This document shows, in pieces, positions 1 to 64,000 of a stretch of 64,000 bases of DNA (its first letter is position 1; each line of letters opens with the position of its first letter). Under the pieces are notes generated by a model. It did no database searches, was not told the origin of the DNA, and saw only the letters and a list, made by a program, of their open reading frames with translations. Source of the stretch: Devosia aurantiaca (GTDB lineage Bacteria; Pseudomonadota; Alphaproteobacteria; Rhizobiales; Devosiaceae); assembly GCF_011058215.1 (NCBI RefSeq), contig NZ_JAALFG010000001.1:501001-565000 (forward strand). Reading direction: 5' to 3'. The translations under genes and the position numbers were made by a program.

Positions 1-100
1 GGCCACCTATCTCTTCGACACCGGGCGCAAGCGCGCAGAAATCGAGGACATGGTGTCCGAGCTTGTGGACGGCATCAGGGCGAGACAAAAGATCAAATGA
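1..100 (+). CDS. coaE: Dephospho-CoA kinase, 3' end only
   Basis: Only the last 32 codons are present (reading from base 2), ending in TGA at 98-100. The tail contains a DTGRK stretch followed by a charged helix, the usual end of CoaE, which phosphorylates dephospho-CoA in the last step of coenzyme A synthesis. The call rests mainly on position: coaE directly precedes dnaQ in many Hyphomicrobiales, and here the stop overlaps the dnaQ start in an ATGA. The P-loop and the rest of the enzyme lie outside the window, so the assignment cannot be confirmed from these residues alone. Confidence 0.6.
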   Translation, partial: ATYLFDTGRKRAEIEDMVSELVDGIRARQKIK

Positions 101-806
101 TCAGGGAAATCGTACTCGATACCGAAACCACCGGTCTCTCGCCCCAGGGCGGCGACCGGCTGGTGGAAATCGGCTGTGTCGAGCTGATCAACCACATCCC
201 CACCGGCAAGACCTTCCACGTCTATATCAATCCCCTGCGCGCGATGCCGGAAGAAGCGTTCCGCGTGCACGGGCTGAGCGATGAATTTCTGGCCGACAAG
301 CCGGTGTTCCGAGCGGTAGCCCAGGAATTTCTCGATTTCATCGGCGATGCGACGCTGGTGATCCACAACGCGCCGTTCGATATGGGCTTTTTGAACCATG
401 AGCTTACCGGCACGGGTTTCAAGACCCTCGCTAATCCGGTGATCGACACGGTGATGGTCGCGCGTCAAAAACACCCGGGCGCCCGTGTCAGCCTCGATGC
501 GCTCTGCAAGCATTACGGCATCGACATGGCCGCCGCACGCTGCATGGCGCCTTGCTCGATAGCGAGATCCTGGCCGAAGTCTATCTCGAGCTGATCGGCG
601 GCAAGCAGGTGAGCCTGGCGCTTGTGGCCGAGGTCGAAGTCACCACCATCAGCCTCTCTGAATCGCGCATCGCCGTACGACCCCGACCCGTACCCCTGCC
701 CGGCCGCATCAGCCTCAACGAGGCCGAGGCGCATGAAGCGTTTATTGCCAAGATGGGCGAGAGCGCGATCTGGGCGCAGTACGAAGAGAAAGCTGCGGCA
801 GAGTAG
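97..806 (+). CDS. dnaQ: DNA polymerase III epsilon subunit (3'-5' proofreading exonuclease), frame broken once
   Basis: Proofreading subunit of the replicative polymerase. The first part (97 to about 530) carries Exo I (LDTETTG, residues 7-13, with the metal-binding Asp and Glu) and Exo II (VIHNAPFD). Near 525-531 one base is missing, probably a G of a GGCC. The reading then continues one frame back with RTLHGALLDSEILAEVY, which is Exo III with its catalytic His and Asp, and runs to a stop at 806. With one base restored the protein is 236 residues, normal for DnaQ. The ATGA overlap with coaE implies translational coupling. The gene ends against a terminator shared with the convergent secB. 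I regard the break as a sequence error because the catalytic motifs are complete on both sides. Confidence 0.93.
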
Positions 807-840
807 AAGGAAGGCACCCCTCCCACCTTCCCACAAGAGA

Positions 841-867
841 AAAGCCCCGGCACATGACCGGGGCTTT
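841..867. terminator. Bidirectional terminator between dnaQ and secB
   Basis: A perfect 10-bp stem (841-850 with 858-867) around a 7-base loop, with A-rich and T-rich flanks on either side. It lies between the converging ends of dnaQ and secB and can serve both. Confidence 0.8.
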
Positions 868-888
868 CTAATTTAAAACAACAAAACC

Positions 889-1407
889 TTAGTTCAGCGT
901 CTCGCCATCGGCCGGAGCTGCGGCGCCCGCACCGCCCTGCTGGGCCGCAAGCTTGGCGAGGTTCTGGCGGTAGATGGCGGAAAAATCCACCGGCTCCATC
1001 ATCAGCGGCGGGAAGCCGCCCTGCTGGGTGACGCTGGCGAGAACCTGGCGCGCAAAGGGGAAAATCAGGCGCGGGCATTCGATCATCAGGAGCGGCGAAA
1101 GCTGATTTTCCGGCACGTTCTTGAGGCGGAAAATGCCGCCATAAACCAGCTCGACATTGAAGAGCACGGTTTCTTCGCGGTTGGCCTTGGCGTTGAGCGT
1201 CAGCTCGACCGCATAGATCTCGTCGTTCTGCTTCTTGACGCCGACCGAGATCGAGACGTTGAAGGCCGGATTGCCGCCGCCGGACAAAAGCGTTGCCGGC
1301 GCACCCGGATTTTCGAACGAAAGGTCACGGATATACTGACCCACAAGGTTCATGCTGGGAGCGGTGGCGGGCTGCGGAGTGGTCGCGCCCTGGGTATCGT
1401 CGGCCAT
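889..1407 (-). CDS. secB: Protein-export chaperone SecB
   Basis: Tetrameric cytosolic chaperone that keeps precursors unfolded and passes them to SecA. The 172-residue protein has the family core: IRDLSFENP near residues 27-35, the VSVGVKKQND-type strand region, and the C-terminal ECPRLIFPFARQVLASVTQQGGFPP segment (described here in parts) that ends in the GGFPPL turn. A low-complexity Ala/Gly tail follows, common in alphaproteobacterial SecB. The ATG at 1407 is preceded by AAGGA nine bases upstream. It stands on the opposite strand to dnaQ, as in related genomes. High confidence. Confidence 0.97.
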   Translation of the reverse strand: MADDTQGATTPQPATAPSMNLVGQYIRDLSFENPGAPATLLSGGGNPAFNVSISVGVKKQNDEIYAVELTLNAKANREETVLFNVELVYGGIFRLKNVPENQLSPLLMIECPRLIFPFARQVLASVTQQGGFPPLMMEPVDFSAIYRQNLAKLAAQQGGAGAAAPADGETLN

Positions 1408-1491
1408 TATGCTTGGTCCTTTTAACGGGTTATCGGCAGCATCTTGGCCGGCTGGCTAGCACTTTTGCCGGTTTCCGACAAGCTTGACCGC

Positions 1492-1950
1492 TTATTGGCG
1501 CCCATCGCGCCAGTCGTCATTGTCGAGGTCGATCGTGGTCGGCCGCTGCAATCGGCCATCCTCGGCCGAATAGCGACGGTAGGCGCCGGTATCGACCACG
1601 GTGACGCGGCGGGCCAGGGAGGAGAAAATCCAGCCGCGCACGCCCGGCACCAAAAGCAGGAGGGCGACGATGTCGCTGAGGAAGCCCGGCAGCACCAGGA
1701 ACAGCGCAGCGAGGCCAATCAGCATGGCATCAAAGAGTTCGCGCCCCGGCAGCGTGCCGGCACCAAGGTTGCTCCGCATGCGCGACAGGACGCCCAGACC
1801 CTGCTGGCGCAGCAGCACGACACCCAGGAGCGCAGCGCCGATCACCAGCGCCAGCGTCGGAAACAGCCCGATCGCCCGGCCGACGATGATGAACAGGGCG
1901 ATTTCCACCAGCGGCAACAGGAGGAAGCCAAGGGGCAAAAGACGGATCAC
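1492..1950 (-). CDS. fxsA: FxsA-family membrane protein
   Basis: Small inner-membrane protein of the FxsA/YjeG family, whose founding member relieves F-plasmid exclusion of phage T7; the role in alphaproteobacteria is not known. I place the start at the GTG at 1950 because the protein then begins with VIRLLPLGFLLLPLVEIALF, which matches the N-terminal membrane segment of the family, and AAGGA lies seven bases upstream. An in-frame ATG at 2001 would add 17 hydrophilic residues. Three or four hydrophobic stretches are visible, one followed by the LVPGVRGWI loop, and the tail is charged and soluble. Downstream lies secB on the same strand. The Tim44-domain gene is divergent. Confidence 0.85.
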   Translation of the reverse strand: MIRLLPLGFLLLPLVEIALFIIVGRAIGLFPTLALVIGAALLGVVLLRQQGLGVLSRMRSNLGAGTLPGRELFDAMLIGLAALFLVLPGFLSDIVALLLLVPGVRGWIFSSLARRVTVVDTGAYRRYSAEDGRLQRPTTIDLDNDDWRDGRQ

Positions 1951-2115
1951 TAGGCGGTCCTTTATTAAGGGTGTCGGCGCGGCATAATGCAACTCGCCCA
2001 TGGGTGAACTGGTTTTGGGCTAAAGCTTTCCCTATATATAGGCCAGCCCCGGCGCGGAACGAGCGCCAGCCCGGATTTTTTGATAAGACGCGTCCCGCGC
2101 AAGGTGCCCAAGATA

Positions 2116-2839
2116 ATGGACGATTTTCTCGATCTGCCCACCCTGATTGCCATTGTCGTGGCAGTCTTCGTGCTGTTCCGGCTCCGCTCGGTGCTGGGAA
2201 CGCGGACCGGGACAGAACGCCCGCCAGTCGACCGCAGCCGCTCAACGCCAGTGGAAAAGAAAGCGGGCACCGAGGACGATACCGTCGTGCCGATGCGGCC
2301 CCGCAGCGCGCAGCCGGAGCTGGACGATGAACGTCGGGCCCGCAAGCTCGAAGCCGAGATCGAGCAGCATTCGCGCGGCGACGAAGCGCTCAAGGCCGGC
2401 CTCAAGACCGCGGCCGAAGCCGATGCGACCTTTACGCCCAAATCCTTCCTCGAAGGCGCCAAGCAGGCTTACGAGATGATCGTCACGGCCTATGCCGAAG
2501 GCGACCGCCAGACGCTCAAGAACCTTTCTCGACAAGGACATCTTCGAGAGCTTCGCCCGCGCTATCAGCGACCGCGAAGCGGCCGGCCAGAAGGTCGATT
2601 TCACCTTTGTCGGCCTGCCCAAGATCGAAATCTCCGAAGCCGAATACGAAGGCAAGAACGTCTCCGTCACCGTGCGCTTCCATGCCGAAGTCGTGTCGGC
2701 AACGCGCGACAAGGATGGCACGCTGGTGGAAGGCAATGCCGACCAGGTGCAAACCATCGCCGACGAATGGACCTTTGCGCGCAATCCCAAATCGCGCGAT
2801 CCGAACTGGAAAGTCGTCTCCACCAGCCAGCTCGACTGA
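2116..2839 (+). CDS. Tim44/TimA-type domain membrane-anchored protein, frame broken once
   Basis: Begins MDDFLDLPTLIAIVVAVFVL, an N-terminal membrane anchor followed by RLRSVLGTRTG, the typical start of bacterial Tim44-domain proteins. A polar linker leads to the Tim44 domain (FLEGAKQAYEMIV onward). At about 2524-2527 a T-run has one extra base; after it the frame resumes as LDKDIFESFARAISDRE and runs to the stop at 2839. Corrected length is 240 residues. In mitochondria Tim44 tethers Hsp70 to the import channel; the bacterial homologues are membrane-associated with unclear function. The start at 2116 is chosen over an upstream ATG at 2080 because it gives the canonical membrane segment. Confidence 0.88.
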
Positions 2840-2863
2840 TCTTTTGCGGCGGGTGCTTTTTCA

Positions 2864-3445
2864 ATGTCCAAGCGCGACACCAAGCGCCTGCCGCATGACT
2901 TTCACTTGTGGACCAGCGTCAGCTCCACCGTGGAGCCGCTGCGCCGCAAGGGTCTGCTGAAGCTCAGCCAGGGCGCCCTGCCCCTGCCCGAGCCGGAGCC
3001 AAAGCCCGCGATCAAGCCCGGGCCCAAGCCACTGAAGGCTGGCAAGCCTTTCCTGCCGCCCTATCAGGCGCCGAGTCCCATGCTGTCGGTGCCGGACAAG
3101 GCTGTCGATCCCGCCATCCATAAAAAGGTCCGCCGCGGCCGCATCGAGATCGATGGCACGATCGACCTTCATGGCATGACCCAGACCGAAGCCCGAGAAG
3201 CGCTGCGCCGCTATATCGGTGCACGGGCGTGGCGCGGCGATCGGACGATCCTGGTGATCACCGGAAAGGGGCTCAAGACCGACAACGATTATATCGCTGC
3301 GATGAGCGAGCGCGGCATCTTGCGCACCATGCTGCCAATCTGGCTGTCCGAACCGGGTCTTGCGCATATGATTTCGGGATGGAGCCTTGCGGCACGCGGC
3401 CATGGTGGGGAGGGCGCCTGGTATGTGCGCCTGCGCCGCCAATGA
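2864..3445 (+). CDS. Smr-domain protein (putative endonuclease)
   Basis: 193 residues with a proline-rich variable N-terminal half (PEPEPKPAIKPGPKP) and a C-terminal Smr domain. The domain shows the hallmark DLHGMTQTEA near residue 102 and ILVITGKGLKT further on, both typical of the MutS2-like Smr nuclease fold. Small stand-alone Smr proteins act on nucleic acids, but the substrate of this alphaproteobacterial group is not established. It starts 24 bases after the Tim44 gene and overlaps the following XRE gene by four bases (ATGA), so the three probably form one transcript. Confidence 0.9.
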   Translation: MSKRDTKRLPHDFHLWTSVSSTVEPLRRKGLLKLSQGALPLPEPEPKPAIKPGPKPLKAGKPFLPPYQAPSPMLSVPDKAVDPAIHKKVRRGRIEIDGTIDLHGMTQTEAREALRRYIGARAWRGDRTILVITGKGLKTDNDYIAAMSERGILRTMLPIWLSEPGLAHMISGWSLAARGHGGEGAWYVRLRRQ

Positions 3446-3810
3446 CCCCGCTCGGCGCCAAGCTCCGCGCCCTGCGTGAGGCGCGCGGCATCTCGCTCAA
3501 GGAAATGGCCGCCGCGCTCAACGTTTCGAGCGCTTACCTGTCGGCGCTGGAACATGGTCGCCGCGGCAAGCCGACAGGCTTTTTGCTCCACCGCATCATC
3601 GCCTTTTTCAACGTCATCTGGGACGAAGCCGAAGAACTGCAGCGGCTGGCTGAAATTTCAGACCCGAAAGTCACGATCGACACCGGCGGGCTTACCCCGG
3701 AGGCGACGGAGCTCACCAATCGGCTGCGGGACAATATCGACCGGCTGGAGCCGGAGGATCTGCGATTTTTGCGGGATGAACTGGTGAAGCGGAGCGCGCG
3801 GAAGCGCTGA
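3442..3810 (+). CDS. XRE-family helix-turn-helix regulator
   Basis: 122-residue DNA-binding protein. The helix-turn-helix lies at about residues 6-35 (LRALREARGISLKEMAAALN and VSSAYLSALEHG). The C-terminal half is helical and acidic with no recognisable ligand domain. The ATG at 3442 overlaps the Smr stop; a long open frame continues upstream but only as the shadow of smr. This Smr-XRE pair recurs near secB in related genomes. Its target is unknown; autoregulation or control of the Smr operon is a guess. Confidence 0.88.
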   Translation: MTPLGAKLRALREARGISLKEMAAALNVSSAYLSALEHGRRGKPTGFLLHRIIAFFNVIWDEAEELQRLAEISDPKVTIDTGGLTPEATELTNRLRDNIDRLEPEDLRFLRDELVKRSARKR

Positions 3811-3820
3811 ACTCACCACA

Positions 3821-3902
3821 CCCACGATGTCATCCCCGCGAAGGCGGGGATCCATCCTGATATCTCAAGATGGGCCCCGGCCTTCCGCCGGGGTGACAAT
3901 CG
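3821..3902. repeat. Intergenic palindromic repeat, family B, copy 1
   Basis: Contains GATGTCATCCCCGCG and a matching right arm ending GGGGTGACAATC, with inner hairpins such as CCCCGCGAAGGCGGGG. It is the reverse orientation of copy 2 at 6743-6828. It fills the convergent gap between the XRE gene and hslU and could form a strong hairpin in RNA. Confidence 0.8.
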
Positions 3903-3924
3903 AGTTTGCGGCGGCTGAGGGGAA

Positions 3925-5235
3925 CTAAAGCACGAACTTGCTCAGATCCGTATCCTTAGCCAAGACGCCCACCTTCTCCCGCACAAAGGCGGCGTCGATG
4001 TTGACGGTCTGGCCGGCGCGGTCAGGGGCGTCGAAGCTGATGTCCTCCACCAGCCGCTCAAGCACCGTCTGCAGGCGACGGGCACCGATATTTTCGACGG
4101 TGGAATTGACCAAAACGGCGGCATCGGCGATTGCCTCGATGGCGTCGACGCTGACAGACAGGGTCACGCCTTCCGTGCCCATCAAGGCGACATACTGCTT
4201 GATGAGGCTGGCTTCGGTGTCGCTGAGGATGGCGATGAAGTCTTCGCGCGTTAGCGCCTTCAACTCCACCCGGATCGGCAGGCGGCCCTGAAGCTCCGGC
4301 AGCAGGTCCGAGGGCTTCGATACATGGAAGGCGCCCGAGGCAATGAATAGCACATGGTCGGTCTTGACCGGTCCATACTTGGTCGAAACCGTCGTGCCTT
4401 CGATCAGCGGCAAAAGATCACGCTGCACGCCCTCGCGCGATGGCCCGCCCTGGACGCCACCTTCGCGGGCCGCGACCTTGTCGATTTCGTCGATAAAGAC
4501 GATGCCGTGGTTTTCGACGAGCTCGATGGCCTCGGCCTTCAGCTGGTCCTGGTCGAGCAGCTTGTCGGCTTCCTCGGCGATTAGCGGTTCATAGGCATCC
4601 TTGACCTTGATCTTGCGCTTGACCCCGCGCCCGCCCATGGCCTGCTTGAACATGTCGGAGAGATTGATCATCCCGACGCCGCCCTGCATGCCGGGGAAAT
4701 CCATGCCCTGCGGCGTGGCCGGCGTCATTTCGAGCTCGATTTCCTTGTCGTCGAGTTCGTTGTTGCGCAGCTTGGTGCGGAAACTGTCGCGGGTCGATGG
4801 CGTCGCCGAAGTGCCCACTAGCGCGTCGAGCACGCGCTCTTCGGCATTGTGATGCGCCTGCGCTTCCACATCGCGGCGGCGCTTGTCGCGCAGGACGGTA
4901 ATGCCAGCCTCGACGAGGTCGCGCACGATCTGCTCGACATCGCGCCCGACATAGCCGACCTCGGTGAACTTGGTGGCCTCGACTTTGACGAAGGGTGCTT
5001 GTGCCAAGCGAGCTAGGCGGCGCGAAATCTCGGTCTTGCCGACGCCGGTAGGGCCAATCATCAAAATGTTCTTGGGTGAAACTTCGCGCCGCAGCTCGGG
5101 GGCAAGCTGCTGACGGCGCCAGCGGTTGCGCAGGGCCACCGCCACGGCGCGCTTGGCATCGGCCTGACCCACGATATGGCGGTCGAGCTCGGACACGATC
5201 TCGCGCGGCGAAAAATTGGTTTCAGTCACTTTCAT
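3925..5235 (-). CDS. hslU: ATP-dependent protease ATPase subunit HslU
   Basis: 436-residue AAA+ unfoldase of the HslUV (ClpYQ) protease; it unfolds substrates and feeds them into the HslV chamber. It opens [20 protein letters not shown], has Walker [10 protein letters not shown] at about residues 57-65, the I-domain insertion in the middle, Walker B (VFIDEIDK), the sensor region and the conserved C-terminal LSKFVL that docks into HslV. All family landmarks and the usual length are present. It follows hslV on the same strand after 60 bases, so both subunits should be co-transcribed. Confidence 0.98.
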
Positions 5236-5295
5236 TGCCTTTCGGATCGCTCGAGAGCCGATCCTCTTGCTGCCGCCAAAAAGGCCGGCAGGGTG

Positions 5296-5848
5296 TTAGA
5301 TCTCGATCGCTTCGACGGTCACGTTGCCATTGGTGTAGACGCAGATTTCTTCGGCGATCTTCATGGCGCGACGGGCCACGTCCTCGGCATCGAGGTCGGT
5401 CGCCTGGTGCAGCGCCAAGGCTGCGGAATGGGCATAATTGCCGCCCGAGCCGATGGCGATGACGCCGTGGTCGGGGTCAGCACGTCGCCATTGCCGGTCA
5501 GCACCAGCGTGTCTTTGCTATCGGCGACGATCATCATGGCTTCGAGCTTGCGCAGGTAGCGATCGGTGCGCCAGTCTTTCGCGAGCTCGACGGCGGCGCG
5601 CATCAGCTGATCGGGATATTGCTCGAGCTTGCCTTCGAGGCGCTCGAACAGGGTAAAGGCATCGGCGGTTGATCCGGCAAAGCCGCCGATCACCTTGCCA
5701 CCGGCAAGCCGGCGCACCTTTTGGCGCCATGCTTCATCACCGTCTGGCCCATGGAAACCTGGCCATCGCCAGCCACCACGACCTTGTTGTCACGGCGCAC
5801 GGAAACGATGGTCGTCCCGTGCCAGCCGGGAAAAGAACTATCACTCAT
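5296..5848 (-). CDS. hslV: ATP-dependent protease peptidase subunit HslV, frame broken twice
   Basis: Threonine peptidase of HslUV. The start at 5848 gives [20 protein letters not shown]; the first Thr after Gly11 is the catalytic residue exposed by processing. One A is missing from an A-run near 5718-5722, where [16 protein letters not shown] should read on. One base is missing near 5470-5474, where [17 protein letters not shown] should read on. The end [10 protein letters not shown] is in frame to the stop at 5296. Restoring both bases gives 184 residues, the normal length. The clean conservation outside these two points argues for sequencing error. A candidate heat-shock promoter lies just upstream at 5879-5906. 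Confidence 0.93.
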
Positions 5849-5878
5849 TGGGGGAGGTACTCCGAACTGTTGAGTACT

Positions 5879-5906
5879 ATTTAGGAGCGGGATGAGCGAT
5901 TGCAAC
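5879..5906 (-). promoter_or_regulatory. Candidate RpoH (sigma-32) promoter for hslVU
   Basis: On the minus strand GTTG is followed after 17 bases by CCTAAAT, against the alphaproteobacterial RpoH pattern CTTG-N17-CYTATNT (3 of 4 and 6 of 7 matches). It ends about 30 bases before the hslV start. The match is imperfect, but hslVU is a classic heat-shock operon. Confidence 0.4.
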
Positions 5907-5912
5907 GTCCTG

Positions 5913-6041
5913 CCACGCCCCCGTGGTTCGAGGCTCGTGAAGAACTCGCACCTCACCATGAGGGCTACTGGTGCACGGGGACGGAGTAGCCCTCATGGTG
6001 AGGTGCGGAGCAAGGCGAAGCCTCGAACCACGAGGGCGTGG
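5913..6041. repeat. Long nested palindrome, family C, copy 1
   Basis: Two nested inverted repeats: outer arms 5913-5935 with 6019-6041 (CCACGCCC and GTGGTTCGAGG are key parts) and a perfect 23-bp inner pair 5947-5969 with 5985-6007 (CACCTCACCATGAGGGC). It occupies the divergent gap between hslV and hisB. Related copies lie at 21034-21129 and 28850-28932. Confidence 0.85.
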
Positions 6042-6112
6042 CCCCAACTAACCCAATCTTCACGCGCCCATGCCTATCTGCTAGGGAGCCGCCGACCTTT
6101 CGGAGACCGCCC

Positions 6113-6700
6113 ATGCGCACCGCTTCCATCGCCCGCAAGACCAATGAGACCGAGATCGCCGTCTCGATCGATCTCGACGGCACCGGCGCGCATTCCATGA
6201 AAACCGGCGTCGGCTTTTTCGATCACATGCTCGATCAGCTCTCGCGCCACTCGCTGATCGACATGGATGTCCGCCGTAAAGGAGACCTTCACATCGACTT
6301 TCACCACACGGTGGAAGATGTCGGCATTGCCCTGGGCCAGGCCATAAAAGAAGCGCTGGGCGATAAGAAGGGAATCCGCCGCTACGCCTCCTGCGATCTG
6401 CCGATGGACGGCACGCTCACCCGCGCCGCGCTCGACGTGTCAGGCCGCGCCTTTCTCGTCTTCAAGGCCGAGTTCTCGCAAGGCAAGATCGGCGAGATCG
6501 ACACCGAGCTTTTCCGCGAATTCTTCCAGGCGCTGGCGATCAATGCCGGCATTACGCTCCACATCGAAAACTTCTACTTCGACAACAACCACCATCTGGC
6601 CGAGTCGATGTTCAAAGCCGTGGCCCGGGCCCTGCGCGATGCCGTGGAGATCGATCCGCGTACCGCCGATCGCGTCCCGAGCACCAAGGGTACGCTCTAG
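6113..6700 (+). CDS. hisB: Imidazoleglycerol-phosphate dehydratase
   Basis: Catalyses the sixth step of histidine synthesis, removing water from imidazole glycerol phosphate. It is 195 residues, the monofunctional type without the phosphatase domain of enteric HisB. It shows the duplicated metal-binding histidine motifs: [27 protein letters not shown], and [14 protein letters not shown] with [12 protein letters not shown] near the C-terminus. The ATG at 6113 is chosen because GGAG stands seven bases upstream and the protein then starts [13 protein letters not shown], typical of the family. It is the first gene of the histidine cluster and is divergent from hslVU. Confidence 0.97.
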
Positions 6701-6742
6701 GCTTCCGCTGCCACGGCTTTTGCACTAAGTCAGCCTCAAACT

Positions 6743-6828
6743 GGATTGTCATCCCGGCGAAAGCCGGAGCCCATCTTGAGATTTCGGGATGGATCCTCGC
6801 CTTTGCGGGGATGACATCGTGGGTGTGG
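6743..6828. repeat. Intergenic palindromic repeat, family B, copy 2
   Basis: GATTGTCATCCCGGCG at the left and GGGGATGACATCGTGGG at the right, with inner hairpins CCGGCGAAAGCCGG and CCTCGCCTTTGCGGGG. It is inverted relative to copy 1 at 3821-3902. It lies between hisB and hisH inside the histidine cluster. Confidence 0.8.
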
Positions 6829-6840
6829 AGCACTCCAACG

Positions 6841-7494
6841 ATGAGCATTGTCGCCATCATCGATTACGGCGCCGGCAATCTGCGCTCGGCTGCCAAGGCT
6901 TTCGAGCGCGTTGCCAGCGATCTTGGGCAGGGTCACGTCATCGAAGTCACCGCCGATCCCGAACGCGTGCTGAAGGCCGATCGCGTCATGCTGCCCGGCG
7001 TCGGCGCCTTTGCCGATTGCAAGGCCGGGCTCGATGCGGTGCCCGGCATGGTCGAGGCGCTGGATGAAAAGGTGATCCGCGGCGGCGCGCCCGTTCCTGG
7101 GCGTCTGCGTCGGCATGCAATTGCTGGCAAGCGAAGGCCGCGAAAAGGCAGTGACGCCAGGCCTTTGCTGGATCCCCGGTCCCGTGAAAAGATCAAGCCG
7201 AACGACCCGAGCCTTAAGATCCCGCATATGGGCTGGAACACCATCACCTTCACCAAGCCGCATGCCTTGATGGACGGTATTCAGGATGGTCCGGACGGCC
7301 TCCACGCCTATTTTGTCCACTCCTATCACCTGGCGACCGACAGGTCGGATGACCTCGTGGCCACCACAAACTACGGCGGCGACTTCACCGCCTGCGTCGG
7401 CCGCGACAACATTTTCGGCACGCAGTTCCACCCGGAAAAATCGCAGGCGCTGGGGCTCAAGCTGATCGAAAATTTTTTGGGTTGGACGCCATGA
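6841..7494 (+). CDS. hisH: Imidazole glycerol phosphate synthase, glutamine amidotransferase subunit, frame broken twice
   Basis: Supplies ammonia from glutamine to HisF. It starts MSIVAIIDYGAGNLRSAAKAF at 6841. An extra C near 7088-7091 shifts the frame, and a missing G near 7185-7190 restores it, so about 33 codons in the middle read wrongly. In the alternate frame this stretch reads FLGVCVGMQLLASEG, which holds the nucleophile cysteine. The downstream His-Glu pair is present in FGTQFHPEKSQ. Total length is a multiple of three, 217 residues. Opposite indels that cancel fit sequence error better than mutation, since the active site survives in the other frame. Confidence 0.93.
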   Translation: MSIVAIIDYGAGNLRSAAKAFERVASDLGQGHVIEVTADPERVLKADRVMLPGVGAFADCKAGLDAVPGMVEALDEKVIRGGAPVPGRLRRHAIAGKRRPRKGSDARPLLDPRSREKIKPNDPSLKIPHMGWNTITFTKPHALMDGIQDGPDGLHAYFVHSYHLATDRSDDLVATTNYGGDFTACVGRDNIFGTQFHPEKSQALGLKLIENFLGWTP

Positions 7495-7496
7495 AG

Positions 7497-7616
7497 GGCC
7501 CCCACCCAACCTCCCCGTAAGTCGGGGAGGAGCCACATCGCGCTTGTGGCACTATCCAAGACCATACACCGACCTGCTCCTCCCCCTTGTGCAGGGGGAG
7601 GCCGGGTGGGGGTTGT
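7497..7616. repeat. Intergenic palindromic repeat, family A, copy 1
   Basis: Left arm CCCCCACCCAACCTCCCCG, right arm GGGGAGGCCGGGTGGGGG, with short inner hairpins around CCTCCCCG and CTCCTCCCCC. It sits between hisH and hisA. Five related copies are listed elsewhere. Confidence 0.85.
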
Positions 7617-7634
7617 ACCCGCGAGCACTGCACC

Positions 7635-8363
7635 ATGATCCTCTTCCCCGCCATCGACCTCAAGGACGGCCAGTGCGTGCGCCTCAAGCTTGGCGACATG
7701 GAGCAGGCTACCGTCTTCAATGACGATCCCGCGGCGCAGGCAAAGAGTTTTGAGGACCAGGGGTTTGAATATCTCCACGTGGTCGACCTCAACGGGGCCT
7801 TTGCCGGCGAGAGCGTCAATGGCGCAGCGGTCGAAGCCATCCTCAAGACTGTAAACTTCCCCGTGCAGCTGGGCGGCGGCATTCGCAATCTTGGCCATAT
7901 CGAAGCTTGGCTCGATCGCGGCTTGGCCCGGGTCATTCTGGGCACCGTGGCGGTGCGCGATCCAGCGCTGGTCAAGGAAGCGGCCCAGAAATGGCCCGGT
8001 CAGGTCGCTGTCGGCATCGATGCCCGCAAAGGCATGGTCGCGGTGGAAGGTTGGGCGGAGACGTCCGAGCTTTCGGTGATCGAGCTCGCCAAGCGCTTCG
8101 AAGGTGCTGGCGTTGCGGCCATCATCTATACCGATATCGATCGCGACGGCATTCTGGCCGGCATCAACTGGGACTCGACGCTCGAGCTGGCGCGCTCGAC
8201 CTCAATCCCGGTGATCGCCTCCGGTGGCCTTGCCTCCATGGCCGACATCGAGCGCTTGACCCAACCCGATGCCGCGGTTCTCGAAGGCGCTATTTCTGGC
8301 CGCGCGCTTTACGACGGCCGCATTGATTCACGTGAAGCATTGGCACGGTTGAGGGCGGCATGA
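7635..8363 (+). CDS. hisA: Phosphoribosylformimino-5-aminoimidazole carboxamide ribotide isomerase
   Basis: TIM-barrel isomerase of histidine synthesis. It starts [17 protein letters not shown] at 7635, with the catalytic Asp in PAIDLKDG and the second in [12 protein letters not shown]. Phosphate-binding glycines are visible in QLGGGIRN and IASGGLAS. 242 residues, normal. Upstream in-frame codons belong to the palindromic repeat and give no family similarity. The stop overlaps the start of the small membrane protein by four bases (ATGA). Confidence 0.97.
8324..8339. promoter_or_regulatory. parS-like site inside hisA
   Basis: TGATTCACGTGAAGCA matches the ParB consensus TGTTTCACGTGAAACA at 14 of 16 positions, with the TTCACGTGAA core intact. 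It lies in the last codons of hisA. See the finding on scattered parS sites. Confidence 0.5.
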
Positions 8364-8674
8364 GCAACGGCCGCTTCCCCTGGAAGGCCTATGTGATCAC
8401 TTTCGTGGTCATCGTGCTGATCGCCGCGGCCCCGCTTTTGTCCGTGATCTTTACCGCATACGTTGCTGAGGCCAATGGCTGCGTCGTCGACGAAGGTTCG
8501 GTCCATTCCTGCATGATCGGGGGCAGCGACTGGGGCGAAACGCTCTATTTCACCGGCATGATGGGCTGGTTCATGCTCGCCACCATCCCCCTTGGCGGCG
8601 GCGCGCTGATCGTCTGGTTCGTCCTGCTTGTGATCCACTATATTGCCTGGCGGCGGAAGGCTTTGATGCCATGA
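8360..8674 (+). CDS. Small membrane protein of unknown function within the histidine operon
   Basis: 104 residues with two hydrophobic segments (about 11-35 and 65-95) and a short loop between them that holds two cysteines (NGCVVDEG and HSCMIGG). The C-terminus is basic (AWRRKALMP), suggesting both ends are cytoplasmic. I recognise no domain. Its start overlaps the hisA stop and its stop overlaps the hisF start, each by four bases, so it is tightly coupled to histidine genes. The two loop cysteines would be placed outside the membrane and could form a disulfide. A role in histidine synthesis is not implied by the sequence. Confidence 0.85.
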
Positions 8675-9477
8675 CCCTCAAGACCCGCATCATTCCCTGC
8701 CTCGACGTTGCTGGCGGCCGCGTGGTCAAGGGCGTCAATTTCGTCGACCTGATCGATGCCGGCGACCCCGTCGAAGCCGCCATGGCCTATGATGCGGCCG
8801 GCGCCGACGAATTGACCTTTTTGGACATCACCGCCAGCCACGAAGGCCGCGACACCATTTTCGACGTCGTGGCGCGCACGGCAGAGCATTGCTTCATGCC
8901 GGTGACGGTCGGCGGTGGGGTCAAGAGCATCGAGGATATCCGCAAGCTTCTTCTGGCGGGCGCCGACAAGGTCGCGATCAACTCGGCCGCCGTCAACGAT
9001 CCGGATTTCATCGCCCGCGCCGCCGACAAGTTCGGCAATCAGTGCATCGTCGTTTCGGTCGACGCCAAGCAGCGGCTGAGCGAGGCGGTTGGCGGCGACA
9101 ACCGGTCGGAGTGGGAGATTTTCACCCATGGCGGCCGCAAGCCGACCGGCATCGACGCGGTGGAATTTGCCGCCCGCATGGTCGAACGCGGCGCCGGGGA
9201 ATTGCTGGTGACCTCGATGGACCGCGACGGCACCAAGTCGGGCTTTGATCTCAAACTCACCCGCGCCATTGCCGATGACGTCGAAGTGCCGGTGATCGCC
9301 TCGGGCGGCGTCGGTACGCTGCAGGATCTGGTGGATGGCGTGACGGAAGGCCATGCCAGCGCTGTGCTGGCGGCCTCGATCTTCCATTTTGGTACCTTCA
9401 CCATCCCGCAGGCAAAACGCTACATGGCCGAGCATGGCATCGCCATGCGCATGGACTTGAGCCCGGAGGTAAAATGA
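8671..9477 (+). CDS. hisF: Imidazole glycerol phosphate synthase, cyclase subunit
   Basis: Closes the imidazole ring using ammonia from HisH, giving imidazole glycerol phosphate and AICAR. 268 residues; TIM barrel opening [21 protein letters not shown], with the catalytic Asp in LDVAGG and the second in the VVSVDAKQ strand. FLDITAS, VGGGVKS and IASGGVGT are the usual phosphate-binding turns. Overlaps the preceding membrane-protein gene and the following hisE, each by ATGA. Confidence 0.98.
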
Positions 9478-9791
9478 CCCTCGAAGAACTCGAACAGCGC
9501 GTGGCGCTGCGCGCCGCTGCCTCGCCGGACGAAAGCTACACCGCAAAGCTCATCGCCCGCGGCATCAACAAGGCAAGCCAGAAGCTGGGCGAAGAGGCGA
9601 CCGAGGCGGTGATCGCGGCCGTCAGCGGCGACCGCGCGGAATTGGTGAAGGAAAGCGCGGATGTGCTCTATCACCTCCTCGTCGTGCTCAAGGCCGCCGG
9701 CGTGCCCCTAAGCGACGTCATGGACGAACTCGATACGCGCACGGCCCAGTCCGGGCTGGCCGAAAAGGCCGCGCGCAAGGATACGCTTTGA
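9474..9791 (+). CDS. hisE: Phosphoribosyl-ATP diphosphatase
   Basis: Hydrolyses phosphoribosyl-ATP to phosphoribosyl-AMP, the second histidine step. 105 residues of all-helical MazG-like fold, with the metal-binding [10 protein letters not shown] and [11 protein letters not shown] motifs. It is a separate HisE, not fused to HisI; no hisI, hisG or hisD is present in this window. It overlaps hisF by four bases and coaA by one, so it is cotranscribed with both. Confidence 0.96.
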
Positions 9792-10741
9792 TGGCGAGGC
9801 GCCCCGCTGTGCTCGACCCCTATCGCAGCTTCACCAAGGCCGAATGGAGCGCGCTGCGCGACGGCACGCCGATGACGCTGACGCAGGCCGATATTGATCG
9901 GCTGCGGTCGCTCTCCGATCCGATCTCCCTTTCGGAAGCCGAAGAGATCTACCTGCCGCTCTCGCGCCTCCTCTCCTATTACGTGGAGGCGACCAAGGGG
10001 CTGCATCTCGTCTCCAACCGCTTCCTTGGCTCGCCCTCCGAAAAGGTGCCCTTCATCATCGGCGTCGCTGGCTCGGTGGCGGTGGGTAAGTCGACTACGG
10101 CGCGAATTCTGCAGGCGCTGCTCAGCCGCTGGCCGTCTAACCCCAAGGTCGATCTCGTCACCACTGACGGCTTCCTCCATCCCAATGCGGTGCTCGAAGA
10201 ACGCGGGCTGATGTCGCGCAAGGGCTTTCCGGAAAGCTACGATCGCGCCCGCTTTGTCGCTTTTCTGGCCGATATCAAGTCCGGCAAGGCGAATGTCGGC
10301 GTCCCGGTCTATTCGCATCTGGTCTATGACGTGGTGCCTGGCGAAGAGATCACCATCGACCGGCCGGACATCCTGATCGTCGAGGGTCTCAACATCCTGC
10401 AGCCGGGCGAATTGCCCAAGACCGGCAATCCGATCCTCTTTGCTTCCGACTTCATCGATTTTTCGATCTATATCGACGCCGACAACGAAGACCTCGAGCG
10501 CTGGTTTCTCGAGCGCTTCTACCGCCTACGTGAAACCGCCTTCCGCGATCCCAACAGCTTCTTTCGCCGCTTCGCCGAAATGAGCGAGGAAGAGGCAGGC
10601 ACTTTCGGGCGCATGGTCTGGCGCGACATCAACCTGCCGAACCTGATCGAAAATGTGCTCCCAACGCGCGGCCGCGCCGATCTTGTGCTCAAGAAGGGCG
10701 GCAATCACCGGGTCGGTGAGGTGAGGCTGAGGCGGTTGTAA
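9791..10741 (+). CDS. coaA: Pantothenate kinase, type I
   Basis: Phosphorylates pantothenate, the first and regulated step of coenzyme A synthesis. 316 residues, with Walker [13 protein letters not shown] near residue 92 and the family segments [26 protein letters not shown] and VEGLNILQ. The ATG at 9791 is preferred to the TTG just before it. It overlaps the hisE stop, continuing the histidine transcript; the hisE-coaA link is common in Hyphomicrobiales. A family A palindrome follows at once. Confidence 0.97.
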
Positions 10742-10742
10742 G

Positions 10743-10846
10743 GACCCCCACCCAGCCTTCCCTGCAGAAGGGGGAGGAGCAGGACCGTGGGTTGAACGCG
10801 ATGTAACAACTCCCCCGCCTGACGGGGAGGCTGGGTGGGGGTCTAC
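10743..10846. repeat. Intergenic palindromic repeat, family A, copy 2
   Basis: Left arm GACCCCCACCCAGCC, right arm GGGAGGCTGGGTGGGGGTC. It fills the gap between the convergent coaA and a VOC gene and probably ends both transcripts. Confidence 0.85.
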
Positions 10847-10847
10847 C

Positions 10848-11198
10848 CTAATACGTCCCCGGCTGTGGCTGGCTCAGCACGATCAGGTTCCCGTCCGGAT
10901 CCCGCAGCTTCGCCGTGTTGAAAAAGTGCCCCGTCGCCTTGCTCACCGGCTTGATGCCGTGCATTTCGAGCCGGCCCAGCTCCTCGGCAAGGTCATCAAC
11001 GATCAGCATGGTGACGCTGGCGCCAGCGCGGTCCTGATCGGTCATCACATGCACCCAACCGCCGCCGGGCAGCTTCCATTCGGCGACGTCGGCCATGGTT
11101 CGTGCATCGGCTGTGCGGCCGAATAGATACTCGTACCAGACCAGCGACAGGCTCAAATCTTCAACGGCAATGCCGGCCAGCACATTGGTTATTGTCAT
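10848..11198 (-). CDS. VOC (glyoxalase/bleomycin-resistance) family protein
   Basis: 116 residues from the ATG at 11198, beginning MTITNVLAGIAVEDLSLSLVWYEYLFG, the first beta-alpha-beta module of the vicinal oxygen chelate fold. The second module ends RDPDGNLIVLSQ, a usual VOC closing motif. An upstream frame to 11255 exists but adds a basic stretch unlike the family. Substrate cannot be told from sequence. It stands alone between two oppositely directed operons. Confidence 0.85.
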   Translation of the reverse strand: MTITNVLAGIAVEDLSLSLVWYEYLFGRTADARTMADVAEWKLPGGGWVHVMTDQDRAGASVTMLIVDDLAEELGRLEMHGIKPVSKATGHFFNTAKLRDPDGNLIVLSQPQPGTY

Positions 11199-11312
11199 GG
11201 GTGCCCGCTTTTTGCTCTTGGGACGAATCGTAACACACCGAAGGGCAAGTGCCACCCCGGTTGGCGGCGCAGCACGGCGCTGCTATAGGCGGGTGAGTTT
11301 GGGAGGCAGGGC

Positions 11313-12124
11313 ATGAGCAAATTGCGCATCATCGTGGCAGGGGCCGGCGGACGCATGGGCGCCGCCAACCTCAGGGCCGTCGCGCAGCATGCAGAACTGG
11401 AACTGGTCGGTGCCGTCGACCGTCCCGGCGCTGCGGCTCTCGGCAAGGATGCTGGTACTCTGGCCGGCATAGATGCCTTGGGCATTCCGGTCACCGACGA
11501 TGCGGCGTCGCTGCTGGGCCACGCCGATGCTATCATCGATTTTACCACGCCGGCCGCCAGCGTTGCCTTGGCACAACTCGCCGCCCAGCACGGCCTCGTC
11601 CACATTATCGGCACCACCGGCTGTTCCGAAGCCGACGACGCCGCCATTGCCGAGGCGGGCCACAATGGCGCCCGCATCGTCAAGTCCGGCAATTTCTCCC
11701 CGGCATGGTTGCCCTCGCCGTGCTCGTCGAAAAAGCCGCGGCGGCCCTGGCGGACTACGACATTGAAATCCTTGAAATGCACCACAACCTCAAGGTCGAT
11801 GCCCCCTCCGGCACCGCCCTGCTCCTTGGGGAAGCGGCGGCACGCGGTCGCGACATCTCGCTCAAGGACAATTCGGTCCGTAGCCGCGACGGTCATACCG
11901 GCGCCCGCCAGGCGGGGACGATCGGATTTGCAACCCTACGCGGCGGCAACGTGATCGGTGATCATTCGGTGATCCTCGCCGGACCGTCCGAGCGCATCGA
12001 ACTGACCCATCGCGCGCAGGACCGCACCATCTATGCCAATGGCGCCACTCGCGCTGCGCTCTGGGCTGCCAACCAGCCCGCGGGCCTTTATTCCATGGCC
12101 GACGTTCTCGGCCTCAACGACTGA
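11313..12124 (+). CDS. dapB: 4-hydroxy-tetrahydrodipicolinate reductase, frame broken once
   Basis: NAD(P)H-dependent reductase in the lysine and diaminopimelate pathway, needed for cell-wall synthesis. The Rossmann motif VAGAGGRMG lies at residues 9-17 and GTTGCSEAD further on. At about 11700-11704 one G is missing: [20 protein letters not shown] should read through. The C-terminal half ([20 protein letters not shown]) holds the catalytic His and substrate-binding residues. Corrected length 270. GGGAGG stands just before the ATG. Loss of dapB is normally lethal without diaminopimelate, so the break is very likely an error. Confidence 0.95.
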
Positions 12125-12141
12125 CTGACAGGAACAAAAAG

Positions 12142-12756
12142 ATGACCGGCACGCTGATCCTCGTCCGCCACGGCCAGAGCGACTGGAACCTCAAGAACCT
12201 TTTTACCGGCTGGCGCAATCCCAACCTCACCCAAAAGGGTGAGGGCGAAGCCCGCGCTACGGGCCAGGCGCTCAAGGCCGCCGGCATCGTCCCTGATCTT
12301 TACTACACCTCCGCCCTGCGCCGCGCCCAGCACACGCTGGACCTGATGCTCGAGGAAATGGGCATCCTCAACGTCACCATCACCCGCAATGTCGCGCTCA
12401 ACGAACGCGACTACGGCGATCTCTCCGGCCTCAACAAGGACGATGCGCGCGAAAAGTGGGGCGAGGAACAGGTCCACATCTGGCGCCGCTCCTTCGACGT
12501 CCCCCCTCCGGGCGGCGAATCGCTCAAGGACACCGCCGCTCGCACCCTGCCCTATTATGAAGCCGAGATCCTGCCGCAGCTGCGCGACGGCAAGACCGTG
12601 CTGGTGGCAGCGCACGGCAACTCGCTACGCGCGCTGGTGATGTCGATCGAAGGCCTGACGCCCGACGAAATCCTCGCCCGCGAAATCGCCACCGGCGAGC
12701 CGACGGTTTACAAGATCGGCACGGATGGGAAGCTGGAAGAGCGGGTTACGCTCTAA
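12142..12756 (+). CDS. gpmA: 2,3-bisphosphoglycerate-dependent phosphoglycerate mutase
   Basis: Interconverts 3- and 2-phosphoglycerate in glycolysis. 204 residues: [10 protein letters not shown] holds the phosphorylated histidine, [10 protein letters not shown] the proton-donor Glu, and [11 protein letters not shown] the second histidine. It is shorter than the E. coli enzyme (about 250), which is usual for alphaproteobacteria. AGGA precedes the ATG by about nine bases; the gene follows dapB after 17 bases and probably shares its transcript. Confidence 0.96.
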
Positions 12757-12776
12757 GCAACAAGCCTCGGGGGCTT

Positions 12777-12798
12777 CGGTGATTCACGTGGATCACCG
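12777..12798. terminator. Hairpin between convergent gpmA and AraC-methyltransferase gene
   Basis: Stem CGGTGAT with ATCACCG around TCACGTGG; the loop centre resembles a degenerate parS (13 of 16 over 12780-12795). No T-run follows, so it is a weak terminator candidate. Confidence 0.35.
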
Positions 12799-13659
12799 GG
12801 CCGAAATTACCCCTGCCTCCCAGCCCAGGATCGCCCGCTTGCGCGGGACGCCCCAATGATAGCCCGTGAGCGCACCCGAAGTGCCGACGACGCGGTGGCA
12901 GGGCACCACGAAGCTGATTGGGTTCTTGCCCACGGCGGCGCCAACGGCCCGCGAGGCTTTTGGCCGGCCGATATGGTTGGCGACGCTCCTATAGGTTGCC
13001 GCCCGCCCGACCGGAATCTTGAGCAGTGTTTCCCACACCTTGACCTCGAAATCAGTGCCGATCAGCACCACGCGCACCGGATGCTCGGCCGACCAGCGGC
13101 CGGGCTCGAAAATAGGGGCGACCAGAGGCGCAACACGGGCGTCGTCGCGTGTGAACCGTGCATTGGGCCAGCGGGTGGCAAGATCGGCAAAAGCGTCTTT
13201 GATCGAGGTTTCAGCATCGGCGAAGCCAAGGCCTGAAATGCCGTAGTCGGTGGCGGTCACCACGGCCAGTCCGAACGGCGAAGGCGCGACGCCCCAGAAC
13301 ATGTCGAGCCCGGCGCCACCGGCGCGGAACACGCCGGGCGGCATGGCTTCATAGGTGACGAACAGGTCATGGAGACGAGACGTAGAACTCAGGCCCACTT
13401 CGTACGTGGTGTCGAGCACGCTGGCCTGGCCCTGCAGCAGGCCTTTTGCATGATTGAGCGCCACGGCCTGGGCAAAGCTTTTGGGGGTGAGGCCACACCA
13501 GCGGCGAAAGAGATCAGTCAGCTGCCGCTCGGTGAGCCCCAGCGCACGCGAAAAGGCCGGAAGGTCGGCCTCGTCCGGGCCATTTTCGCTAAGATAGCGA
13601 ATGGCGGCGCGGATCGTGTCGTAATCTGTTTCGGGCTGGAGCGTGCTGAGCTGGTTCAT
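12793..13659 (-). CDS. AraC-type regulator fused to methylated-DNA-protein cysteine methyltransferase
   Basis: 288 residues. The N-terminal third is an AraC helix-turn-helix (LGLTERQLTDLFRRWCGLTPKSF). The C-terminal part is an O6-alkylguanine transferase with the acceptor cysteine in PCHRV and the preceding IPVGRAATYRSVANHIG helix. Enteric Ada also has an N-terminal zinc-cysteine domain that senses methyl phosphotriesters; that domain is missing here, so this cannot be a classic Ada switch. The ATG at 13659 is used; a TTG two codons upstream is possible. Role: repair of O6-methylguanine, possibly with a regulatory function. Confidence 0.9.
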   Translation of the reverse strand: MNQLSTLQPETDYDTIRAAIRYLSENGPDEADLPAFSRALGLTERQLTDLFRRWCGLTPKSFAQAVALNHAKGLLQGQASVLDTTYEVGLSSTSRLHDLFVTYEAMPPGVFRAGGAGLDMFWGVAPSPFGLAVVTATDYGISGLGFADAETSIKDAFADLATRWPNARFTRDDARVAPLVAPIFEPGRWSAEHPVRVVLIGTDFEVKVWETLLKIPVGRAATYRSVANHIGRPKASRAVGAAVGKNPISFVVPCHRVVGTSGALTGYHWGVPRKRAILGWEAGVISAR

Positions 13660-13730
13660 GGCCAAACCTTGGTCGTCGGTGCGGCCAATCTAGAACCCCA
13701 AAGGGCGGGGAGCGACCCGAAAATGACGCG

Positions 13731-14222
13731 TCAGATCGAGCGCCGCGCCTGCCGCAAGGCACTGCCAAAGGCTTTGGCAAAGCTCGACTTGTCGTCCACC
13801 GACAAGAAGCCGCCAAGCTCGACTTCCTCTTCGGCGTGACGGAGAAAGATCGCCGTCGTCCGCTCATATCCGTCACGCACGAGGCGAATACGAATCGCCT
13901 TGCTGTCGAAGCGCCGCAACTGCTTTTGCTGGCCGGGTCCGGTGATCACCAGTTCAAGCTGATCCGGCCAAACCGAAATGGCCTGGCTTTGCCGCTTAAG
14001 CCTGCCCTGGCGAATGCCCAGGGCACCGAGCCCGCCACCCGCAAGCCCGAAGGCGGCAAGTCCGGGAAACAGGAATTCTGGCATGGCAATCAGGAATGGC
14101 GTTCCGACAATGCCGGCCAGCACCAGACCGACCCAACCGCCCGCAGCATGGAGCGAACGCTCCGGCTTGAGTGTTGCTGAGAACAGCGGTGTGGTTGAGG
14201 TGGCTTGCGTCGGAGCGGTCAT
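13731..14222 (-). CDS. DUF2244 integral membrane protein
   Basis: 163 residues with two adjacent membrane segments (about 28-75) and a cytoplasmic C-terminal half containing ISVWPDQLELV and VELGGFLSVDD. This matches the DUF2244 family, which in Hyphomicrobiales is often next to nth, as here (divergent, 37 bases between starts). No function is established. Confidence 0.85.
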   Translation of the reverse strand: MTAPTQATSTTPLFSATLKPERSLHAAGGWVGLVLAGIVGTPFLIAMPEFLFPGLAAFGLAGGGLGALGIRQGRLKRQSQAISVWPDQLELVITGPGQQKQLRRFDSKAIRIRLVRDGYERTTAIFLRHAEEEVELGGFLSVDDKSSFAKAFGSALRQARRSI

Positions 14223-14259
14223 TGCATCGAAATACTAGGACAGATTCGAAGGCAGGAAC

Positions 14260-14957
14260 ATGGCCGCGCCGAGAAAAGTGAAACAGCTCAGCCGCGCCAC
14301 GGCAGAAGCCATCTTCATCCGTTTTCATGAGATCGAGCCCGAGCCAAAGGGCGAGCTCGACTATGTCAACGCCTTCACGTTGCTGGTGGCCGTGGTTCTC
14401 TCGGCGCAGGCCACCGACGTCGGGGTCAACAAGGCGACCAAACGCTTGTTCGAGCGTGCCCCGACCCCCGCAGCCATGGTGGCTTTGGGCGAAGAAGGCA
14501 TTACTGAGCATATCCGCACCATCGGCCTTATCGCGGCAAGGCCAAGAACGTCTTCGCGCTGTCACAGCTGCTGCTGGAAAAGAATGGCGGCGACGTTCCG
14601 AGCGAGCGCGAGGCGCTGGAGGCCCTGCCCGGCGTCGGCCGCAAGACGGCCAATGTGGTGCTCAACATCTTCTTCAAGCAGCCGACCATTGCCGTGGACA
14701 CCCACCTTTTCCGCGTCAGCAATCGCACGGGTCTGGCGCCAGCGCCCACGCCGCTAGCTGTGGAGCAGAAGCTGTTAAAGATCGTTCCGGAGCGTTTTAT
14801 GCTCCACGCGCATCACTGGCTGATCCTGCATGGCCGCTACATCTGCAAGGCGCGGACGCCGGAATGCTGGCGTTGCCCGATCAGGGAGTGGTGCCTTTAC
14901 GAACCCAAGACACCCTTCCCCAACAAGCCTGCCAAGAAGGCCTTGCCACTGGCTTAG
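14260..14957 (+). CDS. nth: Endonuclease III, frame broken once
   Basis: DNA glycosylase and AP lyase for oxidised pyrimidines. The first part reads to IRTIGL; one T is missing near 14527-14531, then YRGKAKNVFALSQLLLE should follow. The second part carries the helix-hairpin-helix LPGVGRKTANVVLN with the catalytic Lys, VDTHLFRVSNR with the catalytic Asp, and the cluster ligands C-x6-C-x2-C-x5-C at the end (CKARTPECWRCPIREWC). Corrected length 232. All catalytic and [4Fe-4S] residues are intact, so the enzyme is probably functional in the cell. Confidence 0.95.
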
Positions 14958-15394
14958 CTGCCATAGCCCCGCGCCATGGCCGCGGCAAAGATCGGGATGA
15001 ACAGCAACACGCCCGCTTGCAGATGGACGAACCTGCGGCTGGCGGCGACCTCGTTGGCCGGCGGTGCCCCTGCCCCGGCCTTGTCCCAGCGGCGAATGGC
15101 GATGGTGGGCGGGACGGTCAGAAGGCCCATGATCAGGAAGGCCGTCATCTTGCCCCAAAAGGCGTGATTGCCGAGATAGTATTGCCAGCCCATGTCGCCG
15201 AAGATGACTCGGATGATGCCAACGACTATGACGAGACCGGCAACAGCGCCGTAAGCAGCGTCAACTTTAGCCAACTGCCTGACTTGGCTCGCGCCGATCC
15301 CAGGCCGAAGCAGCGCGAACTCAGCCGCAAAAATCCCCACCAATGTGAACACTGCTAGATGGTGCGCGCAAGCAAGGACGAAATCCCAGTCCAT
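14954..15394 (-). CDS. DUF2214-type membrane protein
   Basis: 146 residues with four hydrophobic segments. It opens MDWDFVLACAHHLAVFTLVG, with paired histidines in the first helix, and contains HAFWGKMTAFLIMGLL, features of the DUF2214/CopD-like group. Histidines in the helices may bind haem or metal but this is a guess. It overlaps the nth stop tail to tail and is divergent from a TetR regulator, which may control it. Confidence 0.75.
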   Translation of the reverse strand: MDWDFVLACAHHLAVFTLVGIFAAEFALLRPGIGASQVRQLAKVDAAYGAVAGLVIVVGIIRVIFGDMGWQYYLGNHAFWGKMTAFLIMGLLTVPPTIAIRRWDKAGAGAPPANEVAASRRFVHLQAGVLLFIPIFAAAMARGYGS

Positions 15395-15410
15395 CGCCGA
15401 ACCCCCTCAA

Positions 15411-15456
15411 GTTGACAGCGCTTACATGAGTGACGCATGGTGTGAACGATGTCAAC
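15411..15456. promoter_or_regulatory. Inverted repeat in the divergent DUF2214/tetR promoter region
   Basis: GTTGACA (15411-15417) and TGTCAAC (15450-15456) are perfect inverted arms 32 bases apart. Each contains TTGACA reading into one of the two divergent genes, so they may be back-to-back -35 elements or the operator half-sites of the TetR protein. The right arm overlaps the tetR start codon. No strong -10 was seen. Confidence 0.35.
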
Positions 15457-16009
15457 ATTGTCCAATGCTCCTTATCACCACGGCACTCTGCGCCAGTCTC
15501 TGCTCGAAGCGGCGCTCATCATCTTGGCACGGGAGGGTGAGGCGGGCCTAGGCCTGCGCGATCTTGCGCGGGCCGTCGGGGTGTCGCCCGCGGCGCCTTA
15601 TCGCCATTTCGATAGCCGGGCTGCCCTGCTTGAAGCCCTGGCCGTCACCGGCTTCCAGCGCTTCGCCGCCCGCATGGAAGAGGTCGCTGCCGGCGACCCG
15701 GAAGACAAGATGGCGGCCATGGGCAAGACTTACGTGCTCTTTGCGCTGGAAAACGCCAACCTTTTTCGTCTGATGTTCTCGCCGCAGCTCAAGCGCGAAA
15801 ACCGCCCGGGCCTGCGTATGGCAGCCGATGCGGCCTTCGACACCATGCGCCACTTCATCGATGGCGACATGGAAAAGGGACGCATCCAGGCTTTGGCGGC
15901 CTGGGCCAAGGTGCATGGCCTGGCGGTGCTGCTGCTCGACGGACAGATTACCATTCGCCCGCGCGAGGATACTGAGGCCCTGATCGCCCAGATCATTGCC
16001 GGCCTTTAG
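15449..16009 (+). CDS. TetR/AcrR-family transcriptional regulator
   Basis: 186 residues. N-terminal helix-turn-helix GLRDLARAVGVSPAAPYRHFDSRAALLEAL (described as the region near residues 34-63), then a ligand domain with NLFRLMFSP and AWAKVHGLAVLLLDG, which resembles the WHG-type TetR C-terminal domain. The ligand is unknown. It is divergent from the DUF2214 membrane gene, the usual arrangement for a local repressor. Confidence 0.9.
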   Translation: MSTLSNAPYHHGTLRQSLLEAALIILAREGEAGLGLRDLARAVGVSPAAPYRHFDSRAALLEALAVTGFQRFAARMEEVAAGDPEDKMAAMGKTYVLFALENANLFRLMFSPQLKRENRPGLRMAADAAFDTMRHFIDGDMEKGRIQALAAWAKVHGLAVLLLDGQITIRPREDTEALIAQIIAGL

Positions 16010-16071
16010 TTGCCGCAGCGGCGATCATGCTCTAAACCGGCTCACGGCCTTTCCTCATGCCGGATCCCCTA

Positions 16072-17076
16072 ATGACCCAGACCCGCTTCGACGTGCTGAC
16101 CATCGGCAACGCGATCGTGGATATCATCGCACCCGCCGAACCCGGCTTCATCGAACGCGAGGGCATGACCGAAGGCATCATGCACCTGATCGAGACGGAT
16201 CGGGCGGAAGACCTTTACGGCAAGATGCCCCTGGGCAAGCAGCAGATCGGTGGCGGCTCGGCGGCCAACACCGCTGCCGGCGTCGCTTCACTTGGCGGCC
16301 GTGCGGCTTTTGTCGGCAAGGTGGCCGATGACGTACTCGGCGACGTCTTCGAGACCGACCTTACCGCGGCGGGCGTTCATTACACGACAAGCCGTCTCAA
16401 GGGCGGTGCGTTGACGGCGCGCTCCATGATCTTCGTTTCCGAAGACGGCGAGCGCACCATGAACACCTATCTTGGCGCCTGCCACCAGCTGACCGAACAG
16501 GACATCAAGCCCGACGAGATCGGCGGCGCCGCCATCACCTATATGGAAGGGTTTTTGTGGGACCCGGCCGAAGCCAAGAAGGCCTTCGTCCTCGCCGCGC
16601 ACTACGCGCACAAGAACGAACGCGCCGCGGCCTTTACCCTATCGGACCCGTTCTGCGTCGATCGCTACCGTGCCGAGTTCCTCGATCTCATTCGCTCCAA
16701 GACCATGGACTATGTCTTTGCCAATGTTCATGAGCTGAAATCTTTGTACCAGACCGACGACCTGGGCGAGGCCGTGCGCCAGATCGCCAAGGACGCCGAA
16801 GTCGCCGCCATCACCATGGGCGCCGATGGCGCCATGGCGGTGATCAATGGCGAGATCGTTTCGGTACCTGCCTACCCCGTCGACAAAGTCGTCGACGCAA
16901 CCGGCGCTGGCGATCTTTTTGCCTCTGGTTTTCTGCTCGGCATGGCCCGGGGTCAAACGGTGGAATCGGCTTTGCGCACCGGTTGCCTCGCCGCCAGCGA
17001 AGTGATCAGCCACATCGGCGCAAGGCCGCAGCTGGATTTGGCAGATCTGACGCGCCAGCATGGATTGGTGGGGTAA
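16072..17076 (+). CDS. PfkB-family sugar/adenosine kinase
   Basis: 334 residues from the ATG at 16072 (an ATG at 16057 adds five). It begins MTQTRFDVLTIGNAIVDIIA, with the first PfkB signature GGGSAANTAAGVASLGG and the second DATGAGDLFASGFLLG, whose Asp is the catalytic base. The alphaproteobacterial group with the N-terminal GNAIVDI is usually annotated as adenosine kinase; other PfkB substrates cannot be excluded. It stands alone, ending against a family A palindrome and the convergent pyrF. Confidence 0.85.
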   Translation: MTQTRFDVLTIGNAIVDIIAPAEPGFIEREGMTEGIMHLIETDRAEDLYGKMPLGKQQIGGGSAANTAAGVASLGGRAAFVGKVADDVLGDVFETDLTAAGVHYTTSRLKGGALTARSMIFVSEDGERTMNTYLGACHQLTEQDIKPDEIGGAAITYMEGFLWDPAEAKKAFVLAAHYAHKNERAAAFTLSDPFCVDRYRAEFLDLIRSKTMDYVFANVHELKSLYQTDDLGEAVRQIAKDAEVAAITMGADGAMAVINGEIVSVPAYPVDKVVDATGAGDLFASGFLLGMARGQTVESALRTGCLAASEVISHIGARPQLDLADLTRQHGLVG

Positions 17077-17183
17077 GACCCCCACCCAACCTCCCCGTAA
17101 GTCGGGGGAGGAGCACTGCTGGTGGTCAAAACTCGATCGGACTCCTCCCCCACCTAATGGGGAGGCCGGGTGGGGGTTGTACC
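17077..17183. repeat. Intergenic palindromic repeat, family A, copy 3
   Basis: Left arm ACCCCCACCCAACCTCCCC, right arm GGGGAGGCCGGGTGGGGGT. Its centre (GGAGGAGCACTGCTGGTGG) is nearly identical to that of copy 4 at 19612-19717, so the two are recent relatives. Between convergent kinase and pyrF genes. Confidence 0.88.
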
Positions 17184-17185
17184 CC

Positions 17186-17887
17186 TCACGCAAAACTCGT
17201 CCGCTTGCCGTCCATTTCCGCGAGGATCGCCCGCGCCGCGGCAGCCGGATCCGCGGCCTCGACGATCGGCCGTGCCACGACCAGGTGGCTCGCTCCTGCC
17301 GCCAGGGCTTCGGCCGGGCCCATGACCCGCTTCTGGTCGCCGCGCGCTGCCCCCGCCGGACGAATGCCTGGCGTAACGATCGCCAGCTTCGGCCCGACAA
17401 TGGTCCGCACCATTTCGGCTTCCTGCGGCGACGCCACGATGCCGCCGATGCCGGCCTCGCGTGCCTGCTGGGCACGGAGGGCGACGAGCCCCGCAGCATC
17501 GCGTTCATAGCCCGCGTCCTTGACGTCCTGATCGTCCATCGAGGTCAGCACCGTGACGCCCAAAACGGTCAGCCCCGACCCCGCCGCGCCTTTGGCAGCG
17601 GCAGCCATGTTCTTGGGATAGGCATGGACGGTCAGCATCGCCGCGCCGGTTTCCGCAAAGGCAGCGACGCCCTTTTCGACCGTGTTGTCGATGTCGAGCA
17701 GTTTCAGGTCGAAAAACACCTGCTTGCCCGCAGCGATCAGCGCCTTGCCAAGATTGAAGCCGTCGGCCCCATAAAAGCACTGATAGCCGATCTTGTAGAA
17801 GGAAACGCTGTCGCCCAGGGCGGTGACGATATCCTCGGCGCGGGCGCGAGACGAAACGTCGAGGCCCACGATCAACTGGCCAGCCAT
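17186..17887 (-). CDS. pyrF: Orotidine 5'-phosphate decarboxylase
   Basis: Last step of UMP synthesis. 233 residues. The active site [12 protein letters not shown] holds the Lys and paired Asp residues of the family; VTPGIRPAG is the phosphate-binding segment. N-terminal [10 protein letters not shown] is typical. It is followed downstream by a family A palindrome and preceded by a phosphatase-like gene on the same strand 33 bases away. Confidence 0.96.
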
Positions 17888-17920
17888 GCTCTTCCCCCTC
17901 GATGTGATGATGGCTTGGGG

Positions 17921-18559
17921 CTAGCCCAATTCCGCCGCGGCGACAAGCGCGGGCATACGGAACCAGCCGCGATCGATCTCTTCCATCGGATGCCAGTCGG
18001 TCAGCAACTGCCTGGCCTCAAGATCGAACAAAAAGGCATTGCCACCACCGGGAGCGCCGATCCGGCGCTGATCTTCCTCGCGCGAAATCCGCCGCTGGCC
18101 GAGATGGCACTTAAGGAGCGTGCCGACAGCCCCATGGCCGCAAAAGATCGCAAAGGTGTTGGCGGGCACCGAAGCCATGGCCGTCGTCACCGTCGCCACG
18201 ATCCGCGCCTGCGCATCGATGGCGCGCTCCCAGCCGTCGACGCTGTGCTGCGGCTCGGCAAAGAAGCGGTCGGCGGTGGTTTCGAAAAGCGCAGGAGGCA
18301 GGAAGCCGGTTGCGCTGCGATCGTTTTCACCCATCAGGTGATCGGCCAGAACCAGCGTCCCGGCAGCGTCGGCCACGAGCTCCGCCAGCTCCAGCGCCTT
18401 GGTCTCGCGGCTCGAAAATATCATAGTGCCACGCGGTACCAGGCGCTTGTCCACAAAGGCTTGCGCACGGGCCCGTCCTATTTCGGAGAGGCCCCACAGC
18501 GGCACGGGAACAGCGGCGTCGATCCGAACCTCGGGATGCGTGAGGTAGATCGCGCGCAT
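17921..18559 (-). CDS. Histidine phosphatase superfamily protein
   Basis: 212 residues. The N-terminal catalytic motif reads LTHPEV instead of the usual RHG, so the histidine is kept but the Arg and Gly are not. SSRETKALELAELV and FCGHGAVGTLLK supply the second arginine and histidine regions. This variant is seen in a branch of alphaproteobacterial phosphoglycerate-mutase-like proteins. The substrate is unknown. It lies four bases after the flavin reductase gene stop on the same strand, suggesting a shared transcript with it and pyrF. Confidence 0.82.
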   Translation of the reverse strand: MRAIYLTHPEVRIDAAVPVPLWGLSEIGRARAQAFVDKRLVPRGTMIFSSRETKALELAELVADAAGTLVLADHLMGENDRSATGFLPPALFETTADRFFAEPQHSVDGWERAIDAQARIVATVTTAMASVPANTFAIFCGHGAVGTLLKCHLGQRRISREEDQRRIGAPGGGNAFLFDLEARQLLTDWHPMEEIDRGWFRMPALVAAAELG

Positions 18560-18562
18560 GGG

Positions 18563-19108
18563 CTAGGCTCGGCTGAAATGGGTGAGTTCGTCGATCATCT
18601 GCTCGACCTTGCGGATGATCGGGGCTTCGGTCGGATTGCCATCTGCATCGAATGCCCCATTGGCTGGCCCGATCCCCAAAAGCGTCGGCACCACCAGAGT
18701 GCCCAGTTTGGTCAGCGACTCCCTTAGGTGGCTCAGCCCCCAGATCGCTCCATACTTGCCCGAGCTCACGCCACCGATGCCGAAGACGGCGTGGCGGAAC
18801 GGCGACGGTTTCTGTCGGCTGAGCCAGGTGACGGTATTGACCAGAAGCGGAGAAACGCCGCCATTATATTCAGGCGAGGCGATAAAAACGATCTCATGGC
18901 TGCGCCAAAGTTCGGCCAGCCGCGCCGCCGCTACGGGCGCGTTATCGGCCTCGAGATCTTCGTTGAAGATCGGCATTGGAAAATCGGCGAGATCGATGCT
19001 GGTGACCGCGACGCCGGCTTCAGCGAGCTTGCGGTCCATATGCTGCTGCAGCACGCGGTTCCACGAGCCCTTGCGGATCGATCCGGACAGTGTCAGCGCC
19101 GTCTTCAT
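18563..19108 (-). CDS. NADPH-dependent FMN reductase family protein
   Basis: 181 residues with a flavodoxin-like fold: LSGSIRKGSWNR near the N-terminus binds the FMN phosphate, and ASPEYNGGVSPLLVNTVTWLS is the conserved flavin-contact loop (SPEYNGG). This is the YieF/ChrR-like group of quinone, chromate or azo reductases; the natural substrate is uncertain. Followed closely by the histidine phosphatase gene. Confidence 0.9.
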   Translation of the reverse strand: MKTALTLSGSIRKGSWNRVLQQHMDRKLAEAGVAVTSIDLADFPMPIFNEDLEADNAPVAAARLAELWRSHEIVFIASPEYNGGVSPLLVNTVTWLSRQKPSPFRHAVFGIGGVSSGKYGAIWGLSHLRESLTKLGTLVVPTLLGIGPANGAFDADGNPTEAPIIRKVEQMIDELTHFSRA

Positions 19109-19202
19109 TTTATCTCCTTGAGCGTGTCGAACCGGCGACTGCCGCCTCGTCGTCAGATCAGAAGCGACATGCTAACGTGGCTGCACACCAGAGGAAATCA
19201 TC

Positions 19203-19610
19203 ATGCCTGCCCAGATCTTCGTCAATCTGCCGATCCGCGATCTTCAAGCCTCGATGGCCTATTACAAGGCGCTGGGCTTCGACCACAATCCTCAGTTTAC
19301 CGATGACACGGCAGCCTGCATCGTCATCAGCGACACCATCTATGTCATGGTCCTGACCTACGACAAGTTCAACCAGTTCACCGATCTGCCAATCCCCGAC
19401 GCCAAGGAAGGCCGGCAGGCGCTTTATGCCCTCTCCCGCGACTCGCGCGACGCCGTCGACCAGATCGCCGAGGCCGGCCTTGCAAATGGCGGGCGCGAAA
19501 CGCGCGGCAAGCAGGACATGGGCTTCATGTATTCCCGCGCCGTCGCCGATCCCGATGGTCACACCTGGGAATATGTCTGGATGGATATGAGCAGCTTTCC
19601 GACCGAGTGA
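19203..19610 (+). CDS. VOC family protein (PhnB-like)
   Basis: 135 residues starting MPAQIFVNLPIRDLQASMAYYKALGF, a vicinal oxygen chelate module; the second half ends VADPDGHTWEYVWMD. The HTWE pattern is typical of PhnB-like proteins of unknown substrate. It is a single gene, ending at a family A repeat opposite dnaJ. Confidence 0.87.
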   Translation: MPAQIFVNLPIRDLQASMAYYKALGFDHNPQFTDDTAACIVISDTIYVMVLTYDKFNQFTDLPIPDAKEGRQALYALSRDSRDAVDQIAEAGLANGGRETRGKQDMGFMYSRAVADPDGHTWEYVWMDMSSFPTE

Positions 19611-19611
19611 G

Positions 19612-19717
19612 CTCGGCCCCCACCCCGCCTCCCCGTTAGTCGGGGGAGGAGCACTGCCGGTGGTTAAGACTCGATCGAGCTCCTCCCCCTCCTAAAGGGG
19701 AGGCCGAGTGGGGGTGA
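19612..19717. repeat. Intergenic palindromic repeat, family A, copy 4
   Basis: Left arm GCCCCCACCCCGCCTCCCC, right arm GGGGAGGCCGAGTGGGGG. Very similar to copy 3 through its centre. Between the convergent VOC gene and dnaJ. Confidence 0.88.
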
Positions 19718-19718
19718 C

Positions 19719-20855
19719 TTAAGCGTCGAACATCTTCTTCAGCTTGTCGAAGAACCCGCCCGAATTCGGGCTGGTCTCTTCCGTCTCCAGCCGCGCAAAT
19801 TCTTCCAGCAGCTCTCGCTGCTTGCGGCTCAGGTTCTGCGGCGTTTCGATGTCGAGCTGCACGTAAAGATCGCCGACATCCTTGCTGCGCAAAACCGGCA
19901 TGCCCTTGCCCTTGAGGCGCACGCGCTGGCCCGGCTGCGTGCCGGCCGGCACCTTGACCTTGGCTCGCGCAGAATCGAGCGTCGGCACTTCGAACTCGCC
20001 ACCAAGCGCAGCCGTGGTCATGGAAATCGGCACGCGGGCATAAAGATCGGCCCCGTCGCGCTGGAACAGCTGGTGCGGCTTGATCGAGACGAAAATATAA
20101 AGGTCGCCAGGCGGTCCGGCACGCAATCCCGCTTCGCCTTCATTGGCGAGACGAATGCGCGTGCCGTCCTCGATACCCTGGGGAATGTCGACCGAAAGCT
20201 TGCGGTTCTGCTGGCGGCGACCCTGGCCACCGCAATCGGTACAAGGCTGGTCCATCATTTCGCCGCGGCCTTGGCAGACCGGGCAGGTGCGTTCGATGGT
20301 AAAGAACCCCTGCGCCGCCCGAACCTTGCCATGGCCATTGCACTGTCGGCAGGTATGGGTGCCGGTGCCCGGCTTTGCGCCAGAACCTTCGCAGGTCTCG
20401 CAGGTAGCCAGCGTCGGCACGTCGATCTCGACGGTTCGACCCTCAAAGCTTTCCTCGAGCGTGACTTCGAGATTGTAGCGCAGGTCCGAGCCACGCGTCT
20501 TGGCCGCACCGCCGCCACGGCGGCCGCCACCAGCCCCGCCCATGAAGTCGCCAAAGATGTCTTCAAAAATGTCCGACATCGAAGATGAGAATTCCGGCCC
20601 GAAACCGCCCGGTCCGCGGCCACCGCCATTTTCGAAGGCGGCGTGCCCGAAGCGGTCATAGGCGGCGCGCTTCTGGCCGTCCTTGAGCGTATCGTAGGCC
20701 TCGTTGATTTCCTTGAACTTGCCTTCCGCCTCGGCATTGCCGGGGTTGCGGTCCGGGTGAAATTGCATCGCGAGCTTGCGATAAGCGCTCTTGAGGGTGG
20801 CCTCGTCGGCGCCTTTCTGGCAGCCGAGCACCTCGTAGAAATCGCGTTTAGCCAA
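19719..20855 (-). CDS. dnaJ: Chaperone DnaJ
   Basis: Hsp40 co-chaperone of DnaK. 378 residues: J domain with [15 protein letters not shown] (HPD), a Gly-rich linker ([13 protein letters not shown]), four CxxCxGxG zinc repeats ([32 protein letters not shown]) and the C-terminal substrate domains. The start codon is an unusual TTG at 20855 with GGAG ten bases upstream; it is the only start that keeps the canonical [10 protein letters not shown]. dnaK lies upstream on the same strand, 341 bases away and with its own terminator. Confidence 0.97.
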
Positions 20856-20998
20856 GATCGAAAATCTCCTGCGTCGCGCCGGAAACAGTGTCGTCGCGCT
20901 GGAATGGGTAAAACAACGGCCGGCAGCACCGGCATGGTGACCCGCATATGGGCAGGCGCGCGGGTATTAGCAAGGGCAGGTCGGAGGATCAACCAAAT

Positions 20999-21014
20999 GG
21001 ATTCACGTGAAACT
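20999..21014. promoter_or_regulatory. parS-like site between dnaJ and dnaK
   Basis: GGATTCACGTGAAACT matches the ParB consensus at 13 of 16 positions with the TTCACGTGAA core intact; the right half is nearly complete. Intergenic. Confidence 0.45.
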
Positions 21015-21033
21015 TCTGCACGCTCTCGCAACG

Positions 21034-21129
21034 GAGACCTCATGGTGAGCCTGTCGAACCACGAGGTCGAGCGAGTAGAGATTTCAGCCTGCCCGACCTC
21101 GTCCTTCGACAAGCTCAGGATGAGGTCTC
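21034..21129. repeat. Intergenic palindromic repeat, family C, copy 2
   Basis: Arms GAGACCTCATGGTGAGCC... and ...AAGCTCAGGATGAGGTCTC, with the internal TCGAACCACGAGGTCG and CGACCTCGTCCTTCGA. Same family as 28850-28932 and the nested palindrome at 5913-6041. Confidence 0.85.
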
Positions 21130-21150
21130 GGTAGGATCGTGGGTCCAAAC

Positions 21151-21180
21151 AAAAAAGCCCGGTGTTTCCACCGGGCCCTT
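21151..21180 (-). terminator. Rho-independent terminator of dnaK
   Basis: On the minus strand GCCCGGTG, a four-base loop, CACCGGGC and then six T. It begins 20 bases after the dnaK stop. It would separate dnaK from dnaJ. Confidence 0.88.
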
Positions 21181-21196
21181 GTCATCCGCTTAGCGC

Positions 21197-23110
<1,914 letters not shown>

Positions 23111-23231
23111 TGTTTCTAGCCTCTCTTTTAGCGAACCCACTGCGAAGCCCTTTCAGCGAAAGCAGCTTCTGGCCGCGAACGACCGGGTCCCTCGTAGGTT
23201 TAGGATGTGCCCCTTTCGAGGCCTGGGGCGT

Positions 23232-23259
23232 ATATAGGGGGTGCGCGAAGGGCTTCAAG
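23232..23259 (-). promoter_or_regulatory. RpoH (sigma-32) heat-shock promoter of dnaK
   Basis: On the minus strand CTTGAA (23254-23259), then CCTATAT (23232-23238). The spacing from CTTG is 17 bases, a full match to the alphaproteobacterial RpoH pattern CTTG-N17-CYTATNT. The predicted leader is about 115 bases. Confidence 0.8.
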
Positions 23260-23299
23260 CGCGTGGGAGGCGAGAAATTTTTGGGCGGTCCCGCAAAGC

Positions 23300-23325
23300 A
23301 AAAGCGCCGCCTTGTAAGGCGGCGC
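23300..23325 (-). terminator. Terminator of the small secreted-protein gene
   Basis: Perfect 8-bp stem GCGCCGCC / GGCGGCGC around six bases, followed on the minus strand by TTTT. It begins eight bases after the stop at 23333. Confidence 0.8.
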
Positions 23326-23332
23326 GGCAAGA

Positions 23333-23665
23333 TCAGTCGTTAATCGTGTAGCTCGAAAGCTTGCAGATATCGATCTTGGGTTCGACCAGTTCCGAGCCGT
23401 TCGACATCACGAAGCGGAAGTCATAAAGGCACTGATCCGAGCCGTCGCCAATCGTGGCCGTCGCCTGGTAGCCGGCTTCGAGGATACCGGTCTCGCCGAG
23501 GAGATCGGTGCCCCAATTGTTGTCGTTGCTCGGGGTGGTGTAGAAATAGTGCAGGTCGACCGAGCTGTTGTTGATCACCGTAAATTCCACGGTCTGCGCC
23601 GCGGCGGGCGCCACGTCGGCCACGAGCGCGAGGGCGGCTAAGCCACCCAGGACGAATTTGTTCAT
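23333..23665 (-). CDS. Small secreted protein of unknown function
   Basis: 110 residues starting at the ATG 23665 with GAGGGC seven bases upstream. A signal peptide is clear: MNKFVLGGLAALALVADVAP, then AAAQ as the likely cleavage site. The mature part is about 87 residues, acidic, with two cysteines (QCLYDFRF and DICKLS) that may pair in the periplasm, and a conserved-looking NNSSVDLHYFY. I recognise no named domain. Monocistronic, with its own terminator; an in-frame upstream ATG at 23725 would precede the signal peptide and is unlikely. Confidence 0.8.
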   Translation of the reverse strand: MNKFVLGGLAALALVADVAPAAAQTVEFTVINNSSVDLHYFYTTPSNDNNWGTDLLGETGILEAGYQATATIGDGSDQCLYDFRFVMSNGSELVEPKIDICKLSSYTIND

Positions 23666-23811
23666 GAAAGTGCCCTCAAGCCGGGCGTGAGCCGCCCGGA
23701 TGGCTATTATCTGCCACTGGCGCATTTATCCGCCAAGGGGTGATTCGCAGGGCGCTAGATCAGATGTGAAAATAGTTCACTCCAAGCGCCGCTTTGCTTT
23801 AGAACCGGCCC

Positions 23812-25568
23812 ATGTTGATCTCCGGCAGTGTGCTGCTCCACGACAATCTGACCCCCACAGGGCAGAACCTGCTGTTCACCGACCCGGTGGAAATTCTTGT
23901 CGCGCACACGGCCGAAGATGCGCGCTCGACGCTCAAACGCCTGGAAACCGCAGGCCGGGACGGTCTCTGGGCGGCCGGGTACCTCGCCTACGAGTTTGGC
24001 TTCTTGTTCGAAGAGCGCCTGACGCACCTCTTGCCCGAACGCAGCGCGACGCCCCTGCTCTGGTTCGGGCTTTATCACGGACGGGCCTCGGTCGATGTAG
24101 AGGCCCTTCTTTCGAAAGCGAGCGTGGGTACCGCGTCCGACATCCAGCCCTCGCAAACACTGGCGCAATACCGCACGGCCTTCGACCAGGTAAAATCGCT
24201 GATCGAAGCCGGCGACACCTATCAGGTCAACCTCACCTTCAAGGCCGGCTTCACACTCGAAGGCGATCCGCTGGGGCTCTACCGCACCCTGGCCCAGAGC
24301 CAGAAGACGGCCTATGGCGCCCTGATCCATGCCGGCGACCACTGGGTGCTGTCCCGCTCGCCGGAACTTTTCGTTTCCGGCGCCGGTGATGTGCTCAAGG
24401 CGCGGCCAATGAAGGGCACGTTGCGCCGCGGCAAGACGCTTGCCGAGGATCAGGCGGGCCGGGCCGCGCTGGCCGCCGACGCAAAGAACCGTGCCGAAAA
24501 CCTGATGATCGTCGACCTCCTGCGCAACGATCTCGGCCGCATTGCCAAAACCGGGTCGGTCGAGGTCACCGACCTGTTCACCGTCGAAACCTTTTCGAGC
24601 CTCCACACCATGACCTCGGGCATCGAGGCGCGGAAAAAGCCCGGTATCGGCATTGCGGAAGTGCTCGACAACCTCTTCCCCTGCGGCTCGATCACCGGGG
24701 CGCCCAAACTGCGGGCGATGGAGATCATCCACGAGGTCGAGGCCGGGCCGCGCGGCCTTTATACCGGCTCCATCGGCTATATCGCCCCCAATGGCGACTT
24801 TGCGTTCAACGTCGCCATCCGCACCGCAACGATCCGCGACGGCGTCGGCGAGATCGGCATTGGCGGCGGCATCGTCGCCGACAGCGTCGCCGAAGAGGAG
24901 TATGCCGAAGCTTTGCTCAAGCTCAGCTTCCTCGCCCACCCCGCACCGCCCGTCACCTTGATTGAGACTTTCAAGTGGACCCCCGAAGAGGGCTACGTCC
25001 TCCTCGATAGACACCTTGCGAGGCTTCGGGACTCCGCCGCCTATTTCGCCCTCGATGCCAGCGGCGCCAAGGCGTACCTGTCGGACCAAGCCCAAAGCTG
25101 GACCCAAGCCATGCGTGTCCGACTGACGCTGTCCGATGCAGGCCTTGCGCTGACCGCCACTCCCCTCCCCCGAGTCCGGCCAGGTTCCGTTTCGCCATCC
25201 ACCCGGAGCCACTCGATCCCGGCATGCTGTGGCTCGCGCACAAAACCACCAATCGCGCCTTTTACGACCAGCCGCGCCAGCGCGCTCATGATGAATTTGG
25301 CCTCGACGAGCTCGTCTTCGCCAATGAGCGTGGCGAGCTGACCGAAGGCTCGTTCACCAATCTTTTCGTGGAGCTGGATGGCCAGCTCACGACCCCGCCA
25401 CTTTCCTCCGGTCTCTTGCCCGGCACCCTGCGCGCCGAGCTGATCGCGAGCGGCGAAGCGATCGAGCGCGTGCTGACGCTTGCCGATCTCCATCGCGCCG
25501 AGGCAATCTATCTTGGCAATTCCGTCCGCGGGCTGATCCCCGCCCACTGGATAAAGGACCATCCATGA
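23812..25568 (+). CDS. pabB: Aminodeoxychorismate synthase component I fused to aminodeoxychorismate lyase, frame broken once
   Basis: Folate pathway enzyme that makes 4-aminobenzoate from chorismate. The N-terminal 370 residues are the chorismate-binding domain with DTYQVNLTFKA, RPMKGTLRRG, NLMIVDLLRNDLGR and PCGSITGAPKLRAMEII. The last 200 residues are a class IV aminotransferase-type lyase (PabC) beginning ETFKWTPEEGYVLLDRHLARL. At about 25170-25191 one base, probably a C, is missing; the lyase then reads MLWLAHKTTNRAFYD and NERGELTEGSFTNLF to the end. Corrected length 585. The stop overlaps the nicotinamidase start (ATGA). PabBC fusions of this kind are well known. Confidence 0.93.
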
Positions 25569-26197
25569 TCGAGATCGAACCCGAAGACGTGCTGCTGATC
25601 GTCGATGTGCAATACGATTTCCTGCCCAATGGCAGCCTTGCCGTCACGGGCGGCGACGAGATCGTGCCGCTGATCAACCAGCTCGCCAAAAAGTTCAAGC
25701 ATGTGGTGCTGACCCAGGACTGGCACCCGGCAGATCACATCTCCTTTGCCAGCCAGCACGAGGGCAAAACCCCGTTCGAAACCGTCGAGCTCGACTATGG
25801 CACGCAGGTGCTCTGGCCCGACCACTGTGTTTGGAACACTCATGGCGCCGAGATCAGCCATAACCTCGACGTGCCGCAGGCACAGCTCATCATCCGCAAA
25901 GGCTATAATCGCGGCATCGACAGCTATTCGGGCTTCCAGGAAGCCGATCGGGAAACGCTGACCGGCCTGGCCGGCTATCTCAACGAGCGCGACATCGGGC
26001 GCCTCTTCGTGGTCGGCCTCGCCACTGATTTCTGCGTCGCCTGGACCGCGCTCGACGCTGCCGCAGGCGGGTTCGATGTCACGGTCATCGAGGACGCGAC
26101 CCGTGCCATTGATTCGAATGGTTCGCTCGAGCAGGCCTGGACCGATATGACTGAGGCCGGCGTCGAGCGCGTGCAAAGCCGCGATATTCTGGGCTAA
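25565..26197 (+). CDS. pncA: Nicotinamidase (pyrazinamidase)
   Basis: Hydrolyses nicotinamide to nicotinate in NAD salvage. 210 residues of isochorismatase-like fold: the catalytic triad is visible as Asp in LIVDVQYDF, Lys in IIRKGYN and Cys in ATDFCVAWTA; the metal site is DWHPADHISF. Overlaps the pabBC stop by four bases, so the two are coexpressed. It ends at a terminator shared with the convergent grpE. Confidence 0.94.
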   Translation: MIEIEPEDVLLIVDVQYDFLPNGSLAVTGGDEIVPLINQLAKKFKHVVLTQDWHPADHISFASQHEGKTPFETVELDYGTQVLWPDHCVWNTHGAEISHNLDVPQAQLIIRKGYNRGIDSYSGFQEADRETLTGLAGYLNERDIGRLFVVGLATDFCVAWTALDAAAGGFDVTVIEDATRAIDSNGSLEQAWTDMTEAGVERVQSRDILG

Positions 26198-26198
26198 C

Positions 26199-26222
26199 AA
26201 AAAGGGCGCCCACCGGACGCCC
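26199..26222. terminator. Terminator between pncA and grpE
   Basis: Stem GGGCGCCC (26204-26211) with GGACGCCC (26215-26222), eight pairs including one G-T. On the minus strand five T follow, so it ends grpE; the hairpin may also stop pncA. Confidence 0.75.
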
Positions 26223-26231
26223 CCTCCAACT

Positions 26232-26813
26232 TCAAGCGCTCTTATCGACGCCCTCGTCCCCACCGCCGGCACTGCCGCCCTTCGCAACACCCACCATGGC
26301 CGGACGCAGCACCCGTTCGCCAATGGCGAAACCCTGCTGCACCACCTGCACCACCGTGCCTTCCGGCACATTGGGGTTCGGCACCTCGAACATGGCCTGG
26401 TGCTTGTTGGGGTCGAACTTCTGGCCGGCCGCTTCGATCGGCTTGACGCCATGCTTGCCCAAAAGGCGCTGCATTTCGCGTTCGGCCAGTTCCAGCCCTT
26501 CGATCAGGCTCTTGAGCGTGCCTTCTGCCGTGTCGCGGGTTTCTTGCGGAATCACCAGCAAGGCCCGGCTCAGCGCGTCGGTGGCCGAGAGCATGTCGCG
26601 CGCAAAACCGGCAATCGCATAGGAGCGGGTGTCGGAAACGTCGCGCTCGGTGCGCTTGCGCAGGTTTTCCATCTCGGCAACGGTGCGCAGCACCCGGTCC
26701 TTGAGCTCGGCATTTTCGGCCTGCAGCGCTTCGACGGGATCGACTTCTGCGGTTTCGGTTTCCGGCAGGTCGAGGTCCGGCGTTTCGCCCTGGGCGGCGT
26801 TTTCGTCGCTCAT
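26232..26813 (-). CDS. grpE: Nucleotide exchange factor GrpE
   Basis: Releases ADP from DnaK. 193 residues: a disordered acidic N-terminus, a long coiled helix ([28 protein letters not shown] region, about residues 27-55), then the beta domain with [21 protein letters not shown] and [28 protein letters not shown] (key parts). It follows hrcA on the same strand after 63 bases, forming the classic hrcA-grpE unit. Confidence 0.97.
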
Positions 26814-26876
26814 CTTGTCTTCTTCCGTAAACGATAAAGGGTTCTGCCCGCCATATCGGCCAAGCGGCGGGCTATT

Positions 26877-27959
26877 TCAACCCTTCCGCCCGCGCGCCAT
26901 CATCTGTGAGATCATCTGAGCGGTATAATCCACCACCGGCACGATCCGCGCATAGTTGAGCCGCGTCGGCCCGATCACCCCGAGCACGCCCACGACCCGA
27001 TCGTTGGCATCCTTGTAGGGCGACAGAATCACCGACGAGCCGGACAGCGAAAACAGCTTGTTTTCCGAGCCGATAAAGATGCGAACCCCCTGTCCGCGCT
27101 CTGCATCGCCCAAAAGCTCCAGCAATCCATCCTTGCTTTCAAGTTCGTCGAAGAGCTGCCGCATGCGCAACAGTTCGTCGCTGGCCATGGTATCGTTGAT
27201 GAGATTGCCGCGGCCGCGCACGATAACGGTCGGCGAGCCATTGCCGCCCGGCTCGCTCAGCGTCGCAATTCCCGCATCCACGAGCTTTTGCGTCAGCTCG
27301 TCGAGTTCGGCCCGCTGCTCGGCACGTCGTTCGTTGAGCACCCGCCGCGCTTCGGCGAGGGTTCGGCCCACGACATAATGGGCCAGGTAATTGCTCGCCT
27401 GTTGCAGCGCGCTGGCGGTGAACCCTGGCGGCAGGTCAAGAATGCGGTTTTCCACTTGCCCATCCTGGCCGACCAGGATGGCCATGGCCCGCGTCGCATC
27501 GAGCCGCACGAATTCGATATGCTTTAGCACCATGTCGGCCTTGGTGGCGATCACCACCCCGGCACCCTGGCTGAGGCCGGAAAGAAGCGAGCTCGCTTCG
27601 CTTAAGAGATCCTCGATCTTGCCCCGCCCGGCAGTGCCTTCGATCTGCCGCGAAATCTGGCTGCGATGGTCTTCATCCACCGCCCCCACTTCGAGCATCG
27701 AATCGACGAAGAACCGCAGGCCTTGCTGCGTTGGCGCCCGCCCTGCCGATGTGTGCGGCGCCGCGATCAGCCCCAAGTCTTCGAGATCGGCCATGACATT
27801 GCGCACCGAGGCGGGCGAGAGTTCCACCTGCAGCAGCCGGCTCAAATCCCGCGAGCCCACCGGTACTCCGGTATCGAGATAGCGCTCCACCAGCCGCCGG
27901 AAAATCTCCTGGCTGCGGGCATTGAGCACGCTCAAAAAATCTTCGGGAGCCCTGGTCAT
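26877..27959 (-). CDS. hrcA: Heat-inducible transcription repressor HrcA
   Basis: Represses chaperonin genes by binding the CIRCE element; its activity depends on GroEL. 360 residues: N-terminal winged helix (REIFRRLVERYLDTGVPVGSRDLSR region, LSPASVRNVMADLEDLGLI), GAF-like middle, and C-terminal SPYKDANDRVVGVLGVIGPTRLNY. I found no CIRCE near dnaK, grpE or hrcA, so its target (probably groESL) lies elsewhere. Divergent from rph. Confidence 0.96.
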   Translation of the reverse strand: MTRAPEDFLSVLNARSQEIFRRLVERYLDTGVPVGSRDLSRLLQVELSPASVRNVMADLEDLGLIAAPHTSAGRAPTQQGLRFFVDSMLEVGAVDEDHRSQISRQIEGTAGRGKIEDLLSEASSLLSGLSQGAGVVIATKADMVLKHIEFVRLDATRAMAILVGQDGQVENRILDLPPGFTASALQQASNYLAHYVVGRTLAEARRVLNERRAEQRAELDELTQKLVDAGIATLSEPGGNGSPTVIVRGRGNLINDTMASDELLRMRQLFDELESKDGLLELLGDAERGQGVRIFIGSENKLFSLSGSSVILSPYKDANDRVVGVLGVIGPTRLNYARIVPVVDYTAQMISQMMARGRKG

Positions 27960-28000
27960 CGTGGTTTGAATAAACTCGTCACCTTTAACCTTGAGACCTC

Positions 28001-28029
28001 ATTTAAGCGCATAGAAGCCAAGCGCCAAG
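28001..28029 (-). promoter_or_regulatory. Candidate RpoH promoter for hrcA-grpE
   Basis: On the minus strand CTTG is followed after 18 bases by CTTAAAT (6 of 7 to CYTATNT). It ends about 40 bases before the hrcA start. Confidence 0.35.
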
Positions 28030-28061
28030 CGGCCAAAGCTTGTGAGCGGGGCGCTGGAGGG

Positions 28062-28076
28062 TTAAGAGGCGGTTAA
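28062..28076. promoter_or_regulatory. CtrA-type site in the hrcA/rph gap
   Basis: TTAA-GAGGCGG-TTAA followed by C, a perfect match to the alphaproteobacterial CtrA site TTAA-N7-TTAA(C). 23 bases before the rph start. Confidence 0.55.
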
Positions 28077-28098
28077 CAGCACATTTTCTGGATTCCCC

Positions 28099-28815
28099 AT
28101 GCGCCCTTCCGGACGTCAGCCCACCGATATGCGAGCCGTCAAGATCGAGCGGAACGTTGCGATGAAGGCCGAAGGCTCCTGCCTCGTTTCCTTCGGCAAT
28201 ACCAAGGTCCTGGTCACCGCATCGGTCGAAACCAGCGTGCCGGGCTGGCTGCGCGGCAAGGGCCAGGGCTGGGTCACTGCCGAATATGGCATGCTGCCGC
28301 GCGCCACCGGATCGCGCACCCGACGCGAAGCCACCGCCGGCAAGCAGTCCGGCCGCACCCAGGAGATTCAGCGTCTTATCGGCCGTTCGCTCCGCGCTGT
28401 CGTCGATCTCCAGGCTTTGGGCGAAGTGCAGGTCACGCTCGATTGCGACGTGCTTGAAGCCGATGGCGGCACCCGCACCGCCTCGATCACTGGCGCCTAT
28501 GTTGCCCTTGCCGACGCCATTGCTTGGATGGAAGTGCGCAAGCTTACCAAAGGCGTCGTGCTCAAGGATTCGGTTGCCGCCGTCAGCTGCGGCATTTATC
28601 GCGGTACCCCGCTCCTCGATCTCGATTACCTCGAAGACGTGGAAGCCGAGACCGACGCCAACTTCGTCATCACCGGTTCGGGCAAGTTCGTCGAAATCCA
28701 GGGCACGGCCGAAGGCGCCCCCTTCGATCGCAGCGAACTCGAAGCTTTGATGACTCTCGCCGAAAAAGGCATCGGCGAGTTGTCGGTCCTGCAAAAACAG
28801 GCGCTCTCCGCATGA
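28099..28815 (+). CDS. rph: Ribonuclease PH
   Basis: Phosphorolytic 3'-5' exoribonuclease that trims tRNA ends. 238 residues: [20 protein letters not shown] start, [17 protein letters not shown] and [24 protein letters not shown] with the phosphate-binding arginines, and [19 protein letters not shown]. First gene of a long co-directional run; a family C palindrome separates it from rdgB. Confidence 0.98.
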
Positions 28816-28849
28816 TGGGCTTTCTTTTCAAGCGCACACCGAAGTCTCT

Positions 28850-28932
28850 AGACCTCATGGTAAGCCTGTCGGACCACGAGGTCTCGGCACCAAAGCCCGA
28901 CCTCGTGGTTCGACAGGCTCAGGGTGAGGTCT
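28850..28932. repeat. Intergenic palindromic repeat, family C, copy 3
   Basis: Left arm AGACCTCATGGTAAGCCTG and right arm CAGGCTCAGGGTGAGGTCT, with inner GGACCACGAGGTC and GACCTCGTGGTTC. Between rph and rdgB. Confidence 0.85.
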
Positions 28933-28993
28933 CCAGGACTGTGGCGCCCAACTGCGCCATCTGGAACGACATTCAACGTGCGCTGGAGGCAAA

Positions 28994-29638
28994 ATGACCC
29001 TGCCCCGCCTCAAGCCCGGCACGCGTCTTTGCATCGCCACCCACAATGCCGGCAAGCTGGCCGAATTCCGCGAGCTCTTTGCGCCCTTCGGCCTTGAGCT
29101 GGTGTCCGCCGGCGAACTTAGCCTGCCCGAGCCGGAGGAAACCGGCACAACCTTTGCCGAAAACGCCCGCACCAAGGCCCATGCCGCCGCCAAGGGCGCG
29201 AACATGCTCGCGCTCTCCGACGACTCCGGCATCTGCGTCGACGCGCTCAACGGTGAGCCCGGTGTCTACACCGCCGACTGGGCCGGCGTGCCGCGTGATT
29301 TTGGCCGCGCCATGAAGCGCGTCGAAGACGCCCTTCAGGCCATCGGCGCAAACTCGCCCAGTCAGCGCCGCGCCTCCTTCAACGCCACCCTATGCCTCGC
29401 CCATCCCGATGGCCGCGACGTGCTTTACGTCGGTCGCTGCGACGGCACCTTGGTCTGGCCGCCGCGCGGCGACATCGGCCACGGCTATGACCCTATGTTC
29501 ATGCCCGATGGATACGACCAGACGTTCGGCGAAATGACACGAGAGACCAAGAATAACTGGTCGCCGGGACAGCAGGGCCTGAGCCACCGTGCCCGTGCCT
29601 TCGCCAAGTTCATCGAAGAGCAGATCGAGCATGGCTAG
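28994..29638 (+). CDS. rdgB: XTP/dITP diphosphatase (RdgB/HAM1 family)
   Basis: House-cleaning pyrophosphatase that removes inosine and xanthosine triphosphates. 214 residues: IATHNAGKLAEF (substrate loop), EETGTTFAENARTKA, LSDDSGICVDAL, and GHGYDPMFMPDGYDQTFGEM near the C-terminus. It overlaps hemW by eight bases. This rph-rdgB-hemW order is widespread in alphaproteobacteria. Confidence 0.97.
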   Translation: MTLPRLKPGTRLCIATHNAGKLAEFRELFAPFGLELVSAGELSLPEPEETGTTFAENARTKAHAAAKGANMLALSDDSGICVDALNGEPGVYTADWAGVPRDFGRAMKRVEDALQAIGANSPSQRRASFNATLCLAHPDGRDVLYVGRCDGTLVWPPRGDIGHGYDPMFMPDGYDQTFGEMTRETKNNWSPGQQGLSHRARAFAKFIEEQIEHG

Positions 29639-30783
29639 CGCCAACGACCTCTTCGGCATCTATGTCCACTGGCCTTTCTGCGCCTCGAAGTGCCCCTATT
29701 GCGATTTCAATTCGCACGTGCATCGCGGCGCCTTCGACGAGGATGCCTTTGTCGAAGGCTATAGGCGCGAGATCGCCCATATGGCCTCACTCTCGCCCGG
29801 CCGGCTGGTGCAGTCGATCTTTTTTGGCGGCGGCACCCGTCGCTGATGTCGCCCAAGGCCGTGGCCGCCATCATCGATGCCGTGGCCGAAGAATGGGAAA
29901 TCGATCGCAAGGCCGAAATCACGCTCGAAGCCAATCCAACCTCTGTGGAGGTTGACCGCTTCCGCGGCTTCCGCACCGCTGGCGTCAATCGTGTTTCCCT
30001 CGGCGTTCAATCGCTGCGGCCCGGTCCGCTCGCCGAGCTCGGCCGGCGCCATACGGTGGAAGAAGCCGTTACCGCCGTGCGCATCGCCCAATCGATCTTT
30101 GACCGCAGCTCTTTTGACCTGATCTACGCCCGTCCGAAGCAAACGCTGGAAGATTGGGAAGACGAGCTCAAGGAAGCCATCTGGATGGCGCGCGGGCATC
30201 TGAGCCTTTATCAGCTCACCATCGAGCAGGGCACGCGCTACTTCGACCTCTTCAATGCCGGCAAGCTGCAGATGCCCAACGAGGATCTGGCCGCCGATTT
30301 CTATGAGCTCACGCAGGAGCTGACCAAGGCGGCCGGCATGCCCGCCTACGAAATCTCCAATCACGCCGTGCCCGGTCAGGAATCGCGCCACAACATGCTT
30401 TATTGGCGCTATGGCGAATATGCCGGCATCGGTCCGGGCGCCCATGGCCGGCTTCTGGTCAACAACCAGCGCCACGCTACCGCCACCGAAAAATGCCCTT
30501 CGACTGGCTCGCCAAGGTCAATGCCAAGGGCCATGGCATGGTCACCGACGACGTGCTCACCTGGGAAGAACAGGGTGACGAATTCCTGGTCATGGGCCTG
30601 CGCATGAAGGAAGGCATTTCTCCAGCCCGCTTCATGTCGATCTCCGGCCGTGGCATTTCCGAGGCCCAAATCGCCGCGCTCAAAGGCTACGGCTTTGTGG
30701 AAACCCTGCCCAATGGCAATATCCGCGTCACGGAAAAGGGCTTTCCGGTGTTGGACGCAGTCGTGGCCGACCTTGCCGCCTGA
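29631..30783 (+). CDS. hemW: Radical SAM family haem chaperone HemW, frame broken twice
   Basis: HemN-like radical SAM protein, now regarded as a haem chaperone rather than a coproporphyrinogen oxidase. The cluster motif is HWPFCASKCPYCDFNSH (CxxxCxxC, about residues 14-26). A C is missing near 29837-29840 (GGGTPSLMSPKAV should read on), and an A near 30487-30492 (ATEKMPFDWLAKV should read on). The C-terminal HemN domain (GDEFLVMGLRMKEGI) follows. Corrected length 384. The start ATG 29631 lies within the rdgB end. Confidence 0.93.
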
Positions 30784-30796
30784 CCGGAGGTGACGC

Positions 30797-31674
30797 GTGA
30801 GCCATGACTACTACATCGCCGGCACGCAATTTTCGGCGCCGGACTTGGCTCCCGGCCTTTACGTCGTTGCGACCCCGATCGGCAATTTGCGCGACATAAC
30901 TATTAGAGCGATCGAAACCCTCGCCGCAGCGGAGGCCGTGCTCTGCGAAGACACGCGTACTTCCGCCAAGCTCCTCGATCACTACGGCATTCGCGTGAAG
31001 CGCGTCGCCTTCCATGAGCACAACGAGCGCGATAAGGCCGAAGACATCGCCAATCGCATCGCCGCCGGGGCTGCGATTGCTCTTATCTCCGATGCCGGCA
31101 CGCCGCTTCTCTCTGATCCGGGCTTCCCGCTTATCCGCACGCTGGCCGAGCAGAACCTGCCCATCTTTCCTATCCCCGGCGCCTCTGCTCTGCTTTCGGC
31201 TCTGGTGGTCGCGGGCCTCCCGACCGACGCCTTCGCTTTCCACGGCTTTCTGCCGCCAAAGCTGGTGCCAGAGCCAATGCTCTGAAAAAATACGCCGTTT
31301 CACGTGAAACACTGGTCTTCTACGAGTCCCCGCGCCGGCTCGCAGATACCCTGACGGCAATGGAAGAGGTTTTGGGCGACCGCCAGGCTGCCGTCTCCCT
31401 CGAACTTACCAAGCGCTTCGAGCGCACCCAACGGGGCAGTCTCGCCGAACTCGCCGCTTTCTTTGCAGAAGACGAAACCAAGGGAGAAGCCGTCATCACC
31501 GTAGCTGGCGCGGCTGAGCCGAGTGCCCCTGCGGCGGAAGACTGGCAAGCAGCGCTAACCGAAGCCATGGCAGATCAGCCTCTTCGCGCAGCCGTAGACG
31601 ACATTGCCGCACGATACGGGCTCAAGCGCAAGGAGGTCTACGATGCCGCACTCACGCTCAAAGACCGCGACTGA
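30797..31674 (+). CDS. rsmI: 16S rRNA (cytidine-1402-2'-O)-methyltransferase, frame broken once
   Basis: Methylates the ribose of C1402 in the decoding centre with SAM. GTG start at 30797 with GGAGG six bases upstream. Signatures: LYVVATPIGNLRDITIRA, LCEDTRTSAKLL, SDAGTPLLSDPG, and PGASALLSALVVAGLP. One G is missing near 31258-31261; the second part reads LVFYESPRRLADTL and LELTKRFERTQRG to the end. Corrected length 292. A near-perfect parS sequence lies inside the gene at 31296-31311, just after the break. Confidence 0.95.
31296..31311. promoter_or_regulatory. Near-perfect parS site inside rsmI
   Basis: CGTTTCACGTGAAACA matches TGTTTCACGTGAAACA at 15 of 16 positions. A 14-base palindrome inside coding sequence (Val-Ser-Arg-Glu codons). 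Confidence 0.7.
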
Positions 31675-32032
31675 GCGCCGACAACAGGCGCATCGATCCG
31701 GCCACCGCGCCGAAGCGCTGGCGGCATGGTATCTCCAGGCCAAGCTCTACAGCATCCGCGCCCGCCGTTACAAAACGCCAGTCGGCGAGATCGACCTGGT
31801 GGCCGAAAAAGCCGGCACTCTCGTCTTTGTCGAGGTGAAACAAAGGACGAAGGGCGGCGAAGAAGCCATGGCACTTGGCGCCGTCAACCAGTCCCGCATC
31901 GTCCGCGCCGCACAATACTGGCTCTCCCGTCATCCCAAAGACGCCGATAAGGACTGCCGCTTCGATGTAATTTTCCTTGCGCCCGGCCGCTGGCCGCGCC
32001 ATCTCAAGCACGCCTTTTCCGTAAGCGAGTAA
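31643..32032 (+). CDS. YraN-family (UPF0102) putative endonuclease
   Basis: 129 residues with a restriction-endonuclease-like fold: [12 protein letters not shown], then [29 protein letters not shown] (key parts GEIDLVA and FVEVKQR), and DCRFDVIFL. The ATG at 31643 has GGAGG six bases upstream, inside the rsmI end, giving a 32-base overlap; an upstream ATG at 31604 lacks a site. rsmI-yraN adjacency is nearly universal in proteobacteria. Nuclease activity is inferred from fold only. Confidence 0.92.
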
Positions 32033-32036
32033 GCTC

Positions 32037-32981
32037 ATGTCGCTCAAAGTCGCCGTCCAGATGGACCATGTCGCCACCATCAATCCGCGCGGCGATTCCA
32101 CTTTCGCCATGATGCTGGAGGCCCAGGCGCGCGGCCATTCGCTGCTTCATTACACGCCGGACACGCTGTCCATGCGCGACAACAAGGTCAGCGCCCTCGT
32201 ACAACCCATCACCGTCACCGATACTGAAAAAGGCCAGCATTTCACCCTGGGCGAGGCACAGCGCATCGACCTTTCGACGCAGGACGTGGTCCTGATGCGC
32301 CAAGACCCGCCCTTCGACATGAACTATATCACGCTCACGCACCTGCTCGAGCGTATCCACCCCAAGACCCTGGTGGTCAACCCACCTGCAGCCGTGCGCA
32401 ATGCGCCGGAAAAATCCTGGTCACCGAATTTCCCGAACTGATGCCGCCCACGCTGGTCACCCGTGATCGCGCTGAAATTCATGCCTTCCGCAAGGAGCAC
32501 GGCAACATCATCGTCAAGCCGCTTTTACGGCAATGGCGGCGCCGGCGTCTTCTTCCTCCAGGAGGGCGACCACAACCTGGCCTCGCTCCTCGAACTGTTC
32601 GAGCAGAATTACCGCGAACCCTTCATGATCCAGAAATACCTGCCCGACGTGCGCAAGGGCGACAAGCGGATCATCATCATCGACGGCGAGCCCATCATGG
32701 GCCTCAACCGCATCCCGGCCGAAGGCGAAGCCCGCTCCAACATGCATGTCGGCGGCCGCCCCGAACTTTCGCCGCTGACCGAGCGCGAGCTCGAAATCTG
32801 CGCCCGCATCGCCCCCGCACTCAAGGAGCGCGACATGATCTTCGTCGGCATCGACGTCATCGGTGGCTATCTCACCGAAATCAACGTCACCTCCCCCACC
32901 GGCATCCGCGAAATCAAACGCTTCGGCGGCCCCGACATCGCCGCTCTGATCTGGGACGCCATCGAAAAGCGGCGTTCATGA
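32037..32981 (+). CDS. gshB: Glutathione synthetase, frame broken twice
   Basis: Joins gamma-glutamylcysteine and glycine with ATP. It begins [39 protein letters not shown] is characteristic. One A is missing near 32409-32415 ([20 protein letters not shown] should read on), and one T is extra near 32522-32526 ([15 protein letters not shown] should read on). The ATP-grasp core continues [20 protein letters not shown] and [19 protein letters not shown] to the stop. Corrected length 314, normal for GshB. The stop overlaps marC by ATGA. Confidence 0.95.
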
Positions 32982-33604
32982 ACGCCTTCCTGGTCGCCTT
33001 CGCCACCCTGTTCGCAACGGTCGGCGTAGCCGACATCGCCTTCATCTTCGCAGCGCTGACCAAGGACAATACGCCGGCCGAACGGCGAACCTTTGCCACC
33101 CGCGGGGTGCTGATTGCGTTGGCGATCCTCATGTTCTTTGCCGTGCTCGGCAATGCCATCCTCGATGTTTTCGGCATCACTATCCCGGCCTTGCGCACGG
33201 CCGGCGGCATCCTCTTGTTGCTGATCGCCATCGACATGGTGTTTGCACGCCATTCAGGCGGCACCGGCACGACGGATGAAGAAGAACGCGAGGCGCGGCG
33301 GGCGCAGGATATTTCCGTCTTCCCCCTGGCCATGCCCCTGCTGGCAGGACCAGGTGCTATCAGCGCCGTCATCCTCCTGACCACCGGCGCTCAGTCTGAT
33401 CTTGAATTCTGGATGGTGCTCGCGGCTCTCGTTACCATTTTGGCGCTGGCCTGGCTGACGCTCCTGATCGCCATCCCGATCCAGCGTCTTTTGGGTCTCA
33501 CCGGACTTTCCGTCGTCTCCCGCGTCGTCGGCATCCTGCTGGCGGCGCTGGCGGTGCAGTTCGTCTTCGACGGCATCAAGGCCAGCGGACTTTTGGGAGC
33601 GTAA
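32978..33604 (+). CDS. MarC-family integral membrane protein
   Basis: 208 residues with six hydrophobic segments. It starts [22 protein letters not shown] and contains [18 protein letters not shown], the family hallmark ([13 protein letters not shown]). MarC was once linked to multiple antibiotic resistance but its function is unknown. It overlaps gshB by four bases, closing the rph-to-marC run. An open frame continuing upstream from 32441 is a gshB shadow. Confidence 0.92.
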
Positions 33605-33625
33605 ACTTTTCAGCAAAATTTATGG

Positions 33626-33640
33626 TTAAGGAAAGCTTAA
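33626..33640 (+). promoter_or_regulatory. CtrA-type site upstream of a small reading frame
   Basis: TTAA-GGAAAGC-TTAA is a perfect TTAA-N7-TTAA match in the gap after marC, 38 bases before the ATG of the small frame at 33678. Confidence 0.5.
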
Positions 33641-33677
33641 GTACGCGGTTTACCGCCCCGGGGCGTTTCGCTCATGA

Positions 33678-33815
33678 ATGGCCAACCGATCGTTTCTAAA
33701 GCAATCTATGCGTGTCGCCGCTGCCCTTATTCTGCTGATGTTCACGATCCTCAGCACGAGCGTGGCCAAAACCGGCCCGGCATCCTCCGCGACCGTCAAG
33801 ACCGAAGGCTACTGA
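33678..33815 (+). CDS. Possible 45-residue secreted or membrane peptide
   Basis: MANRSFLKQSMRVAAALILL is followed by MFTILSTSVAKTGPASS and a short polar tail ending KTEGY. One hydrophobic segment (about residues 12-31) after basic residues looks like a signal peptide or anchor. A second ATG at 33708 would give 35 residues. It is supported only by its composition and by a CtrA-type site just upstream; no clear ribosome-binding site was seen. It overlaps the convergent DUF459 gene by seven bases. Confidence 0.35.
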   Translation: MANRSFLKQSMRVAAALILLMFTILSTSVAKTGPASSATVKTEGY

Positions 33816-35011
33816 AGCACTTCGGGCTCGTCCGGTAGGTCGCCCTCAGGATCGATCCCAACGCCAAACGCATCGACCCGACCCGTGGGCGCCTGCATTA
33901 GCTGATCGAGACTGAAGGCTGGCGCCGCCTCACTCGAGCCCGTCGCCATGAGCAGGTCCGAAGCACGTTGCGGCGCCCGGCTGATTGGCGTCACCGCCCC
34001 AGCAACTTCGAGCAGACGTGTCTGCCCAAGGCCTTGGTACGGCGGTCGCAACATGGCCGCAGCGTCGGTGCCGGACAGTGGATCGGCCACCGCTACGCTG
34101 ATCGTGCCGCCGCGATAAAATGCGCTCAGCGCCTGGCTGATATAGAAGGCCAGCTTGTCGGAACCGGCATTGGAAAAGTGAATTCCGTCATCCTTGCGCA
34201 TGCGTGCGTTCTGCCCGTTCACGTCCGGACCTTGCGATGAGTATTTGCCGTCCTCGCCAAGGAAGCGGTCGTAGATATCCAAAAATTCCGCACCGCCCGA
34301 AAAGGCCGCGAGCTTTTGTAGGGCACTGATCTGGCTGATGGCGGCGGAATAATCGCTCTTGGACATGGGTGGCAGCCCCACCCAGACCACCGGCTTGCGG
34401 GCTGCGCGCAGGCGATTGAGGAAATCGTTAAGCCGCGCCTGATAGGCCGCTTTCCAGCCTTCGGTCAGCGTTTCATAGTTCTGGCCATTCGCCGAAATGT
34501 CCTGCCGGTCATTGATGCCGATGATAACGACGGCCAGATCGAAACTGTCCGCGGCGATCTGTTCTTCGATGGTCTGGTTCCAGTCGAAATAATCGTTGCG
34601 CACGAAGCCGGAAGACGACACCCCCTGCCCAACGACTACGATATTGGGGTCCTCGGCATAAAAGCGTTCCAGCGCCTTGGTAAGATCGATGGCCAGCAGA
34701 TCCCCGAAGACCGCGAGCCGCGTGGCATCGGGGTCCTTAGTTACATCGGGCTCGGGCGGGGGTGGCGGTGCTGCGGCAACCGGCGCTGCAGCGGGGGCCG
34801 AGGCGCGTGGTGCAGCCCGGCGCGGCTCGGGCACGGGAGCGGCCGGTGGCGCTGGTTCTTCTCCGAACAACAGGTCGAACAGCGTGCGCCGGCGTCCGGT
34901 CTGCGCTTGCGCAACCACAAGCGTGTCGTCACCCGGCGCTTGCGCGAAGGCAGGCGCGGTGTCGAGCACGGCAAGCATTGCGATCAAAAAGAGCAGGACG
35001 AAGCGCTTCAT
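33809..35011 (-). CDS. DUF459 family SGNH-hydrolase-like periplasmic protein
   Basis: 400 residues with a signal peptide (MKRFVLLFLIAMLAVLDTAP, cleavage near AFAQ), a Pro/Ala-rich linker (about 55-95) and an SGNH-like domain. Block I reads FGDLLAID, so the usual nucleophile Ser of GDS is Leu. GIND (block III) and the DGIHFSNAG block V with its Asp-His are kept. DUF459 proteins often lack the canonical Ser; hydrolase activity is therefore doubtful. Start: ATG 35011 preferred to the GTG just before. It is downstream of mltB and galE on the same strand. Confidence 0.85.
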   Translation of the reverse strand: MKRFVLLFLIAMLAVLDTAPAFAQAPGDDTLVVAQAQTGRRRTLFDLLFGEEPAPPAAPVPEPRRAAPRASAPAAAPVAAAPPPPPEPDVTKDPDATRLAVFGDLLAIDLTKALERFYAEDPNIVVVGQGVSSSGFVRNDYFDWNQTIEEQIAADSFDLAVVIIGINDRQDISANGQNYETLTEGWKAAYQARLNDFLNRLRAARKPVVWVGLPPMSKSDYSAAISQISALQKLAAFSGGAEFLDIYDRFLGEDGKYSSQGPDVNGQNARMRKDDGIHFSNAGSDKLAFYISQALSAFYRGGTISVAVADPLSGTDAAAMLRPPYQGLGQTRLLEVAGAVTPISRAPQRASDLLMATGSSEAAPAFSLDQLMQAPTGRVDAFGVGIDPEGDLPDEPEVLQ

Positions 35012-35082
35012 CACCGTTCCATTTCCATCCAGCCCCGTTTTAGCACCACGGTTGTCTCCTGACCACGCTGGTCATGGACGCA

Positions 35083-36275
35083 TTACCGCGTCGCTGCTAA
35101 CGCCTCATAGGCCGCCCGGGTTACAAAGCCGTCGGCGACTTCGCCGCGCGCAGCCTGGAAGCGGGCATAGGCTGCCTGCGTGACCGGACCAAGGCGGCCG
35201 TCCACCGCGCCGCTATAAAGGCCGAGTGAACCCAGCGCCTGCTGAATGGCCTTTCGCTGTGCCAGATCCGGAAAGGCGGTACTCCGCGGCCAGGGCGTCG
35301 CAAAGCTGCCGCCGCCCTTCAGTCGATCGGTCAGATGCGCCACGGCCATGGCGTAGCTGTCGGAAAAATTATAGCCTTTGAGCACCAGGTAATTGGCGGT
35401 CATCAGAAATTTCGGGCCGCTCTTGCCGGCTGGCACATAAAGGAAAACCGGTGTTCCGGTTTCGGCAAAGGCCGGCCCGACACGCGGGCGATGCCTCGTT
35501 CGGCAAAAAAGCTGATCGGGCGAAGCTCGTCGCGCGTCGCAAGCAGATAATCGAAGCCTTCCGGCACCGAAACCTCAAAGCCCCAATCCTGGCCGGGCTG
35601 ATAGCCGAGGCTGCGAATGAAAACGGCGCTGGTTGCCAGCGCATCGGCCAGCGAGTTGTGGAGATCGACGCGCCCGTCGCCATCGCCATCCGTTCCGTGC
35701 TTGACCACATTGCTCGGGTTGACCTGCAGGTGCCCGATGGCTCCTGCCCAGGAGCCGATCGGCGAGCTGCCGCCATTGCGCTCGGTAAGCTGAAGCGCTG
35801 CAACAAGATCCGCCTTGTCCTCGACGAAGCGGCTGCGACGTTGCCAGGCGACGGTCGCCAGCGAGCGCACGATCGGTCGGATCAGGCTCGTATTGCCCAG
35901 CACCCCACCATTATCGGTCTCCATGCCCCAGATGGCGCCGAGCAGATAGGGATCGACGCCGTAGCGCTGGCCCACGGCGGCAAAAAGATCGCTGTTGCGG
36001 CTGAGCGCTGCTCTGCCCCGCTCGACCCGCGAAGCGGAAACCCGAGCGTCTATATAGTCCCAGACCGGCGTCGTGAACTCGGGCTGAGTCTCGACCAGGT
36101 TGGGCACATTGGGGTCGGGCGTCAGCGCCGGCATGATGCTGTCGTAAAGCTGCGCGCTGACTCCGTTGGCCAAGGCTTCGCCGCGGAACTCGGCGACGAA
36201 ATCGGAAAAGCTGCCGCTTGGCTGCGCTAAGGCAGGTGTTGCAAGCAGGAGCCAGAGAAGAGCCGCGCGCCGCAT
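35083..36275 (-). CDS. MltB-type lytic murein transglycosylase with peptidoglycan-binding domain, frame broken once
   Basis: Cleaves glycan strands to 1,6-anhydro ends in the periplasm. The start at 36275 gives a signal peptide (MRRAALLWLLLATPALA). The catalytic SLT_2 domain has GVDPYLLGAIWGMETDNGG with the catalytic Glu, and GAIGHLQVNPSN. One C is missing near 35473-35479; after it VFLYVPAGKSGPKFLMTANY reads on, then a C-terminal peptidoglycan-binding repeat (QQALGSLGLYSGAVDGRLGP). Corrected length 397. It starts two bases after the galE stop, so it is cotranscribed. Confidence 0.92.
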
Positions 36276-36277
36276 TG

Positions 36278-37261
36278 TCAGCGGTTCCGCGTCATCAGGT
36301 GGCGTTCCCAATCGTAGGCATGGCGCACGATTTCATCAAGATCGTCATGCTCGGGCGTCCAGCCCAGCTCCCGCAGCTTTCCGCCCGTAGCGGTGACCGA
36401 AGCCGGATCGCCGGGACGGCGCGGTCCCTCGTCCGCACGGAGGTTGATGCCGGAGACCGAGCGGACCGTATCCACCACCTGCCGCACCGAATAACCCTGG
36501 TTATAGGCCGCGTTCATGGTCGTCGATGCCCCGCCACCACGCAGGTGTTTCAGCAGCAGCGCATGGGCGGCGATAAGGTCGGTCACGTGAATATAGTCGC
36601 GGATGCAGGTACCATCTGGCGTTTCGTAGTCGGTGCCGAAAATGTCCATCTTCTCGCGCTGCCCGAGCGCCACCTGGCACGCGACTTTGATCAGATGCGT
36701 TGCAGCGGGGGTAGATTGCCCACTGCGCTTTTGCGGATCACCGCCCGCAACGTTGAAATAGCGCAAGACCCCATAGGTCATCGGATGCGCTGCGGCGACA
36801 TCGGCCAGCATCCACTCGGTCATCAGTTTCGACCGGCCATAGGGCGACATCGGATTGAGCGGCGTGTCTTCCACCACCGGCGCGAGGCCCGTCATGCCGT
36901 AGACGGCAGCGGTCGAGGAAAAGATGAAGTGCTTCACCCCGCCCGTGACCGCCGCCTCGATCAGGTTGCGGGAAGTTGCGGTGTTGTTTGCATAATATTT
37001 TAGCGGATTGCTGACCGATTCTGGCACCACGATCGAACCGGCAAAGTGAACGATCTCGGTAATGCCGTGTTTTTCGATCAAGCGAAGAACCATATCCACG
37101 TCTCCGGCATTTCCTGGCTCGAAGATGGCCCTACCATCGATCGCCCAGTCGAAGCCGGTAACGAGATTGTCGAGAACCACGACCTTCTCATTGCTGTCGG
37201 CCAGGTTGAGGACCATGTGGCTGCCGATATATCCGGCTCCGCCGGTCACAAGAACGGTCAT
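36278..37261 (-). CDS. galE: UDP-glucose 4-epimerase
   Basis: Interconverts UDP-glucose and UDP-galactose for surface polysaccharide. 327 residues: VTGGAGYIGSHMVLNL at the start (NAD-binding), FSSTAAVYGM with the catalytic Ser, YGRSKLMTE with the YxxxK pair, and RYFNVAGGDP. It is divergent from galU, which supplies UDP-glucose, so the two starts share a 96-base promoter region. Confidence 0.96.
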   Translation of the reverse strand: MTVLVTGGAGYIGSHMVLNLADSNEKVVVLDNLVTGFDWAIDGRAIFEPGNAGDVDMVLRLIEKHGITEIVHFAGSIVVPESVSNPLKYYANNTATSRNLIEAAVTGGVKHFIFSSTAAVYGMTGLAPVVEDTPLNPMSPYGRSKLMTEWMLADVAAAHPMTYGVLRYFNVAGGDPQKRSGQSTPAATHLIKVACQVALGQREKMDIFGTDYETPDGTCIRDYIHVTDLIAAHALLLKHLRGGGASTTMNAAYNQGYSVRQVVDTVRSVSGINLRADEGPRRPGDPASVTATGGKLRELGWTPEHDDLDEIVRHAYDWERHLMTRNR

Positions 37262-37357
37262 GCGGATTGTTCTCCGTTAGAGAAATGCTAGGGCACAGTG
37301 ATATAAAGCAGACGTTGATTTAGATTTACGCCGACACCGTGTCACCAGGAGTGAGTT

Positions 37358-38240
37358 TTGTCCAAGCGCGTTCGTACCGCCGTATTCCCCGTTGCAGGCC
37401 TCGGCACCCGCTTTCTTCCAGCGACCAAGGCCATGCCCAAGGAAATGTTGACCGTGGTCGACCGCCCCTTGATCCAATATGCGGTGGATGAAGCGCGCGA
37501 AGCCGGCATCGAGCATTTCGTTTTCGTCACCGGCCGCAACAAGGGCGTTATCGAGGATCACTTCGATCGCCAGTTCGAGCTCGAAGCAACGCTTGAAGCC
37601 CGCGGCAAGCATCCCGCGCTCGACGAATTGCGCAAGGACCTGCCCTCGGCCGGCCGCACCAGCTTCACCCGCCAGCAGGAACCCCTGGGTCTTGGCCACG
37701 CCGTTTGGTGCGCCCGCGACATCGTCGGCGACCAACCCTTCGCCCTCTTGCTGCCCGACATGGTCTTCCGCGCCAAGCCCGGCGTTTTGCGGCAGATGAT
37801 GGATGCCTATGAGGAGACCGGCGGCAATATCATCGGCGTCGAAGAATGCGCCTGGGAAGACGTCTCCTCCTATGGCGTCGTCGTCCGCGGCGAGGGTCCG
37901 GATACCGGTTTCCGCATCGACGGCATGGTAGAAAAGCCCAAGCGCGAGGACGCTCCGTCCAACCTTTTCATTTCCGGCCGCTATATCCTCCAGCCCGAAA
38001 TCTTTTCGCTCCTCGCTGAGCAACCAAGGCGCCGGCGGCGAAATTCAGATCACCGACGCCATGCAGAACCTGATGAACCAGCAGAAGTTCACCGGCGTCA
38101 AATACGAGGGCAAGGTGTTCGATTGCGGCGCCAAGCTCGGCTTTCTTACGGCCAACGTCGTCTTCGCACTCGACCGTGAAGATATCCGCCCCGGCTTCCT
38201 CAAGGAGCTGCGAGCCCTCGATCTCAGCGACCAGCTCTAG
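37358..38240 (+). CDS. galU: UTP-glucose-1-phosphate uridylyltransferase, frame broken once
   Basis: Makes UDP-glucose. The TTG start at 37358 has AGGAG six bases upstream and gives [29 protein letters not shown] (key part [13 protein letters not shown]). At about 38020-38027 the frame changes by one gained or two lost bases; family spacing before [12 protein letters not shown] favours a 2-base loss. The end reads [20 protein letters not shown]. Corrected length 293-294. The stop overlaps the convergent outer-membrane gene: the four bases CTAG contain both stop codons. Confidence 0.95.
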
Positions 38241-39496
38241 CGCTGCAGCGTCAGGCCCAAGCTGACCGTGTGGCTGTCGACGACTCCGGTGACAGAGTTG
38301 TCGCGGTTGAGGTAGCCATAGTCGGCCGAAACCGCAGTGCGCGAATTGATCTTGTAATCGGCGCCGGCCCCGGCGCCGTAACGCTGTTCGGTCTCGGTGC
38401 TGCCGGTCAGAGCCGAACGGCCCCAATCGGCTGAAGCGCGCAGGCGCAGCCAGGAATTGGCGATATAGGAAACGTCGGCCACCGCGGTCTGCGAGATACG
38501 CGCGGTGCCACGTGCATCGGCGCCCACCGGCTCTATGCTGGTATTGTATCGCGCCGTCAGGCTGATCGTCGGATCGGGCCGATAGGTGATGCTGGCGTCG
38601 TAAAGCTGCGTCGCCACGTCGGCGAGGCTTGCATCGTCGAAATTGTGGTAGCCGTATCCGGCTGAAGCGCTGGCGGAAAGCACGCTGTTCCACTCGCCGG
38701 CCACGCCGCCACGGAGCGCGATGTCCGTCGCGTCACTGCGAACGCCAAAATCCGACGGCTTATCGAAATAGTCGCGGCCCGTGCTTGCTTCTGCAAAGAC
38801 TTCGATGATCGGCGTTGCCTGAAAGCCGAGGCGTAGGCTCGAATCGAGCTCCCAAACATTAGATGCGGTGTTGTCGGTAACACCCGTGTCGCGCCGGGTT
38901 GTCGCGCCAAAGATGTTGCGCTCGGCCGTGCCGCGTGCCGCAAGCGTAAACTTGCCGAAGGCGCGATCGACGCCAACGCCCGCCGTGCCGGTAAACACTT
39001 CAGGCGGCTGGATGATCAGCGGATCGAGGCCCGGCGTGGTGCGCAGCTGCTGGTTGAGGGCCAGCGACGCATTGGCAAAACCCGTCGTGGTGCTGTCGAT
39101 CGGCGCCGTGGCGGTGATGCCGAGGCGCAGCGCCGGAACTTCCATCTCGCCCTGCGGCTGCCAGGGCTTGGCGATCTCGGCAACACCGTCGACCACCACA
39201 TTGGCGCGCAACCCGTCACGGGTTGCCGTGAAGCGCGGATTGAGCGTCGAAACGAAACTGTTGCCGGTATTCGCGCTTGTATAGGTGCCCTTGAGCCCCA
39301 CCGACCAGTCGAGATCGAAGGGCGGATGGCCAGGCTCGGGCGGCGCAACGGCAAATTCTTCCGGAACTGGAGCTGCCGGGTAAAGGCCGGGACGCAACCG
39401 CTCTTCCGATATCGGCTTGAGCGGATCGGCCAGGGCCGTGCCAGTCAGCGTAGAGGCCGTCAGCAGCGTCAGCAATGTCAGATGTCGCCGTGTCAC
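38237..39496 (-). CDS. Outer-membrane beta-barrel protein
   Basis: 419 residues: signal peptide (LTLLTLLTASTLTGTALA), a Pro-rich segment, then about 360 residues of alternating short beta strands with aromatic ends (SVGLKGTYTSAN, LRLGFQATPIIEVFAEAS) ending [10 protein letters not shown], typical of a barrel finishing in an aromatic or basic residue. It resembles the outer membrane beta-barrel protein group often seen in Hyphomicrobiales near exopolysaccharide genes. Possible role in surface polymer export or a general porin-like function; substrate unknown. Confidence 0.8.
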   Translation of the reverse strand: MTRRHLTLLTLLTASTLTGTALADPLKPISEERLRPGLYPAAPVPEEFAVAPPEPGHPPFDLDWSVGLKGTYTSANTGNSFVSTLNPRFTATRDGLRANVVVDGVAEIAKPWQPQGEMEVPALRLGITATAPIDSTTTGFANASLALNQQLRTTPGLDPLIIQPPEVFTGTAGVGVDRAFGKFTLAARGTAERNIFGATTRRDTGVTDNTASNVWELDSSLRLGFQATPIIEVFAEASTGRDYFDKPSDFGVRSDATDIALRGGVAGEWNSVLSASASAGYGYHNFDDASLADVATQLYDASITYRPDPTISLTARYNTSIEPVGADARGTARISQTAVADVSYIANSWLRLRASADWGRSALTGSTETEQRYGAGAGADYKINSRTAVSADYGYLNRDNSVTGVVDSHTVSLGLTLQR

Positions 39497-39594
39497 GCGC
39501 CGCTCCGCCGAACTCCCGGCGGAATCACGCCGGGCGAAGCCTTAAGCCCCGCCGCGATCCTTTCAGCTTATAGTTAACGAAGCCTTGAAACGGC

Positions 39595-40044
39595 TTAGCT
39601 CGTCACAACCCGCAAGACATTGCCATCGGCACCGACGATCCGTACCCGCTGCCCTGCCGGCAGGTCCGGTCCCGATACGCGCCACACCGTATCGCCCAAC
39701 GCCAGGCGTCCAAAGCCGTTGATCAGCGGCTGGTCGAGCACCGCTTCCTGCCCGACAAACTGCTGCGTCCGTTCGTTGAGCAGCGGCCGGTCGCTTTCTT
39801 CCTGCCGATTGCGCGAGATACGGATCCAGGCCAGGATCGACACCAGGGACAGGATGCCGAAGATCAGCCATTGCACCGGCCAGGGCGGCTGCTGCACAAG
39901 CGTGATGAGCCCCGTCAAGATCCCGGCTACCCCGGTCCAGACCAGGTAACCGCCCGGCACCACAAGCTCGAGCGCCAAAAGGATCAGTCCGGCGACGATC
40001 CAGCTCCAGGCGCCATATTCGGCAAGAAACCCGATCACCTCCAT
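39595..40044 (-). CDS. NfeD-like membrane protein
   Basis: 149 residues from the ATG at 40044: two to three N-terminal membrane helices (WSWIVAGLILLALELVVPGG and GVAGILTGLITLV) and a C-terminal OB-like domain (DTVWRVSGPDLPAGQRVRIVGADG). NfeD proteins pair with SPFH-domain proteins, as here: it starts seven bases after the stop of the upstream SPFH gene. The upstream extension to 40152 is a shadow. Confidence 0.93.
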   Translation of the reverse strand: MEVIGFLAEYGAWSWIVAGLILLALELVVPGGYLVWTGVAGILTGLITLVQQPPWPVQWLIFGILSLVSILAWIRISRNRQEESDRPLLNERTQQFVGQEAVLDQPLINGFGRLALGDTVWRVSGPDLPAGQRVRIVGADGNVLRVVTS

Positions 40045-40051
40045 CAGAACC

Positions 40052-41043
40052 TCACTCTGTCGACCCGACGCTGGGCGGGCGGCCTGGCGTCGGCACCGTC
40101 CGCGGCGAAGCGCCACCGCTAAAGGTTTCGCGCGCGATCTCGGCAATGCCACCGATAGAGCCGATGACGCTGGCGGCTTCCACCGGCAGCATCAGCACCT
40201 TTTGGTTCGGCGAGGTCGCAATCTTGCCCAGGGCCTCGATGTAATTGTTGGCGACGAAATAGTTGATCGCCTGCACATTGCCGGAAGCAATGGCGTCCGA
40301 AACGAGCTGCGTCGCCTTGGCCTCCGCTTCTGCCGCGCGTTCGCGCGCTTCGGCATCGCGGAAGGCTGCCTCGCGCCGGCCCTCGGCTTCCAGCACCTGC
40401 GCCTGCTTTTCGCCTTCGGCCTTGAGGATGGCGGCCTGCCGGCGTCCTTCTGCCTCCAAAATTGTGGCGCGCTTTTCACGCTCCGCCTTCATCTGCCGGC
40501 CCATGGATTCGACTAGGTCCTTGGGCGGATCGATATCCTTGATCTCGATGCGGGTAATCTTGACGCCCCAGGGGAGACCGCGGTATCCACCACGCGCAGC
40601 ACCCGGTCATTGATCTCGTCGCGATGGCTCAACAGCTCGTCGAGATCCATCGACCCCATGACCGAGCGGATATTGGTCATGGTGAGGTTGAGGATGGCGT
40701 TTTCGAGATTGGTCACCTCATAGGCCGCGGCCGCCGCATCGAGGATCTGGTAGAAGGTCACGCCATTGGCGGTTACCGTTGCATTGTCGCGGGTGATGAC
40801 TTCCTGGTGCGGAACGTCGAGCACCTGCTCCATGACATTGATGCGCTTGCCGATCACGTCGATGAAGGGGACGATGAGGTTGAGCCCGGGCTTCAGCGTC
40901 CTTGTATATTTGCCGAAGCGCTCGATGGTGAAATTATAGCCCTGCGGCACGGTCTTGGCGCCGGCAAACAGCACCAGAAGAAATAGGATGCCCAAGACCA
41001 GCAGCGAGATGCTGAGACCGTCGAGCCCGAATTCGTTACCCAT
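40052..41043 (-). CDS. qmcA: SPFH-domain (stomatin-like, QmcA) membrane protein, frame broken once
   Basis: 330 residues corrected. One N-terminal membrane helix ([19 protein letters not shown]), then the SPFH domain: [41 protein letters not shown] and [24 protein letters not shown] (key parts). One C is missing near 40571-40574 ([18 protein letters not shown] should read on). A long coiled coil ([19 protein letters not shown]) follows. Such proteins form membrane microdomains and often work with NfeD and with FtsH. Start 41043; a codon three earlier is possible. Confidence 0.94.
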
Positions 41044-41057
41044 TGGTGCCACCCCTT

Positions 41058-41099
41058 AAAAACAAATCTCCCGTGCACACTAGCGCATGCACGGGAGAT
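41058..41099 (-). terminator. Terminator of the GH25 lysozyme gene
   Basis: Perfect 12-bp stem (41066-41077 with 41088-41099, core CTCCCGTGCA) followed on the minus strand by TTTGTTTTT. It separates the lysozyme gene from qmcA on the same strand. Confidence 0.88.
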
Positions 41100-41132
41100 G
41101 AAAACCTCAGAAAAATCCTGGCGGCTGCTTGG

Positions 41133-41984
41133 CTATTTCGCCGGCAGGCAGCGTCCGGTCGGCTGCAGCGCCGCAATGGCGCGTGGATCGCAGCCGGTCC
41201 ACAGGAAGCGCAGCCAATCTTCCTGGTTGCCGTAGAAGACGTTGCGGTCGACCTCGCCCTTGATGCCGCGGACGACGCCGGTCTGCGTATACTGCCAGAA
41301 GGTCCAGGGGCGGTTGTTGTAGCGCTCATGCGGCTCGGCAGCGGTCGAGCGCAGCCAGAAGGCATTGGGGAAATATTCGCCGTCGAGCACGTCGCGGTGG
41401 AAATTCATGTCGGTATAGATGATCGGCAGCTTGCCGGTGTGGCGTTCCATGGCGTCGAGCATGACGCGGATCTTTTCCAGCGCATCGGCCCGGTTCGGCT
41501 TGGTCTTGCAGCTTGAATGGTTGTTCCATTCGAGATCGAGCACCGGCGGCAGTGCGCTCGGATCCTGCGGCACGTTCTGGATGAACCAGGCGGCCTGCTC
41601 GGAAGCAAGCGAACACCAGGTCATGAAGTGATAAGCGCCATGCGCCATGCCCGACGTACGGGCGCGCTCCCAATTGCTTCGGAAATAGGGGTCCACATAG
41701 TCCCGCCCCTCCGTTGCCTTCATGAAGACGAAGTGAATGCCGGCCGCACGTGCCGCCGGAAAATCGATGTTTTCCTGATAGCGCGCCACGTCGATGCCCT
41801 GGATCGGCATGGTCCGCGCCCGGTCCACGGCCTTGTGCGGGCGGTTGTCACCGGGAATGGCGCCATAAAGTCCGCCACCGCTGGCGCAAGCTGCCAGAGC
41901 CGCAACGGTCAAGCTAAGGATCGCACCGCGGGCGAAGGCGGGTAGGGAGCGGACAAGCCGGGAAGCGATGATCAATCCGAGCAC
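41133..41984 (-). CDS. GH25 family lysozyme-like lipoprotein
   Basis: 283 residues. The N-terminus is a lipoprotein signal (SLTVAALAACASGG, lipobox LAAC with the Cys near residue 33). The GH25 domain opens IQGIDVARYQENIDF with a catalytic-type Asp, contains MAHGAYHFMTW and PPVLDLEWNN with the DxE pair, and ends RPWTFWQYTQTGVVRGIKGEVDRN. GH25 enzymes cut the beta-1,4 bond of peptidoglycan. A lipid anchor would hold it at the membrane, suggesting a role in wall remodelling rather than attack on other cells. Own terminator. Confidence 0.92.
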   Translation of the reverse strand: MLGLIIASRLVRSLPAFARGAILSLTVAALAACASGGGLYGAIPGDNRPHKAVDRARTMPIQGIDVARYQENIDFPAARAAGIHFVFMKATEGRDYVDPYFRSNWERARTSGMAHGAYHFMTWCSLASEQAAWFIQNVPQDPSALPPVLDLEWNNHSSCKTKPNRADALEKIRVMLDAMERHTGKLPIIYTDMNFHRDVLDGEYFPNAFWLRSTAAEPHERYNNRPWTFWQYTQTGVVRGIKGEVDRNVFYGNQEDWLRFLWTGCDPRAIAALQPTGRCLPAK

Positions 41985-42084
41985 TCTGCAGCAAGACGAA
42001 ACTGGGATTGAATCAACATGGCGCGGTTAATGGGCCCTTAGGGTAACCAAACTCGAAGGCGGCATGGTTAACGCACTCTAATAT

Positions 42085-42099
42085 GTTCGCTTTACGTTC
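42085..42099. promoter_or_regulatory. LexA (SOS) box upstream of comM
   Basis: GTTC-GCTTTAC-GTTC is a perfect match to the alphaproteobacterial LexA site GTTC-N7-GTTC, about 50 bases before the comM start. Confidence 0.7.
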
Positions 42100-42147
42100 T
42101 TTTCTTGCTCTGCTAGCGTCCAATTAATGAGGAATTTGGGAGGCGGC

Positions 42148-43672
42148 ATGGTCACCCGCGTAGCCACGGTAGCGTTTCAGGGTATCGACGCCGTGCCGGT
42201 CGATGTGCAGGCTCATATCGCCCCCGGCTTGCCCGCTTTGGTCATCGTCGGGCTGGGCGACAAGGCCGTGCGCGAAAGCGGCGAGCGCGTCCGCGCGGCG
42301 CTGATCGCCTCGGGTCTCGGTCTGCCCCCAAGCGCATCACCATCAATCTGGCGCCAGCCGACCTGCCCAAGGAAGGCAGTCACTATGACCTGCCGATCGC
42401 CCTCGCGCTGATGAGCGCCATCGGCGCCATTCCGCAAGATGCGCTGGACGGCTATCTGGCCTTAGGCGAGTTGGGCCTTGATGGTCGCCTCGCCCATGTC
42501 GGCGGCATCCTGCCGGCCGCGATTTCCGCTCATGGACGTGGACTGGGCATCGTCTGTCCCAAACTGTCCGGGCCGGAAGCCGCCTGGGCCAGCGAAGACG
42601 TCGACATTATTGCCGCCGACTCCTTCTCGCGCTGGTCAATCACCTGACCGGCCACCAGCTGCAGGGCCGCCCCGTGCCTGGCAAACAGCTGCTGGCCGCA
42701 GGCGATCTGCCTGACCTCATGGATGTGCGTGGCCAGGCCGTGGCCCGGCGGGCGCTGGAAGTCGCCGCTGCCGGTGGCCATAATCTGCTTATGGTCGGCC
42801 CACCCGGTGCCGGTAAAAGCATGCTTGCCGCGCGCCTGCCTTCCATCCTGCCGCCGCTGACGCCACGCGAATTGCTGGATGTATCGATGATCCAGTCCAT
42901 CGCGGGCGAACTTGCCGGCGGAGCCTTGTCCGATCGCCGCCCATTCCGCGCGCCGCATCATTCTGCCTCGATGGCCGCCTTGATCGGTGGCGGTTTAAAG
43001 GTGCGGCCCGGCGAAGCGAGCTTGGCGCATAATGGCGTACTGTTTCTCGATGAGCTGCCGGAATTCCAGCCCAGCGTGCTCGACAGCCTGCGCCAGCCCT
43101 TGGAAAGCGGTGAAACCGTCATTGCGCGCGCCAATGCCCGCGTCTCCTATCCCAGCCGCTTTCAGTTGATTGCGGCGATGAACCCTTGCAAATGCGGCAT
43201 GGCGGGAACGCCGGGCCACACCTGCAAGCGCGGCGCTGCCTGTTCGACAGACTACCAGGCCCGCATATCGGGGCCGTTCCTCGATCGCATCGATATCCGC
43301 ATCGACGTGCCCGCCGTGTCTGCCAGTGACATGATCGTCGCCGGCGCTGCGCCCGAACCGTCCGTTACCGTGGCCAGCCGCGTCGCCGCTGCGCGGGAGC
43401 GTCAACGTCACCGCTACGAAGCTGCCGGTCATCCCGATATCCTCACTAATGCTGCCGCCTCTTCAGCCCTGATCGAGCGCATGGTCGAGCCTGATCGGGA
43501 AAGCCAGAGCCTGCTGCTGCAGGCGGCCGAACGCTTCAACCTTTCTGCCCGCGCCTATCATCGCGTTCTCAAGGTCGCCCGGACCCTGGCCGATCTTGCG
43601 GGCTCCGAAAAAGTCGCGCGCCCCCACATTGCCGAGGCCCTGAGTTATCGCCTCAATTTTGGCTCGGCATGA
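42148..43672 (+). CDS. comM: ComM/YifB-family Mg-chelatase-like AAA+ ATPase, frame broken twice
   Basis: Hexameric helicase-like protein that promotes branch migration during recombination and natural transformation. N-terminal ChlI-type domain: VTRVATVAFQGIDAVPVDVQ and ALVIVGLGDKAVRESGERVRAAL (parts). A C is missing near 42322-42329 (LPPKRITINLAPADLPKEG should read on), another near 42618-42624 (DSLLALVNHLTGH should read on). Walker A is GPPGAGKSMLA, then AAMNPCKCG and the C-terminal helical domain. Corrected length 508. The ATG 42148 has GGGAGG five bases upstream. Its stop overlaps the NUDIX gene. Confidence 0.95.
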
Positions 43673-44121
43673 GGCACCGCATTTCCGCCGGTGTGCTGGC
43701 CCTGCGCGACGACCGTATTCTTCTTGTCCGCCACTTTCGGCCGGGCAGGCATGATTTCTGGTCTGGGCCGGGCGGCGGTGTCGAGGGCAGCGAAGAGCTG
43801 CATCAGGCGGCCGAGCGCGAGGCGTTAGAGGAAACCGGCATCAGCGTCCGCGCCCATACCCTTGCCTATATCGATGAGCTCATCGACAACACCGGCCGTG
43901 CCGTCAAATTCTGGTTTGTCGCCGACTACCTTTCAGGCGAAATCGACACCGGCAACAATCCGGCAAAAAACGAAAGCATCGTCGAGGCCGGCTGGTTTTC
44001 GCGCCATGCCCTGCCCCAAGGCCATGTCTTTCCCGAAATACTGCGCAAAGGCTTTTGGGCCGATCTCGAGCGTGGCCTTGCATCGCCCATCAAGCTGCCA
44101 CTGCGTCAGTCGATTTTCTAG
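43669..44121 (+). CDS. NUDIX hydrolase
   Basis: 150 residues. The NUDIX box is complete: GGGVEGSEELHQAAEREALE then ETGI (about residues 37-60), with the metal-binding REALEE. The start overlaps the comM stop by ATGA, so it may share LexA control. Substrate unknown; the fold suits nucleoside-diphosphate derivatives. Confidence 0.93.
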   Translation: MRHRISAGVLALRDDRILLVRHFRPGRHDFWSGPGGGVEGSEELHQAAEREALEETGISVRAHTLAYIDELIDNTGRAVKFWFVADYLSGEIDTGNNPAKNESIVEAGWFSRHALPQGHVFPEILRKGFWADLERGLASPIKLPLRQSIF

Positions 44122-44181
44122 CCATTTCGCTCAGCACTTTTTAAGCGCGCAGCGGCTAGTTTTGCCGTGGCGAGGGGCAAG

Positions 44182-44819
44182 ATGAAGCTAAGCGGCGAAC
44201 TGGTGCAATGGAATGATGAACGCGGCTTCGGCTTCATCGCCGGGGACGATGGCGTTCGATATTTCGTCCACATCACCTCCATTGCCCGTATAGTCAATCG
44301 CCCCCGAGCCGGGGACCGCGTGACATTCACCTCGAGCAAGGACAGGGAAGGCCGACTACAGGCCATGATGGTCGCCATCGCCGGTGCCATCCCCGTCCGA
44401 CACGTGAAGTCTTGCAACGCGGCCTGCCGCCGGAAGCGCGACCGCTAGACTGGCGCATGCCCGTGGCGGGGATCATGGCCTTGGCTCTGATCGGTGGCAT
44501 CGTCCTCGGCCAAATACCGTTGGAAACGGGGTTGATCTATGCCGCGATGGGCGGCGTCGCGTTCGTGCTCTATGGCATGGACAAGAATTTTGCCGAGCAG
44601 AATCAATGGCGCATCAGCGAGGTGACCCTCTTGGGTGTCGACCTCTGCTTCGGCATCATTGGCGGGCTTGCCGGACAGGCCGTCTACCGACACAAGACGC
44701 GCAAATCGAGCTATGTCGCCACCACTGTGCTGCTGGCGGGTGTCCACCTGCTCTGGCTGGCCGGCATGGCTACAGGCTTTATCGAGCCCAGCGACCTCGC
44801 AAGCCTCGTCGGCCTTTAG
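44182..44819 (+). CDS. Cold-shock domain fused to DUF1294 membrane domain, frame broken once
   Basis: N-terminal cold-shock-like domain (LVQWNDERGFGFIAGDDG, then YFVHITSI), about 65 residues. After the first frame ends at 44448 the C-terminal part continues one frame back with three membrane segments and the DUF1294 motif LYGMDKNFAEQNQWRISE (a YxxDKxxA-type pattern). One base is probably missing near 44395-44405. Corrected length 212, matching known CSD-DUF1294 proteins. ATG 44182 with GAGGGG just upstream. Function unknown; perhaps an RNA-binding domain tethered to the membrane. If the break is real there would be two separate proteins. Confidence 0.75.
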
Positions 44820-44821
44820 CC

Positions 44822-44830
44822 TGTGGATAA
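44822..44830 (-). promoter_or_regulatory. Consensus DnaA box
   Basis: TTATCCACA on the minus strand, an exact DnaA 9-mer, directly next to two parS-like sites in a 50-base gap. A lone box is not an origin. Confidence 0.45.
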
Positions 44831-44831
44831 C

Positions 44832-44847
44832 TGTTTCACGTGAATCC
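44832..44847. promoter_or_regulatory. parS-like site
   Basis: TGTTTCACGTGAATCC, 14 of 16 to the ParB consensus with a perfect left half. Intergenic, beside the DnaA box. Confidence 0.6.
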
Positions 44848-44854
44848 ACATTCC

Positions 44855-44870
44855 TGATTCACGTGAAACC
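44855..44870. promoter_or_regulatory. parS-like site
   Basis: TGATTCACGTGAAACC, 14 of 16 to the consensus. Seven bases from the previous site; it touches the stop of the convergent WYL gene. Confidence 0.6.
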
Positions 44871-45573
44871 TAAAGCTCGGCCGCCTGCGCCTCATTGCGC
44901 CAGGTGTCACGCCATTCCCGCTCCAGCACCGCACGGCGCTTGCCATAGCGCTCTTCGGTGATCACCAGCTGCCCGATGCGGTCGGTCCGGAAACTGCGGA
45001 ACGCCTGCCGCAACAGGCAAAAAGCAGCAATCGTCTGCTTGCCCTCGTAAAAAGCCAGCCCCACCGGCCAGATAATCCGCGACGTCGAGCGGCCTTGCTC
45101 GTCCTCATAATCGATCCGCACCGCCCGCTCCTGCCGCATGGCGAGGCGAATGTCGCCGAGGACCGGAATGGGCCGCTTGCTTCGCCCCCACACCGCCATC
45201 GGCCAGAGCGCCGTGTCGCTGATCCGGTCACGCAGGTCTTCCGGCGACGCCGTGGCGATCTTCGCCAGTGCGTTGCGGGCGGCCGCGCCAAGATCATCGT
45301 CCGGCTGCGTCTCGACCCAACGTGCGCCCAGCACCAGCGCCTCGAGTTCCTCGGGGCTAAACATCAGCGGCGGCAAGAAAAACCAGGCCGCAGCATATAG
45401 CCGACGCCCGCTTCGCCATCGATCGGCGCGCCCAGCCCGATCAGCGTCTGGATATCCCGATACAGCGTGCGCACCGACACTTTCTGCTCTTCGGCCAGCG
45501 CGGCGGCAGTGATCGGCCGACGATGACGCCGGAGGGCGTCCATGATGGAAAAAAGACGCTCTGTCTTATCCAT
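44870..45573 (-). CDS. YafY-type HTH/WYL-domain transcriptional regulator, frame broken once
   Basis: N-terminal DeoR-like winged helix (RLFSIMDALRRHRRPITAAALAEEQKVSVRTLYRDIQ region), then the WYL domain (QERAVRIDYEDEQG, WPVGLAFYEGKQTIAAFC). One T is missing from a T-run near 45377-45382, where GYMLRPGFFLPPLMFSPEE should read on. Corrected length 234. GGAGA precedes the ATG at 45573. WYL proteins sense ligands, often nucleic-acid related; the target is unknown. Confidence 0.9.
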
Positions 45574-45646
45574 TTCGTCTCCCGCGCTTCGCTTTTCGTC
45601 GCATCCAAATTCGATCGGTTAGCAGACTGCTAGCCTTTGCCAAGCC

Positions 45647-46657
45647 TTACGCGATCTCGAACTCGCTCCAATGCGAATAGGGGCGCTCGGGCGAATAGAT
45701 GATGTTGGGGAAATGGGGATTGTGCAGCGCATCGCTCAGCATCTGATCCTCGAGGCAGAAGCCCGACGACTTGCCATAGCGCTTGCCGCCAAGACCGGGC
45801 ACCGCAACGTCGGTCCAGACGCCATTATAGACCTGTACAGCCGGCCGATCGCTCCAAAGCTTGAGGGTGAGGTCTTGGTTCGGCGAGACCACGGTTGCGA
45901 TCGGCTCGGCCTTGTTGCGGCCGCTGTCGAGCATCATGCCGATATCGTAGTCCACGCCCTGCCCCTGGGCATCGCGCATGGTGCGCCCTTGGCGCAGGTC
46001 ATAGATGGTGCCGCGCGAGGGGAGGATTGCGCCGGTGGGGCAAAGGTCGGGGCCGACTTCGGAATAGGCCGAGGAGTTCACCTGGATCGTGTGATCGAGC
46101 ACCGTTTCGGTCGTGCCGAGGTTAAAATACTGATGCTGCACGACGCTGAGCGGCGTCGGCCGGTCGGTCGTGGCATCGAGCTCGAGCCGCAAGCGGTTGC
46201 CCTTGAGCGTATAGGTCGCCGAAAAATTGACGCTCCCCGGAAAGCCCATGGCGCCATGCAGGGAATGATGGGTAAAGCGCACCGCGTTGTTGGCGCTGTC
46301 GACCTGCCCATTCCACACCTGCCGGCCCAAGCCCTCCGGACCGCCATGCAGGGTCAGCGATCCCTCGTTGGCAACGAGCTCGTGCTTCACGCCGTCGAGC
46401 GTAAAGCTTGCATCCTTGATGCGATTGGCGACGCGCCCGGCGATCGAGCCGAAATGCGGCGAATGCTCGGGATAGGGCTCGAACGTGTCAAAGCCGAGGA
46501 CCACGCTACGCGTACCCCCAGCAACCGGCACCCGCCAGTCGCGCACCACGACGCCATAGGAGATGATATCGACCTCGACCCCGGTATCGCTCACCAGCCG
46601 GAACTGATCGACCCGCTGGCCGCGGAACGTACCGAATTCGGAAACCGTGACAGCCAT
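45647..46657 (-). CDS. Aldose 1-epimerase (mutarotase)
   Basis: 336 residues, starting MAVTVSEFGTFRGQRVDQF with GGGAGGG upstream. The galactose-mutarotase fold shows GSIAGRVANRIKDASF, LTLHGGPEGLGRQVW and HHSLHGAMGFPGSVNF with catalytic-type His residues, and QHQYFNLG further on. It sits divergently beside a LacI-type regulator and xylB-xylA, so it may act on xylose anomers as well as or instead of galactose. Confidence 0.92.
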   Translation of the reverse strand: MAVTVSEFGTFRGQRVDQFRLVSDTGVEVDIISYGVVVRDWRVPVAGGTRSVVLGFDTFEPYPEHSPHFGSIAGRVANRIKDASFTLDGVKHELVANEGSLTLHGGPEGLGRQVWNGQVDSANNAVRFTHHSLHGAMGFPGSVNFSATYTLKGNRLRLELDATTDRPTPLSVVQHQYFNLGTTETVLDHTIQVNSSAYSEVGPDLCPTGAILPSRGTIYDLRQGRTMRDAQGQGVDYDIGMMLDSGRNKAEPIATVVSPNQDLTLKLWSDRPAVQVYNGVWTDVAVPGLGGKRYGKSSGFCLEDQMLSDALHNPHFPNIIYSPERPYSHWSEFEIA

Positions 46658-46698
46658 GTTCTTCCCTCCCAATTGCGGCGTGAGGTCTAGCCCGATCA

Positions 46699-46719
46699 TG
46701 CGCCGCTCGCAACGGCGCA
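46699..46719. promoter_or_regulatory. Candidate operator between aldose epimerase and LacI-type regulator genes
   Basis: Perfect inverted repeat TGCGCCG-CTCGCAA-CGGCGCA in the divergent gap. A second small one (CGCAA-GTCT-TTGCG) follows at 46742-46755. LacI-family operators are palindromic; no binding evidence exists. Confidence 0.3.
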
Positions 46720-46776
46720 CTTGACGGTGGGGCGCAACGCCCGCAAGTCTTTGCGACGGATGGTGAGGGTTCTAGG

Positions 46777-47820
46777 TTGACCGATGAAAGCTTAAGGCGC
46801 CGGGCCACCGTGCACGATGTTGCGCGAGCCGCGGGCGTATCGCTGGCAACGGTCGACCGGGTGCTCAATGGCCGGCCCGGCGTGCGCGCCGCTACGGCGG
46901 AAAAAGTCGAAGACGCCATAAGCAAGCTCGGCTTTTCGCGCGACCTCAATGCCTCGCTGATGGCGCGGGCTCGCGATCTCCACGTCATCTTCTTCATCCC
47001 CGACGGCTCCAACGAATTCATGGACAGCCTTGCCGCTGCCGTCGACCGCCGCTTCGGCCCAGCCCTCGCCGATCGCATGCATCTTGAAACCCGCCGCATG
47101 CGGGCGCTTGATGCCCTGGCTCTGGCGCAAAACCTCGATGCCCTCGATCCGCGCGCCTGCGACTGCGCAGTGATCGTTGCCAGCGAAGAGCCCGAAATCA
47201 TCGCCGCCGTCGACGCCGCCCATCGCCGCGGCATTGCGGTGATGACCCTGGTATCGGACCTTCCCGGCTCAGCCCGGCGCAATTTCATAGGCATCGACAA
47301 TGTCGCAGCCGGCCGCACCGCAGCCTCCCTTCTCGGTCGCTTCCTGCCGGGTGGCGGCCAGGTCGCGGTCGTCGCCGGCTCGCTTCACCTGCGCGATCAT
47401 GCCGAGCGGCTTGAAGGCTTCAAATCGGCGCTTGCCGCCGAGTTCGAAAGCGTCGAGATCATCGGCCTGGCCGAAGGTCACGACGAGCGCGCCGAAACAG
47501 GCGATATCGTCACCGGCCTCCTCGACCAGCACCCCGATCTTGCCGGCCTCTACAATCTCGGCGCCGGCAATGCCGGCCTCGTCGAAGCGTTGGAGCGCAA
47601 CGGGTGTTCGAGCCATCTTCGCGTCATTGCTCATGAATTGACCGCCCCGACGCGCGCCGGACTCCGCAGTGGCGCCATCGACGTCGTGCTCGACCAAAAC
47701 CCCGACGGCGAAATTCGCGAAGCCATCAGCGCCGCCCGCGCCCTGGCCCTTGGCACCGGCCGCAGCGCTGAAACAAACCCCATTGAAATTGGGATTTTCC
47801 TGCGCGACAATCTCAGGTAA
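46777..47820 (+). CDS. LacI-family transcriptional regulator
   Basis: 347 residues. N-terminal LacI helix-turn-helix TVHDVARAAGVSLATVDRVLNGRPGV, then a periplasmic-binding-like sensor domain (HVIFFIPDGSNEF, DCAVIVASEEPE, FIGIDNVAAGRTAA). The start is a TTG at 46777 with GAGGG seven bases upstream. Placed between the epimerase gene and xylB-xylA, it is the likely xylose-responsive regulator of this module. Confidence 0.9.
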   Translation: MTDESLRRRATVHDVARAAGVSLATVDRVLNGRPGVRAATAEKVEDAISKLGFSRDLNASLMARARDLHVIFFIPDGSNEFMDSLAAAVDRRFGPALADRMHLETRRMRALDALALAQNLDALDPRACDCAVIVASEEPEIIAAVDAAHRRGIAVMTLVSDLPGSARRNFIGIDNVAAGRTAASLLGRFLPGGGQVAVVAGSLHLRDHAERLEGFKSALAAEFESVEIIGLAEGHDERAETGDIVTGLLDQHPDLAGLYNLGAGNAGLVEALERNGCSSHLRVIAHELTAPTRAGLRSGAIDVVLDQNPDGEIREAISAARALALGTGRSAETNPIEIGIFLRDNLR

Positions 47821-47907
47821 GTAAGCGCCATGCGAAAAGCGGCGCGGCCAAAAGGCCGAGGGAGGATGATCGATGTTTGTGATGAAGGTTCTTGAGGTAC
47901 GTGCCTC

Positions 47908-49368
47908 ATGACATTTCTCGGCATTGATATCGGCACGTCCGGCGTCAAGGCGCTGCTGATCGACGACGTCGGTAAGCCCATCGGCGACGCTTCTGCCCCT
48001 GCGGTTGAGCCCGTCCGCCCGCATCCCGGCTGGTCCGAACAGAACCCCCAGGACTGGTGGACCGCCACGCTCGGTGCCATCGACGCGCTCAAGGCCAAGC
48101 ATCCGGCAGAACTCGCTGCCGTCAAGGGCATTGGCCTTTCCGGCCACATGCATGGGGCAACGCTGCTCGGCGACAACGACGAGGTCCTGCGCCCGGCTAT
48201 TTTGTGGAACGACGGCCGCTCCGCCGCCGAATGCCTCGAAATGGAAGCGGCGCTGCCCAACCTGCGCGACCTCGCCGGCAACATCGCCATGCCCGGCTTC
48301 ACCGCACCGAAAATCGCCTGGGTCCGCAAGCACGAGCCCGACATCTACCGCCAACTCAAGAAAGTTCTGCTGCCCAAATCCTATGTGCGGCTTTTGCTGA
48401 GCGGCGAGCATGTGGAAGACATGTCCGACGCTGCCGGCACATTGTGGCTCGATGTGGCGAAGCGCGACTGGTCCGATGAACTGCTCGGTGTCACTGGCCT
48501 TAGCCGCGCCCACATGCCGCGCCTCGTCGAAGGCTCGGCCATTGCCGCCGAGCTCAAGCCCGAACTCGCCGCGCGCTGGGGCATGGGCAAGGTGGTGATT
48601 GCTGGCGGCGCCGGCGACAACGCTGCTGCCGCCTGCGGCATCGGCGCCATCCGCCCCGGCGAAGGTTTCGTGTCGCTCGGCACTTCCGGCGTGCTCTTTG
48701 TTTCCAACGACCGCTTCAGCCCCAATACCGAAGGCGCCGTCCACGCCTTCTGCCACGCTATCCCCGATACCTGGCACCAGATGGGCGTCATCCTCTCGGC
48801 CACCGATTCGCTGAATTGGCTCAGCCGCATCACCGGCAAGAAGCAGGCCGAGCTTTCGGCCGAAGCCGAAGCGCAGTTCAAGGGCCCGGGCGAAACCATC
48901 TTCCTGCCCTACCTTTCCGGCGAACGGACGCCACATAACAATGCTGGCGCGCGCGGCTCCTTCACCGGCCTCAGCCAGTCGACCGAAACCGCGCAGTTGG
49001 CCCAGGCCGTCATGGAAGGCGTAACCTTCGCCATGCGCGATTGCCAGCGTGTGCTCGCCGATGCCGGCACAAGGATCGACCGCCTCCTGGCGGTTGGTGG
49101 CGGGTCGAAATCTGCCCTGTGGCTCAAGATGCTGGCCACCAATCTTGACATGGAGATCGCCCTCCCCGAGGACGGCGATTTTGGCGGTGCGCTGGGCGCG
49201 GCGCGGCTCGGGCTTTGCGCGGCAACCGGCGCCGACCCGGCCGACGTCATGACCATGCCGCCGATAAAGACAACCATTGCGCCCGACCGATCCCTGTCGG
49301 CCGCCTATTCCGATCAATATGCGCGCTACCGCGCACTCTACCCCGCCATCGAGGAGGCACGTTCGTGA
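47908..49368 (+). CDS. xylB: Xylulokinase
   Basis: Phosphorylates D-xylulose for the pentose phosphate pathway. 486 residues of the FGGY family: [20 protein letters not shown], the catalytic Asp region in [17 protein letters not shown] with [14 protein letters not shown], and [16 protein letters not shown]. The C-terminal ATP site shows [18 protein letters not shown] overlap with xylA implies coupled translation. Confidence 0.96.
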
Positions 49369-50672
49369 GCGATTTTTTCAAGGGCCTGGAACAGGTCAAG
49401 TTCGAAGGCACGTCCAGCAAGAATGCGCTGGCCTATCGCCACTACAACAAGGACGAACTGGTCGCCGGCAAGCGCATGGAAGACCATATCCGCCCCGCCA
49501 TCGCCTATTGGCACACGCTGGCGCAGGAAGGCGGCGACCCGTTCGGCGGCCGCACATTCGATCGTCCCTGGTTCGACAAGGGTCTTGAAGGCGCCAAGCT
49601 CAAGGCCGAAGTGGCCTTCGAATTCTTCAACCTCATCGACGTGCCCTTCTTTGCGTTCCACGACGTTGACGTCGCGCCCGAAGGCGAAACGCTGGCCGAG
49701 AGCAACAAGAACCTCCGCGTCATCGGCGACATCATTGCGCAAAAGATGCAGGAAACCGGCAAGAAGCTCCTCTGGGGCACGGCTAACCTCTTTTCCAACC
49801 GCCGCTACATGGCCGGTGCCGCGACCAATCCCGATCCGGCCGTCTTCGCCTATGCCGCCGGCCAGGTGAAGACCGTGCTCGAGCTGACCCATGAACTGGG
49901 CGGCGAAAACTACGTGCTCTGGGGTGGCCGCGAAGGTTACGAAACCCTGCTCAACACCAAGATCGGCCAGGAACAGGACCAGATGGCCCGTTTCCTGACG
50001 CTGGTGATCGAGCATGCCGAAAAGATCGGCTTTACCGGCCAGATCCTGATCGAGCCCAAGCCGCAGGAACCCTCCAAGCACCAGTACGATTTCGACGTCG
50101 CCACCGTTTATGGCTTCCTGCAGAAGTACGGTCTCGAAAAGAAGGTGAAGTGCAATATCGAAGTCGGCCACGCCTTCCTTGCCGGCCATAGCTTCGAGCA
50201 CGAACTCGCCGTCGCCTCGTCGCTCGGCCAGCTCGGCTCGGTCGACGCCAACCGCAACGACCTCCAGTCCGGCTGGGATACCGACCATTTCCCCAACAAT
50301 GCGGGCGAAATGGCGCTGGCCTTCTACTACATTTTGAAGCAAGGCGGCCTCGGCAAGGGCGGCTTCAACTTCGACGCCAAGGTGCGCCGCCAGTCGCTCG
50401 ACCCCGCCGACCTGCTGCATGGCCACATCCTCGGCCTAGACACGCTGGCCCGCGGCCTCAAGGGCGCTGCCGCGCTGATCGAGGACGGCGAATTCGACAA
50501 GCTCCTCGATGACCGCTACGACGGGTGGAATTCCGGCATCGGCGCCGACATCCTGGGCGGCAAGCTCAGCCTCGCCGACATCGCGGCCAAGGTTGAAGCC
50601 GACAACATCAACCCGCAGCCCAAGTCCGGCCGCCAGGAATATCTCGAAAACCTGGTTAATCGGTACGTTTGA
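49365..50672 (+). CDS. xylA: Xylose isomerase
   Basis: Converts D-xylose to D-xylulose with two divalent metals. 435 residues: [10 protein letters not shown] and [13 protein letters not shown] with the catalytic His (about residue 97), [41 protein letters not shown] with metal-binding Glu, and [20 protein letters not shown] start at 49365 with GAGGAGG seven bases upstream, overlapping the xylB stop. Class II length. A palindromic repeat follows. Confidence 0.97.
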
Positions 50673-50690
50673 CATCGCGGGCCGCCGGCC

Positions 50691-50800
50691 CTCGGCTCCC
50701 TCCCCCCTTGAGGGGAGGGGCTGGGGGTGGGGGTCCCTCGGTGATCCACTAAACGACCCCCACCCTCATTCCCCCCCTCAAGGGGGAGGGAGGCGCTGGA
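50691..50800. repeat. Intergenic palindromic repeat, family A-like, copy 5
   Basis: Left part CTCCCTCCCCCCTTGAGG to GGGGGTGGGGGTC; right part GACCCCCACCCTCATTCCC to AAGGGGGAGGGAG. The arms match each other closely. More divergent from copies 1-4. Between xylA and the GH43 gene. Confidence 0.8.
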
Positions 50801-50811
50801 GCTGCATCGTC

Positions 50812-52455
50812 ATGCCATTGCTGACCAACCCCATCCTCCCCGGCTTCAACCCGGATCCCTCCATCCTCCGCGTCGGCGACGATTACTACATCGCCACCTC
50901 GACCTTCGAATGGTTTCCCGGCGTCCAGATCCATCATTCCAAGGATCTCGCCAACTGGGACCTCGTCACCCGGCCCCTGACCCGCAAGACGCAGCTCGAC
51001 ATGCGCGGCGATCCGGATAGCTGCGGCGTCTGGGCGCCAGACCTGACCCATGACGGCGAGCGCTTCTGGCTGGTCTATACCGACGTCAAGCGCAAGGACG
51101 GCTCGTTCAAGGACGCGCACAACTACATCGTCTGGGCCGAAAACATCGAAGGCCCCTGGTCCGACCCGATCTATACCAATTCCTCGGGCTTCGACCCCTC
51201 GCTGTTCCATGACGACGACGGCCGCAAATGGTTCGTTAACATGACCTGGGACCACCGCGTTCGTCCGTTGTTGTTCTCGGGCATCGTCATCCAGGAATTC
51301 GATCCCGAGGCTGGAAAGCTCGTCGGCCCGATCACCAATATCTACAAGGGCACCGACCTCAAGCTCGTCGAAGGCCCGCATATCTATAAGCGTAACGGTT
51401 GGTATTACCTCCTCACCGCGGAAGGCGGCACGGCCTATGACCATGCTTGCACCTTTGCCCGCTCGCGCACCCTCGACGGGCAATACGAGACCCATCCCGA
51501 CAAGCACATTTTGACCTCCAAGGACGCGCCGCTCGCCGCCATCCAGCGCGCCGGCCATGGCGACATCGTCGAAACCCCCGATGGCAAGACCTATCTCGTC
51601 CATCTCGGCGGCCGCCCGACCACGCAGGAGCGCCGCTGCGTGCTTGGCCGCGAAACCTCGATCCAGGAAGCCTATTGGGGTGACGACGACTGGCTTTACG
51701 TCAAGAACGGGCCCGTGCCGTCCCTTCATGTCGAGGTCCCGGGTACCCGGGATGAACAGGTCTGTTGGGCCGAGCAGCGCTACACGTTCGAAAACGGCTT
51801 GCACAAGGATTTCCAGTGGCTGCGTACCCCTGAACCGGAGCGCATCTTCTCGACCGAGGGCGGCAAGCTTCGTTTGTTTGGCCGCGAATCCATCGGCTCC
51901 TGGTTCGAACAGGCGCTGGTTGCCCGCCGCCAGACGCACTTTTCCTACGATGCCGAAACCGTTGTCGACTTCAAGGCAACCGACGAGCGCACCATGGCGG
52001 GTCTCACCGCCTATTACAGCCGCTACAACTTTTTCTACCTGGCGGTGACCGCCCATGCCGATGGCCAGCGCGAACTCTTGCTGATGTCGTCGGAAATGAG
52101 CTGGCCCGACGGCAAGCTCAAATTCCCCGCCGCTCCGGTGCAGATCCCCAATGAGGGCAAGGTCAAGCTGGCCCTCACCATTCGCGGCCGCGCCCTCCAG
52201 TTCTTCTACGCTCTTGAAGGCCAGGCACTGCAGCCGATCGGCCCGGTCTTCGATGCCTCGATCCTTTCGGACGAGTGCGGCGGCCACCAGGCCCATGGCA
52301 GTTTTACCGGCGCCTTCGTCGGCGTCGCCGCCCATGACCTCAACGGCACTGCCAGCCCTGCCGATTTCGACTACTTCATCTATCGCCCGCAGCACGACCC
52401 AAGCGATCGCTATGAAGTCGAAGAACTGGTCGCCGGTCGCGGCTACTCCGCCTGA
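50812..52455 (+). CDS. GH43 beta-xylosidase
   Basis: 547 residues, no signal peptide, so cytoplasmic. Five-bladed propeller catalytic domain: FNPDPSILRVGDDYYIATSTFEWFPG with the base Asp (about residue 15), FDPSLFHDDDGRKWFVNMTWDHR, and LVEGPHIYKRNGWYYLLTAEGG with the acid Glu. The C-terminal 200 residues are a beta-sandwich (TVVDFKATDERTMAGLTAYYSRYNFFYL) typical of GH43 subfamily 11. It splits xylo-oligosaccharides taken into the cell and supplies xylose to XylA. No transporter is in the window. Confidence 0.95.
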   Translation: MPLLTNPILPGFNPDPSILRVGDDYYIATSTFEWFPGVQIHHSKDLANWDLVTRPLTRKTQLDMRGDPDSCGVWAPDLTHDGERFWLVYTDVKRKDGSFKDAHNYIVWAENIEGPWSDPIYTNSSGFDPSLFHDDDGRKWFVNMTWDHRVRPLLFSGIVIQEFDPEAGKLVGPITNIYKGTDLKLVEGPHIYKRNGWYYLLTAEGGTAYDHACTFARSRTLDGQYETHPDKHILTSKDAPLAAIQRAGHGDIVETPDGKTYLVHLGGRPTTQERRCVLGRETSIQEAYWGDDDWLYVKNGPVPSLHVEVPGTRDEQVCWAEQRYTFENGLHKDFQWLRTPEPERIFSTEGGKLRLFGRESIGSWFEQALVARRQTHFSYDAETVVDFKATDERTMAGLTAYYSRYNFFYLAVTAHADGQRELLLMSSEMSWPDGKLKFPAAPVQIPNEGKVKLALTIRGRALQFFYALEGQALQPIGPVFDASILSDECGGHQAHGSFTGAFVGVAAHDLNGTASPADFDYFIYRPQHDPSDRYEVEELVAGRGYSA

Positions 52456-52464
52456 TCACGATTT

Positions 52465-52496
52465 CTCGCGCCGGGGGCGACAACCTCCGGCGCGAG
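52465..52496 (+). terminator. Hairpin after the GH43 gene
   Basis: Perfect 10-bp stem CTCGCGCCGG / CCGGCGCGAG around 12 bases, nine bases after the stop. No clear T-run follows, so it may slow or process the transcript rather than end it. Confidence 0.5.
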
Positions 52497-52595
52497 GCGT
52501 AGGCTTTCCTTTGTAGCGGTCGCAGGTTCTGCGTCACGTGCCACAATCGGCGCCACGCCGGGTCTTGCGGCCTCCTTACCCGAGGAGAGACCTTT

Positions 52596-53416
52596 ATGGC
52601 CCGAATGCATATCATGGCCGGCGTCGGCGATAAGCTCGACATGCCGGCGATCCGCACCATTTCCACCGCCGACCTCAGCGACGTTCTGCGCCGCGGCGCC
52701 GCCGATTTCTGGGCCAAGCCCAGCCACTACATTCTGTTGATCCTGATCTACCCGATCATCGGCATCGTGCTGACGGTGTGGATGGAAGGTTTCCACACCT
52801 GGCCGCTGCTGTATCCTCTGGTGGGTGGCTTCGCCCTCCTCGGACCCATCGCCGCCCTCCCGCTTTACGAAATTTCGCGCCGCCGCGAGATGGGGAGGAC
52901 ACGAGTTGGAGCGAGGCACTGAGTGTCTTCCGCTCCCCGGCCATCGGCTCAATCCTGGCTGTCGGCGCCATGCTTTTGGTGCTGTTCACCCTTTGGCTGA
53001 CCGGCGCCCAGGCGCTTTACGAGTCGCTCTTCGGCGCCTCGACGCCCCGCACGCTGACCGGACTTCTGACCCAGGTAACATCCGAACCCGGTGGCCTGAC
53101 GCTGCTTGCCGCCGGCTCCGCGCTAGGCGCGCTCTTCGCCCTTGTCGTGCTCTGCACCACCGTTATCGCCTTCCCGCTGCTGCTTGATCGCGACGTGGGC
53201 GCTTATGTCGCCATCGAAACCTCGTTGCGTGCGGTGATGCACAATCCCGTGCCAATGCTCGCCTGGGGCCTGATCGTCGGTGCCGGCCTCTTCCTCGGCT
53301 CGCTGCCGCTCTTTGTCGGTCTCGCCGTGGTCCTGCCGATTTTCGGCCACGCCACCTGGCACCTCTATCGCAAAGTTGTCGAACCGGCCTCGGTGATCCG
53401 CACGGCCAGCAACTAG
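52596..53416 (+). CDS. DUF2189 integral membrane protein, frame broken once
   Basis: 273 residues corrected with six hydrophobic segments. It opens with PAIRTISTADLSDVLRRGAADF and contains HYILLILIYPIIGIVL and YPLVGGFALLGPIAALPLYEISRRRE, typical of DUF2189. One G is missing from a G-run near 52890-52894 (EMGEDTSWSEALSVFRSP should read on). GAGGAG precedes the ATG at 52596. Function unknown; it may relate to cytochrome oxidase-associated proteins, as some relatives are so named. Confidence 0.9.
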
Positions 53417-53498
53417 CGGGGCAAAGCTTGGCCGGGGCGGTTGTTTTTTTGGTGCAAGGTCATAAGGTCTCGGCTTTCCGCCGGGACCTTTCTGCTTG

Positions 53499-56197
53499 AT
53501 GGACCAGACGCCGATCGATACCGCCCAGCCGCAGGGCCTGACGCCGATGATGGCGCAGTATTTCGAGATCAAGGCGGTCAATCCCGGCTATCTGCTGTTT
53601 TATCGCATGGGCGATTTCTACGAGCTCTTCTTTGAAGACGCTGAGGTCGCGAGCGCTGCTCTCGGCATCGTCCTCACCAAGCGCGGCACGCATCTGGGTC
53701 AGCCGATCGGCATGTGCGGCGTGCCGATCCACGCGGCCAACGACTACCTTAACAAGCTGATCAAACTCGGCCACCGCGTCGCCATCTGCGAGCAGATGGA
53801 AGACCCCGCCGAAGCCAAGAAGCGCGGTTCCAAGTCCGTCGTCAAACGCGACGTCGTCCGGCTGGTCACCCCCGGCACGCTGACCGAGGACGATCATCTC
53901 GACGCGCGATCGTCCAATTACCTTGCAGCGCTCTCCATGGTGCGCCACGGCGAGACCGATTTCGCCCTCGCCTGGGCCGATATTTCTACCGGCGAAACCT
54001 TTGTCGCAGATCTCACTGCCGCCGAGCTTGCCGACGAAATGGCCCGCATCGACCCGGCCGAACTGTTGTTGACCGATGCGACGCGCGCTCTTTTGACCGA
54101 GCGGCATCTTTATCCGCCCGCCTGGTTGCCCATCGCGACGATCATCGAGACGGTGGATAGCGAAGTTGCCATGCCTCTCCTGCGGCAGGCCTTTGCCGCG
54201 GACCTCTTTGATCCGACCTCGCTGTCGCGCGCCAGCCGGGCTGCGCTCGGAGCGCTGGTCGGTTATGTCGGCGAGTCGCAAAAAGGCCGCCGCGCGCCGT
54301 TGCGCCCCCGGTTACAGCGGCGACCGGCACGACGATGGCGATCGATGCGGCAACGCGCTCCTCGCTCGAAATCCTCCAGACCCAGCGCGGTCAATCCAAG
54401 GGCTCGCTGCGCCACGCCATCGACCTGACGGTCACCGCGCCCGGCGCCCGCCTCCTTGCCAGCCGCCTCGCTGCGCCCCTGCGCGACAGCAAGGCCATCA
54501 ATCGCCGGCTCGATGCCGTGGCGCGGCTCGTCGACGATACGCTGCTGCGTGCCCAGCTTCGCGCCGACCTCAAGGCCGCCCCCGACCTTGCACGTGCCCT
54601 TTCCCGGCTGGCGCTGGAACGCGGTGGACCGCGCGATCTCGCCTGTGCCGGGAGGGCGATCGCGGCTGCACTCAATCTGGCTGAGCAACTTGGGCGCCAG
54701 CCGGACTTGCCGGAGAACCTCCAAGAGCTCACCGCGACCCTCGCCGCGGCGCCGCGCGACCTCGCCACCGAGCTTGCCGCAGCGCTCGACGACGACCTCC
54801 CGCTCCTTTCCCGCGATGGCGGCTTCGTCCGCCCGGCCTATGACGGGCGCCTTGACGAAGAACGCGCGCTGGGCTCGGAAACCCGCGCCGTGGTCGCTGC
54901 CCTCCAGGCCCGGCTGATGGACGAAACCGATTTGCGATCGCTCAAGATCAAGCATAACGGCGTCCTCGGTTTTTTCGTCGAAGTGCCCGCCGCCCATGGC
55001 GCCCGGCTCTTGGAAGCCCCCTTCCGCGAAACCTTTATCCGCCGCCAGACGCTTGCCAATTGCATGCGCTTCACCACCACCGAACTGGCCGAGCTCGAAA
55101 CCCGCATCGCCCAGGCCCACGGCGCCGCGCTCGATATTGAAATCGCGATCTTCACCCGCCTGCGCGAAGCGGTCTTGGCGCAAACGCTCGAGTTGCAGGC
55201 CCTCGCCGATGCCCTCGCCGAACTCGACGTCACCGCGGCCCTCGCCGAAGTCTCCGCCACCCGCGCCTATTGCCGCCCCGAGGTCGATGACAGCCTTGCC
55301 TTCGCGATCGAAGGCGGCCGCCACCCCGTGGTCGAGCTCATGGTTAAGACCGAAGGCCAAAGCTTTGTCGCCAACCACGCCGACCTTTCCGGCAGCGACG
55401 CCGAAGGCGGCGGCTCGCTCTGGCTCGTCACCGGCCCAAACATGGGCGGTAAATCCACCTTCCTCCGCCAGAACGCCCTGATCGCCATCCTCGCGCAAAT
55501 GGGCTGCTACGTCCCCGCCGACTCGGCCCATATCGGCGTCGTCGACCGCCTCTTTTCCCGCGTCGGCGCTTCCGACGACATCGCCCATGGCCGCTCGACC
55601 TTCATGGTCGAAATGGTCGAAACCGCCGCCATTCTGAACCGTGCGACTCGTCGCAGCTTGGTTGTGCTTGACGAAATCGGCCGCGGCACCGCGACCTTTG
55701 ACGGCCTCTCCATCGCCTGGGCCGCCGTCGAGGCCTTGCACGAGACCACTGGCTGCCGCGCGCTCTTCGCCACCCACTTCCATGAACTGACCAGTCTCGC
55801 CAAGACGCTGAGCCGGGTTTCCAACGTCACCATGAAAGTGCGCGAATGGGAGGGCGAGGTCGTTTTCCTGCACGAGGTTGGCCCCGGCGCCGCGGATCGC
55901 TCCTATGGCATCCAGGTGGCGCGGCTCGCCGGCCTCCCCGATCCGGTCATCGCCCGCGCCAAACAAGTTCTTGATGTGCTTGAGCAGCGCTCGGTCGGCA
56001 CGGCGTCTTCCAAGGACAAGGCCAGCGTGCTAGACGATCTTCCGCTCTTTGCCCATCGGCCCGCCCCCGCCGAAAAGGCTAAGGACGTTGTTCACGAAGC
56101 GCTGGATACAATCCGGCCGGATGAGATGACCCCGCGTGAGGCCATTGAGGCGCTTTACCACTTGAAGAAAATCCGTGATGACGCTCGCCGAAACTGA
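53499..56197 (+). CDS. mutS: DNA mismatch repair protein MutS, frame broken once
   Basis: Recognises mismatches and loops. 899 residues corrected. Mismatch-binding domain: [19 protein letters not shown] (the FYE motif), connector and lever domains, then the ATPase with Walker [14 protein letters not shown] and [17 protein letters not shown]. One C is missing from a C-run near 54304-54311, where [11 protein letters not shown] should continue into [14 protein letters not shown]. The ATG 53499 is preferred to a TTG just before. The end overlaps glnD by 20 bases. Confidence 0.96.
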
Positions 56198-58979
56198 GGC
56201 ACGGCCCAAAAAGCCGCAGTTCGGGCTTAAGACCGCAGATCAGATCATTGCCGAGCTCGATGCCCTTGTGGGCGAGGGTTCGGCCAGGGACACCTCTGCC
56301 CGCCAGGCCGTCCTCGCTCATTTCCGCGAAACGCTGACCGCGGCGCGTCAGAATGCCGAGGCCGAGCTCTTGGCAACCGGCAAGGGCACCCGCTGCGCGC
56401 AGAACCTTTCCGCCGCGCAGGACGAAATCATCACCGCCATTCATCGCTTTGCGACGACGCGGGTCTATCCGGTGACCAACCCCTCCGGCGCCGAAGCCAT
56501 CGCGCTCTCCGCCGTCGGCGGCTATGGCCGCGGCACCCTCGCGCCGGGCTCCGACATCGATCTCCTCTTCATCCTGCCCTATAAGCAGACGCCCTGGGGC
56601 GAGCAGGTCACCGAATATATCCTCTATATGCTGTGGGACCTTGGCCAGAAGGTTGGCCATGCCGTCCGTTCGGTCGACGAATGCATCCGCATGGCTCGCG
56701 CTGACATGACGGTGCGTACGGCAACGCTTGAAGCTCGCTTCCTCACCGGCGACCGCACGCTCTTCGACCAGCTGGTGCATCGCTTCGAAACCGAGATCAT
56801 GCCCAAGACCGGACCCGAATTCATCGCCGCCAAGATGGCTGAGCGCGATGAACGGCACCGGCAGATGGGCAATACCCGCTATGTGGTCGAGCCCAATATC
56901 AAGGACGGCAAAGGAGGTTTGCGCGACCTCAACACCCTGTTCTGGATCGGCAAATACTTCTACCAGGTCAAAACTTCGCAGGAGCTGGTCGGCAAGGGCG
57001 TGCTCAATCCGGGCGAGTACAAGCTCTTTTCGCGCGCCGAAGACTTTCTCTGGGCCGTGCGCTGCCACCTTCACTACATCACCGGCCGCGCCGACGAAAA
57101 ACTGACCTTCGACGTTCAGCCCGAACTCGCCTCGCGCATGGGCTATGCGCAGCGCCTCGGCATGCTGGGCGTCGAGCGCTTCATGAAGCGCTATTTCCTG
57201 GTCGCCAAGGATGTCGGCGACCTCACCCGCATCATCTGCGCCAGTCTCGAATTCCACCACGCCAAGGACATGGATCTGGTTGGCCGAGTGCTGGCCCCGT
57301 TCCGCTCAGGCAAGAGCAAGATCAAGGGCGAAACCGCCTTCATCGTCGATACCGGAAGGCTCAATCTTGCAACGCCGGACGTCTTCGAGCGCGATCCGGT
57401 CAACATCATCCGCGCCTTCCTGGTCGCCGGACGCGAGGAACTGCTGTTCCATCCCGACGCCATCAAGGTCATCCGGGACTCGCTGCGCCTGATCGACAAT
57501 CACTTGCAGAACGATCCCAAGGCCAACGAGCATTTCCTCGCCATCCTCACGAGCCCTCTCTCGGTCGAGCGCATCCTGCGGCAGATGAACGAGAGCGGCG
57601 TGCTCGGCAAGTTCGTCCCCGATTTCGGCAAGATCGTCGCACTGATGCAGTTCAACATGTACCACCACTATACGGTGGACGAGCATCTGATCCGCTCGGT
57701 GGGCGTCATGGCCGATATCGCCAATGGCGGCATGCGCCAGGAACTGCCGCTGACCCATGAATTGCTGCCACAGCTCAACGATACGCGGCTGCTTTATGTG
57801 GCGCTCTTCCTCCACGACATCGCCAAGGGCCGCCCGGAGGATCACTCCATTGCCGGCGCCCGCATCGCGCGAAAACTCTGTCCGCGCTTTGGCCTCTCCG
57901 CCGCCGAAACCGACACTGTCGCCTGGCTGATCGAATATCACCTGCTGATGTCCGAGATCGCCCAGGCTCGCGATATCCAGGACCCCGAAACCGCCATCGC
58001 TTTTGCCGATGTGGTGCAGTCGCCGCAGCGCCTGGCGCTGCTGATGATCCTCACCGCCTGCGATATTCGCGCCGTCGGTCCCGGCGTCTGGACCGGCTGG
58101 AAGGGCTCGCTGTTGCGTGCCCTCTACTACGCCACCGAGCCATTGCTCTCCGGCGGCCACTCGCAGGTCAGCCAGTCCGATCGCGTGGAGCAGGCACGCC
58201 GGGCGCTCGCCGCCACGCTCACCACCTGGGCGCCGGACGCCATCGAGACCTATATCGCCCGCCACTACGACCATTATTGGTTGCGCGCCGAACCGGAACT
58301 GCAAACCGAGCATGCGCGCCTGATCCGCCAGGCGGACTCGACGGCGCAGGCCTTTGCCGGCTCCATCCGCGTCAAGGCCTTCGAGGGCATTACCGAGGTC
58401 AGCTTCTACGTCCCCGACCATCCACGGCTGCTGTCTCTGATCGCCGGCGCCTGCACCATGCAGGATGCGTCCATCATCGGCGCGCAGATCTTTTCGACCC
58501 GCGACGGCTATGCCATCGACACTTTTCGCCTCCGCCGCTCTTTCACCTCCGATGAAGACGAAAAGGTCCGCGCTACCCGCATTATCGATACGGTCAAGCA
58601 ATTGCTGCAAGGCAAACGCACCGTGCTGATCGACCTCGGCAAGGAATCCCGACACAACCGCCGCCTAAAACCCTTCGCTTTGCCGGCCGAGGTCTCGGTA
58701 TCCAATGCCATCTCGGAAAAGTTCACCGTCATCGAGGTCTCGGGCCTCGACCGGATCGGTCTTCTTTACGCCCTCACGCGCGAAATCTCCGACCTCAGCC
58801 TCACCATCGGCTCCGCCCATATCGGCACCTATGGCGAAAAGGCCGTCGACGTCTTCTACGTCACCGACCTCACCGGCCAGAAGATTCACGTGAAACAGCG
58901 GCAGCGTAAAATCCACGACGCGCTGATGAGCGTCTTCGAAAAGCGTCCGGTAGAGGAGAAGCGGGTGGCGAATGGGTGA
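56178..58979 (+). CDS. glnD: Bifunctional uridylyltransferase/uridylyl-removing enzyme GlnD
   Basis: Senses glutamine and modifies PII proteins, controlling nitrogen assimilation. 933 residues: nucleotidyltransferase domain GGYGRGTLAPGSDIDLLFI (about residues 118-136), central helical region with NIKDGKGGLRDLNTLFW, HD domain FLHDIAKGRPEDHS for removal, and two C-terminal ACT domains (EVSFYVPDHPRLL and VIEVSGLDRIGLL). The ATG 56178 is used; GTG at 56175 is possible. Overlaps mutS, a known alphaproteobacterial pairing. Confidence 0.97.
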   Translation: MTLAETEARPKKPQFGLKTADQIIAELDALVGEGSARDTSARQAVLAHFRETLTAARQNAEAELLATGKGTRCAQNLSAAQDEIITAIHRFATTRVYPVTNPSGAEAIALSAVGGYGRGTLAPGSDIDLLFILPYKQTPWGEQVTEYILYMLWDLGQKVGHAVRSVDECIRMARADMTVRTATLEARFLTGDRTLFDQLVHRFETEIMPKTGPEFIAAKMAERDERHRQMGNTRYVVEPNIKDGKGGLRDLNTLFWIGKYFYQVKTSQELVGKGVLNPGEYKLFSRAEDFLWAVRCHLHYITGRADEKLTFDVQPELASRMGYAQRLGMLGVERFMKRYFLVAKDVGDLTRIICASLEFHHAKDMDLVGRVLAPFRSGKSKIKGETAFIVDTGRLNLATPDVFERDPVNIIRAFLVAGREELLFHPDAIKVIRDSLRLIDNHLQNDPKANEHFLAILTSPLSVERILRQMNESGVLGKFVPDFGKIVALMQFNMYHHYTVDEHLIRSVGVMADIANGGMRQELPLTHELLPQLNDTRLLYVALFLHDIAKGRPEDHSIAGARIARKLCPRFGLSAAETDTVAWLIEYHLLMSEIAQARDIQDPETAIAFADVVQSPQRLALLMILTACDIRAVGPGVWTGWKGSLLRALYYATEPLLSGGHSQVSQSDRVEQARRALAATLTTWAPDAIETYIARHYDHYWLRAEPELQTEHARLIRQADSTAQAFAGSIRVKAFEGITEVSFYVPDHPRLLSLIAGACTMQDASIIGAQIFSTRDGYAIDTFRLRRSFTSDEDEKVRATRIIDTVKQLLQGKRTVLIDLGKESRHNRRLKPFALPAEVSVSNAISEKFTVIEVSGLDRIGLLYALTREISDLSLTIGSAHIGTYGEKAVDVFYVTDLTGQKIHVKQRQRKIHDALMSVFEKRPVEEKRVANG
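58882..58897. promoter_or_regulatory. parS-like site inside glnD
   Basis: AGATTCACGTGAAACA, 14 of 16 to the ParB consensus; perfect right half and intact core. Near the 3' end of the coding region. Confidence 0.5.
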
Positions 58980-59011
58980 TTTGGGGCACGCACCCAGCAT
59001 CTTGTGCGTGT

Positions 59012-59157
59012 GGCCCCACCCCACCCTCGTTCCCTCCCCATCAAGGGGAGGGAGGCGCCAGATCTATCCGCTTGCGCTGAACCCCTCGCTCCCCCTTGTG
59101 GGGAGGGTAGCGCAGCTCGGCCACCTGGCCGTAGCGCAGCTAGGGTGGGGGTAGTTT
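59012..59157. repeat. Intergenic palindromic repeat, family A-like, copy 6
   Basis: Left GGCCCCACCCCACCCTCG with TCCCTCCCC; right GGGGAGGG and AGCTAGGGTGGGGG, plus a local direct repeat TAGCGCAGCT (twice). Between glnD and murJ; the murJ start lies five bases beyond it. Confidence 0.75.
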
Positions 59158-59161
59158 CCTC

Positions 59162-60722
59162 TTGAGCCTCTTCCGCAACTTTCTCTCCGTCGGCTCCCTA
59201 ACTCTCGTTTCCCGGGTCGCCGGCTTTGCCCGTGACGCCCTGATGGCGGCCGTGCTCGGCACCGGCCCTGCCGCCGACGCCTTTTTGCCGCCTTTCGTTT
59301 TCCCAACCTCTTCCGCCGCCTTTTTGCCGAAGGCGCCTTCAATACTGCCTTCGTGCCCATGTTCTCCGGTGCGCTCGAACAGCAGGGCGAGGACGGGGCA
59401 AAACTGCTGGCGGCGCGCGTCATGAGCTGGCTCGTCGCCATGCTGATCGTCGTCACCATTGTCGTCGAAATCTTCATGCCGCAGATCATGGTGGCCTTCG
59501 TCCCCGGCTTCGTCGACGATCAGCAAAAATTCGACCTCACCGTGCTTTTGACGCGGATCATGTTCCCCTATCTCGCCTGCATGTCGCTGATGGCGGCCTA
59601 TGGGGCGATCCTCAACACGCTCGGGCGCTTTTTTGCCGCTGCCTTCGCGCCGGTGCTGCTCAACCTCGTCAACATCGCGGTCATGATCCCGCTCGCGACC
59701 TTTTGGATAATGAGCCCTGCCGATGCGACGATCTGGGTGGCCATCGCCACCATGGCCGGCGGCGTCGCCCAACTCTGGCTGGTCTGGTCGGCGATCGATC
59801 GCGCCGGCTTCCGCCCACGCTTTCAGCTGCCGCGTTTCGATCCCGAAGTGCGCCGCTTCTGGGTTCTGGCCATTCCGGCAATTCTTGCCGGCGGCATTAC
59901 CCAGATCAACATCTTCGTTGGCACAATCATCGCCTCCGGCGCCGATAACGCGATCTCCGTCCTCTCCTATGCCGATCGCCTTTACCAGCTGCCGCTGGGC
60001 ATTATTGGCATCGCCATCGGCACCGTCCTGCTCCCCGAACTCAGCCGTCACCTCAAGGGTGGCCGCGAAGCCGAGGCCCGCGCGTCGCAGGACCAGTCCC
60101 TTTTCGTTTCCATGCTGCTGACCATGCCGGCCGCCGTCGCCCTGATCGCACTGGCCGAACCCATCGTCCGCGTCCTCTTCGAACGCGGCCAGTTCGACGC
60201 CATCGCCACGGTGCAGACGGCGCAGGCGCTGGTCGCCTTCTCCACCGGCCTCCCCGCCTATGTGCTGATCCGGGTTCTGCAACCGGGCTTTTTGCCCGCG
60301 AGGACACGATCACGCCGACGCTCTTTGCCGGTGTCAGCGTCGTGGTCAACATCGCCATTTCCATCTGGCTCTTCCCCACCCTGATCCATGTCGGCATCGC
60401 CATCGCGACCGCCGCTTCGGCCTGGGTCAACGTTGCCCTCCTGGCCGTAACCCTGGCCCTGCGCGGCCATTTCCGCCTCACGCGGCATCAGTGGCTGGCG
60501 CAACTCGCCATTGTCCTCATCAGCCTGATCATGGGCTCCGCGCTCTGGATCCTTGCCGATCGCGGTGCCCACTACCTTGACCCGGGCGTACCGCTCTGGC
60601 AGCAGCTCGGCGTCCTTTCGGTGATCATGCTCTTCGGCTTCGTCACCTACTTCACCCTCGCCCACATCTCCGGCACCCAGCGCCTGGGCATGCTGTTCCG
60701 CAGACTGCGGCGGTCAAAGTAA
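59162..60722 (+). CDS. murJ: Lipid II flippase MurJ, frame broken twice
   Basis: Flips lipid II across the inner membrane; essential for peptidoglycan. TTG start gives MSLFRNFLSVGSLTLVSRVAGFARD. Two breaks of the same kind: a T missing from a T-run near 59280-59286 (DAFFAAFRFPNLFRRLFAEGAF should read on, shown in part) and again near 60289-60293 (GFFAREDTITPTLFAG should read on). The middle (PYLACMSLMAAYGAILNTLGRFF) and the end read as multi-pass membrane protein. Corrected length 520 with about 13 helices. It precedes trpS. Confidence 0.94.
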
Positions 60723-60744
60723 GCACCCAATTTACTCACCCACC

Positions 60745-60828
60745 GGGTGTCACCCCGGCCTTGAGCCGGGGCCCATCTTGAGATCTCAGGATGGATCCCG
60801 GCTCAGGGCCGGGATGACATCGCGTGTG
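60745..60828. repeat. Intergenic palindromic repeat, family B, copy 3
   Basis: GGGTGTCACCCCGGCC at the left, GGCCGGGATGACATCGCG at the right; the centre CCCATCTTGAGATCTCAGG matches copies 1 and 2. Between murJ and trpS. Confidence 0.82.
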
Positions 60829-60868
60829 ATCAGAGATAGATGTCCCACACTAACAGTTCGGGTTTCTC

Positions 60869-61900
60869 ATGACTTTCACACCCCGCGTATTTTCCGGCAT
60901 CAAACCTTCGGGCGATCTGCACCTGGGCAATTACCTTGGCGCCATCCGCCGTTTTGTGCCGCTGCAGGATACGCATGAGACCATCTATTGCGTGGTCGAC
61001 ATGCACGCGATCACCGTCTGGCAGGACCCGGAAGATCTGAAGCGCTGGACCTACGAGATCGCTGCCGCTTACATCGCTGCGGGCGTCGATCCGACCAAGT
61101 CCATCATCTTCAACCAGAGCCAGGTCGTCGAACACGCCGAGCTCAGCTGGATTTTCAACTGCGTCGCCCGCATGGGCTGGATGGCGCGCATGACCCAGTT
61201 CAAGGACAAGGCCGGCGAAAACAGCGAACAGGTGTCGCTGGGCTTGTTCGCTTACCCCTCGCTGATGGCGGCCGACATCCTCCTCTACAAGGCTACGGCC
61301 GTGCCGGTGGGTGAAGACCAGCGCCAACACCTCGAGCTGACGCGTGACATCGCCAAGAAATTCAATCACGACTTCAAAAAACAGATCAAGGCGCTGAGCG
61401 GCGAAGACGAGTTCTTCCCCATCACCGAAACGCTGGCCACCGGTCCCGCCATGCGCGTCAAATCGCTAAAGGACGGCGGGAAGAAGATGAGCAAGTCGGA
61501 AAGTTCGGACCTTGCCACGATCTTCATGATGGACGACGCCGACGCCATCGCCAAAAAGATCAAGCGCGCCACCTCCGATGCCGAGCCCCTGCCCTCCGAA
61601 GCCGCCGGCCTCGAAAATCGTCCTGAAGCCGAAAATCTCGTCGGCATCTATGCGGCTTTGTCGAACCAGAATGTCGGCCAGGTGCTAGCCGAATTTGGCG
61701 GGCAAGGCTGGGGCAAGTTCAAGCCGGCTTTGGCCGATCTTGCCGTCGCGTCGCTTTCGCCCATTGCCGATGAAATGAAGCGGCTCGTTGCCGATCGCGG
61801 CGAAATGGACCGCATCCTGCGCGACGGTGCCGATCGCGCCCGCGCCATCGCCCAGCCGATCATGGCCGATGTGCGAAACATCGTCGGCTTCGTGCGCTAG
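60869..61900 (+). CDS. trpS: Tryptophanyl-tRNA synthetase
   Basis: Class I synthetase. 343 residues: the HIGH-like [12 protein letters not shown] near residue 14, KMSKS as [12 protein letters not shown] near 205, and typical VDMHAITV and [21 protein letters not shown] (in parts). murJ-trpS-usp order is common in Hyphomicrobiales. Confidence 0.98.
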
Positions 61901-61909
61901 GAGATGACG

Positions 61910-62383
61910 ATGGTGTCCGAAGCCGAATACCGCCGAAAGTTCCTGGTCCTCATCGACGAGACCGAGGAATGCGATCGCGCCCTGACCTTTGCCGCCTATC
62001 GCACCAAGCGCACCGGCGGCACCGTCGTTCTGATGACCGTGATCCCTGCGCCTGAATTCATCGGATTGGGCGTCGAAGACGTGCTGCGTGCCGAAGCGGT
62101 CGAAGAAGCCGAGCGCAATCTCGATGCCCGCCTCGCCCGCATGCGCGACATCGGCGGCATCCGCACCGAGACCGTAGTGCGTGAGGGCAATGGGCCTGAA
62201 GAAATCGAAGCGGTGATCGCCCGTGACAACGACATCGCCATTCTCGTCCTTGCCGCGTCCAAGTCGCCCGATGGTCCGGGACCCATGGTCACCCACTTCG
62301 CCGCCCGCGCCAATGTGCTTCCCATCCCCCTCACCATCGTGCCTGGGCACATGTCGGACGAGGACGTCATCGCGATCTGTTAG
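61910..62383 (+). CDS. Universal stress protein (UspA family)
   Basis: 157 residues of single Usp fold: KFLVLIDETEECDRALTFAAY at the start and IAILVLAASKSPDGPGPMVTHF near the end. The usual ATP loop G-x2-G-x9-G-S is not obvious, so it may be a non-ATP-binding type. The ATG at 61910 has TAGGAG six bases upstream; the ATG at 61904 overlaps that site. It begins nine bases after trpS. Confidence 0.9.
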   Translation: MVSEAEYRRKFLVLIDETEECDRALTFAAYRTKRTGGTVVLMTVIPAPEFIGLGVEDVLRAEAVEEAERNLDARLARMRDIGGIRTETVVREGNGPEEIEAVIARDNDIAILVLAASKSPDGPGPMVTHFAARANVLPIPLTIVPGHMSDEDVIAIC

Positions 62384-62482
62384 AGATTCTTCCGAAGCCC
62401 TCAGGATGAGGGCTACTGTGGTCGCTGTTTTTGCTCGGCTCCCATGCAAAGCGCCCCTTGCATCTTGAGTGCAGAGGTCTAT

Positions 62483-62499
62483 TTTAGAAACATTCTAAC
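62483..62499. promoter_or_regulatory. Irr box (iron control element) upstream of nfuA
   Basis: TTTAGAA-ACA-TTCTAAC matches the ICE consensus TTTAGAANNNTTCTAAA at all but the last position. It lies 13 bases before the nfuA start, where a bound Irr could block transcription. Confidence 0.7.
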
Positions 62500-62511
62500 G
62501 CGGAAAGTCCC

Positions 62512-63078
62512 ATGTTCATCCAGACAGAAGCCACGCCGAACCCGGCGACGCTGAAATTTTTGCCAGGCCGCGACGTGCTGCCGGGCGAGCCGCGTGACTT
62601 CCGCACCCCCGAAGCCGCCGCTACCTCGCCCCTCGCTATGGGCCTTTTCGCCATCTCCGGCGTCGAAGGCGTTTTCCTCGGCTCCGACTTCATTTCGGTG
62701 ACCAAGGACGAGACCAACTGGGCCCATATCAAGCCGGCGATTCTCGGCGTCATCATGGACCATTTCCTTTCCGGCAAGCCGGTCGTTCTAGACGACAGCG
62801 CGCCCCTGGTCGACTTCAGCGAAGTCGATGAGTTCTTTGAAGACGACGACAAGGAAATGGTCGAAGTCATCAAGGAATTGTTGGCGACCCGCGTCCGTCC
62901 TGCGGTTGCCATGGATGGCGGCGACATCATCTTCAAGGGTTTCAAGGAAGGTACCGTCTTCCTTCACATGCAGGGCGCCTGCTCCGGCTGCCCCTCCTCG
63001 ACCGCAACGCTCAAGAACGGCATCGAAAACCTCCTCCGCCACTTCGTACCGGGTGTGGAGGCTGTTCAGCAGGTTTGA
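62512..63078 (+). CDS. nfuA: Nfu-type iron-sulfur cluster scaffold protein
   Basis: 188 residues: N-terminal Nfu domain (MFIQTEATPNPATLKFLPGR) and C-terminal NifU-like domain with RPAVAMDGGDIIFKGF and the cluster-binding CxxC in GACSGCPSSTATLK. Carries and delivers [Fe-S] clusters. The Irr box directly upstream suggests iron-dependent repression. It ends at a terminator. Confidence 0.95.
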   Translation: MFIQTEATPNPATLKFLPGRDVLPGEPRDFRTPEAAATSPLAMGLFAISGVEGVFLGSDFISVTKDETNWAHIKPAILGVIMDHFLSGKPVVLDDSAPLVDFSEVDEFFEDDDKEMVEVIKELLATRVRPAVAMDGGDIIFKGFKEGTVFLHMQGACSGCPSSTATLKNGIENLLRHFVPGVEAVQQV

Positions 63079-63092
63079 ACGCGGCCGCAGGC

Positions 63093-63117
63093 AAAACGGG
63101 CCCAGTGGGCCTGTTTT
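63093..63117 (+). terminator. Terminator of nfuA
   Basis: AAAACGGGCCCA / TGGGCCTGTTTT: about 11 pairs including one G-T, with T-run, 15 bases after the stop. Confidence 0.75.
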
Positions 63118-63182
63118 AGCGGGCAAAGCCATGAAAGCTATGGTTGAATGGCTGGTGGCCTTCCAATAAGCAGCAAGCCCAA

Positions 63183-63211
63183 GGGCCCGATCAGCAATGG
63201 TCGGGCCTTTG
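63183..63211 (+). terminator. Second terminator-like hairpin
   Basis: GGCCCGA (63184-63190) with TCGGGCC (63201-63207) around ten bases, then TTTG. It lies just before the RNA methyltransferase gene. Confidence 0.55.
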
Positions 63212-63230
63212 TGTTATCCGAGAGCACCGC

Positions 63231-64000
63231 ATGCCGTTGACCACCACGATCGAAGCTCTTGGCCAAAGGGCGAAGGCATCGCCACGCTCGATGGAGCCCG
63301 CGTCTTCGTGCCTTTCGCGCTGCCGGGCGAAACCGTTTCGATCGAGGCGGAAGGCGAGCGCGGCACGCTGCTCGAGGTCCTAACCCCTCCCCCGATCGCA
63401 TCGAGCCTTTTTGCCCCTATTTCGGCACCTGCGGTGGCTGCCAGTTGCAGCATCTGGGTGCCGACGCCTACATCGCTTTCAAGACCGGACTGGTCGAAAC
63501 CCCGCTCCGCTATGCTGGGCTCGACGCCAAGGTCGAGCGCTTCGTTCTGGCCCATGGCGAAGGCCGCCGCCGCGCAACGCTGCATGCCCGAAAAGATGCT
63601 GCCGGCTATATGCGCATCCGCAGCCATGAGCTTTTGAACATCGAGGCCTGCCCGATCCTCGTCCCTGCCCTGCAGCAGCGTGCACCCGAGATAGCCCGCG
63701 CGCTCGGTGCCGCCGTGGGTGAATGCGACATCAGTCTGACCGCCACCAATGCCGGCATCGACGTCGCCATCCGCAAGGCACCCAAGGGCACCCGCGTCGA
63801 AAAATTGGTGCCAATGGTCAACCAGCTCGGCCTCGCCCGGCTGGCACTCGACGACGAGATGATCGCGCAGCGCCAGCAGCTTAGCGTGAGCATGGGAAAG
63901 GCCGAAGTCGACCTGCCGATCGGCAGTTTCCTCCAGGCCACGGCGGAAGCAGAGCAGGTGCTTGCCGACTATGTCACCTCGGCCATCGGCAAAAGCAAAA
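63231..64000 (+). CDS. TrmA/RumA-family RNA m5U methyltransferase, 5' part, frame broken twice
   Basis: Runs off the window end. N-terminal TRAM-like domain (TIEALG, then GEGIATLDGARVFVPFALPGE), then the [4Fe-4S] site CPYFGTCGGCQLQH (C-x5-C-x2-C). An A is missing near 63262-63266 and a C near 63383-63392. The SAM-binding and catalytic Cys motifs lie beyond base 64000. Likely methylates uridine in 23S rRNA (RlmD-like) or tRNA; the exact target cannot be told from this part. Confidence 0.88.

What the first reader, a model, noticed from the sequence alone, without database searches (positions are those of the whole stretch)
8324..58897. Six intact TTCACGTGAA cores: a scatter of parS-like ParB sites across the window
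The palindrome TTCACGTGAA occurs at 8327, 21002, 31299, 44835, 44858 and 58885, with a degenerate seventh at 12780. At the base composition seen, fewer than 0.1 would be expected by chance in 64 kb. Extended to 16 bases, the six intact-core sites match the ParB consensus at 13 to 15 positions. Established knowledge: parS is TGTTTCACGTGAAACA across most bacteria and clusters near oriC. Inference: this is the origin-proximal ParB loading zone, wider than the few-kilobase cluster known in Caulobacter.
Basis: partly seen in the sequence, partly recalled or inferred. Interest (0 to 1): 0.82.

Follow-up and report, generated by a model that had tools for sequence, protein, structure and literature searches.

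The report
Devosia centromere sites flanking replication origin
The repeated ten-letter palindrome marks likely ParB-type centromere sites spread over about 100 kilobases beside the probable replication origin of a Devosia bacterium, several at places conserved among its relatives, one of them inside a protein-coding gene.

Summary
In detail: six TTCACGTGAA cores at the stated places against 0.03 expected, plus one degenerate site. The genome is a Devosia. parB lies 1.2-3.5 kb from four of the five cores left of the window; the motif-defined oriC, the hemE-maf gap, about 2 kb left of it. The array is old: 120 of 120 family genomes carry 2-16 cores; the hisA site is kept in 16 of 16 zones that reach it, with six identical codons, the rsmI and comM-side sites in 12 of 12 Devosia. 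The seventh site is probably a decayed orthologue. Two features look notable: half-sites are mostly unequal and never A/A (0 of 190 cores; 0 of 120 genomes); and the site at 44832 abuts a DnaA box, kept in 9 of 12 Devosia. Wide parS arrays and DnaA at centromeres are known elsewhere. ParB binding was not measured. GC skew places the origin 135-164 kb to the right, an unresolved conflict.

The parts
8324..8339 (+). parS site TGATTCACGTGAAGCA inside hisA (codons GAT TCA CGT GAA GCA)
   Evidence: identical in 16 of 16 family genomes whose fetched zone reaches hisA
12780..12795 (+). degenerate parS relic TGATTCACGTGGATCA beside an ada-like gene; core broken
   Evidence: 9 of 11 other Devosia zones that hold this gene have an intact core 15-166 bases before its aligned start (absent in G004 and G049)
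20999..21014 (+). parS site in the dnaJ-dnaK gap
   Evidence: a core in the same gap in the four other Devosia compared, offsets vary
31296..31311 (+). parS site CGTTTCACGTGAAACA in the (frame-split) rsmI gene
   Evidence: a core at the same part of rsmI in 12 of 12 Devosia zones, in 0 of 3 zones of other genera that reach it
44832..44847 (+). parS site TGTTTCACGTGAATCC, first of a close pair, in the gap between DUF1294 and WYL-domain genes
   Evidence: a T/A core 38-1220 bases beyond comM in 12 of 12 Devosia
44855..44870 (+). parS site TGATTCACGTGAAACC, second of the pair, 23 bp further on
44822..44830 (-). exact DnaA box TTATCCACA immediately before the parS pair
58882..58897 (+). parS site AGATTCACGTGAAACA inside glnD; patchily shared
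   Evidence: same codons in G016 and in 1 of 80 fetched glnD loci, L044
7635..8363 (+). hisA, holds the site at 8324
   Evidence: TIGR00007, E 7e-78
19719..20855 (-). dnaJ
21197..23110 (-). dnaK
42674..43672 (+). comM-like (YifB family Mg chelatase-like) gene, C-terminal piece; neighbour of the DnaA box-parS element
   Evidence: PF01078, PF13335; G015 orthologue TIGR00368; the name comM is recalled
56178..58979 (+). glnD, holds the site at 58882
   Evidence: NF003467

Best explanation
The palindromes are parS sites of the Devosia chromosomal ParABS system, forming one conserved centromere array around the motif-defined oriC. Shown by sequence: 11 sites confined to 103 kb; a tight cluster at parAB-gidB-mnmG on one side of the hemE-maf gap and a ladder of sites 10-61 kb on the other side; conservation of many of them at orthologous places. 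Inferred from the characterised system: ParB dimers load at each site, bind CTP, slide off as clamps onto neighbouring DNA, form a condensed origin complex that ParA moves first, and recruit SMC there. The many spaced sites would give a broad ParB-coated and SMC-loading region instead of a few-kilobase one. Unequal half-sites are probably weaker than symmetric ones, so the strongest nucleation would stay near parAB, where nearly all symmetric sites are.
For: 11 of 11 cores in 2.8% of the assembly. parB beside the cluster; the gene next to it in G015 is a ParA-type ATPase, followed by gidB and mnmG. In the ten other Devosia whose full site list I saw on one contig, all or all but one core lie within 54-109 kb: 12/12, 13/13, 13/13, 14/14, 10/10, 12/12, 12/12, 13/14, 10/11, 12/13; the three outliers lack a GTTTC half. 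Site places are orthologous, several to the base, with a similar map relative to hemE across 18 genomes. The longest run of identical codons in hisA is the parS. 18 of 18 ParB readable in the zones have R173 and G201, which contact parS and are reported as conserved in ParB (PMC7383237 passages). Best solved relative is Caulobacter ParB (6t1f/7bm8, E 3.6e-75). An SMC gene is present, frame-split. T/T sites: 27 left of hemE, 1 right.
Against: No binding data. The ParB of G015 scores higher on the Noc model (219.8 bits, below its cut-off of 315) than on parB_part (186.7, above its cut-off of 58.45). In Corynebacterium, sequences with at least three mismatches did not recruit ParB (passage of PMC7083940), so the 3-mismatch site at 20999 could be weak and that at 12780 is probably dead. 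GC skew places the origin 135-164 kb right of the motif origin, which would put the whole array on one arm.
Confidence: 0.94

Rival explanations
1. Operators of a CACGTG-binding transcription factor that happen to cluster.
For: The core contains CACGTG, and several sites are intergenic.
Against: Sites lie inside hisA, rsmI and glnD as well as in gaps; 11 of 11 are in one 103-kb arc with parB; the genes beside them have no evident common function.
Confidence: 0.02
2. Only the tight left cluster outside the window works as the centromere; the ladder in the window is a neutral remnant.
For: Ladder sites are mostly unequal half-sites and turn over: the ada-side site has decayed here and is missing from G004 and G049, the site before rph is missing here, the glnD site was found only in G016 and L044, and the rsmI site is absent from 3 of 3 zones of other genera. 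One parS suffices in C. glutamicum (PMC7083940 passage).
Against: hisA keeps six codons in 16 of 16 family genomes; the rsmI and comM-side sites are kept in 12 of 12 Devosia.
Confidence: 0.15
3. The true origin lies 135-164 kb right of hemE, towards dnaA, and the whole parS array sits on one arm, roughly 80-180 kb away.
For: Cumulative GC-skew minimum at +140, +135 and +164 kb from hemE in three genomes; polar 8-mers (GGGNAGGG) lean the same way most clearly in G016; a weak residue remains after allowing for gene strand. dnaA lies 22-38 kb beyond the minimum. C. glutamicum has its parS cluster 73 kb from oriC.
Against: The hemE-maf gap holds the strongest DnaA-box cluster of 288-305 kb in all three genomes (scores 10, 13, 9; next best 5, 6, 6) and TTAA-N7-TTAA CtrA-like boxes, which also occur at three or four other places in each. 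An origin beside hemE fits known alphaproteobacteria (recalled).
Confidence: 0.25

Closest known systems
Caulobacter crescentus parS cluster and ParB
   Same: parS about 8 kb from the origin; one half of the site better kept than the other; DnaA also acts at the centromere (passages of PMC5815017 and PMC6399470). Closest solved ParB.
   Different: There the five strongest sites lie within 5 kb; here cores span 54-109 kb. The DnaA box here is at a ladder site 41-57 kb from hemE.
Bacillus subtilis parS sites
   Same: Dispersed strong sites 5, 13 and 39 kb apart (passage of PMC5815017).
   Different: Here in an alphaproteobacterium, with many sites kept slot by slot among relatives; I did not compare slots between Bacillus species.
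Corynebacterium glutamicum parS1-10
   Same: Ten sites in one 35-kb region, one of them in a coding sequence (passage of PMC7083940).
   Different: That array is more compact and lies 73 kb from oriC; here half-sites are mostly unequal.
Streptomyces, Listeria and Myxococcus multi-parS arrays
   Same: 20 or more sites near the origin (PMC7333895 passage; start of the abstract of PMC3899335).
   Different: Half-site make-up and gene slots were not compared here.

Membership tests
parS of chromosomal ParABS | 16-bp near-palindrome close to TGTTTCACGTGAAACA | tested here: met
   six sites with 1-3 mismatches and intact core
parS of chromosomal ParABS | confined to one zone of the chromosome, near the origin | tested here: met
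   11 of 11 cores in 103 kb; zone spans the motif origin, though not the skew minimum
parS of chromosomal ParABS | parB in the same genome, near the sites | tested here: met
   TIGR00180 at C1:490370-490875, frame-split
parS of chromosomal ParABS | cognate ParB has parS-type, not Noc-type, contact residues (R173, G201) | tested here: met
   18 of 18 ParB HTH regions; residue meaning from passages of PMC7383237
parS of chromosomal ParABS | bound by ParB in cells | not testable with these tools
   no ChIP data
parS of chromosomal ParABS | sequence kept by selection | tested here: met
   orthologous sites, several base-exact; hisA codons
Noc binding sites (NBS) | C instead of A at position 6 of the half-site, and a Noc-type protein (Q173, R201) | tested here: not met
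   cores read TTCACGTGAA; ParB is R173/G201; Noc model below its cut-off
alphaproteobacterial oriC at hemE (recalled) | DnaA-box cluster with CtrA boxes next to hemE | tested here: met
   3 of 3 genomes
alphaproteobacterial oriC at hemE (recalled) | GC-skew switch at the same place | tested here: not met
   minimum at +140, +135, +164 kb

The most novel reading that the evidence does not exclude
Devosia has a two-part centromere: a strong cluster at parAB and, across oriC, a ladder of deliberately unequal parS sites with a composite DnaA box-parS element 41-57 kb out. DnaA bound there would link replication state to ParB loading far along the ladder, a replication-segregation checkpoint at a distance from the origin. 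The half-site rule (never A/A) and the mostly one-way orientation right of hemE would tune or direct loading.
Probability: 0.2. Interest if true: 0.7.

Novelty: new member of a known kind. Interest (0 to 1): 0.48.

Why it matters
Why parS numbers and clustering vary so much between bacteria is posed as an open question in PMC7333895 (passage). This family gives a slot-by-slot map: a site kept family-wide that fixed codons and an amino-acid motif in hisA, sites kept genus-wide (rsmI, comM side), patchy ones (ada side, glnD) and one that has decayed. That makes centromere gain and loss testable by comparison. The DnaA box-parS element is a concrete place to test replication-segregation crosstalk.

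Tried and rejected
Residue 184: 18 of 18 family ParBs have K or R there, and Noc's lysine at that place contacts the phosphate of thymine 2, the base that varies in these sites (PMC7383237 passage). I expected K/R184 to explain the tolerance. Two relatives from other families (G040, G026) have K184 yet only T/T sites in their parB-bearing piece; a third (G037) has T184 and T/T sites: 7 of 7 T/T. The four further cores of these three genomes, elsewhere, are not symmetric parS; one (G026 C123) has a full GTTTCAC half. Rejected as sufficient cause.

Half-site rule: my note said that at least one GTTTCAC half is present in 189 of 190. That was wrong: it tested position 2 only. A full GTTTCAC half is present in 165 of 190; 25 lack it, mostly the GATTCAC/GCTTCAC type. 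What holds is that A/A is absent.

Corrected.

Gene names: the anchor called 'maf' in my scripts is aroE. The gene that follows the gap is Maf by Pfam, so the gap's name stands.

Orientation: right of hemE 66 cores have the A half on the left and 12 on the right; left of hemE 26 and 47 (G013b and G113 not counted, no hemE in the piece). Orthologous sites inflate this. By slots I count by hand about 9 to 1 on the right, noticed after the fact; suggestive only.

oriC by GC skew in the window alone gave no sign change that marks an origin. The DnaA box at 44822 first suggested oriC there; hemE-maf is far stronger.

Literature: no paper in the library holds 'parS sites', 'ParB' and 'Devosia' together. 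Livny 2007 is not held; its survey is known only through citing papers. Mera 2014 was seen only through the review PMC6399470 (passages).
Full report
WHAT WAS CHECKED. The 16-mers have 1-3 mismatches to TGTTTCACGTGAAACA, and a broken seventh starts at 12780.

WHOSE GENOME. GlnD from the window is 85-87% identical to several Devosia records. So the genus handle g1 is Devosia; family f1 I take as Devosiaceae (name recalled). The assembly is noisy: parB, dnaA and smc are each split, so split genes in the window are probably sequencing errors.

WHERE THE SITES LIE. parB is at C1:490370-490875, hemE at 497596-498597. From the hemE start this genome has cores at -41.8, -6.6, -6.3, -4.3, -4.2, +10.7, +23.4, +33.7, +47.2, +47.2 and +61.3 kb. 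The left cluster is in gidB and just upstream of mnmG; the window holds the right-hand ladder: hisA, the dnaJ-dnaK gap, rsmI, the gap after comM/DUF1294 (a pair), and glnD.

IT IS A FAMILY TRAIT. In one search all 120 family genomes of at least 90% completeness have the core: 68 Devosia (own included) with 4-16, median 12, and 52 others with 2-11, median 8 (tally). Of 16 genomes from 16 other families of the order, 15 have 1-5 and one has 9. In the ten other Devosia whose full list I saw on one contig, all or all but one core sit in 54-109 kb; in other genomes seen, lists were cut or sites lay on several contigs (G009, G013, G048). Nine cores outside the fetched zones were read: one (G118, 50 kb from its nearest neighbour) looks like parS, eight do not.

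SLOTS ARE ORTHOLOGOUS. Flank mapping from this genome into four other Devosia predicts the two gidB cores within 7 bases, the first mnmG-upstream core within 3, hisA within 1 and rsmI exactly; G021 has one mnmG site where the others have two. A core lies in the dnaJ-dnaK gap in all five, with shifts. By gene, the rsmI core is present in 12 of 12 Devosia zones and 0 of 3 zones of other genera; a T/A core lies 38-1220 bases beyond comM in 12 of 12 Devosia; hisA holds it in 16 of 16 family zones that reach the gene. The -42 kb core aligns exactly with cores of G001 and G002; the complete lists of G010, G013, G015 and G021 have none there. The degenerate seventh site stands where 9 of 11 other Devosia have an intact core beside the ada-like gene, at offsets that vary by up to about 150 bases, so orthology there is probable rather than exact. 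A core upstream of rph in three of four other Devosia is absent here. The glnD core is shared with G016 and L044, and absent from 79 other fetched glnD loci. So the array gains and loses sites within its zone.

SELECTION ON DNA. In hisA the codons ATT GAT TCA CGT GAA GCA are identical in 16 of 16 family genomes; the script picked genomes by the site, but no zone reaching hisA lacked it. Only 21 of 157 amino-acid-invariant columns (M and W left out) are codon-invariant, and this is the longest run in the gene. In 14 other-family HisA read at this place none has the core, and 11 of 14 have Pro where the family has Ser (15 loci examined, one without the motif; a sixteenth genome had no hisA). The centromere site seems to have fixed both codons and amino acids.

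HALF-SITES. Of 190 zone cores from 18 genomes, position 2 of the two halves is A/T in 137, T/T in 29, A/C in 22, C/C in 1 and C/T in 1; A/A in none, where about 33 would be expected if halves were independent. The full A/A palindrome GATTCACGTGAATC is absent from all 120 family genomes, which hold 1,191 cores. Related sites are not independent, so the 33 is only a guide. A full GTTTCAC half is present in 165 of 190; in the 136 of these with one such half only, the other half is GATTCAC in 135. In three other-family relatives the sites in the parB-bearing pieces are T/T, 7 of 7. Caulobacter parS also keep one half better (passage of PMC5815017).

A COMPOSITE ELEMENT. The site at 44832 is preceded by an exact DnaA box at 44822-44830. 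Among 12 Devosia with this T/A site, 9 have GTGGATAA starting within 25 bases before the core; G021 has a one-base variant, G016 and G004 none. In 1,459,000 bases of zone, 14 TGTG[G/C]ATAA boxes occur and 10 are within 45 bases of a parS core, all at this one site, at offsets -13 and -25, in six genomes; such neighbourhoods make up 1.3% of the sequence. The other genera examined do not show it. DnaA acting at the Caulobacter centromere is described in PMC6399470 (passages).

THE ORIGIN. The hemE-maf gap (Maf by Pfam) has the top DnaA-box cluster in 305, 293 and 288 kb of three genomes and TTAA-N7-TTAA boxes 113-197 bases from the hemE start, a motif also found at a few other places; blocks of the gap are conserved. 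That puts oriC near C1:498.6-499.1 kb, about 2 kb left of the window. But the cumulative GC-skew minimum is at +140, +135 and +164 kb, 22-38 kb short of dnaA, and the residue after allowing for gene strand still leans that way. I could not resolve this.

MECHANISM. Recognition is expected to be ordinary: 18 of 18 ParB have R173 and G201, the parS contacts of PMC7383237 (passages). Loading, CTP-dependent sliding, ParA-driven movement and SMC recruitment are taken from the known system (PMC7333895 passages; abstract starts of PMC7053999 and PMC8367383) and not shown here. If Devosia ParB spreads only about 2 kb per site, as Caulobacter's does in E. coli (PMC5815017 passage), ladder sites mostly 5-20 kb apart would make separate ParB islands rather than one continuous coat.

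VERDICT. A real and well-conserved parS array, correctly read by the first stage. It is a member of a known kind. What is worth a specialist's time is the slot map, the absence of A/A sites, and the DnaA box-parS element.

Noticed in passing
window 44822-44847: Exact DnaA box directly before a parS site; in five other Devosia a second TGTG[G/C]ATAA-type box lies at offset -25.
   Followed up: partly
G000 C1 about 638.8 kb; G010 C1 about 3475 kb; G016 C1 about 39 kb: GC-skew minimum lies 135-164 kb from the motif-defined oriC in three Devosia genomes.
   Followed up: partly
window 30797-32981, 29846-30607, 54335-56197, 59359-60384; C1 parB, dnaA, smc: Many genes, core ones included, are split or truncated: the assembly probably carries frequent frameshift errors.
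   Followed up: no
window 8324-8339: Family HisA reads IDSREA where 11 of 14 HisA of other families of the order read [I/L]DPxxA; the change coincides with the parS site.
   Followed up: yes
L173, L174, L175: Isolated cores far from the zone in G016, G004 and G049 lack a GTTTC half and look like chance matches.
   Followed up: yes
L126:13571-14485: This ParB scores higher on NCBI's Noc model than on parB_part, though below the Noc cut-off.
   Followed up: partly
window 46861-50672: Sugar catabolism genes: periplasmic binding protein, FGGY kinase, xylose isomerase-like TIM barrel.
   Followed up: no
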